From Heterotrichella gracilis (taxonomy: Eukaryota; Sar; Xanthophyceae; Tribonematales; Xanthonemataceae): a stretch of 59,758 nucleotides of DNA. Positions 1 through 59,758 of this stretch are shown here, one piece after another. Within the stretch, counting starts at the first letter, position 1. Each line of letters begins with the position of its first letter. The position numbers and the translations under genes were made by a program. A model generated the notes under the pieces. The model had not been told where the DNA came from and did no database searches. It saw nothing but the letters and a program-made list of their open reading frames with translations. Where the stretch lies: the NCBI GenBank assembly GCA_032358255.1, contig JAULBX010025431.1, positions 1 through 59,758 on the forward strand, read 5' to 3'.

Positions 1-74
1 CTAATCTAGCAAGTTGAGGCTGCCTAATAGCCCAGCTGTCAGCCCCATATAAAAGGGTTGTCAGCACCACTGCA

Positions 75-503
75 CTATAAACAGGTGAATGCTTGCAAAC
101 AAAGTTCGATTGAGCAGACATGCTTGCAGCTTTGTTTGCAAAGCATAAGCCTGGACACTGCAGACACTGCGACAGCGGTGCCAGAATTGTTGGGTTTGCA
201 CGGGTCAATTTGGTAGCGGTGGCAGGTGTGATAGCGCGCCCTAGGAAGTTCCAAATTAGCTGCGCCCAAAGAAGTTCCACCTCCAAACCACTGGTGTGAA
301 AGGCTCAACCCGCCAGACACTTCAGAGTCTGGGAATGGGTCCAGATTGTTTGTTACAAGCCCATTGGGCGATATTTTGTATGTTTTCAACAACCATGAGC
401 TGCTGCGCTTCAAGGCGTGCAGCACATCTGGATAGTGGACACTAGGGTGGAGGTCTAAGAAGCAGAGTGGTAAAAAGAAAAACAAAAGGAAAATTTGGTC
501 CAT
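75..503 (-). CDS. Hypothetical secreted/membrane protein, single open frame
   Basis: An uninterrupted 142-codon frame begins at ATG 503 and stops at 75. Residues 1-17 are strongly hydrophobic (MDQIFLLFFFLPLCFLDL), as in a signal peptide or membrane anchor, followed by a polar region with many His, Ser and Cys residues. I do not recognise a family. The base composition is lower in G+C than the neighbouring CPSF30 exons, and no splice sites are needed. It lies tail-side of CPSF30 on the same strand, starting about 200 bases beyond the CPSF30 stop, so it could be a separate small gene, the 5' exon of a gene running off the left edge, or chance. The hydrophobic start directly after an ATG is the only positive evidence. 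Confidence 0.33.
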   Translation of the reverse strand: MDQIFLLFFFLPLCFLDLHPSVHYPDVLHALKRSSSWLLKTYKISPNGLVTNNLDPFPDSEVSGGLSLSHQWFGGGTSLGAANLELPRARYHTCHRYQIDPCKPNNSGTAVAVSAVSRLMLCKQSCKHVCSIELCLQAFTCL

Positions 504-697
504 TGACGTATAAGTCTCATAGTTTCGCAAAACCAGGGGTTCCACTCGCCGACACCGCAACAATCCCCGGCCCTACACATCCCCCGCCCCACTGCAGCAT
601 GCCCAATCAAAAGGCTGTCAATAATCGCCACACCCTTGCCCCGCGCCCACCCCGCTCACACCCCACACCCATTCCTCGGCGGCGGCACCTGTGTGCA

Positions 698-2539
698 TCA
701 AAACCCATATGGCAGGTTCTGCTGCCCCACCGCAGCCAGCATCTGCGCATCCCCTCGCCCCTGCGTGCGGCCCATGCCTGGAGGGCCACCGGGTGGCGGC
801 CGAGGGGGTGGGGGTCCACCGGGGAACGGCACCATGGCACCATTTGGCATTGGACCTGGAGGGCTGGGGCCAGGTAATCGCTGGTAGGGACCGCCACGCC
901 CACCTTGCCTGCGCACGAAAAAGACAGAATTAAGTAACATTGTAACAGTCTTGAGCATCATTTGATAGGCAGCACCGTTGTTACCATAAACACTTAGGGA
1001 CATGCGTAGACACCCTGAGCGTATTGCTAGGCAGGGGAGCCCACATAGAAAAGGCCAATTCACGAACACAACTCAACTCACGCCTAGAGCTAGAACTTCA
1101 AAGCGTTGATGGGCAATGAAACTGTTCAGATTTATCTGTGGAGTTGCCCTGCCAATCCCATTTCCACCAAGCCATCTGAACATCCTCGTGCATAAAGCAA
1201 CGCCCTCGTGCGTAATGCAACTCCCCCACCATCACACCGCAGCACGCCAACTCACCTGTGAGTTGGCCGCCGCTCCCGCCGCATGGGGTACTCCAGGCTG
1301 ATGTTGGCATTGGCGGAGGACACCACTGCATTGAGGTTGCGCATTTCGCGCGGCTTGGCGGCCTCTACCGTCTCTATGGGGGGCGGCGGGCCAGGCATGC
1401 GCGTGTGCTTGTACCGGCACTGCGGCCCGTACACGCAGAACCCCAGCTTGTACATGTTGCATTCCTGGTGATGGCGAGGGTGGTAAGTCAGGAATTCGAG
1501 TGACAAATGTTGATTTCAGTGCTATTAAGTGCTACTGAAAATGTGCACAACAAGTTCGGAAGGCGTATCCCTTTTCCTACCATCACCATCACTGTATTGC
1601 GTGCACGCCACATTACGATGCCAAGCATGCGCCGATGCACTGCGGCGGTGCATGGCGATGCATGCAAAACCACAATTCACAGGCTTTTCAACCACAGTAT
1701 GTACTGCTTCCATGTCCCCATGTGGCCTGCTTGCACGTACCTGTATGTCATCTAGCGTGTGCTTGTAGGGGCAGTCCGGCTCCTTACACACCCCGTACTT
1801 GAGCAGCGAGCGGCACACAGGCATGCGCTGAGTGTCGAACTGGTGCAGGAAGCCGCAGGTGTCTCCCTTCATGCACAGCCCTCGGAGCCAATACGTGCAC
1901 ACCGTCTGCAGGGTGGGGACAACATGTAATTAAAAATACAGTCAGTCGCGGCGACTCGCAGTTGCATTTGAGGTGGGTGGCGTCTGCAACAAGTAGCACA
2001 AGGGGTGGGGGGAACTGTCAAGGGCGGGTGTATACGCCTGCGCCGCACTTCTTGCCATGTGCATGGCTTTAAGTGTGTTCGTGGGTGGATGGATATGTGC
2101 ATACCTTTCTGAAGTTTTTCTTGAAGTTTGCCGGTTGTTGACCAATGGACGCTCCCGCGGGGATGTTTGGAGGGACTGCCCCCTGTCACAAGCCGAGACA
2201 ACGAAGTCGATATAGGAACCATAACCAGGCATATGCTAGTAATTTGGGTTCTTTTGCTCATAACCTGCGATGGGTTAACAGCCAGTAGTATGCCAAATCA
2301 GCATGGCCCTGGCCCTGCTGCAACATGGCCCCTGCTGCCAATATGCATGCATACAATCGGCTTGAACATCCAAGGGTGAAACGTGCACAAAAGAATGATA
2401 CTAGATGCCTAAGCAACTTTGAGTAATACGCTGGCAATGAATGTAAGCAGTTTGCTTGCATGCATACCTGGCCACCATGGGATGTAGAGGGCTGGTCCAA
2501 GTTGCTCTCAAAATCGAAGTTGAGGTCCGAATCGTCCAT
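698..2539 (-). CDS. CPSF30: Cleavage and polyadenylation specificity factor 30 kDa subunit (CPSF30), short form
   Basis: CCCH zinc-finger subunit of the nuclear pre-mRNA 3'-end processing complex, which binds the polyadenylation signal region. My model has five exons: 2539-2468, 2182-2105, 1905-1741, 1464-1256 and 908-698, giving 244 aa with all phases consistent. Three CCCH fingers are visible: C53-x7-C61-x5-C67-x3-H71, C81-x8-C90-x4-C95-x3-H99 and C107-x7-C115-x5-C121-x3-H125. The segments WLRGLCMKGDTCGFLHQ and ECNMYKLGFC are diagnostic of plant CPSF30, which also has three fingers where the animal protein has five. The N-terminus is acidic (MDDSDLNFDFESN); the C-terminus is Pro/Gly-rich. 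There is no YTH domain, so this matches the short plant isoform unless further exons are spliced in downstream. LPA1 is divergently transcribed from the other side of an 0.8 kb spacer. Confidence 0.93.
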
Positions 2540-3352
2540 GGCTCCTCCACCTATAGCTTACCAAGTCCTATGCCGTCCTCTATATGTGCTTTGTCGCCAA
2601 CACACAGCGCTGTTGCTTGCTGTTGGCAGTGTCTAGTGGCAGTGCTAGACTCACTAGGCCAGGGGACCGAGCAATAGTTTTCCCCGAGGCTCCACCAGTA
2701 CGCACGCCCGTTCAGGACAAAACCCAAGTTGGAGTTTGCAAGCTGTTGTTCTGCAGGTGTCCAGATAACTGATGCCCAGTGAATGTAGGTGTTGGCAGTC
2801 GGATGTCGTGCACAATGGCAAAGAGGAGGTGATGGCAGGCAGCGCAGCTTACTCCTATCGTTCAGCACGCTTCAAGCATCGATTTGTAGTCACAAAGTGG
2901 CGCATTGCTCTATAACAAGGGCTTTGAAGTCCTGGAAGTTTCACCGATGAAACGTGGGTCTACAAATTTGCCTGCATGGGGTCTACAAATGTCCGCAAAT
3001 CTCCAGATAAATGATCCGCCACATGTCACCACCACATGATGCCCAACTTTCACCCACCACACCTTTGTTCTCAACAACGCCGTGCGCATAGCCTTAACTT
3101 GGTGCGCGTTACAGACCACTCCACCTGCTCTAATCCAACCCCTCCGTGCTCCCGGATCCGTGGCAGGACGAGTTGTTCCGAGATATTGGCAGGCCAACAC
3201 AACACACACGCAGGCACGTAATGGCATGCTACCACGCATGCGCTGTTCAGTAACGCCAGCCAGTTGACTAACACTCGATAAATAGCAATTTCGTACCCTT
3301 AAAGTGAGCTGGGCCCCTTCAACCGGTGCAAAGGGCTTATTGCAGGGGCAGG
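2540..3352. promoter_or_regulatory. Divergent spacer between CPSF30 and LPA1
   Basis: An 813-base interval between the two start codons, holding both 5'UTRs and presumably both promoters. I see no convincing TATA box, RNA gene or conserved coding frame. Its role as a bidirectional promoter is inferred only from the gene orientation. Confidence 0.4.
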
Positions 3353-6229
3353 ATGGCCACAATGCATGCATACACATGCCTGAAGCCCTTCGCAAGTATC
3401 AGCAGACCCTCGTCCCAGGCCACCCCACGAGCCCTGAAACCAACCCACAGCAGCAGCATTCCCAGCAGAGCATTGGCCCCGAGGCCTATCAGAGCCCATC
3501 GGCCCCACCTCGTCACCTGTGCTGCCAGCCAAGACACCCCCACCACCTCCACCCCACCACCCACCCCCACCACCGCCAAGGCAGCCATCGAGGCAGGCCT
3601 GGCCGAGTTCAACGACAACAAGAACGTGGACAAGGCCCTGCAGCTGTTCCAGGCCGCCCTGGGGATGCGGTGTAGCAGGGATGAGTCTCGAGCCGCGCTG
3701 TACAACTCAGCGTGCTGCTATGCCAAGCTGAAGGAGTGGGACAAGGCAGCCAAGGCGGTGGTGTCTGCGGTGAACGACTATGACTTGAAGCTGGAGGTGG
3801 CGCTCAAGGTACAGGGTTTAGGGTTTAGGGTTTATCTTAAGGAGTGGGACGAGGCAGCCAAGGCGGTGGTATCGGCGGTGAATTACTATGACTTGAAGCT
3901 GGAGGTGGCGCTCAAGGTACAGTGGGTCGGTACCTCTGTCGCTTGCGCATGTTTCACTTATTATTTTATTTTCCACAGGACCCCGACTTGCGGGGTCTGC
4001 GGGACCGGCGCGAGTGGCTGGAGGCCCTGGGCAGCGCCAGGGGGGGCGTGACAGAGGCCCAGGTGGTGCAGCTGCGCAGCGAGGTCAAGGCACCGTTTCG
4101 CCTGGCGCGCGTCACCCTGTTTGGGGGCCTGGCGGTGGGCGCGGGCGCGGGGCTCATCATCATCACCACGCGCCTGGTGGGGGCGCTGCAAGGTGGGTGT
4201 GAAACTGGAAGAACATGTTAACTACAATGTGAACATATAAAAAATATGTGCATGTACACAATGTCGGAGTGCGAGTGTGGGGGGGCAGTGGAGTGCCTGC
4301 TGGCGGGTGGGCCGATGACAGGGTGGCCAGCTGGCGCCGGACATGCAGCATGCTGGCAGGTGGACAGTGCATGTGTCATGCATGGACCAAAATCTGTTGC
4401 CATGAGCCCGGTCAACCTGGCCGATTTGTTGCCATGACGAATTCCTGGTCATGGCAAGGGGTATATAGATAGGGAACGCATTTCCTATGTACCCCTTGGT
4501 CACGGACCAAAACTTGTTGCCAGAGCCCAATTACTCCACCCACCTCGACACGTGCAGGCGGCGAGGGCGCACCAGACGTCACGGAAACCCTTCAGAACTT
4601 TGGCATCAACGCGGCTGCCCTTGCTGTGCTGAGCTTCCTGCTGTACCGCGACTTTGCCTCGTCCAGCAAGGACAAGCGGGTGATCGCGCGGGAGGAGTCG
4701 CTGGGGCGCCTGCAGGTGGGCAGTGTGAGGACTCGTGAGGATTAAATGGCACCCCACCAGGTTGGCTCAATTTGTAATAGAGTCTGGTCTTGTTTGTAGC
4801 AAGTTTTGCAGTTGCGGATGTCACTCTGATTTCATTTATGGGATTTATACGGGTTGCATTTTAGGCTTATGGTAGTGTGAGAGTGCAGATTGCAAAAAAC
4901 AGTCCACTCTGAAAATATATACTCAGGCCAAATTCCGCTCCGTTACCCCCCTCCAGATTCAAACAGGCCCCGACCGGGTGGTCCCCCTGGCCAAATTCCG
5001 CGGCAGCACGCGCCCCGTCATCGTGGTGGGCAGCCGGGGGGTGGTGGGCCGCGCCCTCAAGGCCGCTGAACCATACCTGGCCCAGTTGCGGCTGCGGGGT
5101 GTGAGCGTGGTTGCGCTGTACACCAGCGAGGAGGACTACGTCACGCGCATAGCGGCGGTGAAGCGGGAGCTGCAGTGAGTGGCCAGGGGGGGTTGGGGTG
5201 TGGGGAGACTTGACTAGTAAATCATATTGATGAAAATAAAAGTAATAAACCATACTGACACAAGTAAATATTATAAATAATCATTATGGATGGTGTTTGT
5301 ATGGATGGATGAAAAGAAATTTATGCTGAACTGTTATTATTGTGTCGCGAAGCATCAGTGGTGTATTGTGCGAATTCCTGAACCATAACCTGCGCCATGA
5401 TTGCATGCTGTGGTCTGTACACCACCAAGGAATGTTTTCTCCAATTCATTCCAAGCGCATGCTGCTGTGCTTGGTGTGTTGCCGGCCCCTGGTTACATGA
5501 TGCCTGCTGGTTTGGCGCAGGGGTGACGATGGTGGCAAGGGGTTTGGTGAGAAAAAGGGGAGCAAGCCCCAGCAGGCGGCAGCGCTCACCAGCAAGGTAT
5601 GGATGGCTCTGTTGGTACATGTGACATGAATGATTATTCGCATTGGCCCATCCCGGCACATGGTGCAAGTTTACAATAAGCGGGTGGCCTTTTGAGGGAA
5701 GTGGCGTGTACCAGTGCTATATGCAGCAAGGGGGCGTTGTGGTTGGGGCACTGGGTGTTGTAGGGCATTGACGGCAGGGTTTTGTAAGCAGAGCTGGCCA
5801 GCAAGGCATGTGCATGTCATGTGACATGAACCATGCAGCATTGGATCACCCAGTGATAGAATGGGTTTGCATATGGCGAAGGACAATGACCACATACGCA
5901 TATGCTGCATTGCTGCCGGGCAGGCGGAGACCCTGTCAGAGTTTTGGCCCTAGGGTTTACAAGCACCGCGTCGTGGAGGCGCATTTCTTACCACCTGCAT
6001 GTGGTTTTTGCAGGACAAGAAGTTTGAGCTAACGCCCTTTGCCCCCGGGGAGTGGTTTGAGTGGATAGAGGAGCTGAAGAAGGAGGCGGGGGTCAAGGGG
6101 GAGAGCTGCTACGTGCAGATTCAGCTGGACGGGAGTGTAAGGTCCAGCGGCGTGGGGGCACCAAACTGGGAGAAATTTGTGTCTGATCTGCCTCCGCTGG
6201 ATGACGTCCGCTCCAAGTTCATGCAGTGA
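3353..6229 (+). CDS. LPA1: LOW PSII ACCUMULATION 1 homologue (TPR protein, chloroplast)
   Basis: Chloroplast membrane protein; in Arabidopsis LPA1 assists assembly of photosystem II. Six exons: 3353-3808, 3979-4192, 4558-4715, 4957-5174, 5521-5596 and 6014-6229, giving 445 aa (the Arabidopsis protein is about 450). ATG 3353 starts a Ser/Arg/Pro-rich, acid-poor stretch of about 55 residues typical of a chloroplast transit peptide. Residues ~70-150 form TPR-like helices (ALYNSACCYAKLKEWDKAAK). Two membrane helices follow at about 196-221 and 236-254, flanking the conserved GGEGAPD. The family C-terminus is clear: APGEWFEWIEEL, then LDGSVRSSGVGAPNW and LPPLDDVRSKF. The end of exon 1 is repeated inside intron 1, and the end of the last exon is repeated in the 3' flank (separate entries). 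A tiny extra exon near 5927 was considered but is not needed. Confidence 0.92.
3731..3918 (+). repeat. Exon-edge duplication: end of LPA1 exon 1 plus start of intron 1
   Basis: The last ~78 bases of exon 1 with the GT donor (3731-3811) recur at 3839-3918, 108 bases downstream, with only a few substitutions. The two copies are separated by three TTTAGGG-type units directly after the first donor. The second copy keeps the frame and a GT donor, so transcripts using the distal donor would encode an extra 36 residues without a stop. Confidence 0.85.
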
Positions 6230-6600
6230 GGGGGTGTGTGGCTGATGGGCTAGTGGTTTATGCACAGCATCGACAGCAGGGTTTTGGAGCTACTCGCTTG
6301 AGAGGAAGTGTGCATCTGGTGATGCGTATAGTGGTTGACTTGGATTTTGACGATGCTGTGATGGACAGCGGCGTGGGGGCACCAAACTGGGAGAAATTTG
6401 TGTCTGATATTTCGCCGCTGGATGATGTCCGCTCCAAGTTCATGCAGTGAAGGGGTGGGGCTGATGGGACAGTGGGTTGTGGCAGGGAATTGGCAGCAGG
6501 GCTTTGAAGCTACTTGCTTGAGAGGAAAGAAATGTGCAGCTGGTATTGGGTTTATCGGTTGGCTCAGATTTTGACGATGCTGTGTTAGACAGCGGAAGAT
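6143..6600 (+). repeat. Tandem duplication of LPA1 last-exon end and 3' flank
   Basis: The final 87 bases of the LPA1 coding region and about 130 bases of 3' flank are repeated with a 221-base period: stop codons lie at 6227 and 6448, and a third unit begins at about 6590 but ends after a few bases. The second copy still ends in an in-frame TGA. Point differences and small indels show the copy is not brand new. Confidence 0.85.
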
Positions 6601-7116
6601 TTAGTATGGGCTGCCTGGACGAAGACGCAGGCCCGTTATGTGTCTCTAAGCATATTGGGTACAGGGTGATTTATTGTATTTGATTCAACAGGCTGTCGAG
6701 AGTGAACCATCAGACATGGTAGGGTGTATGTGCGAGAACAGTTGTGATTGCGCAATTTTGTGGCACCGAGCAGGTGTCCCTGGCAGGTTTGCAACTTGGC
6801 ACACAACTTTAACGCCTTTTGTTGCCATCAATGATGACCAACCAATCGTGACCCATCCAGGAAAAGATATGGCTTTTTGACTGGTATTGAAATGGCGCCA
6901 AACTGGTGCCAACGTGGACTGTAACCCGTATCCCTAGCTTTTGCTTTCTTGACGTAACAAAGCACTGTTGCCCAGACAAGAGCAGAGGTGCAGAGTAGAT
7001 ACAGTCTATTTGATAGACGCTCCTGAGGGCACGCAAAACCCGCAGTGTGAACGGAATGTGCCAGTGAATACCACGGTTTCCTTGCACGATCAAGGTACTA
7101 GGAGCAGAGTTTTGGC
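6601..7116. other. Intergenic spacer, LPA1 to phosphatase gene
   Basis: About 500 bases between the LPA1 3' repeats and the next start codon. I see no conserved frame or repeat. It should contain the LPA1 3' end and the 5'UTR/promoter of the downstream gene on the same strand. Confidence 0.35.
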
Positions 7117-10100
7117 ATGGTATCTACCTCTGGTAACACTTCCCTGCCCGGTGTGCAAACAGCAGCCGAGATGGCAGCCGATGGCACCCCAGACAGCCTG
7201 CCATCGGTGCTATCAAAGCTTGAAAAGTGGGGCAACTACGCCGCGTTTGGCAGACCTGTGGCACCATCAAAGTTCATCCCGATGAAAACACCGTTGAGCA
7301 ACGATATCCTTGAGAACTGGACCCTGTCTACCCCGCCAACGCATCGGCACACGGTCTCAGACTTGGTAAAGCTTCAGTCAGCGTTCGGACGTCGCGTGGG
7401 ATGTATCATTGACCTGTCAAATCATGATTGCCTGTACTCGGAAGATGTGCCTGAGGACGTCGAGTACCACCACATAGAGCTGGTTGCAAAGGTGCTGCCG
7501 CCTAGGGAGGCAATTGACCAGGTGCAGGCAGCCGCTGACGAGTTTTGGAGCCGGAAGCCAGGGGAATATATCGCCATCCATTGTGCTTACGGTACGTGGT
7601 TTTACCTAGCCACTTTGTAGTCGTTAGTGACAGGGTGCTTACGGCAGCGCTGTGTATTTGAGAGTTTGCCCAAATACCCACTTTATACCTATAGTATACT
7701 TGCGCTCTCCCTGTACTGGTGTTTGCTTCAACTTGCATGTATAGTCATATATGCATGCATTGTGCCCACATGTCAGACGCTGGCTATGTCCAGCCCTGAT
7801 ACCAGACGTTGACAATCAGCTCCGTGCAAGAGGTCTGTGAGTTAGAAACCCTGATGCTCAGTCAGTGCGACCCACTTGTGCTGCATCCAAAGCAGTGGTG
7901 CCAGCAGAATATTCTTTCAGGAACCAAATTACACACAAAGCTAGTGTGTCTGGTGCACACGACACTCTGGTTTCCTCATACAATGTGTGGTTCATGGCAA
8001 ACTGCTGTGAGAGCTGATTTTGGCTGCACCTCAGTAGCCAAAATCGAAAAATCAGCTCTTTTAAACCGTTTTCTCAACCGCATATGCCACTCATGCATAT
8101 TTATGCGGCACTGTGCCTGGTCTACAAGACTGCACACATTCTGCCAGATGCTCATTTTAGGACCAAGCCACACAGGACACCAGCTGCGCACACTTTGACA
8201 GTGGCGCGCACTCCAAAACCCTACCAAACCCTCTCAGAAACCCTAATCCTGCGCAGGCTTCAACCGCACCGGCTTTGTCCTCTGCTCCTACCTGGTGCAA
8301 GCCTGCCATCTCACTGTCCCCGAGGCACTCGCCGCCTTTGCCCGCGCCCGCCCACCCGGCATCAAGCACGACAAATTCATCGCCGAGCTGCACCAGCGCT
8401 ACAGCGAAAGCAGCGCGCCTCGGGCGCAACCCGGGGACCAGTCGGTGGAGCTGTACAGCGATTTCGAGGGGGTGGCGCACCAGCTGGAGGGCACCCGGCA
8501 TATACCGCACGGCGACACGTGGGGGGAGGCGGGGAAGCAGCGGCGGCCCAGCTTGGAGCGGCGCATGTCACGCAAGCAGACCTTTGACCTGGCCAGGTGT
8601 GGGCGCGCTGGAGTACCCTAAACCCTAAACAGCTGGAGGGTGGCGATGAGCTCATTCAGCACATGGTATCCCCCTGAGGTCCATGTAGGAGTCAGGCGCC
8701 GCCATACACCATAAACCCTTCCACTGTGGCAGTTGCTTACCCACCCCCCGGCACTTGACAGAAAGGCAGCAAACCCCCAGGTCAATTTCACGAGCACCCC
8801 TGCATCGTTGCTGGCAACACCCTAAGCCCTTGAAATCGCTTCCGGCGCAGGGCGCTCCAGGTTGACTTCATCAGCACTTCCCCGCCATGCGCCATTGCTG
8901 ATATGGATGCTGATGAGGCGGCTGGGTCCAGCCCGCCAGTGGCAATTACATCACAATATGGACGCACGATGTCAGGTGGGCATCTTGCATGGTGTGCACA
9001 TACCGTACGGATATGGGTGTTTAGCGAGTGGGGGAGGTTGGGATGGGAATGGTGCGGTGTGCAATTTGAGCTCCAGCCAACATTGTAGCCAGGGCAGCGT
9101 TTGCTAATATGGCGGCTGAATGGGCGAGTGGGTCAAGCCGATTTGTGGCCATCATGTCGCAGTAAGGGCGCACCATGTCAGGTGGGCATGCAGCGTAGTG
9201 GGTTACGGTGCAGGGTATGTGTTGATGGGGGAGGGCGGGGATGGAATGGACCAATGGACATGCATTCCACCGCACAAAAGCTAGTATAGCACCGGAGCTG
9301 GCTGCACTACATAACCCTGGAGCTGAACCCTGTGCACCCGCAGGCAGCCTGATGAGCAGCGTGGCGTACGCCGACTACTGCCTGCGTATCCACACATGTA
9401 GGAAACCCTAGAGCTGAACCCTAAATCCTCTATGCACCCGCAGGCAGCGTGATGAGCAGCGCAGCGTACGCCGACTACCGCCTGCACATCAACACGAGAA
9501 GGAAACCCTAGAGCTGAACCCTTTACCATGTGCACCCGCAGGCAGCGTGATGAGCAGCGCGGCGTGCCGACTACCGCGTGCGCATTAAAAGTAGAACCCT
9601 ACAGCTGACCCCTAAACCCTGTATGCACCCGCAGGCAACATGATGAGCAGCACAGCGTACGCAGACTACCGCTCACGCGTCGAAGGTTAGGAACCCTAGA
9701 GCTGAACCCTAAACCCTATATCTGAACCCTTAACCCTGTATGCACCCGCAGGCAACATGATGAGCAGCACAGCGTACGCCGACTACCGCGCGCGTGTCAA
9801 CAGCGCGGTGCAGGCCCGGGCCACCCAGGGGTGCGGGGCGGAGGAGGGGAGTGAACACGCTGAGGAGGGGAGTGACCCCACAGACCCTACCGAGGGTAGC
9901 GTGTCGGTGCGCGGCTCCTCCCCGACCTACTCGGAGCGGTCGGATGACTCGTGCGACGTGGCGCTGCGGGACAGGGATGGGCAGCTGAACCAGTCGTTCG
10001 GGTCGGATGCGACGGACCTGCTGAAGCAGATGAGGTGAGGGTGCAGGAGGGTGGGTAAGGTGTAGGGTTGAGTGTGCATGGAAATAGTGCAGAGGGCAGG

Positions 10101-11014
10101 CCACGGAATGGAAGTTGCGCTTGCATGTGTTACTGAATGGATAGGTGGCTGCATATGACTTGCGTGGATATGAACCATGGATTTTATAAGCCATGGCGTG
10201 GATTGGATTTTATGTGCTCCTGCCCAAAAAAACGGAAAGCAATGAAAATAAGTAAATTGCGGTCCCCTTCTTTTGTTCATTACTGACCATAGTTTGCTAT
10301 TGTATGACTGTTTGATTGCTTTATCATGAATGTTCACAAATTACTTTTTTATTCCAAGTCTGCATGGCCACGGCATGCCTCCCACCGCCCGTGGGGTCGT
10401 CCCGTGCTCTACCTTCGGCACATGCGGCCAGATGTAGAAGGGCAAAATGAACTGGAATATTGATGAATTTACTTATGTTGTAAATTCCTTATGCCAACAT
10501 CTCTGATCGGTCCCCGTGCAGGCGCATGCGGCCCAGCGCCCAGATGAAGGAGAGCTCGCACCTGCTTGCCCGCCTGGATGAGCGGGGATCCCGGGAGATG
10601 CTGACATGCCTCAGCAGCGGCACACAGCCCGATGAGGGCTACTCCACCGGCGCCGATGGGGCCAGCGAGCAAGTGGGTGCGCCTGCGGTGGGTTCTGGCT
10701 CTTTGCCTGTGCTCAGTGAGGATGCCGGTCCCGGGGATTTGCCAGCAGGGATCAGCGGTCCCAGGGGTGCGCCTGGGGTGGATGCTGGCTCGTCGATGGA
10801 TCTTGACGAGGGGTGCAGCACTAGGGCTGAGGCTAGTGAGCAAGGGGGGTCACCTGCTGGGGGCAGCGGCACGCTGGCGGCGCTGGGTGGAGGGGTTCGG
10901 GGTGTGGCTGAGGGTACTGTCCATGTGGTGGGGAGCGTGGGAAGTGGTGTGAAAGAGGTGGCCATGGCTGCGGGGCAGGTGGTGGTGGGTGGGGTCAAGA
11001 AGCTGCTGCTATGA
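7117..11014 (+). CDS. RNA 5'-triphosphatase / mRNA-capping-enzyme-like dual-specificity phosphatase
   Basis: Exons 7117-7591 and 8257-8596 are secure. They encode a cysteine-phosphatase domain like the triphosphatase half of metazoan and plant capping enzymes: the P-loop HCAYGFNRTGF spans the first intron (Cys156, Arg162, CX5R), followed by ARARPPGIKHDKFIAELHQRY. The expected activity is removal of the gamma phosphate from nascent RNA 5' ends, but protein phosphatase activity is possible. I see no guanylyltransferase motif (KxDG) downstream. Two 3' exons join in phase: 9752-10034 (acidic, Ser/Asp-rich) and 10522-11014 (Gly/Ala/Ser-rich, ending VVVGGVKKLLL). Middle exons are uncertain; a segment ending at 8975 (near ADMDADEAAGSSPPV) fits the phase of 9752. 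The middle is crowded with exon-edge copies. A TGTAA word, the usual green-algal polyadenylation signal, lies about 115 bases after the stop. The 3' part could be a separate gene. Confidence 0.62.
8745..9180 (+). repeat. Degenerate repeats of a middle-exon region in the phosphatase gene
   Basis: Two overlapping cases. The segment after the AG near 8780 (GTCAATTTCACGAGCACC) resembles the segment after the AG at about 8860 (GTTGACTTCATCAGCACT). The candidate exon 8890-8975, with its donor and following intron, resembles 9085-9180: both end in ATGTCAG followed by GTGGGCAT, and share similar flanks. The second copy has an in-frame TAA and looks dead. Confidence 0.6.
9340..9800 (+). repeat. Five-copy tandem array of intron end plus exon start
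   Basis: The 3' splice site and first ~50 bases of the exon starting at 9752 occur five times; the shared word GATGAGCAGC lies at 9351, 9451, 9549, 9642 and 9759 (periods 100, 98, 93, 117). Each copy has an intact CCCGCAG acceptor and is separated from the next by CCCTAAA-like sequence (for example AAACCCTAGAGCTGAACCC). Only the last copy continues into the full exon. Copy 3 has lost two bases in the exon part. Confidence 0.92.
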
Positions 11015-11699
11015 GCCATGTCTGGTTTGCGGTTGACGTGGGGTGGTAGTGCAGGGGGAGGGGGGTTTCATTCGGGTGTGTGAGCGCCCCTGAACAGAAT
11101 AGCATGTTTAGGGGTAAGGGTCACATTTAGTGTAACCTCACGGGAACCCACCCAGCAAACTTGCATGCCTCCCCGACTGGAGGCATTGGGTTTAGGGGAC
11201 CATTTTCACGTAGGGGGCACCGCCAGCAGGGTGTATTTTTGGATGGGGACAGGGGCCACCATTGGCATACCATTCTTGTTTCCACGCGCCACGTGCTCGT
11301 GTAGTTGTAGTTGCATTTTTGTTCTTTTTGTATCTTGCGCTGTGCAGAATGCCACGTCTGTGGATCATAGTGACTGCTGTGCGAGTGACTTGTGCGCACT
11401 CCACCTTCAGTGGTATAACATAGGAGTGCGGTACGCAAGACTAGCTTGTGTGCACACAAGGACTGTGATTAAAATAACGTTGAATGAACTTTGCTGGGCT
11501 CATTAGGCATCCGTTACTGGTGGAGGTTCTGAACCTCATGGGGCGTTCCCTTTCTTTCCGTTCTAACACGTTCCTTCTCCATGAGTGGGCACTGCCTGGC
11601 CATCAATACCATGCTGGCACCGCGTTCAATTCAGTTACACACCAAGCCTTGGGGCTCGGGGCTCTGCAATTTATTGTGACAATTCCATAGAATCAGATT
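11015..11699. other. Intergenic spacer after the phosphatase gene
   Basis: Holds the 3'UTR (TGTAA near 11131) and about 550 further bases in which I see no gene, repeat unit or RNA. Confidence 0.35.
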
Positions 11700-12445
11700 C
11701 ATCTGATGCATTGATCATGCACCCGGTTCAGTTGGATCTGGTTCAGACATTGTCAAGCCTTGCGAATTGTGGAGACATCACAAAGCATTCGATTTTATAT
11801 GTAATTACAAATCAGCATGATGTTTATCCTCAACCCTGGGCCAGGCCACATCTGCGGAGCTAGCAGGTGTACACATGTCTTCCCGCTGACCTGGATCGGC
11901 AGTGCCTAAGCTTCACATATGTCAACCAACCAACAAGCCCTAAGATTGCCAAGAAACGTTTGACATACGCGTCGCGTCTCAGGCACTGCCAATCCAGATC
12001 AACGGGGAACATACCTACACCAGTAACTCCTGGAACTCCTGGAGTAACTCCAAGACCACAGATGTGATCACCACGAGGCCATGGCACTTGATCTAATGCT
12101 GTCAATAGGCTAAGCCTGATACGATTCAATAAAAAAACCAGTCATGATTTGAGCCATAAAAATGGAATGACTTAACCTTAGCTAACCTAGGTACTACCTC
12201 CCTACTAGGCTATAGAGATGTCCTATCCTAATCACACTGTGGCGGCAGAAAGCCCTGCTTCCACATCAACAACTGCAGAGCATGCTGGGCATCCACCATG
12301 TCCCTAGGACCTGCCCACATCCCACAACAAATCCTAACTGGCCGCAAACTGTCAGTTGCCTGCAGGCCCCCTTGCACCTCCCATGCCGGCCATCTCAGCC
12401 CCAAAGCCAACAGGGTTTCAATGACAGTCCCCTGCTGATCAAGGC
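11700..12445. repeat. 3' flank of the duplicated unit, copy 1 (partner of 16990-17620)
   Basis: Several stretches here have a clear degenerate match at 16990-17620: the block from CACCCGGTTC near 11720 matches 17025, the TTTGACATACGCG region near 11960 matches 17170, and the segment around CTGCAGGCCCCCTTGCACCTC near 12365 matches 17475. This is non-coding flank of the duplicated ARM-gene unit. Inside it, 11888-12000 is an inverted repeat whose arms share GGCACTGCC and a near-match to CTGGATC. Confidence 0.75.
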
Positions 12446-12451
12446 AAGACC

Positions 12452-12738
12452 CTTACAGCATCCCTCCAATGGGAGATGACGTCTGCATCCATAGTCCTGC
12501 ATCGATGGTTTCCATCGTTGCAATCACAACGTCTGCAACCATCGATGCAGAACTCTGGATGTAGAAGTTGTGTCCCATAGGAGGGATGCTGTAAGAGCCA
12601 ATGGACTGAGCTAAGTTTGGCCAGTGCCTGCCATGGGAAGAATGCAGACGCAGAACATTTTGACCGCTCTTCCCATGGCAGTCCAGTGGCTGAAGTAGGC
12701 TCTGCCATAAGCACTCGCACACCAACTTCAGCCACTGG
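12452..12738. repeat. Three consecutive hairpin-forming inverted repeats
   Basis: First hairpin: arms CTTACAGCATCCCTCC (12452) and its perfect complement ending at 12595, with further pairing towards the centre. Second: arms at 12621-12640 and 12669-12689 around CTGCCATGGGAAG. Third: arms CCAGTGGCTGAAGT (12683) and its complement at 12725-12738, which overlaps the end of the ARM gene. They lie at the 3' end of copy 1 of the duplicated unit. Confidence 0.85.
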
Positions 12739-15700
12739 CCTGCCCCGGGAAGAGCAGCTGCACTGACTGCGTGCTTGGCTGGCCCGGAGCAGACTCAAAC
12801 ATGTGCACTGAGCTTTCCGGGGGTCCCACAAACAAGCTGTCCAGTTGGTGTGTGGAACTCTCCGCTGCTCTCATGTTCGCCTTGCCTGGCAGCTTGAATG
12901 TCTCCACTGCCGCAGCAACATCCAGCACTCCAACAGCGCCACCTGGCAGCTGTCCATTGACCCTGGCCACCACGGTGAATGGCTGCTTATCGTTTTCATG
13001 CGCTTCCGGCAGCCTCAGCCTCCTGGAGTCCCAGAACATTGACTTCCACGCAGAGCCTCTTGTGCCTGTGGCTACAGCATGTGCAGAGTTGCGCTGCAGG
13101 TGCAGCTCCAGTGCATTATGTTGCCTGCTGTCACAACGATTGATGAACGAGTCCTAGACGCCACTCCACACCTTGGTCGCCAGCTGTGTGCCCTCAGGGA
13201 TGACAGTGAATGCTGTATTTGTCGTATCAGTCACTGACGCATTCCGCTGGCGCTGGAACCCTAGGCTGGAAGTGGGACCAGGGAGGGCTGCACCCACGCC
13301 TGCGTCGACTGTGTTCGTGGTGCCCCTGCTCTCCACATGCTCTGAAGCCACAGGCTGCACACTGGTACATCTAAAGCAGGATGGACGCCAGTCGCAAGCC
13401 CTCGGGGCTACCTCCACAAACCCAAGGTGCTCGGGACCGCACTGGAGCGCAAGGCGCACAGCCAGGGTATGCAGGAATATGCAGTGGCAGTTGTACTTCG
13501 TCTTGCCACATCCTCTGCAGTTCTCAGAGCTCAGCAGCATGTAGCCCTCCAGCATGCGGATGCTGATGCGCACCTGCAACACAAGCAGCCAAGCGTGCAA
13601 GCGCGGCATATCATGCGACAAAGGCGGTACGCATGCTGAGCACGACGGTGTGTGACATGTGCTTTTTGCGATGCATTGGCAATGGTGGTTATCTGCTGTT
13701 GTGCATGGAGCTACCTGAGGACACCTATAGGTAGCTATAATTTCCACCCTAAACCCTAAACTATAAACCCTAAACACCTTCATGGAGCTGTTTCAAGGCA
13801 GTGCCTAAAGCCAGGCCAAGGGAAGTAGTAACAGCAATTGCAACCATGACCACAGCAATTAGTTGCATTGCAGGTTATGACTGGCAGGCAGTGCTTGCGT
13901 CAGCTTCCTCCCTTGGATATTGACTGGCAGTTAATTGGCAGTGTGCAAACGTATACAAATAGTATCCTAGGGAATGGGAATGCTACCACCAAGGTGCACA
14001 TTGTATCACTCGTCCCAGCACTGCATACCTCGCGTGGCCTTGCGTAGTAGACATCCACAATCAGGCTCAGCTGCACGCTTGCTGCCCCATCCTCAAAACC
14101 AGCTATGCTCGACCCCCTGCCCTTGTAGGCGATGTCTTGCTTGAACTCAATTGTTGCCTGGGCCGTTGGAGCAGCTGAGCCGCTTGCTGGGTGATGCAGA
14201 AGCACAGGCTCACACTCTGCTGGCTCACAAGCTGCAGGTACACCTGCACAGTATGGTTTTAGGGTAACCCTGAACCCCCAACAACATAAAAAACGTATCA
14301 TGCCATGAACCTGTTCATTAACAATTTACAGACCAATTGTATACACCAGGAAACCGCGATCAGTAGTGGCAAACCCTGCAAGTATCACTCATGTAGAAGA
14401 AGTGTGCTGCAATCTATCCATCATTGGACATGGACAGGAATGGAATTATCATATCACTCAGGGTTTATACTGGAAGACAAAATAATATGAGAAGAAGGTC
14501 GCCTTTACCTGTGCCAAGGCAAGATTGCCGACAAAATCGCCATCCAGATGGCACTGAGAATTACCATCACGGCTGCCCACAGCCAATTGCTCCACCATCT
14601 GCCAGGTTGATTGTCCTCGCAGCCCCTTCCCACACCAGACCCGCCTCCATTGCCCCCTGCTGCTGAGGAAGTCCCTGCACCGGGACCTGCGCAGGCTGCC
14701 TCCGCTGCCTGCTGCTGGGTTGCCAGACAACCTGGAGTTGCCATGAAGTCTCCACGCACGTAATATACCAGGTCATCATCGCCTGTCGCTGGCCTGAACC
14801 CCGCTGACACCAGGAGGGCGTCGATCTTGTCCATGCCGTTCAAAACCCGCAGGTTTGAGGCCCGCTGATGGATCTTGAGCCATGCGGTCTGGCATTGCTG
14901 GCTGAGGGCAAAGACGGTGTTGCTCTGCAGTGCAACCAGCTCATCTTGCAGCCACTTGCGCATGGGCTCCACACTTTTCTCCAGGCACTGCAGGCACATA
15001 CAACCAGCGTGTCAACCACACACACGGCGAACGGCTGCTAAAGCTTCAGCGATGCTACGCTCCACGTCGCGGAGGTTCAAGAATACTTTGCTTCAGGGTG
15101 TGATGAATGCCTTGGAAGCAGCAACGCAATGCCTGAATGTTTGTACTACAGCCAATCCCTATGCAATATGAATGGGCAATACAGTCAATCCCTATGCAAT
15201 ATGAATGGGCAATACAATCCGCCAGCTCATTGAACATAGTTAGCAACCGCCAAGACTATGAATTGCATGACAGTCAACCTGGCATCACCTGAGCGTATGT
15301 CAGTACACTGCTATACATTATTTGCTGGTGTGCTATGGATGATGAAGGGTAGGATGCCTATAGATGTTTCACTTTCACTGAATGCAAATTTGTACAGTTT
15401 GGCATCACTTAACAGTATGATGTCAAGAGAGGGGGGAATGTTGAACGTGCACATGGCTGGCACATGGGGGCGGATTGTGAAGGGCAGCTTATGACAAAGG
15501 GAAAGAGTTAGGCGCGCACCTCCAGTAGACCAACCCTGTTGCTCTCGGATGCACCTGCCAGGAACTTCTTGAGTGCCTGTACAGCCGCCACCTGGCACTC
15601 TCGCCTGCTGCTGGCCAGAAGGCGCACCAGCGGGGGCAGGGCGCCAGCAGCCACCACCGCATCCCTGCACTGGACCGACCCTGCCATGGTGTTGCCCAGC

Positions 15701-15942
15701 GCCTCTGCAGCTTTAGCCCACAGCTGACACTTGCTGCCTAGAGCAAGCTGCGCCATCACATCCAGCCCTTGTGCATCAACAATGGCGTGAATCCGCTGTG
15801 TGTGGGACTCCTTCTCAGGGCTGTTCAAGTCAGCCACTGCTTTCAGGCACTCCTCGGTTGGGTGCGCCTGCAGCCGCTGCAGCACCTCAGCCACATGGCC
15901 CCCGCCAAGGAGGTTTAGCAGTTGATTCACGTCCTCCAGTGG
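12728..15942 (-). CDS. Armadillo-repeat-like protein, 5' end not identified (copy 1 of four)
   Basis: Five exons fit with consistent phase: 15942-15520, 14987-14732, 14243-14029, 13573-13172 and 13093-12728, together 553 aa plus stop. The first visible exon is ARM-like (ALGNTMAGSVQCRDAVVAAG, then ALPPLVRLLASS), suggesting a helical protein-binding scaffold. The second contains KIDALLVSAGF and YYVRGDF. The third and fourth look beta-rich (SLIVDVYYA, VRISIRMLEGYML) with a Cys cluster CRGCGKTKYNCHC. I do not recognise the family beyond ARM. The stop at 12730 lies inside a hairpin. Upstream exons should lie at 16.0-16.6 kb, but that stretch looks degenerate. An alternative exon 2 running on to 14509 would add an Ala/Gly linker and a possible membrane helix near NWLWAAVMVILSAIW. 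Three broken copies follow upstream. Confidence 0.55.
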
Positions 15943-15949
15943 CTGCAAG

Positions 15950-16640
15950 GGGGCGATTGCGGGTGGCAGTCAGCAGGCAGCCGAGGCTTGTGTAGGTGTG
16001 CTTGCAACAAACAACACACGACTACCCTGCGTGCACAGAACCCTGAGCCCTGAAGTGCCAAAAGCAAAAGCTACAGATGTCAACAGAAGGGTGTAGTCTA
16101 GGTAAGGGGAACGGTGGAAAAGGTGGCTTTGCCTGTAATTGCAATGCTCAAAGGATGCAAAATGGAGGTTGTAGGTGTGCTGGGGCCGCCCATGGCATTA
16201 AGCCACTGTTTAGGGTTTTGGACGTAGGGTTTAGGGTTGCCGGGCCTATAGGATAACCAGATATTCCACAACCTCTAACTTCGGTGGCTGCCAAGCGGAA
16301 TACTATACAAGGCCGTGCCAACCTATCTCGCCCATCCCAACTGCTGACCTCCAAAAAATCAGCACTCGAGCACTTTCTTGGCTGCTTCCAGGTGGTCCAG
16401 CTAGCAATAGGCTAGCTATAGGTGTGCACCAGAGCTCGTCAGTGCTTTCCGAAGCGCCTGGTGGACGTCCCACTCACAACCCCCACAACAGGGCAAAGAG
16501 GCCCTGGCACAGACAACTTCTTATGTGAAGAGCTCGCAGGTGAGTCTCAGGCTGGAGCACCTTCTTTGAACACAGCGACGAGAATAATACAGAGAAGAAA
16601 CGGGCTGTAGGCCTGAACAGAAACTGTTTAAACAAAACGT
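15950..16640 (-). repeat. 5' flank of the duplicated unit, copy 1 (partner of 25870-27460)
   Basis: The order of shared blocks matches 26500-27460: AGGTTGTAGG, then GTAGGGTTTAGGGTT with CCGGGCC, then CTATCTCGCCCA, CACTTTCTTGGC, GAGCTCGTCAG and GAATAATAC. The partner is longer and better preserved. Short splice-like pieces (for example a possible RLLKESLQRIAG microexon at 27110-27075) are visible only in the partner. This is probably the promoter and 5' exons of the ARM gene, decayed in this copy. Confidence 0.6.
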
Positions 16641-16704
16641 TTTCCCTCTCTCCAAACCCACTAATACCTGGAAAGCCCTTACAAAAACAAATAGGCTTCT
16701 GTTT

Positions 16705-16930
16705 GTGCCGCACCTGCTTGCACCAGCAGGACCTTGACCCCCAGCGGCTCCACCTCCATGAGCAGGGCCTCGGTGAGAAAGTGCAGCCCATCATTGGGTT
16801 TTAGGGTTTTCCGTTCAAGATCTAGGGTTTTCAACCCACCTGCTTGCACCAGCAGGACCTTGACCCCCAGCGGCTCCACCTGCATGCGCAGGGCTTCAGT
16901 CAGGGAGTGCGCGCGGCCTTGAGCTTTAGG
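16705..16930 (-). repeat. Two dispersed copies of the SDR exon 3 edge
   Basis: Two units (acceptor-side word ACCTGCTTGC at 16712 and 16838, period 126) match the 3' end of exon 3 of the short-chain dehydrogenase gene at 29059-29140, including the donor-side intron and the TTTAGGG-like spacer. They lie 12 kb from the gene in the same orientation. The second unit reaches GCGGCCTTGAG, deeper into the exon than the nearest copies beside the gene. Confidence 0.88.
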
Positions 16931-18169
16931 GTTTAGGTATTGAAAGTCTTTGGGTTTTTGAGATGCAGTGCTTCACCAACAGAGCCACATGCCATGCGAC
17001 TAGACTGTGCATCGGATAATTACACCCGGTCCGCTTGGATCAGATTCAGACATTGCCAAGCATTGCTCATTGTGGCAATATCACAAGCATTTTAACTACA
17101 CGTTTTGGAATACGTCCATTAAGACAATAAATACCCCCAACCATCGATCTGAGAATTGCCAAGAGATTTTGACATACGCGAGTCTCAGGCTATCTAGAAT
17201 AGCGGAATTGCTTTAAAGTTTAACACAGTCCACAGATGTGAGCACTGGGCCTTGGCGCTACATCTCACACTCAATCAATTCATCATGGTGGTTGGGCCAT
17301 TGAAATGGAATGACTAAAACCCACAAAAAGCCATGGCAAACAGCCCTGCCAGGGCCTCCACCTCAAAAACTGCAGAGCAGGATGGGCATGCTGGTGAATG
17401 ATCCATCCATGTCCCATGAGCCCAACCACACCCCAGAACAGAAACCCTAATTGCCCCACATTGTCAATTGCCTGCAGGTCCCTTTGCACCTCCCATGCGA
17501 CTCCCCATCCATGCCTGCCATCTCAGCCCCAAAGCCAACAGAATTTCGAACTACTACTGCTAACCAAGGCAATGTACAAAGCAAGGACTTTTAGCACACC
17601 CCTGCCAAACCCTTGGGGCACAACATCTGCATCCATGCATGTGGGCTCTGCGTTACGCTCCCGCACACCGAACTGCAACCACAGACCTGCCCTGGAATGA
17701 CCAGCTTTTTTGTCTTGGCAATCAGCTGGCCCGAAGCAGATTTGAAAAAAGTGTCCAGTCGCTCAATGCCTCAATGCGCTGTGGTGCGCTGATATCATGT
17801 CTCCCTTGCCTGGTTTTTATATCTTCCTGCTGCAGCAACATGCAGCTCTCCAATAGTGCCACCTGGCAGCTCTCCGTTGAGCCTGGCCGCCACGGTGCAT
17901 GGCTGCTGGTTACTGTCATTTGCATCCCTCCGCCTCAGGTTTGCGGCGTGCCAATAACCATCATCTTCCAGCAAGAGCCTCCTGTCCCCGTGGCGACAGC
18001 CGAGGCACACCTGCGCTGCAGATGCACACCAGTGCTCCTGGCGGGTGTCAAGCCGATTGGTGAACGTCCTGTCCCAGACGCCACGGCACTCCTTGATTGC
18101 CAGCGCTGTGCCCTTTGACAGTGAAGGCTGGCTTGGCTGTGTCAGTAACTGACAGGCTGGCATAGGAGC

Positions 18170-18272
18170 CCAAGGCTGGAAGTGGACCCGGTCTGAGAAG
18201 GGATTCTTTACCAACGCAGGAATAACCATTCATGGACTAGGAATCCCTTCCTGATCCCACTTCCAGCCTGGG
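18170..18272. repeat. Inverted repeat inside the exon-4 copy
   Basis: Arms CCAAGGCTGGAAGTGG (18170) and CCACTTCCAGCCTGGG (18257-18272), with extra pairing around GGGATTC and GAATCCC. A related structure occurs in copy 4 at about 22788-22884, but copy 1 has only one arm. It therefore arose by inverted duplication of exon sequence. Confidence 0.8.
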
Positions 18273-19331
18273 GGTCCAGCGCCAGCAGAACGCTTCAGTT
18301 ACTCACACAACCAAGACAGCATTCACTGTCATAATCATTATTTTAGTAAAGGGCACACCACAGCCAACCAAGAGTGGAGTGACAAATGTCAGACAGGGCA
18401 TTCATAAATTGGCTTGACACCAGCCGAGCACAACACCTGTCAGTCAACGCAGGCGTGGGTGGAGTCTCGTTGGATGTTAATTGGCAGTGTGCAGCATATA
18501 CAAATAGCATTTAAGGAGATAGCGCTACCACCAACGTGCACATTGCGTCACTCGTCCCAGCACTGCATACCTCTGCGGATCTCCGTAGCAGACATTCACT
18601 GTTATGCTCAGCTCCATGCTGGCTGTCCCATCCGCAAAATCCAGCCAGTCTCAGATTGCCCGATCCAAGAATGCGGCTCAGCTGCTCCAAAGGCACAGGA
18701 ACTGAGGAAGATCAAGCAAGATGTCACACACAGTAGCCCCTGCCAATGTGTGATGCCTACCTTAATCTTCATCACCACCTGCGCGTTTGGAGCAGCTGGG
18801 CGGCTTGTTGGGTGAAGCCGATGCACAGCCCCACACGTTGCAGGCTCATGCAGTAAAGCCTCACACGCTGCAGGTACACCTGCACAGTAGATTTAACCAC
18901 CAGTTAAGCATATTAACCTTCCTCTGGTGGCCTATCAACTCTGGAATGACTTTCCAAAGAGCGTGATCCTGGATCTGGCTTATTGCCTGGCCTGCATTCA
19001 ACTGCAATTTTCAAACTCTTTAATCCTCTTTAAACTTTTACTTTTGGCATGAAAAGTCTATTCGGTTAGGATTAATAGGGTTGGTGCATTTTGGGTTTAG
19101 GGCTTAGGGTTACTCCTTCAAGGTTTTAAATGTTGCCTATGCAGAGTTTTAGGCCTGCCCTTTGCAGGGCATTGGGGTTGTCTGGGTTTGGATTTGAGGC
19201 ATAGGAAAATACGCATGGATAGGTGCCACCCCTGCAAGCATCATTCCTGTGAAGTGATTATCCGCAGTCACAAAAGAATGCAAGAACAGGTCACCGTTAC
19301 CTGTGACGACCATGGGTGGCAAGAGGACAAT

Positions 19332-19500
19332 GACCCTGCCAGATTGTGGGGCAATCTCTGGTCAGGCCAGCCTTGGTGGCAATCTTCAGTGCAATCTTGG
19401 TGACGATCCAGCCGCCCAGACAGTCTTGCCGCCCAGATTGCACTCAAAATTGCCATCCAGACTGCCCACACCAGAGATTGCCCCACAATCTGTCAGGGTC
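19332..19500. repeat. Long imperfect palindrome, copy 2
   Basis: Arms 19332-19362 and 19470-19500 pair over about 31 bases (core CAGATTGTGGGGCAATCTCT) and pairing continues inwards over the GCCTTGGTGGCAATC region. It corresponds to the stretch after exon 2 in copy 1 (14505-14600), where only one arm is present. Confidence 0.85.
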
Positions 19501-20439
19501 ATTATCCGTGCCACCCCTCCTACCCACACCAGACTCGCCTCCATTGCCTGCTGCCACTAAGGAAGTCCCTGCACCGTGACCTGTACAACCGCCCCCCTGA
19601 CCATGCTCCTTGGCTACACCTGCTGCCTCCGCTGGCTGCTGTTGGGCTTAGGGTTTACTGTTTAGGGTTTAGGTTTGAGGTTTAGGGTTTAGGGCGAGGG
19701 TTGGATGTTCAACACCTGGAGTTGCCAGAAAGTCCCCACGAACGTAATATGTGAGGTCATCATCAATTGTGCCCAGCCTGAACCCCGCTGACACCAGGAG
19801 GGCATGGATCTTGACGATGCCGCTCAACTCCCGCTGGCTTGAGGCCCGCTGATGGATCCTGAGCCATGCGGTCTGCCATTGCTGGCTGAGGCCAAAGGCG
19901 GTGTTGCTGTGCAGTGCATGTGTGGCAAGCTCATGCACTTGCAGCCACTTGAGCCTGGGCTTTATATCATTGTCCAGGCACTGCAGGCACAATCAACCAG
20001 TGTATTAAACCATAATCCTTAAAACCCTATTCAGTTTATCTCACAATTGTTGTCCAGGCCCTGCAGGCACATACAACCAACGTGTACTGGAAGATTTACG
20101 AATACTGTGCGTCAGGATGTGGTATATGTGTAGTGCGCAGCAGCGCAACGCCTGAATGCGTTTATGATACAGGCAATTCCTGCATCACATAAATGGGCAG
20201 TACAGTAATGAGCAAAGCTAGCAACAGACGATACTCTCAAAATGGATGACATGCCATGACAATCAACCTGGCATCGTCTGAGCGCATTTCAGCACACTGC
20301 CTGCGTTTACCAACTGCTAGCGCACACAAGCTTGCCGACTTGTTGAGCGCACACCTCCAATAGAACAACCCTGTTACGCCCAGACACTCGCCCAACAAAG
20401 AAATGCTGTCCCATAAACTGCTGTGTTGGTGCTCAATAT

Positions 20440-22370
20440 ACAACTAATTTCCTAGAAAATAGCGCTACCACCAACGTGCACATTGCATCACTTGTCCCAG
20501 CACTGCATACCTTGTTCGGTTTTGCGTAGCAGACACCCACTGTCATGCTCAGCTCCATGCTTGCTGCCCCATCCCCAAATCCTATTGGGGCAGCCAGTCT
20601 CAGTCCCCTGCCACTGAATGTGATGTCTTGAATGAAGTTGATCACTCCCTGTGCCTCAAGGTCCATCAAGGTGCCTCATGGTGCCTTCAGACGCACGAGG
20701 TTATCAAATTCTCACAAAGGCATCACATACAGTGGCTGTGGGCTGAGCGAGGGACCACTCAGCTGCTCCAAAATCGAAGCGGTCTCACAGGCTCACACTC
20801 TGCAGGACCACACTGGTTCACGCTGCAGGTACACCTGCACAGTAGATATAACCAGTCGAGCACATGCTATAATAATCTTGCTCTGGTGTCCTAGTAATAT
20901 TTATTATTATATATCTTTCAAGATTAACAAATACATGAAAATATTAATCATTATTAATCACAGTTTTAACTATTATTATTCCTTTGGAATGAGTTTGGGA
21001 GTGTGCGCAACAAATCGTAGACCTGCTTTATTGCCCCCTCCTGCATCCAACTGCGATATTTTTACCCTTTAATATGAGGATATCCTATTCAACTGTATAC
21101 CTTTTGCATAGAAAGAGTCTATTTAATTAGGAACTATAGGCCCGTGTGGGCACGATTTGGGTGTAGGGCTTAGGGTATTCTCTCGGGCTTTTCCAGCGCA
21201 GGGTTTTAGGCCTGCCCCTACAGGATATTGGGGTTGTCTGGGTTTGAATTTGAGGCATAGGATAACACGCATGCACAGTGGCAAAAACTGCAAGTATCAG
21301 GAATGCGAATTGAGTGTGCTACAATTTAAAATTGGGAGATTAAGGGGTCACCGTCACCTCGACCCTTGGGGTGGCAAGGTGACAATGACCCTGACAGACT
21401 GTGGGAAAGGCTCTGGTCAGGTCAGCCTTGGTGGCAATCCTCAGTGCAATCTTGGTGGCAATTTTGCCGCCCATATTGCTCTGAGGATTGAACATCAATG
21501 CTGACTAGACCAGAGATTGTCCAACAACCTGTCAGGGGCATTGTCCTTGCCACCCGTACCCCACCCCATAATTGCCTCCATTGCCTGTTGCTGCTGGGGA
21601 AGCCCCTGCACCAGGACATGCACCCGGACCTGTACAACCGCCCGCCTGACCATGCTCCTTGGCTGCACTTGCCTCCTGTGCTGGCTGCTCCTGGGTTTAA
21701 TGTTTACGGTTTGAGGTTTAGGGTTTAGAGCTTAGGGTTTAGGGTGAGGGTTGGATGTTCCACACCTGGAGTTGCCAGTGTGGTCCCACGAACGTAGTAG
21801 AGGGCCGATCATTTGTGGCTGACCTGAACCCGGTTGACACCAGGAGGGCATGGGTGTCGTGGATGCCGCTCAACTCCCGCTAGCTTGCGGCCAGCTGATG
21901 GATCCTGAGCCATGCGGTCTGCCATTGGCGGCTGATGGTCAAGACAGTGTCGCTCTGCAGTATAAGTGTGGCGAGCTCATGCATTTGCAGCCACTTGAGC
22001 CTGGGCTCCACGTCATTCTCCAGGCACTGCAGACACATACAACCAGCGAGTTAAAACCGTAAACCCGAAACCCTAAACAGCTATTTTTGCATCATTGTCC
22101 AGGCCCTGCAAGCCCATACAACCAGCGTTTAGCCACACACACAGCTACTGGAAGATTTACGAATACTTTGCGCCAGGATGTGGTACATGTGTAATGAGCA
22201 GCAGCGCAACGCATGAATGCGTTTATGATACAGGCAATCCCTACGCAACACAAAATGGACTACAGGAATGAACACATCTAGCAACAACCAAGACAATACC
22301 AACTGCGGGCATGTCATGGAAAAATTTAATCTGGCATCACCTGAGCACATTTCAGTACACTGTTGGGACA
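20440..22370 (-). pseudogene. Broken copy 3 of the ARM-like gene unit
   Basis: Starts abruptly in exon-3-like sequence (20460-20640, GAASMELSMTVGVCYA readable), lacks the exon 4, exon 5 and 3' flank counterparts, and continues to exon-2-like sequence at 21775-22030 and a small ARM-exon-flank remnant near 22310. The exon 2 copy carries substitutions and stops (the YYVRGDF block is lost). An AT-rich TTATTATTA stretch near 20895-20990 and TTTAGGG-type repeats at 21712-21745 lie in the introns. The truncated left end suggests unequal exchange or deletion between tandem copies. Confidence 0.72.
21387..21539. repeat. Long imperfect palindrome, copy 3
   Basis: Counterpart of 19332-19500: outer arms 21387-21418 and 21508-21539 share the CCCTGACAG...CTGTCAGGG ends. 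The arms are less perfect than in copy 2, and the loop differs. Confidence 0.72.
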
Positions 22371-22498
22371 TTAATTGCTTGTCACTGTCATCCGCATCCC
22401 TCGGCCCTGGAAGATTCCACTGGCACTGCATCTGCGGCGCAAGCTTGCACATGCTGTAGCCACAGGAACAAGGTGCTCTCCCTTGTAAACGAGTGTGT

Positions 22499-22560
22499 TG
22501 GGACTCCAGAATATTCTGCAAACCAAGGCGCAAAGGATTGCGGATATTCTGGAGTCCCAA
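22499..22560. repeat. Perfect 16-base-arm hairpin
   Basis: Arms TTGGGACTCCAGAATA (22499-22514) and TATTCTGGAGTCCCAA (22545-22560) are exact complements around a 30-base loop. The arm resembles CTGGAGTCCCAGAACATTGA in exon 5 of copy 1 (near 13020), so this is an inverted duplication of former exon sequence. Confidence 0.88.
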
Positions 22561-23424
22561 ACAATTGTTTAGCAGGAAGAGCCTGTTGTACTCGCAGCGA
22601 CAACATGTGCACACCTGCACAGCAGATGCAGTTCCCATGCTTTTGGCTGGTGTCGAGCCGACTGATGAACGCTGCGTGTGCCATTGCACTCCACCTCTTG
22701 ATTACTAGTAGTGTTCCCTTTATAATGGCAGTGAGGGCTGACTTGGTTGTGTGTCAGTAACTGAAGCGTACTGCTGGCGCTGGAATCAAAGGCTGAAATA
22801 GAACCAGAAAGGGATTCTCTCCCCACGCAGGGATAACCATTGGCGGGTAAAGAAACCTCAGGTCCCACTTCCAGCCTTGGGTTCAAGCACCAGCAGAACG
22901 CATCAGTGACTGATACGACCACGTCAGTGTTCACCGCCAAAATACAGGGCACAGCTCTGGCAACCAAGGAGTGGAGGGCCATTGCACACATGCCGTTCAT
23001 CAACCGGCTCGACACCAGCCAGGCACAACACAGTCAGTTGATGGAGGCGTGGGCGGTGTCTGGTTGGATGTGGATTGGCAGTGTGCATCGTATACAAATA
23101 GTAATACAAAAATTAGCATGCAACCAACGTGCACATTGCATCACTTGTTCCAGCACTGCAGGTGACTACCTCCTGCGGTTTTCCGATGCAGACATCCACT
23201 GTCATGCCCAGCTCCAATGCTGGCTGCCCCAGTGGGTTTTTGGGATGGGGCAGCAAGCATGAAGATGATCATAGCAGAAAAGGTCTGCTACGCAAAACCA
23301 CACGAGGTAGCCACCAGTCACTTTGTGTGATATGATATTCTGTGTAAGATAATCTTGCCTGAACTTGATCACTTCCTGCGCCTTGCAGCAGCTGAGCCGC
23401 TTGCTGGGTGAAGCAGAAGCATCG

Positions 23425-23545
23425 ACTCACATGCTGCAGGCGACTCACACGCTGCAGGCTCACACGCTGCAGGCTCACACTGTACAGGCTCACACGCTGC
23501 AGGCGAGACACACTGTACAGGCTCACACGACCGCAGGTACGCTGG
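23425..23545 (-). repeat. Minisatellite built from an intron/exon boundary
   Basis: Seven or so degenerate units of CTCACACGCTGCAGG (13-18 bases, some reading CTCACACTGTACAGG). On the minus strand each unit is a CCTGCAG acceptor followed by exon-like GTGTGAG. The single-copy form is seen at 14210-14245 (copy 1 exon 3 start), and a two-unit form at 18845-18880. Confidence 0.8.
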
Positions 23546-24138
23546 AAGGTGGCGTGGGTGATGCTTAGCTTGCGCATGTGGTTAGTGAGGCTGGCCAGCA
23601 CAGCCGTGGTACACCTGCACAGTAGATATAACCAGTCAAGCACATGCCATATTAATTCTGCTCTGGTGTCCTAATGATGATTATTAATTATAATAATTAT
23701 AATAACATTCTTTATTATTATTACCCCAGATCTGGGATGAGTTTCCGGAGTGTGTGCCATCGATTTTGCTTATTGCATCCAACTGTGATTTTACGAGCAT
23801 TAATCCACGTAAACTTAAAGTTTCCACTGTTGGCAAATAAAAGACTTAGTCTATTTTTCTATGAATAATTAGCTATAGGGTAAGTGCGACTTGGGTTCAA
23901 GACTAAGTATTACTCCCTCGGGGTTTATGGCTTGCCTGTACAGGGTTTTAGGCCTGCTCCCTGTAGGACATTGGGGTTGTCTGGCTTTGCATTTGAGGCA
24001 TAGAAAAATATGCATAAATAGTGGCAACCCATGCAAGCATCATTCAAGTGAAGTGCGTGTGCTAGCAGCTGCAATTTAAAAAGGATGCGAGAACAAGGTC
24101 ACCATTATTTGTGACGATCGTAGGGGTGGCAAGGACAA

Positions 24139-24338
24139 TGACATTGGCAGAATGTGGGGCTATCTCTGCAGCATGCTCAGCCTTGGTGGCCAATCCTCAA
24201 TGCAATCTGGGTGACGACGTTGGCGGTAATCTTGCCTGTAACAGGAACGACTGCCGCCAACATTGCAGCCCAGATTGCACTTAAGATTGCCGCCAAAGCT
24301 GACCAGACCAGAGGTTGCCCCACAATCTGCCAGGGCCA
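24139..24338. repeat. Long imperfect palindrome, copy 4
   Basis: Counterpart of 19332-19500 and 21387-21539. Outer arms 24139-24170 and 24306-24338 share GGCAGAATGTGGGGC and its near complement GCCCCACAATCTGCC, with inner pairing around TTGGCGG. Confidence 0.75.
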
Positions 24339-25869
24339 CTGTCCTCGCCGCACCTCCTACCCAAACCTACCCACACCAAACCCGCCTCCATTGCCCGCTC
24401 CTGCCAGGATGTCCCTGCACCGGCCTAAAGCCTACCAGCATGCTATATCTAATTGTTTATAATCTAATGTAATAGAATGTAAAATTAGTATTGCTGATTG
24501 AGCATTAAATATACGATTATTTATACATACCTGCACCATGACCTGCGCCGGCTACCTCCGCTGCCTGCTGCTGGGTTCAGGTCAGCCACAAACGACGACA
24601 AACTCATTGTACTATGTTCGTGGAACACCTGGACCTGCCAGAAAGTCCCAACGGACGAAGTACATGAGGTCATCATCGTTTGTGGCTGGCCTGAACCCCG
24701 CTGACAACAGGAGGGCCTGAATCTTGCCAATGCCCCCGCTCAACTCCCGCTGGCTTGCGGCCAGCTAACGGATCCTGAGCAATGTGGTCTGCCATTTCTG
24801 ACTGCCGACCGGGTCCAAAGGCGGTGTTACTCTGCAGTGCACGTGTGGCGAGCTCATCTCGCAGCCACTTGAGGCTGGGCTCCAAGTCATTCATTAAGAT
24901 ACAAGCCATCCCTAAGCAAATAAATGGGCAATACATGAGGACAACAGCCAAGGCTCCCAAAATGCATGACCATCAACCTGGCATTGTCTGACCGCATTTC
25001 AGTACACTGCTGGACATTGATTGCTGATGTGCTATGCATGATGAAGTGAAGGATGCTTATAGGCAGATGCTTCAGTTTCAATGAATGTAAATTGCAGTCC
25101 TAATATCAAATGTCAATATCATGTCAAGAGGGGGGGAAGGCTAGAAGGTTGAATGTGCACATGGGAGGCACATGGGAGCGACTTGTGAAGGGCAGCTCAT
25201 GACAACGGATAAGAGTTAGGCACGCGCCTTCAGGAGAACAACCCTGTTACGCTCAGATGCACGCACGAAAAAATTGCTGCCCTCACTGGCGCTCAGCAAT
25301 GCTCAGCAAAATTTTGGCAAGTGCATCTGAGAGCAACAGGGTTGGTCTACTGGAGATGGATGTCTAACTCTTATCTCTAGTCATAGGCTGCCAGCTTCCT
25401 GCCTGCCCGTAAACTGTACTGCTGCTACCCAAAAGGCGTACCAGAGGGGGCAGGGCGCCAGCAGCATCCCCGCACTGCACCCAACCTGCCAAAAACTACC
25501 AACTTGAAGAAAGAAGGAAACCTTACTGGACCAACCCTGCCATGTTGTTGTGGAGCGCTGCTGCAGCCCGCGGCTGGCGCTTGCTCCTGAGGACTGCACC
25601 ACCACAGCCAGCCCATGGGCATCAAGGAGGTAGAAACCCGCTGCGATTGGGACTCCTCCTGTAGGGGAGGATCCTCGAGTCCCAAACACAGCGGGTTCTT
25701 GACCTGCTTGATGCGCGTGCGCTGGCTGTGGTGGTGCAGTCAGCCATTTGCTCTCAGGCGCTCCTTGGTTGGATGCGCCTGCAGCCGTTGCAGCGCCTTA
25801 ACCAGTGGCACTCGGCCGAATGCCATGGAGATGCACAGTTGGGTCACGTCCTCCAGCGGCTGCAAAGGG

Positions 25870-27510
25870 GCGAGAGAAATTTCCAAAACTAGATTTTATG
25901 TGCTTCTAAACTTGGGAGGTGTCAAAGATGTATAAGATTTATATTTAGAAGTGCATGTATGAATGCCCCAAAACAGTTACTGATCTATTAAAAACTGCAT
26001 TTACAAGTGCCCTATATTTGAGTTTTATGTAATAGTTATTACAACTCACTGAGTGTTGCAATTGACAGTCAGCGGCAGTCAAGGCTTGTGTGGGTGTGCA
26101 TGCAGCAATTATGCACTAACAGCAAGCAGCAATTATGCACAGTAACAGCATGCTATGAACCCTACACATACACCCTGTGCAGAAAACCTGAGCCCTTAGT
26201 GCCAAACCCTCGTCATCTAATCCCCCAACCTTGAACCCTCAAGTTGCCAATCAAAGCTCAAACCTAACCCCTGCCACCCTGAATTCTTCACCCTACTTTG
26301 ATCTCGATGTAAGGGGCCTGGCAACTCTGAACCTCGGCTGTTACCCACCCTTCAAAACATGACATCCAAGTCCTGAAACCCCACCACCACTGTCCTCTCA
26401 TGGGATCAAATCCTCTCCCTGCAACCTCAAACACCCTGAACCTATCTGATTCAGCGCCAACTACGCTATAAGCTCACAACCCCAAAGGGTTTACCCAATG
26501 GCCAAAAGCTACAAACGCCAACAAAGAAGGGCAGTGTAGGCAAGGGAACGGTGGACACGATGGTCTTGCTTTTAATTGCAGTGCATAACGCTGCAAAATG
26601 AAGGTTGTAGGGGCGTTCGGCACTGCCGGCCCATGGGCGTTGGATGTAGGGATGTAGAGTTTTGGATGTAGGGTTTAGGGTTACCGGGCCCCTCCTTTGC
26701 AAGCCACACCACCCACCTTCTTGGAGGCGACGAGGGTGGGGTATCCGACAACATGGGTCAATGAAGGCCCTACATCGCGGCGGTTGGCAGCACCGGTACC
26801 TGCGAGGGGTGCAGGCAACTCGTCACACACCAAATCACACACCTCCAGAGCTGCACAATAATTATTCCTGGGCTCACAAGTGCAACAGTTCCGGAGCCTG
26901 CCCTGCCCTCGAACCCCACCAGCCCTGGACTCTTATTGCGGCCTAGGTAACATGCAACTACAGTTGGCGTGTGGCCGCTGTCGGAGTAGGGACCCCTCCG
27001 GCAGCTTGCAAAAATGACTGTGACCGCATAGATACATAGGGGGGTGAAGCACGCTACCTGCGATACGCTGCAGACTCTCCTTCAACAACCTCTGGTCTTG
27101 GGAGCTTTCAAGGGGAATACCCGCACGGTGCAAGGCCACGCCAAGCTATCTCGCCCACTGCTGACCCTGAAAGAGCAGCCGCTGAGCGCCCAAGCACTTT
27201 CTTGGCCGCTTCCACTGGAACTGGTTGCAGGCACCGGTGGCCCCAGCAGGTGCGGCACCAGGAGCTCGTCAGGGCTTTCTGGAGCGCCTGGTTTGGGCGT
27301 CCCATTCACTACAGAACAAGGGGGCGCTGGTGCACGCCCTTGCACTCGCACAAACCACTTCCAACTGCTGAAATGCACACTCAGAAACTTTCTGCTGGTG
27401 CTGCACACTCCACAGGATTGTTTTGAGAATAATACGTGCAAAGAAACGGGGTGTACGGTAGTCAGCCAAAATGAAAGTTTTTTTACAAGAAAAGTCTCCA
27501 CACCCAATTA
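25870..27510 (-). repeat. 5' flank of the duplicated unit, best-preserved copy
   Basis: Matches 15950-16640 in block order and contains splice-like pieces on the minus strand: a possible 35-base microexon RLLKESLQRIAG (about 27110-27075) and open frames such as 27305-27108 (KKVLGRSAAALSG). These may be the missing 5' exons of the ARM gene family. No complete model could be built. 26000-26500 is a C-rich stretch with CCCTAA-like words and no visible gene. Confidence 0.45.
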
Positions 27511-27927
27511 AACCTTTTAATGAAAAACCATCGCGAATCTACACCACTAATAAGATGTAAAAACAGACAAATAACCAAATTATAACATACTGTAATTATG
27601 CCGTACCACGTTCTCCTTTTTTTTATAATGCAGCAAGTAACTGTTGCAGTAGAGTCCCGCTGATGGGCACAATGCGACCCACAGCCGTTTCCTTTCACGT
27701 GTGCATCAAGGGGATCACCCATCCATCCAGTGTGCGTTGCACTTTCCAGATGGTGCCACCACCCTCAGTAGGGGTAATGGTACAGCTACAATAATGGTAA
27801 TGGGGTTGAGGAAGGAAATAAGAACCCTAACCCTAGACCCTAGGGTATTTAGGACCCCTCCGCCCCATTTCTTATGCCGCCCCTTGGGCTGGCGCTCTAT
27901 CCTTCTCCTTATTCTGAACCCTAAACT
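27511..27927. other. Spacer and SDR 3' region
   Basis: Between the end of the duplicated block and the SDR stop codon. Contains an AT-rich stretch (27520-27640), a GGTAATGG microrepeat near 27770-27800 and a CCCTAACCCTAGACCCTAG run at 27825-27845. No gene seen. Confidence 0.4.
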
Positions 27928-30719
27928 CTATCCCTCCCTGCTGTACTTCAGCCCCAGCAGCCCAAATCGCTTCATCATGGTCCCCTTGATGTACCAGGGT
28001 GCAAGGAACATCTGCACCAGGCCACAGAAAGTGAACAGCCACGCCTTGCCACCCACAATCAGCTTGTCGGGGACCTTGGTAGTCCCCATGGCAGCAACAA
28101 TTTCTTCGGCAACCTGGTCAGCAGATTGGATCCCCGGGATTTGCTGCGACATGTTCATTCGGTCCTTGACCTTGTCGGCGATGCTGCGGTAGAGGGAGGT
28201 GGGGCTGTAGTAGCGCTGCGTGTCTGTGTGCTGCATGCCCTTGTCAGACAGGGAGGTCTTGATGGCGCCTGCGTGCATTGGGAGGGTCTTAGGGTTTGGC
28301 GTTTAGGGTTTGGGGACAGGGCACCTACTTGCATCAGCAGGACTGAGTGTTAAGAGGTTTGAAAGCACCTCTAGCAATAGGCTACTGGTACCAGCAAGAT
28401 ATAAACTTCAGGTTGTGGGCGTGCTGCATGTCCTTGTCACACAATGAGGTCTTGATGGCGCCTGCGTGCACCGAACTCCGTGGTCTTAGGGTTTGAGGGC
28501 TAGGGTTTAGGGTGTTGAGGGCACCCGCTAACACCAGCAGGACATACAGGTTCAGGGTTTAGGGCATGTGCTTGCGTCAGCACGAATCGTACTGCCGTAT
28601 AAAATAATTTAGAGCTGAACAGGATATTAGGGTTGACAGGGTTGAAGGATTTAATGCACCTGCTTGCACCTCCAGGAACCTAACCCCCAATGGCTCCACC
28701 TCCATGCATAGGACTTCAGTCAGAGTGTGCAGCCCACCCTTGGGTTTAGGGTTTAAGGGTTTTACGTTGAAGGTCTAGGGTTTTCAACCCACCTGCTTGC
28801 ACCAGCAGCACCTTCACCCCCAATGGCTCCACCTCCATGCGCAGCGCTTCAGTCAGGGAGTGCAGCCCATTCATGGGTTTAGGGTTCTAGGGTATTGTGT
28901 GAATGTCTAGGGTTTTCAACCCACCTGCTTGCACCAGCAGCACCTTCACCCCCAATGGCTCCACCTCCATGCGCAGTGCTTCAGTCAGGGAGTGCAGCCC
29001 ATTCATGGGTTTAGGGTTCTAGGGTATTTGTGTGAAATGTCTAGGGTTTTCAACCCACCTGCTTGCACCAGCAGCACCTTGACCCCCAGCGGCTCCACCT
29101 CCATGCGCAGCGCTTCAGTCAGGGAGTGCAGCGCGGCCTTAGAGGCAGAATACGCCCCTCCAAATGGCGTGGTCAGGTTGGCTGACACGCTGCCGATGTT
29201 GACCACCATCCCGCCCCCTTGCTTGGCCATGTGGGGCAGTACTGCTTGCACCACCCGCACCACCCCATACACGTTCACGTTGAACAAGCCCTGCATATCC
29301 TGGAGGGGCATCTCGGCAATGGGCCCTGTGGCGATCATCCCTGCATGGCAAAAAATATTGTAAATTGGCAGTTTGGTGGTAATATGGAATGGCAATATGT
29401 AAGTATCTGCATTCCAGCTTGTAGCCATATCAGCAGGCCTGGGTATGCCTCACCCCAGTCCTTGAGCCAAGGCTTGTCTGACACTGCTTACAGGGTCGCC
29501 GATGGTGGCCACCCAGTCGTGGCAACATGTGGTTTGGACAAAATACAAAAAACCCTTGCCTGCGTTGTTGACCACGATGTCCACCCTGCCCTCTGCAGCC
29601 ACAATGGCTGCAATGGCTGCCTTGACAGAATCATCCGAGACCACATCCAGCGCTAGGGTTTTGATGCCGTCCTCCTGCATACCCTTGAGGGCGGTCAGCT
29701 TGCGTGCAGAGGCGTACACGGTGTAGGCGCGGGTGCCTTCGGGGGTGAGCTTGGAGTGGAGGGCATACACCAGCGCGTGGCCTAGGCCCGAGGAGCAGCC
29801 TGTGACCTGCAGCAGAGTTTTTAGGGTTTTGTAAGGGTTTGTAAGAGTATCGGCAGAGGTGAGGTTGGAGTGGAGGGCATACACCAGCGCTTGGCCTAGG
29901 CCCGAGGAGCAGCCTGTGACCTGCAGCAGGGTTTTCATGGTTTTGTAAGGGTTATGCGGGTTATATAAGGGTGTCAGCAGGGGTCCTTTGATCGCACAAG
30001 TGGGGCTGGCGTTTGCAAACCTGTCCTGTGTTCAACCCTGCAAAGAGGTTCACACACTCAGCAACGCTGCAAGGCCTGCCAAATCAGGTTTGGGCGGGAT
30101 AAGCTGCGCAAGGGCGTGGCCTGGGCCTGAGGAGCTCGTGACCTGCGGCACAGAATGGGAGGGTGACGGGAGGGCGCAAAGAGTGGAGCTGGTCGATGGA
30201 CTAGGGTTTAGGGTTTGGGTGTCGGGCGGACGCAAGAGCGGAGCTGGCGTGCTTGACCTGTGCTGTGTTAAGCCTACACATATACAGGCTTTGCATTTGA
30301 AGGCCTGCCAAGGCAGATCTGGTTGGCGCAAAGTTGGGTAAATTCTGTTACCTCCGGGCTACTCTGACTGTGCAATTAAGAAGCATGTATTGAACGGGTG
30401 CATAATGCCCTCACAGACTAAGGAGGCATCAGACAGCACCAAGAGCAACAACTGGGCATTGCACCAAAATAGCTTCTGAGAGGGCAACGCTACCAGGCAA
30501 GCTTGAGGGCCAACCACAGGCCAACCCCTGAGGGGACTGAGGAAAGTCGGGGGACTGGGGGGAGTCACGGCCATGCGTTGTGACACTTGCGTTGCGCACT
30601 GTTTTCAGAGATCGGCTGCCAAGTCCTGGTATTTTTCCAAGGCAACAGTTGACGGTATAGGTACCGAGGTGTGCCAGGGGTTGCCCTGACAAACGCACCA
30701 GCACAACTTTTGGCGCCAT
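27928..30719 (-). CDS. Short-chain dehydrogenase/reductase, AYR1-like (1-acyl-DHAP reductase family)
   Basis: NAD(P)H-dependent classical SDR. Four exons: 30719-30699, 29806-29560, 29340-29059 and 28268-27928, giving 296 aa, the same length class as yeast Ayr1 (297 aa). The first coding exon is only 21 bases (MAPKVVL) and joins in phase to VTGCSSGLG. The nucleotide-binding motif TGxxxGxG is at 9-16 and NNAG at 87-90. The active site is Asn112, Ser140, Tyr153 and Lys157 (YSASK). The C-terminal ~50 residues are hydrophobic (KAWLFTFCGLVQMFLAPWYI), as in membrane-associated Ayr1-type enzymes of ER or lipid droplets. Intron 2 seems to start GCAAGG and end CAG, a GC-AG intron. All three introns carry copies of neighbouring exon edges. 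The exact substrate is inferred, not shown. Confidence 0.87.
28255..28475 (-). repeat. Duplicated start of SDR exon 4
   Basis: The first ~50 bases of exon 4 with its acceptor (from 28268 downwards) recur at about 28421-28470: both contain CTTGATGGCGCCTGCGTGCA, and the upstream intron parts hold GTCTTAGGGTTT-like words. The distal copy has substitutions. Confidence 0.85.
28655..29140 (-). repeat. 133-bp tandem array of SDR exon 3 end plus intron
   Basis: Four units: ACCTGCTTGC occurs at 28658, 28791, 28923 and 29057 (periods 133, 132, 134). Each unit is about 70 bases of exon 3 with its GT donor plus about 60 bases of intron containing GGGTTTAGGGTTC-like sequence. The unit at 29057 is the functional exon end. 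The two middle units are almost identical to each other; the outermost (28658) is the most decayed. Two more units are at 16.7 kb. Confidence 0.93.
29740..30155 (-). repeat. Three copies of the start of SDR exon 2
   Basis: The acceptor and first ~60 bases of exon 2 (functional boundary at 29806) are repeated at 29920 (114 bases upstream, nearly identical, including the start of the TTTTAGGGTTTTG-type spacer) and, much decayed, near 30143 (GGCCTGAGGAGCTCGTGACCT). Both extra copies retain an AG at the boundary. Confidence 0.88.
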
Positions 30720-32242
30720 CGTAACGCTTCTTGCCCTATATTTCCAGCGGTGCCGATCGCGAGCAAGGTTGGGATGGTCGAGCGAAGAACGACTGGGTCA
30801 CAGTTGCTATGCGGTTGTCAGCTGGGAAGTGCGCTGGGACACTCAGAGACATATGCATGCATGCATCTTGCAATTTACAAACCCAAGATGGACAACCTAT
30901 CTGTAGCTGGGTCCACAAATAAACTGCTTGTCTACAGGGTGCTAAAAATTTTGCGGGACACAGTACCATGCTTTACTACACTTGGTGGTATCACGTTTTC
31001 ACACATAATTGTCTAATTTAAACCGAAACCCACTCGAAATAAAAATATATTAAATAATACGGCATGCCATCCACTCCAAAACGTTGTTCTAACAGCTCGT
31101 ATATGAGAATCATACAGGAAACGATGGATAAGGTGGGAACTCGGTCGATAACCGTCACAGCACCTGCATGCATGCGTGCTCAAAGCTATCCACCGTCGTG
31201 TTCAGATTGCAACTCGCTGTTCAAACCACCAAGCTGGTCGACCTCCGCCTCATCACACGGCTGCAATCCAAATACATCATAAGGATCTGCTGTCTCAGTA
31301 CCAGTACAAACTGGATGTATTGGTGGGTGCTGGTGGGCGCTGGTGAGTACAACAGTGCATGCGCACCATGTATGCATTCATGCCATCCACAGTGGAACCC
31401 AACTTGAATTAGCCCGGCCTCCATGGCAGTAGCATGCTATTTGCCTAGCTTTATATGTGATGCAGCGCGCTGTACATCAAAGATGCAGATCGTTTCTTCG
31501 TTTCCCGTTTCTTTCAGGCTCTTGGTCCATGGTTTGAACCTTGGGGCACCACTGCGGTGCCACACCAACCTCTCAGTCTCGATCAATGCTTTTCTCCTAC
31601 AGTCTTAGTTGCTGCTGTGTGACAAACCTTGTGTGTGTAGCACTTTCTCAAGGGTATTGTTAGGGTATTTTTGCCATGCCCATGTGGCTCCTCACACCCT
31701 CCTACCCACCCACCATAGAAGTCTCAACAACCGTCCTGTCTGTTTCCGTGACCAGTGGTAGGGTGCAATTGATTTCGCGCCTGCCTCCGTTTCTAAGTCA
31801 GGGTGTCATGGACTTGAACCTGAACATTCCCTCTGCCCAAGCTCAGGCTGTGCAGAGGCTGGGACACCACCCTCTGATAGGGACACCATGGTCAACGCGG
31901 CAGTTGCCTATACTTGTCTGTGTGGTTCTGCTTTGTTGGCGTTGCGCCCTTCTGGCTGGGGTGTGTAAAGCCAGTCTGCAGGTGTTGCTCTCTCATCATT
32001 GTCGCTTAGCGAAGTGTCCACAAGATGGGCCACCTTGCAAGTGCGGGGGGCCAGATGCTGAGGCACTTGTGTTGTGCAGGCGTGCAGCAGGCAGCATGGC
32101 AGGCTCCAGACCTATCACAGCACATGGCGGTACCTCGTTAGCCCAAGCCCCGCCGGCCCAATCGCTATGGTGGTAACTCCTACAACCTGCAGGGGCGACA
32201 GATTGGGTATACTGTGGTAGGGGACATAGCTAGTGGCCCAGT
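30720..32242. other. Divergent spacer, SDR to GT10 gene
   Basis: About 1.5 kb between two divergent start codons. It includes an open stretch at 31676-32176 (166 codons) with no recognisable domain, which I do not call a gene. ATGCATGCATGC words occur at 30853 and 31166. No RNA gene seen. Confidence 0.35.
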
Positions 32243-33298
32243 ATGCCGGATTTTGCTAGCAGGGCGCCACCGCTTTTCCGCTGTGGCTCGTTGCGCTTGC
32301 TTGTGGCGTCATGTGTTGTTGCACTTGCCATGGTTGCAGCCGCACCCTTGGGGGAACCCCTAAGGGTTCACTTTGTGGGCTTCTGGGGAGGTGGCTCGAC
32401 GCCTTTCATGCAATGGCTGAACTACCTTTTCAGTGACGAGTACTCGTTTACGTTGTTGAGCGAGACCCCGGACGTTGTCAACGCGTCGACGGTTGACATT
32501 GTGTTTACAAATGGTGGTGTTTATAGACACAATGTGCACGCCCTGGAGCCGTTGCCAAGATTTGGAGACGATGTGATCAGGATTTTGTTCAGCGGGGAAT
32601 GGATTGAGGATGAGATGGACAGCCTCACAGAGAATTTCGACCTTTACCTGGGTTTTGAGTGGACGAACCACCCCAAGCACGTGCGCTTTCCTCTATGGCT
32701 GTGGTATTATGCCGATTTGGTACACACCAACATACTCGACAGCGTCTTCGGGTTCAGGTTGATTTCAGACAACGGGGCATCACTGATCGCACGGCATGGA
32801 GGGCACGAAAACATTCGAGGCGTGATTTACAACCATTTGACTTCTCGTGGCACACAAGTACACTGTCCTTCCAAATTTATGCATAATGTTCCAGGGCTCC
32901 CTGGCAGCGAATTACATGGAGAGGCAAAGAATAACATTACAGCCAAGTTGGCATTTGTTAGCAAATACCAATTCACTATTTGCACCGAAAACTCCAACCA
33001 CCATGGATATGTCACAGAAAAGCTTTTCCAGGCGTTTCATGCAGGCGCGATACCCATTTACTGGGGAAACCCCGACCCGGAGCCAGGCATATTAGATCCC
33101 GGTAGCATTTTGCTCTTTGATCCTAGGAATACTTCGAGTTTTGACGAAAAATTCGACAACATTCTTGCAAACAAAACTGCATTCCTCAACCAGCCAATTT
33201 TTCTGGATAGTGCGTACGACAACATTCAGGCCATGTTTGCAAAATTCACGGCGCAAGTTGGAGGGTTGTTACGGACCAGGTTTCCGCGTGGGCCCTAG
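32243..33298 (+). CDS. Glycosyltransferase family 10 (alpha-1,3-fucosyltransferase-like), intronless
   Basis: Predicted transfer of fucose from GDP-fucose to a glycan in the secretory pathway. A single 351-codon frame with no introns. Residues ~15-35 form a hydrophobic signal anchor (LLVASCVVALAMVAAA), giving the type II topology usual for Golgi transferases. The GT10 signature is at about 246-275: FTICTENSNHHGYVTEKL followed by FHAGAIPIYWGNP. The length matches bacterial and lower-eukaryote GT10 catalytic domains, shorter than animal enzymes with long stems. Asn-X-Ser/Thr sites are present (for example NAST, NITA). Every other well-supported gene in the window has two or more introns, so this gene may have come by horizontal transfer or retroposition; its A+T content is also higher. 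Its 3' end is duplicated in the flank. Confidence 0.9.
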   Translation: MPDFASRAPPLFRCGSLRLLVASCVVALAMVAAAPLGEPLRVHFVGFWGGGSTPFMQWLNYLFSDEYSFTLLSETPDVVNASTVDIVFTNGGVYRHNVHALEPLPRFGDDVIRILFSGEWIEDEMDSLTENFDLYLGFEWTNHPKHVRFPLWLWYYADLVHTNILDSVFGFRLISDNGASLIARHGGHENIRGVIYNHLTSRGTQVHCPSKFMHNVPGLPGSELHGEAKNNITAKLAFVSKYQFTICTENSNHHGYVTEKLFQAFHAGAIPIYWGNPDPEPGILDPGSILLFDPRNTSSFDEKFDNILANKTAFLNQPIFLDSAYDNIQAMFAKFTAQVGGLLRTRFPRGP

Positions 33299-33855
33299 TG
33301 ACTGTCGTCATGATGGTATTTGCAACCTAGGTGTAGCCATTAGTAGTGCGTGCATTGCAGTGTATATTTTTTTCGAATGAATGAATATATATTTGTATTT
33401 TGAATGGATAAAGGGATTGCAATCATAAATAAGATGAACATGTTGTCAATAACATACTTTTTGAAGTTTTGGCGACCGCCAGCCTGATAGTATACCGTAC
33501 TGTAACAGTGGGATAAACTGTGCGCATTATTCAATCGCAATTTCAAGGTCTGCCCATGACTGTTACGGACAAGGTTTCCGCGTGGGCCCTAGTGACTGTC
33601 GTCATGAGGTGTTTGCAACCTAGGTTTAGCTATTAGTAGTGCGTGCATTGCAGTGTAATTGTTTTTTCCGAATGGTTAAATATATGTTTGTAATGTGAAT
33701 GGGTAAAGGGATTGCAATCATGAATAAGATAAACTTGTTGTCGATAGCATACTTTTTGAAGTTTTGGCGACCGCCAGCCTGATAGTATAGTCTAGCTGCT
33801 GTAACAGTGGGATTTAAAAGTGTGCACATGGTTCAATCGCAAATGTAAAGTCTGA
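33268..33855 (+). repeat. Tandem duplication of the GT10 3' end and flank
   Basis: The last ~30 coding bases, the TAG stop and about 260 bases of 3' flank are repeated with a 294-base period (stops at 33296 and 33590). The copies differ by scattered substitutions and short indels. GTGTAAT, a TGTAA-type polyadenylation word, is present only in the second copy (near 33653); the first copy reads GTGTATA there. Confidence 0.92.
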
Positions 33856-35034
33856 CTCATTTGGCTACCCTGTTTGTCCCAATTTGCCCCGCAGCGATGC
33901 TTGCAATACACTGACAGACATTACTCGGGGCTCTGCTTATGTGTTATGCCCTTGTTATCCCCTGGCAGGCCATGTTCCACTGGTTGCTGCCGGCCTGTCT
34001 GTTTTTCAACATTGCTGGTTGTGGTGTGCCGCCGTGTGGGGGGGCGTTCTGTTTCTTTCTTACTTACTTGTGCATATTGAATCTTGCAAAAAACGGCCAG
34101 AAACCAGTTGCCATTAGCATGAGTTGTGGACTACGTCTGTGGATTACTGTGATGTTGGCAGTGGTGTATGTCTTCAAGAGCTCTCCCGCCAACCTGGCAG
34201 GCCATGCACAGTTGCCGCAGCTCCCAAGGTGGATGTCGTGATATTCGTGGCCAATCGTGACTGATCCCACCCATGACTACTATCTGTACCGGCTGTGACG
34301 CCCTCATGTGGTGTGTCACGGGCACCCACTGGCACGGGTTGCCTGGTGTGAAGGACCGAACCAGTCATGCTTGGCTCAGTGGGCAGCCATCTTTGTACAA
34401 GTTGGAGCACCAGGCGCAGGTTTCAGCATCGGAGGTGTCTGATCTGGGGCAGTTTGGATTGTAAGCTGCTCCTTGGTTGGCCACGTGGCTCCCACAAGAC
34501 CAGAGGGCCAGCAATGCTGCACACCATGCATGCCAGTGCTGGTCCATTCTGCCACAGACCCGGCTGTCGAAGTGGGTCCAAGAGAACGTCTGATGTGAAG
34601 GTTGAGCTAAGCGTGGCTGGCTTCGCAGCTGACGGACCGGCGAAGGATGAGACACACCCCGCATGCATGCTGCTCTGCAGATGCATGCATGCAAAAAGAC
34701 TGTGCGGCAAACCCGAGCAAACTGGTATATTAAGAGTCTTACCAGGTCAACTAATAGTCACCCGAAGGTGCGCAACCTGTATACGGGGCACACACGTACA
34801 TTACGAGTGTATACGTATTTTATGAGTGTGGTGGGCAACCCCTCTTTTTCCCTTGCACCTATAGCCTGGCTGTTGCTTCTGGAGCGACATATTAGCGTCC
34901 TACGCTGTTGCAATCGACTCTTCTCCCTCACACGCCTCTGAATTTGGGCTTCGATTACTACAACTGAACACGCTTCAACCTGTGTGGGTAACACCATTGG
35001 AGCTCCACAGTCATCGCACCCAGAATCGAGCAAG
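33856..35034. other. Intergenic spacer, GT10 to aminotransferase
   Basis: About 1.2 kb. Open frames on both strands are short and unrecognised. ATGCATGCATGC-type words occur near 34665-34690. The last part should hold the aminotransferase promoter and 5'UTR. Confidence 0.35.
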
Positions 35035-38000
35035 ATGGCCGATACCTCAAAGAAGGGCTTTACTTTAGAGCCATTCACATTGGAGGTGAGGTGGGACACG
35101 CATGTGTGTCCGTTACTACATTGGTACCTATCAGTCCGCAGAAATTGAACCAGATCACTGGCATGCACGCATGATGACATCCACCAGTACTTACTCATTG
35201 CTTAGTTCTAGAGGAGTTAAGGGGTTTAGGGGTGGTATCAAACGTCTGACCAGGATTCAGGGTGCATTTTGTACCCAGGCAGTCACTTTTATGTCACCAA
35301 GTCTGCAACCAAGCGTGTGCCTGCAAACCGCGACGGTGCAGCCATGGTTCATGGCATGGGAAAAGCAGCACCCAGTTAGTTGTTCACGTTGCCCAAGCAC
35401 AAGGTGCCACAACACCCGTTGGCGTTCTCTGCCACCCATATGCGGTCTGCTCAGAGTTTAGGGTTTAATGCCTAAAACCCTTGCCACCCATGTGCGGTCT
35501 GCTTGTGGGCTGACTGCACAATTCGTTCACCAGCAACCTGCACAAAACCTAAACCCTAAAACTCTGTCCACTCCCTTTACAGCGCTTCTTCGCCAAGTGG
35601 GAGTTCACAGCGCCCTACCTCCTATGCTGTAGCGACTGCCAGGCGCTCCCCTTGCAGCAAGTGCTCAACAGCGCCCAGCCAGAGACTCTGGAGCTGTGGA
35701 ACAACCTGACGCTCAGCTACACAGAGACACGGGGCCACCCGCTGCTGGTGAAGGAGATTGCGTCCATGTATGAGAGCGTGGGGCCACAGGTATTGTAAGG
35801 GCTTAGGTACAGAATCAAGGGTTTTGGTTTAGGGTCATGGAAGGGTGGGGATACTTGTGAGGGAGCCACATTTGAGCGGCGTGGGGATATCGTAAGAACG
35901 ATGTGCTTGTCACCAGGTTGCAGCTGGGGACTGGATGGATGGGGAATCGGGGACTATGTGGGAGTAAGTTTGGTCAGAACGCGTCTTTGTACCATAGAAA
36001 GACTTGTCCCTCGTGCCTCTCGTCCCCAACCAATGCCCTTGTACGTGTTCAAGAGAGCGTGCGGTTTCCCCACTGACTTTTGTAACTTCCTTGTATCCAC
36101 AGGATGTGGTGTGCCTGGTCCCCGAGGAGGGCATCTTCTTGTCCATGCTGGCACTGCTCAAGCCTGGGGACCACGTAGTGGCCACATTCCCAGGATACCA
36201 GAGCCTCATCGAGGTAAATACCACGTTGTTTATGTACTTGTTTAGGGTTATATCTAGCCCCAGGTAATGCCGCCCTCCAATCCCTGTGTGAGAGGGCTCA
36301 ATGCAAGGGGAGCAAACCCTAGCGAAGCTGCAGTACTGCCCATGTCTGGCAGCACCGCCGCTAACCCATGCTGCTGCATCGTTGTGGCACCACTGTGCAT
36401 GCATGCCACCTGACCAGTGGCAGTACATCCCAACACCATTCTACACCAGGGCTTGCCGCGTTGCTGCCATGCCTGCCAGGGGTAAAAACCCTTCCCAAAA
36501 CCCTTCCCCAAAACCCTTTCAGGTGGCCAGGGGCGTCGGCTGCACCATCGACACCTGGGATGTTGAGCCTGGTCCCAATGGCAAGCTGCGCTTTGACCTT
36601 GACAAGCTGCAGCAGCTGGTGACCCCTGCCACCAAGCTGGTGGTTGTCAACTTCCCGCACAACCCTACTGGGGTTCTCATCACTGCGGCGGAGCAGCGAC
36701 GGGTGGTTGACATCTGCAAGGAGAGCGGCAGCTGGCTGTTCAGTGACGAGATGTACCGGTACGGGAAGAAATGGGCTGCATACTATTAGTATTTATCATC
36801 ACTATTGGTACAAGTGGGGTGCATGTGGGACGTTTTGGTCCCTGACACCAGCTTGGCAGCAGGCTTGCCCCTGTGCGTGATGCACTACCTCCTTGCATAG
36901 CCAACGTGTGGCAGTGGCTGGGCGTTAATATGCAAGGAGGTGCCAGCAACTTTCCTGCTGTGGGTACAGCCAGCCAGATAGGCTCCCAAATGGGTCACTT
37001 GCCGTTGTGACACGGAGTATGCATACACTAATACTGTCGTCCCCCGGCCTTCAGGTACCTTGAGTTTGATCCTTCCACTCGGCTGCCATCAGCTGCTGAT
37101 TTGTATGACAAGGCCATTGCCCTGTCAGGCCTGTCCAAGTCCTTCTCTTGCCCTGGCTTGCGGCTGGGGTGGCTGGCTAGCAAGGACAAGGCCTTTCTGG
37201 ACAAGGTACTGGGCATGAGACCATTATTAAATAATAATAATTGATTACGGATTGGATTTTGAGCATTAATAAAATTACGTAGAATATCCCACATCAAATG
37301 TCTGTTCACATTGCTCTTGTCCTTGCAGGGTTAGTTGTATTTGTAGGACGTTGTGTTGCCAGGACTTCCTACTCCCCCCCTCCACTTTTCCTTCATCGTG
37401 CATTTCCCTCTGCAGGTTCTGGAGCTGAAGGACTACACCACCATCTGCCAAGCAGCCCCAAGCGAGATCCTGGGAGCCATGGTGCTGCAGGATAAGGACA
37501 AGGTGGTGCAGGCCAATCTGGATCTGTGCACCGGGAACCTGGACCTGCTGGATGCGTTTTTCGACAGGTGGAGCCACGTGTTCGAGTGGCACCGGCCCGC
37601 GGCGTGCAGTATTGCTTTCCCACGAATCAAGACAGGTAGGTGGTCAGGGTCTGAGGCTTGTGCAGCAGCTTTGTCATGACATGTCGTGATCACGCATGAA
37701 ATACCGAGGTGATTGACGGACACATATGTGTCTGCCAAAGGTGGTCATTGCGTGCCGGCCATGTCGTGGTGGTGACCATTCCAGATTTGCATGCATTGTC
37801 AACACATCGTCCATCATGTCGCATGTGGATGGCGCATGTAAAGGACTTACTTGCGTTGCAAGCATGGTGCGGCTGACAAAAGCTATACGCCATCACAACC
37901 AAGGCACCATTCATGGTCCACCACCTATGCACCATTACACCCAAAGGACCATGCATGACCCACCACCAGTGCCCGGCTAGAAAACTGCACCGATTGGACA

Positions 38001-38233
38001 CTATATTTCACACTTTTACATGCTTTGCAGGAGAGGACATTGACACGTTTTGCGAAGGGGTTGTCGCCGACTGTGGCGTGCTGCTGCTACCTGCCTCGGT
38101 GTACTGTCACACCCTGTGCACCCAGCGGGGCCACTTCAGGCTGGGCTTTGGGCGCACCAACCTGCCAGAGTGCCTGACAAAGCTGGAAGAGCATTTGGTG
38201 ATCAAGTATGGGCCGCCGGGCAGGGACTCGTGA
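35035..38233 (+). CDS. PLP-dependent aminotransferase, class I/II
   Basis: Fold-type I aminotransferase; amino-acid substrate unknown. Seven exons: 35035-35085, 35583-35789, 36103-36213, 36523-36758, 37055-37205, 37416-37635 and 38031-38233, giving 392 aa with consistent phases. Family marks: NFPHNPTG (exon 4, cofactor region), SDEMYR (exon 4, Asp contacting the pyridine nitrogen), SGLSKSFSCPGLRLGW (exon 5) with the Schiff-base Lys229, and RLGFGR in exon 7 (carboxylate-binding Arg). The N-terminus FTLEPFTLERFFAKWEFTA resembles a group of bacterial and plant aminotransferases related to capreomycidine-synthase-type enzymes. No targeting peptide is evident, so a cytosolic site is likely. Introns are short with clean GT-AG ends; intron 1 contains a TTTAGGG junction repeat. 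Confidence 0.92.
35428..35508 (+). repeat. Short direct repeat flanking a telomere-like junction
   Basis: The ~21-base word GCCACCCATATGCGGTCTGCT (35431) recurs at 35486 with one change, separated by GAGTTTAGGGTTTAATGCC. It lies in intron 1 of the aminotransferase and looks like a small version of the exon-edge duplications elsewhere. Confidence 0.75.
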
Positions 38234-39377
38234 CCAGGTACAGCGTGTGTGCAAGGGTTTGAGGGTGGTGGTGTGTGGTGTGTACCGGGATCGCCCGGGG
38301 GGACCCTTCGGGGGAGTGGCAGCAGTGGCATTTTTTTTTTCCGTACTGCAAATCTAATAGCAACAATACATGGATCGGACTGTTTTGATTTAATTTATCT
38401 GGTTGCATTTGCCAGGAAGGGGAATGCAGCAGCAGGGTGCAGGGCCAGATAGCTGGAAAATTTATGCAGCACATGCATTGTGCCTTTAGGTGTAGCTACC
38501 CACCTGAGCTGAGGATGGCTGTGCGGGGAAGCCTTGAAGGTGTGTGGTGGGAGTGAATGTGTCAGTGGATGGCTGTGGGGTGCATAGCATTCTGCCTGCA
38601 GCCTACCGACTCACCCTTACAATACCACCCTGATTGGTGACACTGAGTGATACACCGATGTAACACTTTATGCTGCGGGTCGTGGCCATGATAGCTGTAA
38701 AGTCTCATACATCTCCAGCTATGCACGAGTTCATGATGGTTCAACTGGCTGACATTTAAACCTTAACAAACTGCTGGACTCCACCAGGCTCCCTCAAACA
38801 GGCTGGAGCAATAGGGTTTGAAATAGGGTCTGAAGTAGGGTTTTTCGGCGTAACCTGAATATACCAGTGCCACTTTTCAAAGCGTACAACACCAGAAGAT
38901 CGCCAGTTAGATCAGCGATACGTTGCGAGACAATAGAGCTTGTCCTGTACTGTTTAACAAGGTTAAGGGATAGCGGCACTGGTCGCGACCACCTTTCCTA
39001 CGAAGCAGTTTGTGACGGAGCTTGTCCATCGTTAGGCCATAACTGACAATACAGCAAGTCGCTTGCCTGTAGCTACCCTTTGAAAGTTGTCTTTGGCTGC
39101 AACATAGTCAGTATTAAGGACTGTGTTTTTGGCTGGGTCCAACGCTGCTGTGGTGTACGGACGAGTCCCAAAACGATTGACCCTGGCTGTTATCAAGGGT
39201 TCTGGCCTGGGTTCTGGCCAGTTTTGAGAGACTTGCAGCTTGCCCAGACTCTGTTTGTATCTTCTACGAGATAAAATCTTCCCTGGCTGTCGTGACTGTG
39301 TCTGCCGTTGAGCTGCCACTTCAGTCTTATGTGAACAGAGCACGCTGCCCTGCTGGACCATACGAGACTCCCTCTCT
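38234..39377. other. Intergenic spacer, aminotransferase to Gln-rich gene
   Basis: About 1.1 kb, with a run of nine Ts near 38332 and a possible TGTAA-type signal at 38659. I see no coding frame with recognisable content and no RNA gene. Confidence 0.35.
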
Positions 39378-40034
39378 ATGGCAAAACGTAGCCATGAAGG
39401 TAGCCCTGACGAGAACAAAGATCCTCAGGTACGTAACAATACACCAACCCCACTTTGCAGTTTGTCAAATTGACCTAATGGAGGCAATGCCACCTTGGGT
39501 GCAGGCCTCTGTAGACATTATCACACAAGGTGTCAAGCGGCTCAAAACCAGCCATGAGCAGGCTCAGAGACAGGTAAGGGTCTCTTTACTCATAAGGCTT
39601 GTCTCCTGGCTGTATGCACATGCAGTTCCACGGCTGCTGGTTACCTTCCTGACGTGCTGCCTTGACCTTGCCAGGAATTCGAAAACTTTCAACGACAAGC
39701 CCAGCTGGGCTTGCAAGTGGCCCCACATCAGCACCATGTAGGCCCTCAGGTGGCAGGTGACAGCACAGGACAGCAGCAACAGCTGCAGCAGCAACTGCAC
39801 CACGGGGCTGGACAGCAACGACAGCTTTCAGTCAACCATGACCCAACCACTCTGCAGCAGTATGACGTGCACGGCCGCCCAGTGGACCACCAACAGCAGC
39901 AATACACAGAAGAGCAGTCGTACCTGGTTGCACAGGCCAACGCGGAGTATGAAATGAACAACCAGCTCTTGAGGGAACTGCACTTTGAACGCCTCAGGCG
40001 TATGCAGGGCTTCAACGGGGGCGCTCAGCAATAA
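39378..40034 (+). CDS. Small glutamine-rich, probably nuclear protein of unknown function
   Basis: Three exons fit in phase 0: 39378-39428 (MAKRSHEGSPDENKDPQ), 39484-39573 and 39675-40034, giving 166 aa. The second exon might instead start at 39505 (stronger pyrimidine-CAG context), removing seven residues. The N-terminus is basic then acidic; the middle predicts an amphipathic helix (IITQGVKRLKTSHEQAQRQ). The C-terminal half is Gln/His-rich (QQQQLQQQL, DHQQQQY) and ends in a charged helix with NNQLLRELHFERLRRMQG. I do not recognise a family. Glutamine-rich helices are common in transcription and chromatin cofactors, but that is only a compositional hint. Splice signals (CAG|GTACGT, CAG|GTAAGG, CCAG|GAATTC) are good. 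Three bases precede ATG as TCT; no alternative upstream ATG in frame was found. Confidence 0.62.
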
Positions 40035-40891
40035 CAGGGTGCAGGACCAACTGGAACGTCTGCAAGGCTTTGCTTGTGTTGGGAACAGCCATGTTGGAAT
40101 AGCTGTTTATTGGTGAAGTCAATGCCGCCCTTGCCTGGTATTATTTACTTTTCCTACTGCTCTACTTGTCAGGCGCACCGTCATTGTGTGCGGGCATTCT
40201 GACACTGCCACCCTCGGATGGGACACTGTTCAGCCTGTGTATCCCTATTCAGCATTGTGTATACAGACAGTCACCTCTTGTTATTTTGCTTGGCAGCCAG
40301 TAAATTTTGGGTTGAGCAATCTGTCCGGTGTATGCATGATGACCAAGACTCTTGATACGCAATAACTGTTACCAACGTTTTTGCCGTCATATGTTCAAAG
40401 TTAGCATGTTGCTGTCTTTGTGCACATGGGCGTGCTGCTCTCAGTTTCTTTTATAGTGTTGAGTGCCATAGAAGCACTGCCAGTGGCTGGACACGTGGCA
40501 AGCACTGCGTAAATCATGCTTTGTAAAGTTGTGTCACTTCCAATTTGACTTGCGAGGCAACAGCTGCCTGGCATGAGTCGTGCGTTCTCGTTCAAACAGC
40601 CAAAAACACACACTGAGTGGCAAAGTCAATTTACAAAACAACTGCAATTGCTGTTGTTGGGCATCACAGCGTTTCAAAGAGCATTTAAACATGTGCGGTT
40701 AGGGCATGCCACAAAACACATGAAGCACACTTCATTGGAACTAAGAGCATCAACACGCGCCAGGCTCCGCATGAAACGGAATTTCCTGGGCTCGGACTGA
40801 CGTCAGTTGGGTGATAACAGGTGTCAACATCCATCAGCTGCAATCAGGCTCCGCATGGAACCCTGGTTACTGTGCCAAATGCAATAGGCGC
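40035..40891. other. Spacer between convergent genes
   Basis: The Gln-rich gene and the GH9 gene converge here, so it should hold both 3' ends. No further gene, repeat array or RNA seen. Confidence 0.35.
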
Positions 40892-43800
40892 CTACTTATT
40901 GCACTTGAGCGTGCCCTCAGTGCTTTCAAATGAGAGCAGTCCCGCCAGAGCACCTGCAGACACACATTGAAATGCGTCAGCATGCAGCACAACTCCTCCC
41001 CGCTGCTCTTGGCATGCCATTGGCTGAGACCGGGTCTGTCCCGAGCCACATCAATGCAGAAACACCACCTAGAGATCATTCCACCTGGGGGATAAATGAT
41101 ACCTGGGGGCACCTTCGAACCCCAAACCCATGGGTAACAACCTGCAAAGCCTGCATGCACCCACCTTGCAACCTCAATGCATTTACACATGGGAAACAAA
41201 CAGATAGAACCCCTCAACAGTCTCACCCACCTGCAAACCCTGCGTTGTAGTCCAGCGCCACCTCGTTTTGCTGGTAGTTGTCACGGCTGTCAGTGTACCC
41301 ATCCTGCCCATTGGGCCCCCCGACCAGGCCGCCATACAGGATGTTGGGGTTGGGGTCAGCTGAGTTGAAGGCATCCCAGCTGCATGGCGTGGCGAAGGGA
41401 GCGGGGCAGGATGCCCCCCGGTGGTGGGCAAACTGGGGAGGGTTTTGGCCAAACCCTACCAAGAAGCTGCGGCCGGTGTCTCCCAGGGCATAGCCCAGCT
41501 GCAGCAGGGGTTAGGATTTTAGGTTTTAGGATTCAGGGTTGCATGCCCCCCCGGGGTCTGAACCGCTACCGCTGAGGAGTTGCCTATGATTTACCGCCGG
41601 ACTGCTTTTCGGCAGTAAATTATGGACAACTCCTCAGCTCACTTCATTCCAAGGCTGTGCATTGCTGTGTTATGGAAAATGCAGCAGGTGGCTCCAGAGC
41701 AGGAGAATGCTCATGGTGAGAATATGGCATCTCAATATCACGACCCACCTGTTGCTTAGCCCAGCAGGTGTACTTGATGGTCTGGCCGTCCGGTTGGTAT
41801 GCGGCATAATGCAGCGCCAGGAACGCGGTGTTGGCTGCATTGCGCAGGGATCCCCAGTCGCGCACATAGGCCAGGCCCTGCAGAGAAACAGGGATGGGTT
41901 TGCACATGTAATGATGCATTTTGGGATGTTGTGGAGCCTTCTTGGTTGACTGGCAGTAGCTTTCGTTTTGGGGTTTTGTGGGATAATCGTTGTTGACTGG
42001 CACTGACAATATATTTCAGCATAATAAAGGGTTGCAACATGATATATTGCAGACACATAATACATAAAATGTGCGCGTAATAAGAATCGTTAGATAGATG
42101 ATCCATCTTTATGAGATGGACACCTTTCCAATTGCTCGCACATGGTGCATGTAGTTAGCATGGCACGGGCAGCAATTAAGTAAACCCTGCCCCCTCCCCT
42201 GCATGATCCCCACCCTCCCCTTTCCCATGCCCACCTAGCACACCCACCTTCAAGATTCAGGGTTTAACTTAGGGTTTTTGCCTACCTTGGGGGTGTAATA
42301 CACCGGCGAGGTCCCCTGGATCCAGTTCTCCAGCATGCCCCCCACATTGCGCATGTACACGGTGTCCCTTTTATTCTGCCCCTCCGCATACACCTCAGCC
42401 AGCAGGGACTGCGCCATCCAGTACATGTTGTCCCAGTCAGAAACCACGTTGTTAGGGTCCGGCATGCGGTTGGCGATGGTTTCCGCATCCGACAGGTACG
42501 CGCGGTTGGCGGTGGCGTAGTACAGCCACGCCCCCGCCCACATGACGTCATCCAGGTAGGATGAGGAGCGATAGGGGACTGACTCCGCGTTGAAGCTGTC
42601 GGAATATTGGCCAGGGTACTTGACCGCCAAGCTGCGCACACACAATCAAATCGTCAGTAAAAGGAAATGGTGGATGATTAATTGGTGACAGAAGCCCCCG
42701 TTGGAAGTTATATTATGGAGCTGTCGGAGTATGGCCAGGGTATTTGACAGCCATGCTGCGCCCACCACACCAAAACGTCAGTAAAAGAAAATGTTGGACG
42801 TTTTCGGTGGCAGAAGCCTCCACCAGCACACACAATGAGACACACACAAATCAGATAAGGAGGTAAACGAGAAAACGAGGATATAATCTGTTGCAAGCCC
42901 TAAAATAATTAGTGGACATACTATGCCTACTGAGTTTAAATCATTTGAACAGTAATCATTGGATTCCTACATATTACAAATCTCACTCAACTGCGTAGGT
43001 TGCAGCTGGGGTTTGCAGCTGCACAGGTGTGACACATAGAACCTCATCCCTGAGCCCCGAGAAGTTGCGATCCCACCTGTACAGCTGCACTGAGTGGTTC
43101 AGCGCCTTGGCAGCAAAGGCGGGGTCAATCTTGGCAAACACGCGCGTGGCGGCTGCCAGTGCTGCCGCAGCCTGTGCTGTGGAGTCACTCCCGGGGACCT
43201 TGGGGGTGTTGACGTAGGTGGTGCGGGGGGGGGCTGCGGGGGGAGATGAGGACAATTGGAGGGCTTGTTTGAGGGATTAATGGCCGTGACTTGGTGGTAC
43301 AGGTGGTGCGAGAGGGATGTCCACATTTTAGAAGTTGCATTGCAACACAAAATAATACCGGATGGGTTATTATCAAACACTACCCCCCCGTGTCAGGGCG
43401 CAGCCAGCAAAATCCTGGGCAGGGATCAAGCCCTAGAGATCAAATAGCACGACGCACACAAAAACAGCCAACTCCCTCCATATCGTGGCGCCACCCACCC
43501 ACCTGTTGAGTTCTCTGGCCGGTTCCACTGGGCATGGTCGATCTTGGCATCCCCAACCTGCACCACCACAGGTAGACCGGATCAGGTAAAACGCCTTTGT
43601 TTGACCACCTTGTGCAAACCCTCTGTGTGTGCAGGCAGCCGTGGGCGGAGCGTGCCGTCCGCCCCGCACAGCCATGGGGGGACTGCTTGGGTGTGAGTGC
43701 TACATGCATCCAGCAGGCACCCGGTTTGTGTCAGGTGACTGTTGTGGTTTCAGATCAAGGAACGCCAGGACTGCCTAGCTACATGCATTCCAACTCTGTC

Positions 43801-45607
43801 CTTGCAAGCCTCCCACATTTTCCAAACACCACGCCCACATGTAGTGTCACAATTTGGTGAATATTTGCAGGGGCTGGGGTGCAGATTACCTGTGCCACAA
43901 ATGCCTCAGGGGCAAAATGTGCGTCCATGAGGTATTGCGCCCCCCAGCGAATGGTGTCGATGGCTGGTTGACGGGCGCCCACCGAGTCATAGCCCTACAA
44001 TGGGAGACATACGGAGTAGAAATCAACAAAAGGAGGAGGGGAGAACAGAAATAATCAAGAAATAGGAGCATATGGGGTGTGGGAGTATATTCTTGGCGGT
44101 GAGCCTCATTGCGCTCACCTTTGTAAAGAATAGCAGCCCCCATGCCAGTTGGGAGGTGGCCAAGGCGATGGTGAGGGACACCTTGATGCTGTCTGTGGAT
44201 GGGGATTGGGTGGGATCAGGTTACAGCGGGCATGCAATCAGTGGATCAGTGCCATCACTGGAACAGTGCAACAGCCCTAGCAAACAGCATGATGCAATTG
44301 TGCCACTGCATGGAATGTAGATGGTACACAGCCTGAAACCCCAGCTAAGGGTTTCCCTGCACACCTCCTGCATCGTAAAACCCCCCAACCAGGCTGGCGT
44401 TGTTGGGCGCCACGTCACCGAGCGCTGAGTCAGCCCTCCACGCCACCCTGCACCATACATGATCACATGAATACTTAGATAATTAATTACATGAATATCT
44501 GCACGTCTTATCTCCAGGATGAGCTCGTTGCTGCTTTCATGGTCTGACGATTTGCGTGCAGCCAGCACTGGTGATCCAACCTCCCACCACACCATGCATG
44601 CATGGCCACAGCATATACATCCACCTCACTGAATTTCACTACCACTCACGGGTTGGTGGCTGGCAGCGCCCCGGATCGCTGCGCGTCGTAAAAGTAAAAG
44701 GTGTTGTTGAGCGCAGTGCCGTAGTCATAGTTCTGTGTGGGGTACTTGTTGCCAGGGGTGGATGCGGAAGATGATGAAGAAGAGGAGGAAGACTTGGTGA
44801 GCCCCACCCCCAGGCCGATGGCCAGCGCCGCTGTTACGATGCATGCTAACATAATGAGGCACATCTTCTTGCGCCGGCCGGAAGGGGGGGCCGAGTAGCC
44901 TACAAATGATTCGGTGTAGGGTTTGGGTGAAGATTGCCATAAGGAAGGGTTTAGGGTTACAGAAGGGTAGAACTGGCATGTTGCCAAAAGCATCCGATAT
45001 TTCTTGCAGCGGTCAGAGAAGGGTGAGAAGTACCCTACAGGATGATTTTGTGGGGTTGACCGTTTCAGATGCGTTTCATCGGCGAGCCTCAGGGTTTAGA
45101 GTTTAGGTTTCAGAAGGGTTTTGGGGTGCTGGCGAAGCTACCTCTCGAGAAGAGTTGGTAAGCAACGGCAGTTTGAACGTTACGCGTGATGGATCGATAC
45201 ATATGGGCGCCAGGGAATACCAATTCACATGTAGTGGGTGTGTGGGTGGGGGATTATTGTAGGGCTGAAGCTGGGGAGGTACCTTGGGAGGGCATATTGA
45301 CTGCTGTGGGAGGAGCGGGTGGAGGTGCACTGCCATAGGGTCCTGCGGGGTAGCTGGCAGGGTATGCGGCAGGGTAGCCCCCTTGCTGCACCCCGTTGCC
45401 TTGATACCCATAGCCCCCCCCTTGGTAGGGGTTGGCTGGGTACCCCGAATTAGGGTATTGGTTAGGGTTCCCGGCCTGCGCCCACTGCTGGGAGTCTCCC
45501 TTGAAGTCGGGGGCACCAGAGGGCTGTGGTAGGGGCTGCTGAGAGGGGTTCCAGCCCCCGTTGGTGGGTCTGTCGGTTTCAAACGCGCTGTATTGCTGGC
45601 TGGCCAT
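40892..45607 (-). CDS. Membrane-anchored endo-beta-1,4-glucanase, glycoside hydrolase family 9
   Basis: Predicted cellulase of the cell surface or Golgi. Eleven exons: 45607-45283, 44899-44650, 44447-44365, 44192-44119, 43994-43890, 43557-43503, 43233-43077, 42631-42286, 41877-41749, 41498-41231 and 40953-40892, giving 617 aa. Residues 1-115 are a Gln/Pro/Gly/Tyr-rich cytosolic tail; RRKK precedes a membrane helix at about 121-141, then a Ser-rich stalk: the KORRIGAN-like layout (about 620 aa in Arabidopsis). GH9 residues are present: WRADSALGD, YDAGD (Asp217, Asp220), NPPQFAHHR (His533-534) and NEVALDYNAGFAG with the acid Glu587. The catalytic set therefore looks complete. Exon 7 opens in a nine-base C run that could be miscounted. 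The start of exon 8 is duplicated in intron 7. Substrate (wall glucan of self or food) cannot be told from sequence. Confidence 0.93.
41571..41638. repeat. Small hairpin in GH9 intron 9
   Basis: Arms GCTGAGGAGTTG (41571-41582) and CAACTCCTCAGC (41627-41638) are exact complements, and pairing continues inwards (TATGATTTACCGCC against GGCAGTAAATTAT). The size and form suit a short MITE-like insertion or a stem-loop; no target-site duplication was identified. Confidence 0.75.
42590..42835 (-). repeat. Duplicated start of GH9 exon 8
   Basis: The acceptor and first ~45 bases of exon 8 plus adjoining intron (42590-42710) recur at about 42714-42830, offset 124 bases: GCTGTCGGAGTATGGCCAGGG against GCTGTCGGAATATTGGCCAGGG, and CGTCAGTAAAAG in both intron parts. 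The distal copy is truncated as coding sequence. This case has no TTTAGGG run. Confidence 0.85.
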
Positions 45608-47454
45608 TGATGGGGTTGACTCAGCGATCTGCGGATCACACAGGATGTTGTGAGGCACTTTTTTGTGGCAGGGTATGTTACGTTGCTGGAGGTTTGGTGC
45701 CTGGTAATGGTGCGCGCCTGTACTGTGAGCGTGGCTAAGGGGTATATACATATATGAGCAGTATGGCAGGGAAACAGTGGCACAAGAGGCAAAGCACGAG
45801 CCCTCAAACAGTGATCTGAGGCACACACGACACCGCCACCAGCACGTGGGTACCAAGTTTACGTGAAGTTCTGTTGGGTTGAAACTCATATGTGCAACTG
45901 CCCAAATGACTTGAACGTAGCTTGTAAAGGGCAACTGGTGGGTGCGGTGCACCTGTAGCTAGGTGGTAGTCGAGCAGGATGCCGGTGGACTCTGACGAAG
46001 ATCTGAGGAGAAGTGCAACTATTGACCATACAACCAACGCATTGAAGGCATGCGTTGCTTTGTGCGGTTGCAGGCACTTGCTTTTCTGACTTGCTAATCC
46101 AACCGCCACCCCTTGCCACCGTGAAAACCAACGCCATGCTAACCACCACACGCTTTGACTAGCGAGTCAATACGCAGCGTTGTAACAGCCACCAACCCTT
46201 TCCAACGTTTTGCGTTGGGTACCGAACCACTTTCCTCTACTGCCTGGAAATTTGCAAGGACTAGGCATGACCAAGGTGTCTTGGACCAACTAGGTGGCGA
46301 TGGTGTCTTGCAAACCTACCTCAGGTAGTACCTTGCCACGCCTTGGGTATACTAGGCCTGGAAATAAGTGTCGTTTTTACAACCCACTTCTCGCTTTGGA
46401 ACAGATCTGCCCGCTCACATCCATCACGCTACATATAAGCGTACGAAGCCAGGCCTGTACCTATGCCCCAAATCAAGTATAAACACGCAACCCAGTGAAT
46501 TGATGAGCAAGTACCTACACAGACTGGGCCAAGGAGCTTTGTCAGAGGTGCTTTTAAACGTGTGTAGGGCAGGTACTGTGCAGGGAGGCACTCTATTGTT
46601 CACACCAGCCTGGCAACCAAGACTCTGGCCCACCCCTGGGGGTATCTGTAGACAACTGGGGTTCTTCAAGAGGGTCTTGGCGATACTGGTGTACAAAAGA
46701 CGGTGGCCACCCAAGACAGCGAGGTCAAACAACTGACTAGAATAGGATAGACAGACACCCACGCAGTGCGTGTATTGAGGCGTGTCACGCACAAGTTGTG
46801 CCGGGCGCAGCGGGTTCCATGAGGTCCCTTGCTAGACACAAACTTCTCAGTTACTGCGCTGGCAACAGCGCCACTAGCCACCTTTGACAACCGAATACGA
46901 GTGGTGAATTGGGCGAGCGTGAAGAGCAGGTGCTTCGCAATGTGCTTCGGCTGTGCCTGGGCGACTAGACTCGTGCATGCGTTCCCTCAGTGAAGTGGGC
47001 GGTACACGGCAGAGTCATATTATCTCTCCCTATTGATACGCTTGTGATGCAGCACTGGGCGCGGCGAAGAGGATCGCGCACTAGGATCATCGAGGTAATT
47101 TTACAGTATGCATGCATATGAGTTTAGCTGGGGAACACTGGTAAAGCCGTCCACACAGCGGACCGCAGCGGCGCATATTCTGCAATAGACTATATACTTG
47201 CTTGTCGGTGTACCAACAGGACGACTGTGTTGATATGCTATACCTGAGTGGATCGCGTCCCGAGTGCACTGAAACAACCCCTTTGTGCCCATGTTACTCC
47301 ACTGGTTCCCAGGGTGACAAAGGTTGAAAAGGTTCTCCTACCCTGCCCTGTCATACCCACCCTGCCCCTGTCACAGGCGCCCACCTTCACAGGCCAGGCC
47401 ATGGACCCCGCCTCGCACCCAGCTAGGGTTTAGGGTTTGGACGCCAGCTGGGGG
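45608..47454. promoter_or_regulatory. Divergent spacer between GH9 and GT92 genes
   Basis: A 1.8 kb interval between divergent starts, so both promoters should lie here. A short TTTAGGG junction (CTAGGGTTTAGGGTTTGG) precedes the GT92 start at 47422-47440. A weak inverted repeat around CCAAGGTG/CACGCCTTGG lies at 46270-46347. No gene or RNA recognised. Confidence 0.4.
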
Positions 47455-50400
47455 ATGCATCCCCACCGGCTGCATCACCTCCTCCTCCCCTTGGCCTGCC
47501 TCCTATCCATCGCCCCCCTTGGAGCCACCGCACAGTCAGACGCCGATGCACCACAGCGCCTGTGTAGCCTCTGGGACTATGAACCTCTCCCTCCGAGGCC
47601 CAATCCCCAGGCGGACCAATCCCCTGGCGGGCTCAATCCCCACCATTCGGGCAACGCGCGGCGCCTAACCTCCCTACCGCAGCACACCACGCACCACCAT
47701 CAGCAACCCCCCACCCGTCGTGCACCCGGCGCCACCACCTCCAAGCCCCCACAAACAACAGTACAAGCGCACCTCTCAACCCAGCAAAACCCTAGGGTCA
47801 CATCATGGCCTGCCGACAGCACAAGGGTGGGCAACGCGCGATCTCAGAAGTCGCGCCATTTGCTGCAGCAGTATGGGCGGCGGGCCCCTGGCAAGGCCTA
47901 TGTGGCGATCTGCGCCATTTGCAAGGATACTGAGCTGGAGGATCTGACCGAGTGGGTGGAGTACCACCTCAGCATAGGTAATCCTAAACCTAAACCCTAA
48001 ATCCTAAGTCCATTTCTAAGGATACTGAGCTGGACGTCCTGACCGAGTGGGTGGAGTACCACCTCAGCATAGGTAATCCTATACCCAAATTTTGCTGGGT
48101 GCATGTAACTGAGGGGCGTGAGGAGGACATCAGCTGCATGGCATGGAGCATCTATGGATGTACCCTGCATGTGGGTCCTGTATATGATCCAACATGGAAG
48201 GTTGGGTGTGCATGTGCACGCATGGGTGTGCATGGAAATAATGATGTACTGATGTGCATGTGGCATTTTACCCTTGGACTACTGGCGCACATGGGTGCAT
48301 ATGCGTCAAGAGGGTATGCACGTGCAACGGAGTAAAAGCTAAGCAGACTTTGCCACCTTTGCGGCTGGGATGGGACGCACATGCAGAGCGCAACAAGCAC
48401 CAATGCATCGCAATCCGCACGCGCTAGCGCACGGGCATGGGCAGGAGCGCACAGCAGGGTGCCTGGTATATGATCCTTACTAATTGCCACATGACAATCA
48501 CTCAATTTGGGACGTTTTTTACACGCCTGCCGCAGGCGTTGGCAAGGTCTACATCTACGACCACAACTCCACCAGGCTGCTGCTGCCGGCGGTGCAGAGG
48601 TGGGTGTAGGGTTTGGGTTAGGCTGTAGGGTTTAGTGTAGGATCAGGGTGCACATCTACGACCACAACTCCACCAGGCTGCTGCTGCCGGCGGTGCAGAG
48701 GTGGGTGTAGGGTTTGGGTTAGGCTGTAGGGTTTAGTGTAGGATCAGGGTGCACATCTACGACCACAACTCCACCAGGCTGCTGCTGCCGGCGGTGCAGA
48801 GGTGGGTGTAGGGTTTGGGTTAGGGTGTAGGGTTTAGGTTAGGGTTTGGGTGCATATCTACGACCACAACTCCACCAGGCTGCTGCTGCCGGCGGTGCAG
48901 AGGTGGGTGTAGGGTTTGTGTTAGGGTTTGGGTGCACATCTACGACCACAACTCTACCAGGCTCCTGCTGCCGGCGGTGCAGAGGTGGGTGTAGGGTTTG
49001 TTTTAGAGTAAACGTTTTGAGTGCACAGGTGGGCGTAGGGTTTGGGTTAGTATAAAGGGTTTGGGTGCACAGGTGTGCGTAGGGATTGGGTCAGGGTGTA
49101 GGGTTTGGGTTAGGGTAAACGTTTTGAGTGCACAGGTGGGCGTAGGGTTTGGGTTAGGATAAAGGGTCTGGGTACACAGGTGTGGGGATTGGATCAGGGT
49201 GTAGGGTTATGGTTATGGCTTGGGTGCACAGGTGGGTATAGGGGTGCGCAAGCGCCTCAAGGTGCCTCATCTGCACATGCACGCCTGTCCTGCAAGGCCC
49301 ACAGTGCATGGTTGTATTTCAGTGCCCAGAGGTATCTACATGTGCCTTCAACCAGGGGTGAGGAGCCCGGGGAGGGCTTTGGCATTGCCGTCCATTCTAT
49401 ATTTGTTTTTGTGTACCTGTGAGCCCGCGTACTCTGCGCACATTTTTACTCTCATTCGTGTTTTTTTTGGGGAGTTTCCAATAAAACAATAAAAAAATTA
49501 CAATTCAGACTCCTTTTCTGCCCAGGTGGGTGCACATCGTGGACTACTAACTTTGACACCTGTGGACCATGCGCAGTACCCATTGCATGCATGGCCGGCA
49601 TCGTGATGACCACCACCCTCTGCTTCTTGTACAACTACAAAGCTATGTGCATGCAATTCTTCAACCATGGTAGATTTCCGTATTCACAAAAAAGCCCCTT
49701 TCTGCCCAGGTGGGTGCACAGCTCCATCGTGGACTACTACCTCTTCGACACCTTCACGCACCGCTCGGGCTCCGCCAAGGTGTGGGTGTACGACGAGTGC
49801 CTGCGCCGCTTTGCGCACCGCCACCAGTTCATTGCGTTCATCGACGACGACGAGTTCGTCGCCTTTCGGGGCGCGACGCCGCGCGACCTGCCGCGCTTCC
49901 TGCGCAGGTGGGGCTGGGTTTTGGGTCTAGGGTTTTAGGGTATAGGGTTTAGGGTTTGGGTTTAGGGTTTGGGTACACCTCCGATGCAGGAATATGCTGC
50001 CCCTACACCCTGCGCCCTGCTGCACGTCAGGCTGATGGCAAACCCTGGCATATTACACCCCTTGTTGTTTGAATTGCATACGGGCAGGCCCCGCACATCT
50101 CTACTGTGGGGATGTAGAATCTAGTCAGCATGGTGCCTATGGTTTTTAAAGTCTTTCATTGCTCCTGTAATCTATATCTTATATGGTACGAAGCCACGCC
50201 CCTTATCCCCGCCCACGTGCGCGGCAAAGCCACGGCGGGTGTTCAATGTTTTTTTACTAGAATTGGTTGTCGTTATCATATATTTGCATTATTATTAGTT
50301 TGTTATTGTTAAACTGGTTGTAATCTTGCGTGCCAGGGTTGGCCTCCTGTATGGGCTGTCAACCAGATCTTGTAATTTTGTATTGATTCAAATTATGTTG

Positions 50401-51455
50401 GTCTTGACAAGCACATTATAGGTTTTTAAGGAATATCAATTTTATCCTTAACCTTATTCCTGCGCAGCAACAAGTACGATGCAGTGGGCGGGCTAGCGCT
50501 CAACTCCATCATCATGGGCAGCTCAGGGCACCTGCGGCGGCCCCAAGGGGGTGTGCTCAACAACTACCGCAGTTGCCCCCCGCCCGAGCACTGCATGAAC
50601 GAATTCATCAAGACCATCGCGCACACCAAGCACGTGGTCGCTGCGGTGAACGGGCGCCACTTCAAGTACCGGGGGGGACACGCGGCGTACACGGAGCGCA
50701 TGGTTCGGGTGTATGGCACGCAGACCGACACCATACAGGTGCGTTCTGTAGGGTTTGGGGTCTGGGAAGTAGGGTGACTGTGCCCCACGTGTCATTTGCC
50801 CTTGACCTGAAGTGCTCTTGGGCAAAGGGTATGGCATTGGTGCATCCCCTGGTGGGTTTCCTTGGTGGCCGGGATAGGACATTTGATACTGCGGGAAGGG
50901 CTTTTGGCGCTGGTGCATTCGCTGGTGCATTTCCTTGGTTGTTGGGATGAGGACACTCCAGCACTCACAGGGAGACGCCGTACGCATGGAGCTAGTTCGT
51001 ATGAAATGCAATGTGAGCTGGTAGTTCACATCCTTTACAAGTGCCGTGTAGCGCCCTGTAATACTATGTGCCCAAGTACCAGTTTGCGCACAAACTCAGC
51101 TTGGGGTCTGTGGCCAGGCGCAGGGGGGTGCGTCGATGAGGGATGCCCCATGCATTTACCGTTGGCCTATGGGCTTGTTAACCTGGGGAGTGGGCCCAAG
51201 ATTCGCTCTGGCTTTGCCCCGTCTGAAAACTTCCGCTCTTTCCCTCCCCTGCAGGTGTCGCGCATCGCCCTGTACCACTACGCCCTCAAGTCCCGGGAGG
51301 ACTTTGCGCTCAAGCTCAGCCTAGGGTCGGTAGCCAGGCGCAGTGTGGGGATCAACGAGGGGTGGGCCTATTTCAACCGGGTGGAGCGGGAAGTCATGCG
51401 CAACTGCACCGATTTGTTGGGAGCGCTCAGGCCCAGCGCTTTGCCCAATCACTGA
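47455..51455 (+). CDS. Glycosyltransferase family 92 (DUF23) protein
   Basis: Predicted secretory-pathway glycosyltransferase. Five exons: 47455-47977, 48536-48599, 49710-49907, 50468-50738 and 51255-51455, giving 418 aa. ATG 47455 starts a signal sequence (HHLLLPLACLLSIAPLGATA), then a long Pro/Gln/His-rich stem to about residue 145. The GT92 core follows: YVAICAICKDTELEDLTEWV, VGKVYIYDHNS, RHQFIAFIDDDEF with the metal-binding acidic cluster at 241-244, GGLALNSIIMGSSGHLRRP and GGVLNNYRSC. The end, YHYALKSREDFALK, also fits the family. Plant GT92 members act on pectic galactan; the acceptor here is unknown. Exon 1 end, exon 2, exon 3 start and exon 5 interior all have extra partial copies in the introns, the densest case in the window. 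Confidence 0.9.
47915..48085 (+). repeat. Duplicated end of GT92 exon 1
   Basis: The last ~56 bases of exon 1 with its donor (to 47984) recur with the matching donor position at 48072, 95 bases downstream. The two copies are joined by CCTAAACCTAAACCCTAAATCC. The copy keeps the reading frame of the segment and the GTAATCCTA donor context. Confidence 0.92.
48536..49215 (+). repeat. Five copies of GT92 exon 2 and a trailing telomere-like array
   Basis: Exon 2 (64 bases) loses its first ~15 bases but is otherwise repeated: ATCTACGACC occurs at 48553, 48654, 48755, 48855 and 48938 (periods 101, 101, 100, 83). Units 2-4 keep the exon part identical, ending CAGAG|GTGGGTG. Between units lie GTAGGGTTTGGGTTAGG-type sequences. 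From about 49000 to 49215 the intron part alone continues as degenerate units (GCACAGGTGGGCGTAGGGTTTGGG), so the array has decayed into a telomere-like minisatellite. Confidence 0.95.
49505..49750 (+). repeat. Degenerate copy of the start of GT92 exon 3
   Basis: The acceptor and first ~40 bases of exon 3 (from 49710) resemble 49525-49562: both read TTTCTGCCCAG|GTGGGTGCAC and then CATCGTGGACTACTA. The upstream copy has lost several bases and runs into a stop. Confidence 0.85.
51078..51145 (+). repeat. Degenerate copy of part of GT92 exon 5
   Basis: Inside intron 4, 51080-51142 matches exon 5 interior 51296-51362: TTTGCGCACAAACTCAGCTTGGGG against TTTGCGCTCAAGCTCAGCCTAGGG, then GTNGCCAGGCGCAG in both. 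Offset about 215 bases. Scattered changes show it is older than the exon 2 copies. Confidence 0.8.
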
Positions 51456-53336
51456 GGCGGGGATGAGGGTTTAGGGGGATTAGGGCTGCACGTATGGGTC
51501 ACCAGTGGAGAGCTACGGAGGTAGCTGGGTTGGTTGGGTGAGTCCATTGGTGCAGTAGCGCCAGGTCAGCAGTCATTCTTGAAGATGCGGTGATGCGGGA
51601 CTGCTGATGGAAGTACTGGACATCTAAGGTTTTGATTAGAGTAGCATGTTGGGTGGTACAAGATGGATTTCTAGTACCTCCCAGCATTAGATGAACATCA
51701 TAGTGAACTGAACAAACCTCAGGGAGTGTTGGTTGGCTGACAATGTGCCTAGTCCTTGAAGGCCATTGTTTGTCTGTTTCAGTAGCATGGTACGCTCACT
51801 ACGGTAAGCATGGTCTCCCGCTAGTTTTGTAACCTCTACTCTGGACAGCATGTGGTGGCTCTTAACCCTATAAACTTGCCCTGCATCATGCTGCGCCAAG
51901 CAAATCGCATTAAATGCACGACAAATTTTGTGCCATCATGATTTGCTGATCTAAGATGCAAGACTCTCAAGGCTTGTGCAGTCTGAGGTCCTACAGGGTC
52001 ACTGACAGGTGGGCGTGTGGCCCATCTTACTAAGCTAATAGCGGCACATCATGGCCGCTCCCGGGAGGGTCGAAATTGCACTTCAAGAAGTTCTGAAGTA
52101 CAATGCACCGTGATCTAATGCGCCAGGCATATGCGGCGTGTGGGTCATTGTTGATGGATACCAGCAAGCATACAGTGGATTTTAGTACAATCATTATTAT
52201 ACAATTGCAATTGGCACCTCGTGTCACCGTGACATGTCATCTCATTGTGAACTTTGGCACCCCGGCAGGTATATTATCAAAGAGTATGCCCATATACGGC
52301 ATGAGTTGCACTGCTTGCAAGCCTTGCGAGCAGCCACGCAAAAGTGGCACTGCGCTGCGTGGCTATAGCTGTTACAGAAGTACACCAATTTGATGTTTGG
52401 GGTTTGAAACCCTCCATGCCATGGATGGCATTGGCTACTAGCCCAGTAGGGCATATACTTGACCAGCCGTAGAACTTCTGGCTGGTCGGTGCCCTGTTGC
52501 GAGCCACTGGCAGTGGCCCCTTAACTCCGCCTTTGTGGGTCCCCTTGCTTTCTTTCTTTCTGTCTTTCTAGCAGCCGTGGCTGAGTGAGCCCTTGCCGCA
52601 ATGGGAGAACCCTAGGGCCCATAATGCATAACATGCCATGGCGCAGAACAGCTGTGGGTATGCAACAGTTATCCAGTCGATGGAAATACGGCCCACAGCC
52701 TCGCACATTTAATAAAGCCATAATATGCAAATGGCTTGGACAATCAACAGTCACTGTGACTGTCCCAGCGTTACATGATTAGCAGCATTCACACCACTGG
52801 TGCAGAAACGATATAAGCAGTGCCAGTACAGGGCTGGTTGGCGCAAGGCATGTAGGACTGCCAGTACTGCTGATCTGGCTGTATCATTGGAACGCTTGTA
52901 GTTATGTAATCCAAAGTCACGCAGCACTTTCCTAGGATTCTTAAAGGGCACCTGCTAGCATGAGGGCAGCATGAACGTTTTAAACTACATTGATAACTAA
53001 ATTAGTAATACCCACATGCGCCCTTCCTTGCAACAGGGCCCGTAAAAACAATAGGAATGACTGCAACCGCCTTTTGTTCCCTTTTCCGTCAAAATACTAA
53101 ATTACTAGCTATGAATTAATGTACAAAAACAATGATTAATAATAGATTAAACGAATTCAACCTTTAGGCTGGCTTTTCAGTCTAAGGCTAGGTTCATAAT
53201 TTATTTGACCCAAGTGGTTTGCCAATAGTAACACAATGTGAATTTGGGCGGCAACTGACAACAATTAAAACACATCATAGCTGAAATCCCGCCACTTCCA
53301 TTCTTCATAAAGATACCAAAGCTCTCGTGTCCCCCA
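51456..53336. other. Spacer between convergent GT92 and GT92-like genes
   Basis: About 1.9 kb holding two 3' ends. No recognisable coding frame, array or RNA. The part 52960-53270 is AT-rich. Confidence 0.35.
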
Positions 53337-56300
53337 CTACGTCTGCGGCAAAGGCACCGACGCCGCAGGTGGCAAGGGCGAGCTCTCAAACAACTCTAGC
53401 ACCCATCGCCAAGCGTCCAAACCCACCGCGCAGCTATCAGCCGACGGGCGGTTGCGCACTCGAAAGAGGTTCTCAAGGTGGAGTACGAAGTCTGTCACGT
53501 TGTCGGGGTTGTTGATGTAGGGGAGCGTCACCAATGGAGAGCGTGTGTCACGGTAGGCGGTGTGGACATACAGACCTGGAGGAAGCACATGGCACAAAAT
53601 GCAAATCTTACTCAGGGCAACCAGCAAGAGTAGGCAGGTAAATATGAAAAGTATCTGCATTCCAACCAGGAGACAGATTAGCAAGCCTGCGTGTGTCTCA
53701 CCAGTAACCAGCAATAGAGGCGAGAGTGCACCTTTCAGTACAAATTCAAATCAGGCTCGAACGACACGCATGCTACGATGGCTGTCCACGATTTTTGGCA
53801 AACGTAACTATACGTGATCACGTCTAAACTTCCCTTCCACTACATGATTCAGTTACGTACATCATTGACGTTATGTACACAAACCATATCATATCATTGA
53901 CGTTATGTACACAAACCTGCAATGTGCTCCGGCCTGTGAAAACTCTTTCCCGCCCAACTTCTCTTCTCCATTATCTCGCAGTTGTAGGTGGCTAGCGGAG
54001 ACGGGGCATTGGTGGGCAGGTACCATTGCGGCTCCACTATGTCTGGTTCCCTTTGTTGCGCGGTGGAGTTTCTGCACCAAAGTAGTCTCATCAACCAATA
54101 TATGTAACACAACCTCGAAATTGGGTATAGTATATGTAGTACCACCGCTTTGAGTCACAGTCAATGGCAATCAACCCAAAGGACTCATGGAGTCCCATGT
54201 AGCATGTGCCCACCATGGACCATGGTAGGTGGCAGGATACAGGCAAGATTTGGAGGTGTTGGGCAAAACGTGGAACTCTGACCAGGTGGTTGTTCCCGTT
54301 ACCACAACACAACCCAGAGGCCATTAATGACCGACGATTGATGCATGCCGATGTTTTATGTTACTATGGCAGCGTTGTTACGAATATTCGCATTGTAAGA
54401 TGCATCGGCATGGAACAATCCTCGGTTGTACATGTCTTTTTGAACTTACATCCCAGAAGATCCACATGCTTAAATACACCTGACAAATAAGTAAACAAAT
54501 AAATACATATCAACACACCTGACATATATGTTGACGCGTGGGTAACCTCCCACAGCCGCGTTGTGGTAGGGGCCACCCACTTGGAAGAGGTCCAGCACTG
54601 AATGGAAGGGTGACGCTCGCCCAAAGTACTCATCTTTATCCTGCAATTTGACACAAAATGCTCATGACCGTGCAACATGGATTACCATGTCCTACATTCG
54701 AAATAAAGCTATACTACTGGGAAAAAGACAAGTGCAGCGAGACCTGCCCACATCACGTATATCTGTACAGGTGGGCTTCAGTTTCTTTTTTCCCCGCACA
54801 TAAAAAACAATGCCTGCCTGGTCATGCGCACCCCTTAACCATTACCCCAAAATTTTGACGCCCACCTGTACAAAAATCACTGCATTGTGTCCGTACAGCG
54901 CCAGTGACGTGAACGCGTTCTCTATGTTCTGGTCCCCGTAATATCCATAGCTTTCTTTGGCTGGGTACCCCATGTCACTGGCGCTGTATAATAGGAGGGT
55001 GAGTCTGCCTTCCAGCACAAGCTCCTGGATGTCCTCCATGGATCCTAGGAGGCTCAACTGCAAGGAGGAGATGAACGCCTATATGAGATGCTGACCATGG
55101 CCCATGTGCTTCTTCTTCTGATGCCGCTTACGAACATGCTCTCCAGCGAAAGGTTCAGATGACTACTTGCATTTTACTGTTGTAACGTGCATCTTTCGCA
55201 ACATGTCGTTCAACATGATGCTGCGCAACGTGCAAAAAGTAGCTCCAGCTTTTGTTCCACAATATCCTTGACTCATTTGGCCCAAAATTGTTTGACTCCC
55301 TTGTCTAGAAAATGCCGCATCTACCTGACTATATACCAGCATGCCCCATAATGCCGAATGTCATGCATGCACACACATGTATGGTGTTTGACAGGGTAGA
55401 GGGGGCCAAGGGGTAAGAAAAGCCAAGGGCCACATGGGCTCACCTTCTCCACAGGACCTCAAGTTGCGTGAGATCAAGAGGTGGTTCAAACAGTGCCAGG
55501 AAGGAGCTGCTTGGCGCCGCATGCAAGGCTGACTGCTCAGTTGGCTGTCATGTTGCTATAATGCTTGTAACTAGCTCACAAACTAACTAACTGACACACG
55601 CAGGCACTGGAGTAAACAAGCCTTATCTCACCTGACTGGGGCGTACAATCCCAAGTGCTCCATGAAACCCCAGCGCTTTGTGGTATTCCAAGTTCTTGCG
55701 CAGCGCTTGGACCACATGGTGATATTCGGTGTATTCTGTGCCATTACTGCATCACAAGAGAGACTTAGTTAATAATTGAATTAAAGATCAAAAAATTAAT
55801 CAATTATCAATTTCAATTATTTTATTAAATTTTAAATAATTGCCTGTGGTTGTTGGCAATCACAGGCTGCCGACTGGAGCCTACGCTGCTGTGGGATTCA
55901 ATCATTTCACTCTTAATTGGTGAATCATTTATGAGGGTTTGCGGGATGTTGGGGAATCCTGTCCCCATTGTCCACACAAGGCAATGGGCACAAGGCAAGC
56001 CACTGATTTGCAGGGTCCACATACACGGTTTTGGTATCATATCAGGCGATGATGGGTCTGGATGTGATGGTGCCTGGATGGGGAAAGTGCCGCAGGGCTT
56101 AGGGGGAATGGCTGACACTTTACCTGCCCTCCATGCCACCACGCCCCACAGTCATCTCCTTGTCAGCAAGAAGGGCCAAGCTGGGCACTTGGCCAAGCAG
56201 CGCCTGCTCCAGGGTGTCTGGGTTCACATGGGTGCACATGGCTTCGCTGGTGTCAACCAGCATCATGTAAGGCCAGCCCTTGATGAACAGCTCAAGCTGG

Positions 56301-57579
56301 AGCGAGTTGACGCCTGTGGGCCTGGAGGAACAGCATTTATCAGTGATTTGGTCCACTTCCACCAGTGCAGGGCATGCTGCCTTCAGAAAGAACTGGCTCA
56401 AAAGGTACGGGGACACTTCACTGTCAATAACGTTGGCAACCTGCTTACCACAAGTCAAGCTTGTCCGGTACAACACTCATCCTACTCATGCACGCTTGAC
56501 ACCCCCCAGGCCATGGAGGATGCATGCGCATGGAACCAAAATGAAGCAGGATTTCAAATGCGTGTTATACGGATGAGAGGCGCCTTTGTACCATATACAT
56601 GGACCATATGCGACATGGTAGGCCCTGTGTAACATGGTAGGCACATACATGGGACCATATGTAATATGTAGGCATATACATGGACCATATGTATGTAGCA
56701 TGGACCACATATACACACTGTAGACATATACAAACAAACAAACAAAAGACGTTCCAAGCCGTAGACATATACCATGGACCATATGTAACATGGACCCTAT
56801 ATACACATGGTAGACGCACCGCACAATGCGCATCTCAATGTCGCGAGGCAGCACCGTGACGAGGAAATTCTTTTTCCCCACGCCGTCATTTTGGGGCTGC
56901 TCAAACTCAAACTCCTCCCCTGATAGCTCATCATGCACAAACACCTGGGGCCGCCACCATGCCACATGGTGGCTCAGCTCCGCTGGATTGGCAGCGGGCC
57001 TGATCCAAGAAGAAAGTCTTGTCTGTTTAGTGTGTGTGGGGCAACATGTAATTGCAACTGTTCCAGCTGGCCTGGTTGTACTAAGCCATGGCCAAAACAT
57101 GCAGACGGGCTGCCATGCCATTACGTGGACCATCAGGAAGTCATTTGCAAGCGACATGCTATCCTTGGCAGCGACTTGCAAATAAGTGCATGGTAATTGA
57201 TCAAATTATTACATTAAATTCCAGTACTACTCTGAGGAGGGGGTCTCACGACTCACCTGACTTGCCGCACATTGTAGAAGCCCCGCAGCCGGATCTCTTC
57301 CCTCGACATGCGCATGCATTTGAGGTGGAAGTGGGCCACCAGCGGCTCGATACAGTCGGGATGCTGTGCATGACATGGCATCATGCCGGTAAGGGTAAAC
57401 TGCTGAATGCCGACCTCCTCCGGCCGCACGTACCAGTTGGCTGACTGGAACAGCTTGGCATGGGCTGGCAAGGGTAGTATCATACCAAGGGGGGCAAACA
57501 AGACAACTGTGGAGGTTGCCAGCAAGATGTGGTGCACACTGGGTGGGCGGTGCGCCCCAGGCCCCATGTTGTGTATCAT
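53337..57579 (-). CDS. Secreted/Golgi protein resembling GT92 (DUF23) glycosyltransferases
   Basis: Nine exons fit in phase: 57579-57257, 56999-56820, 56321-56124, 55746-55632, 55057-54866, 54640-54519, 54277-54114, 54042-53917 and 53575-53337, giving 552 aa. The N-terminus holds a hydrophobic stretch (ILLATSTVVLFAPLGMILPL) ending PAHA, like a signal peptide; Met 57567 is an alternative start. An early SGEEFEFEQPQND region is acidic. The probable catalytic part is exons 4-9: EYHHVVQALRKNLEYHKALG, NAVIFVQDKDEYF (residues 337-342, a DxD/E-type motif) and SFHRPEHIAGLYVHTAYR, arranged as in GT92 enzymes. Similarity is by motif pattern only. The 3' splice site of exon 8 has a poor pyrimidine tract, so the exon 7/8 junction is the weakest point. 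No clear paralogy to the neighbouring GT92 gene beyond this. Confidence 0.68.
53858..53918 (-). repeat. Short tandem duplication beside exon 8 donor
   Basis: TCATTGACGTTATGTACACAAACC occurs twice, 35 bases apart (53861 and 53896). The second copy ends on the exon 8 donor of the GT92-like gene, so it is another, small, splice-site-edge duplication. Confidence 0.8.
55440..55535 (+). other. Exon-like open segment on the opposite strand
   Basis: On the plus strand, TCTCCACAG is followed by 26 open codons with a charged helix pattern (DLKLREIKRWFKQCQEG) and a TGA. It lies in an intron of the minus-strand gene. It could be a fragment of a mobile element or chance; I recognise no family. Confidence 0.2.
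56585..56815. repeat. Degenerate CCATATGT/ACATGGTA minisatellite
   Basis: An intron of the GT92-like gene contains about six degenerate copies of units such as ACATGGACCATATGTAACATG and TAGGCATATACATGG. The units are partly self-complementary (CATATG, CCATGG), so the whole tract can fold. An A-rich ACAAACAAACAAAC run lies in the middle. Confidence 0.8.
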
Positions 57580-59195
57580 GTGTTGCACCCACTGTTATTG
57601 CTGGTCAGGGCTGAGAGGAGTAAGAGACGGGGTTGCTGGCCCAGCTTGGCTTACTTTGCAGTGGTGTTGCATGCTTTTTTTATGCTGACCGGGCGCAGCA
57701 AGGACGTGGCACTTGTGTTGGCATTGACGCTCCACCTGCAAGTGCACCCACCAGCTCATGTAACTTGCACAAGGATGCTGATCATCAGGCCGGTGCCAGG
57801 GGCTATAGTGTACTGGTTTCCATATACAAGTACACCTTCTCCCGCCTCCCTCCCCGTGCGGCCCCGTACCCCCACCCCTACCCCCACCCGCACACATACA
57901 CACAACCAGATCATTGGTGCCATGCATGTGAATCAGGACTGACTGTAACCCACACCCAGTGCAAGGGGAGACCTTTCCTTTTGTCAGAACGCTTTAGGCT
58001 GTTGGAATAGGCTTTTGCACTGTAGACAACCCCGTATGTGTACCAAGCACTTCGCAGTGCAAGTGAACACATCCAAACGCCCAGCTGAAGTAAGCCTCGC
58101 AATGGCACAGCAGAGCAGACAGCACTTCCCTCTGAAAGGCGTATACGTGTGACTATTACACATTTTGGGATGAAGGCATGCGTTTGCAGCGTTCCTGGAT
58201 CAACTAGAACTAGTCCCAGTGACACTGCATGCATGCATGCACATGCAAAGTTGGGAGTTGGGCAGTTCGCTCATCTGTCCTTCGCACCAGCTCCTGCAGC
58301 AAAAGCTGGCAGCAACAAGATTGTGCTGCAGTCAGAGTTGCTGTTCTGCCGCCGAGGCTGATCACCAAATAGTCCGGGGAGGCACACTGCGGATGGTGAT
58401 CTTGGTTGGTGCCTAGAGCGAGTGCGAGCCTGTGGGTGTTGTGCTCCTGCAACGGCTGCTTGCTGTTCTAGCACGTCCTGCTGTTTCGCGCAGCGAGTGC
58501 GGCTAGTGCATATGTATGCACGCGACACATATGGTATATGGCATTACAAAACCCCAATGATCCCATGACCAACTGTTGGCGACGTCGTGTGCACTACCAG
58601 ATCTGGAACGTACCTGGTTCCACTGCAGGTCCCCTTGTGCCAACAACCTTTCAAGGAGCCCACAAAACGTATTGCGACAGCAAAGCACTAATCTGTATTA
58701 CCTGCTGCCAGCCCAAAGGCTTTCAGGAAGGGTTAGGCAGTGGGCACCCTCATCTTCGCATACACAGGCCAGCCTGAAAACAAATTTCAGTTACATCAAC
58801 TGTTGCACTGCCAGAGAATCTGGCAGTGGCTAGCTGGTAGAGTTTTCTTGTTCCCAAAAGCTTCCAAGAGTGCACTTCCACACTTTGGTTACAATTCCCG
58901 TGCTACAAGCCCACAATGTCAATCAAAATCACACCACCCACTGACAACTTGGAGTCTCACCCAGACCACACCCCTGCTGCCCTGCCCATCCTTCCCTTGC
59001 ATCTCTAGGGCCACTCCCAACGCCAACAATTGGGCTGACCCCTAGAGGCGACGTCGACATCAATTGCCGCCACCCGGCCGCCCCCTTCCTACCCAATTGC
59101 CTTAACGTCAAGCATAACGAGGTCCTAGCTCAAGCCCTCTCTAACTGCTGTGACGGGACCACACCCTGAAGGCGCCGGCGCCATCGTCTGCCCGC
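57580..59195. other. Spacer between MPP-beta 3' end and GT92-like gene
   Basis: About 1.6 kb with both genes on the minus strand. Contains CCCCCACCC runs near 57870-57890 and ATGCATGCATGCATGCA near 58225. No coding frame of recognisable content. It should hold the MPP-beta 3'UTR and the downstream promoter. Confidence 0.35.
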
Positions 59196-59664
59196 TCAGT
59201 ACCTGAGCCAGTACGTCCTGCGCCTGAGCCAGTTGTAGTCTGGCATGTACTGCGTGTCGCCCAGCGCAGCCACCGCAATGTCCTGGTCGAAGATGAACCT
59301 GGTGGAGAAAGGTAATATATTTAGTATGGGCGGCATGCACTTGCTGCACCTGAGATAGACTCCAGTGCCCCGAGTTACCAAAGCCAGCATGCGTTCAATG
59401 GAGTAATGCTACTAGCTGTTAGTACAGGTATCAAAATCAAGCAAATACGATGCAGCTAGTGCTATGCAGCCTCTCCTTACAACAAGCGCATTTACATGAG
59501 CATACTCAGGCAACGCCGCTCATGTCATTTATTCTCCCGACATTACCTGTTAGCGACCTCCTTGACTGCGCCGGCGTCCACTGCGTCAATGCGTGCAAGG
59601 TACTCTGCCAGGGGCAGCTTGCGCCCGTACACAAGCAGCTCGCGCCCGATGGTCTCGGCAATGC
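59196..59664 (-). CDS. Mitochondrial processing peptidase beta subunit, C-terminal exons (partial)
   Basis: Matrix protease subunit (in plants also the Core 1 protein of complex III) that removes mitochondrial presequences with the alpha subunit. Two exons are visible: 59664-59547 (IAETIGRELLVYGRKLPLAE, then YLARIDAVDAGAVKEVANR) and 59298-59196 (FIFDQDIAVAALGDTQYMPD then YNWLRRRTYWLRY and TGA). The order and the YNWLRRRTYWLRY end are diagnostic of plant and algal MPP-beta. The catalytic HxxEH motif would be in N-terminal exons beyond the right edge. The incoming phase at 59664 is 1, and an intron runs on to the window end. Splice sites CGTAG|GCATTG and AACAG|GTAATG are good. Confidence 0.93.
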
Positions 59665-59726
59665 CTACGGATGAGAGTTGGGAGTCAGGAGGGGAGGGGG
59701 TGCAGCTGGTGTACGTGTGCAAATAA

Positions 59727-59758
<32 letters not shown>
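59727..59758. repeat. Poly-G run at the window end
   Basis: Thirty-two consecutive G bases end the window, inside an intron of MPP-beta. Such a run at a sequence end is most easily a no-signal artefact of two-colour sequencing or a collapsed low-complexity contig end. A real long G tract is possible but less likely. Confidence 0.85.

Follow-up and report, generated by a model that had tools for sequence, protein, structure and literature searches.

Tandem copies of exon edges and telomere-type spacers in predicted introns of the alga Heterotrichella gracilis

Introduction

Introners are dispersed families that mass-produce intron sequence. According to the passages on intron gain cited here, it is not understood where most intron sequence comes from, and introns gained recently seldom reveal their parent sequence (PMC4974935). 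The same passages describe a potato RdRp case in which a tandem duplication runs across an exon-intron boundary.

Several other described processes resemble parts of this pattern. Repair-mediated duplication from proximal DNA produces local copies of tens to hundreds of bp, some with filler and some including exons and splice sites; the cited part of that work reports few exon donors (4 partial exon/intron and 4 other exon-containing cases among 824) and left out, as tandem duplications, pairs lying no more than 50 bp apart (PMC2671141). Interstitial telomeric sequences are inserted at double-strand breaks, sometimes with target-site duplication, which in the cited passages on rodents and primates was a minority outcome, with 6/130 and 4/25 loci (PMC2246262). 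CST-guided fill-in, in the passages considered, yields tandem duplications (PMC8355091). Telo boxes are short telomere motifs in plant genes, for which a telomerase origin at free 3′ ends has been proposed. As far as the cited sections go, they favour 5′ UTRs in Arabidopsis and rice, are not enriched in introns overall (150.7 vs 155.2 and 72 vs 81.1 per Mb) and are commoner in the first two Arabidopsis introns (PMC3022908).

Among the literature matches listed, with subscription journals mostly outside coverage, no title or abstract start dealt with telomere repeats at splice sites or with mass exon-edge duplication. Paired-nick duplications in plants were reportedly described by Schiml in 2016.

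Results

Exon-edge copies in the genes of the window

The window is the whole analysed stretch of 59,758 nt (contig JAULBX010025431.1). Tandem Repeats Finder, a repeat search and self-alignment were used for array detection, and they found the tandem exon-edge copies that the original prediction had placed in the window genes. Its range of 83-294 bp per unit with 1-4 extra copies was borne out, and donor-side, acceptor-side and stop-side cases are all present. Exon calls are predictions of a self-trained gene finder from DNA alone. The features are:

3728-3922, plus strand: LPA1 donor-side array, 108-bp spacing
3728..3814, plus strand: copy 1 of the LPA1 unit, exon 3′ end and donor (gtacag, 3809-3814)
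3815..3835, plus strand: telomere filler GGTTTAGGGTTTAGGGTTTAT separating the LPA1 copies
3836..3922, plus strand: LPA1 extra copy, 93% identity, with its own donor
6136..6595, plus strand: LPA1 stop-side tandem copy, 221-bp spacing, 82%
8895..9249, plus strand: phosphatase gene, donor-side pair at predicted exon 8851-8975, spacing 206, 69-72%
9313..9803, plus strand: phosphatase gene, acceptor-side array of five copies, spacing about 100
28414..28475 (approximate bounds), minus strand: SDR acceptor-side copy of the last exon (27931-28268), 76%
28608..29132, minus strand: SDR donor-side, four-copy array of the 3′ end of exon 29059-29340, spacing about 133
29744..29953, minus strand: SDR acceptor-side pair at exon 29560-29806, spacing 114, 95%
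33267..33854, plus strand: GT10 stop-side tandem copy, 294-bp spacing, 87%
42591..42821, minus strand: GH9 acceptor-side pair at predicted exon 42286-42631, spacing 125, 81-83%
47915..48089, plus strand: gene called GT92, pair ending in a GT donor-like site, 95-bp spacing
48536..49018, plus strand: gene called GT92, donor-side array of exon 48536-48599 and four further copies
49520..49561, plus strand: gene called GT92, short acceptor-side copy of the start of exon 49710-49907, read from the sequence
51031..51145, plus strand: gene called GT92, decayed copy (70%) of the start of exon 51255-51452

The LPA1 extra copy has no telomere heptamer in the 60 nt that follow it. The LPA1 stop-side unit comprises the predicted C-terminal coding end, a TGA (6227-6229 and 6448-6450, positions and frame taken directly from the letters) and downstream DNA. 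In the GT10 gene the unit includes a TAG (33296-33298), the stop of the GT10 open frame. The exon with this stop comes from the original prediction and from a plus-strand open frame with GT10 domains; the gene finder did not call it. The phosphatase array repeats a unit of AACCCTA-like sequence, a gcag acceptor and the exon 5′ end, with the last predicted exon start at 9752, and the donor-side pair in the same gene is classed as old. The SDR donor-side array contains AACCCTAAACCC-type sequence. In the gene called GT92, CCTAAACCCTAAATCCTAA lies between the copies of the pair at 47915..48089, where the gene finder called no exon edge, the five copies at 48536..49018 have a spacing of 101 and then 82 with TAGGGTTT-type spacers, and the repeat pair around the decayed copy spans 51031-51364 with a spacing of 214.

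Pfam assigned a DSPc domain to the phosphatase gene and a Glyco_hydro_9 domain to the GH9 gene, and gave no confirmation of the GT92 identity originally proposed. The protein matches of LPA1 (best homologue [Myrmecia] bisecta, 59%; Trebouxia sp. C0006, 45%) and SDR (best named match Auxenochlorella, 47%) are green algae. Myrmecia, Trebouxia and Auxenochlorella belong to the Trebouxiophyceae.

Exon-edge copies in the sampled genome

The gene finder was trained on the window contig and 24 other 10-kb stretches of the 68.5-Mb genome, yielding 53 genes with 311 introns after one of 54 predicted genes (score <10) was excluded. The 24 stretches come from 13 contigs and have round coordinates, none of them picked by telomere content; 11 of the 13 contigs (C2, C3, C8-C11, C13, C15, C16, C24, C46) were taken from a telomere-pattern list, and the sample is therefore not strictly random.

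A copy was found within 500 nt downstream of 39/261 exon 3′ ends and upstream of 38/263 exon 5′ ends, compared with 9/249 and 6/261 in the respective wrong-side controls, 3/118 for mid-exon copies and 22/6912 for mismatched flanks. Without the window, the other stretches gave 34/222 and 33/220 versus 8/211 and 4/218 on the wrong side. Copies lie in 66 of the 311 predicted introns, up to about a fifth. The 77 rows of edge copies represent fewer independent events: 11 introns appear twice, once on the donor side and once on the acceptor side, in some cases as a single pair counted from both sides. Numbers are small at the ends of coding regions, with copies after 3/39 predicted stops (LPA1 and GT10 in the window are additional) and start-side copies at 0/19 starts.

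Self-BLAST gave 101 raw matches, which, after 14 low-complexity matches and those spaced <40 were dropped, clustered into 65 arrays spread over 18 of the 25 stretches. These counts are lower bounds because self-BLAST missed the pair 47915-48089. The left copy contains a predicted exon edge in 32/65 arrays versus random-placement means of 14-16, an excess that also holds when the other copies are masked and genes re-predicted. The excess is weaker for the right copy (21 vs 15.6 at random, reached in 69/1000 placements; 23 vs 13.6 after masking). Arrays that are entirely exonic exceed random placement (12 and 11 vs 5.8), and intergenic arrays fall short of it (8 and 9 vs 23.8).

Edges were also compared with exon interiors and unannotated DNA, much as the original prediction had proposed, by scanning 18,251 windows of 60 nt, mostly telomeric or low-complexity windows being excluded. 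The share of windows with a local copy was 17.1% for those straddling an edge, 13.0% for donor and 10.0% for acceptor exon ends, 4.3% in exon interiors, 7.1% in intron interiors (partner copies included) and 1.1% in unannotated DNA, with 0/16,993 in mismatched controls. When positions were shifted within genes, the 252 straddling matches compared with 125 ± 14 and a maximum of 178 in 2000 shifts. Duplication and exon-edge bias thus hold in the sampled genome and not only in the window, in agreement with the genome-wide process originally suggested.

Structure of the copies and a proposed origin in break repair

The copied DNA is mostly exonic, typically about 60-130 bp, with a non-homologous spacer of commonly 20-150 bp. 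A donor-side unit consists of a median of 74 exonic and 11 intronic nt (intronic part ≤24 nt in 28/39), with the spacer next. Matches reach at least 2 nt into the intron in 35/39 donor-side cases, covering the GT, and in 31/38 acceptor-side cases. Edge copies diverge by 4-30%.

Telomere heptamers have a density of 21-34 per kb in the 40 nt next to intron ends, against 7.6 in the middle of introns and 0.5 in exons. The claim that TTTAGGG/CCCTAAA-like sequence lies in or between units holds between the copies in about a third of cases: an exact heptamer is present in 12/30 donor-side and 10/31 acceptor-side spacers of at least 15 nt and absent from the other 18/30 and 21/31. Some young spacers are nearly wholly telomeric between the copies. 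The genome contains 834 exact 21-mers of TTTAGGG repeats and encodes a telomerase RNA-binding domain. A dispersed source was rejected for the one non-telomeric spacer searched (L027), which has no second match in the genome.

The duplications, their edge bias, spacers and telomere content are observed; we infer that breaks occur, that telomerase and CST-type fill-in act on them, that the copies are spliced and that a selective filter operates. In the scheme that we favour, and to which we give an even chance, repair of staggered breaks duplicates exonic DNA, sometimes with telomerase-type filler, and the survivors are those in which the copy is spliced out or lies past the stop. An exon or its vicinity would suffer either a pair of nicks or a break leaving long overhangs; telomerase would sometimes lengthen one 3′ end, or the end would capture telomeric DNA; both overhangs would be filled in, as by CST-Pol alpha-primase at telomeres and 3′-overhang breaks; and end joining would leave copy, filler and copy. 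Within exons such duplications would usually break the frame and be lost. They would survive when the copied stretch includes a donor, acceptor or stop codon, because splicing would then remove the extra copy or it would remain in the 3′ UTR. The multi-copy arrays could stem from recurrent events and from unequal exchange among copies. Introns would thus be extended at their ends by telomere filler and the fossil edges of exons. The excess of wholly exonic arrays (12 vs 5.8) is unexpected under a strict filter; some may be protein repeats. The many spacers lacking an exact heptamer, the one searched non-telomeric spacer with no second match, the telomere tracts at copy-free intron ends and the readable or protein-constrained copies described below also tell against the scheme. 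The original interpretation of tandem duplication during break repair with telomere-type filler is supported in part: the duplications are widespread and edge-biased, with such filler between the copies in about a third of cases, and the repair step, selection and new exons would be putative.

The filler could instead have come first. In an alternative that we consider unlikely, telomere-like tracts already present at intron ends would cause the duplication, through either fork stalling and template switching or unequal exchange between tracts, and the unit would thus include the tract. Tracts do mark intron ends without a detected copy (67/212), they recur within the units of the arrays 48536-49018, 28608-29132, L012 and L025, and among 54 spaced pairs heptamers occur both in the spacer and outside in 8. 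However, spacer-only pairs exceed outer-only pairs (13 vs 6, with 27 having neither), and in 7/9 donor-side copies at 92-96% identity the similarity ends 2-18 nt beyond the predicted donor; the two exceptions are multi-copy arrays. Against the favoured scheme, the strand order expected from telomerase polarity, G-strand towards the left copy and C-strand towards the right, was not significant in the spacers (G-strand nearer the left copy in 6 and the right in 4; C-strand nearer the right in 7 and the left in 5).

Rather improbable, in our view, is that benefits to splicing preserve the telomere repeats and the duplicated splice sites, in which case C-rich repeats would serve as pyrimidine tract or branch site, G-runs would act as enhancers and surplus sites would be spares. 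The prevalence of C-strand repeats before acceptors (27.4 vs 4.7 per kb at 20-40 nt) would suit such a role, as would the coverage of the GT by most donor-side matches and the preference of heptamer-free introns for CTGAC (24 vs 5.3) and C-rich words at -45..-15. Yet both strands are about equally common past donors, CTAAA in the heptamer-free introns reaches only 9 vs 3.8, and a third of the copies bear frameshifts or stops.

Reading frame and decay of the copies

Straight in-frame reading through a copy pair is impossible, owing to frame or stop, in 72/77 rows, which would fit the original suggestion that the extra copies are intronic. The frame is open through the pair in the other 5/77 rows (LPA1, one SDR acceptor-side pair and one L032 pair). 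In LPA1 it runs from copy 1 through the filler into the extra copy (3728..3922), and we dropped this array as proof of splicing; here and in the SDR acceptor-side pair the extra copy could therefore be translated.

That many pairs are ordinary exon duplications or translated alternative exons appears quite improbable. Besides the five readable rows, 29/77 copies have an open frame and an exon prediction; their differences by codon position (29/17/115, mostly at third positions) make them look protein-constrained. Against translation in general stand frameshifting indels in 25/77 copies and in-register stops in 9/77. For the 19 frameshifted or stop-bearing copies that lack an exon prediction, the differences by codon position are 52/53/97, which is near what would be expected for an unconstrained copy beside a constrained exon. 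The copied LPA1 segment is single in 20 aligned homologues (32 found), and the same residues of the SDR homologue (about 157-186) match exon and array copies alike. Many copies decay as non-coding DNA.

It is very improbable that the pattern reflects chance in a gene-dense genome, errors of prediction or an artefact of assembly: exon calls are predictions and right-copy edge counts only modestly above random, but mismatched controls, shift tests and an annotation-free order asymmetry across the whole genome all speak against it, and the divergence of the edge copies is unlike that of assembly duplicates.

Discussion

Introner families were rejected as a source, as originally argued, since only 2 similar intron pairs were found between different stretches among the 311 introns and the copies derive from the neighbouring exon. 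The target duplications known from published telomere insertions are far shorter than the algal copies, a point against the favoured scheme.

The original statement that no named system fits is too strong beyond introners, as each of three described systems covers part of the pattern in the passages cited (PMC4974935, PMC2671141, PMC2246262). In the cases of PMC4974935, as in the alga, duplication across a boundary moves exon sequence into the intron and provides splice sites; those described there are single genes, whereas in the alga up to 66/311 predicted introns are concerned and spacers are often telomeric. The algal copies lie inside predicted introns, and any gain of a whole intron would be hypothetical. 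Local direct duplication with junction filler is common to the alga and the cited part of PMC2671141, but only the alga is exon-rich. Compared with the insertions in the PMC2246262 passages, telomere filler in the alga accompanies duplications that measure about 60-130 bp and cluster at exon ends. CST-Pol alpha fill-in gives overhang-sized tandem duplications as in the alga and has machinery in common with telomere C-strand fill-in; the passages cited mention neither telomeric filler nor exon-edge bias, and a role of CST in the alga would be an extrapolation (PMC8355091). Telo boxes likewise place telomere motifs in genes, those of the alga sitting at intron ends (PMC3022908, in the sections used). 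The components are already known; their combination appears new.

The data suggest ongoing reshaping of introns by a mutation process tied to break repair. A stronger proposal, which we hold as tentative and somewhat doubtful, is that telomerase followed by CST-Pol alpha fill-in at staggered exon breaks is a main source of intron sequence in this alga. These enzymes would leave telomere repeats and fossil exon edges at the ends of introns, in a share amounting to tens of percent, and would occasionally produce whole new introns where the duplicated DNA brings both splice sites with it.

In up to about a fifth of the predicted introns the parent, the neighbouring exon end, is still visible. If true genome-wide, this would be a very large natural experiment on intron growth within one genome, and would inform on the choice between two offered splice sites and on telomere enzymes at ordinary breaks.

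Gene prediction in the sampled genome

The source genome comprises 903 contigs (68,512,230 bp), one of which (C293) is the whole window. For gene prediction we trained a generalised HMM, implemented in our own C/Python code, on the window and 24 stretches of 10 kb (299,758 bp in total), and all exon and intron calls below are those of this predictor and not of an external annotation. It converged on the donor consensus CAG/GTRRG and the acceptor consensus pyrimidine-TGCAG/G and predicted 54 genes (53 scoring at least 10) with 311 introns, with median lengths of 304 nt for introns and 150 nt for internal exons. Independent support for the gene calls came from SDR homologues matching the three predicted SDR exons, from LPA1 homologue matches spanning the spliced junction, and from Pfam searches detecting GH9 (full profile), DSPc, aminotransferase and CCCH domains. 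The Pfam search of the predicted proteins did not confirm the GT92 assignment. Green algae were the closest named protein relatives in homologue searches with the window proteins. In the 202 introns without telomere heptamers (TTTAGGG/CCCTAAA type), CTGAC was enriched at −45 to −15 from the acceptor (24 vs 5.3 expected), as were C-rich words; together these likely mark the branch point and pyrimidine tract in this alga.

Tandem copies are concentrated at exon edges

Self-alignment yielded 65 arrays, distributed over 18 of the 25 stretches. The left copy included an exon edge about twice as often as expected, a number reached by 0 of 1000 random placements; for the right copy the observed number was reached by 69 of 1000. 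When the other copies were masked and genes re-predicted, 32 left and 23 right copies held an edge, against 14.3 and 13.6.

Placement of the 65 arrays by annotation class
Class	Left copy	Right copy	Random mean
Includes exon edge	32	21	15.6
Exon only	12	11	5.8
Intron only	12	22	18.3
Intergenic	8	9	23.8

We then considered exonic 60-mers only, seeking a copy in the 500-nt flank. Exon 3′ ends were copied downstream in 39 of 261 cases (wrong-side control 9/249; Fisher p 1.3e-5) and 5′ ends upstream in 38 of 263 (6/261; p 3.4e-7), compared with 3/118 for mid-exon 60-mers and 22/6912 for mismatched flanks. Leaving out the window gave 34/222 and 33/220 against wrong-side values of 8/211 and 4/218, respectively.

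In an all-sequence scan, in which segments were scanned first and only then classed by predicted annotation, a local copy was found for 17.1% of edge-straddling segments, 7.1% in intron interiors (a value that includes partner copies), 4.3% in exon interiors and 1.1% in unannotated DNA. The 252 straddling hits compare with 125 ± 14 when positions were shifted within genes. At a stricter score (40) the values were 7.9%, 2.0%, 0.8% and 0.5%, with 116 straddling hits against 50 ± 9. That the edge excess persists at this score speaks against an explanation by detection alone, with neutral pairs simply decaying faster. At least one copy was present in 66 of the 311 introns and in 26 of the 53 genes. 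Copies also followed 3 of 39 predicted stops and preceded 0 of 19 starts, numbers too few to compare.

Structure and decay of the copies

The edge-copy cases comprised 39 donor-side rows (exon 3′ end repeated downstream) and 38 acceptor-side rows (exon 5′ end repeated upstream), two sets that overlap because some pairs were counted in both. Donor-side units had medians of 74 exonic and 11 intronic nt, with at most 24 nt of intron in 28 of 39, and acceptor-side units 55 and 23 nt. Among nine donor-side copies of 92–96% identity, the match ended 2–18 nt beyond the predicted donor in seven, so these ends are real breakpoints and did not arise by decay; the other two were multi-copy arrays.

Frameshifting indels were found in 25 of the 77 copies and stops in nine. 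In the 19 lesion-bearing copies not predicted as exons, differences by codon position numbered 52/53/97, and in 29 open copies predicted as exons 29/17/115; judged by this pattern, the latter may be coding. Five of the 77 rows, at three loci (LPA1, the SDR acceptor-side pair and one pair in L032, another sampled stretch), kept an open, unshifted frame on straight read-through of the pair; in the remaining 72 the frame was shifted or stopped.

Telomere heptamers mark intron ends

Across the 311 introns, exact heptamers reached 28–34 per kb up to 40 nt from the donor, with the strands about equal, and 21–32 per kb up to 40 nt from the acceptor, where the CCCTAAA strand predominated; mid-intron and exon densities were 7.6 and 0.5 per kb. 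Introns from the other stretches (n = 255) had densities of 25.9 in their terminal 40 nt and 7.9 at distances of at least 100 nt from an end. At least one exact heptamer occurred in 168 of 311 introns. Of 99 duplicate-touching introns, 63 had one no more than 60 nt from an end, compared with 67 of 212 others (p 1.6e-7). The ends of these copy-free introns held 150 and 173 heptamers against about 11 each after shuffling.

Annotation-free counts over the whole genome, in which overlapping tract positions were each counted separately, gave 1000 matches for CAGGTG followed within 30 nt by GGGTTTAGGG (420 in reverse order) and 1107 for CCCTAAACCC followed by TGCAGG (511 in reverse order). Control patterns read backwards matched 0–4 times per strand.

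Among 54 spaced pairs, heptamers were in the spacer only in 13, in both the spacer and an outer flank of equal size in 8, outside only in 6, and in neither in 27. The majority of spacers contain no exact heptamer; some young ones, in LPA1 and at 5110–5245 of the sampled stretch L024, are telomeric from copy to copy. G-strand tracts lay nearer the left copy in 6 cases and nearer the right in 4, C-strand tracts nearer the right in 7 and nearer the left in 5, a non-significant lean towards the polarity expected of telomerase.

Arrays within the window

All arrays originally named in the window, in LPA1, the phosphatase gene, SDR, GH9, GT10 and the gene called GT92, were real and recovered by repeat search and self-alignment. 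The clearest is that of LPA1: 87 bp (exon end plus donor), GGTTTAGGGTTTAGGGTTTAT, and a second run of those 87 bp (93%) that leads into ordinary intron. The peptide of this segment is single and gap-free in 20 aligned homologues of 32 found. Splicing at the first donor would take out the extra copy. Since the 108 bp (36 codons) of filler plus second copy keep the frame open, they may instead add a 36-residue insertion. In SDR, homologue residues around 157–186 match exon and extra copies alike.

Further features of the window were:
16711–16982 (−): a dispersed fossil of the SDR exon edge, 12 kb from the SDR gene, in which the edge unit stands twice in tandem at 71–78% identity to the reference copy; six SDR homologues (E up to 1) match here at residues about 156–195 only.
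18489–24796: a stretch of ~2 kb in what look like two to three tandem copies (repeat families D4, D7 and D12–D17), with spacings of about 2046–2061 and 2660–2870.
49916–49974: a degenerate TTTAGGG tract of 59 bp, beginning in the intron about 9 nt downstream of exon 49710–49907; repeat search and edge-copy alignment listed no adjoining exon copy.
59727–59758: 32 consecutive G at the contig end, probably an end artefact of assembly or sequencing.

Possible origin and relation to known duplications

A staggered break that is filled in would leave a copy-filler-copy layout. PMC8355091 describes such duplications at 3′-overhang breaks in mammalian cells through CST-Pol alpha-primase, the telomere fill-in complex, and PMC2246262 describes mammalian breaks gaining telomere repeats, at times with target-site duplication. 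A 3′ overhang would also suit telomerase, so that duplication and telomere filler could, as we infer, result from a single event. Exons would be struck, and an extra copy would be retained if it can be kept out of the reading frame; units that are largely exonic and end in a short piece of intron are consistent with this combination. The excess of exon-only arrays over random indicates that such a filter would be incomplete. We infer break fill-in, sometimes with telomerase-type filler, as the mechanism, with confidence slightly lowered because the LPA1 frame is open through both copies and removal of the copy is only predicted.

Tandem duplication across an exon boundary, as in potato, is described in PMC4974935 as single cases, whereas copies here occur in up to about a fifth of predicted introns. 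Human local repair duplications seldom involve exons (of 824 donors in PMC2671141, 4 were partial exon/intron and 4 others contained exons), unlike the edge-concentrated copies found here. Plant telo boxes show no overall intron enrichment according to PMC3022908, in contrast to the heptamers clustered at intron ends here. On this reading the arrays are of a known kind, repair-made duplication, and what appears new is the combination of frequency, edge bias and telomere filler.
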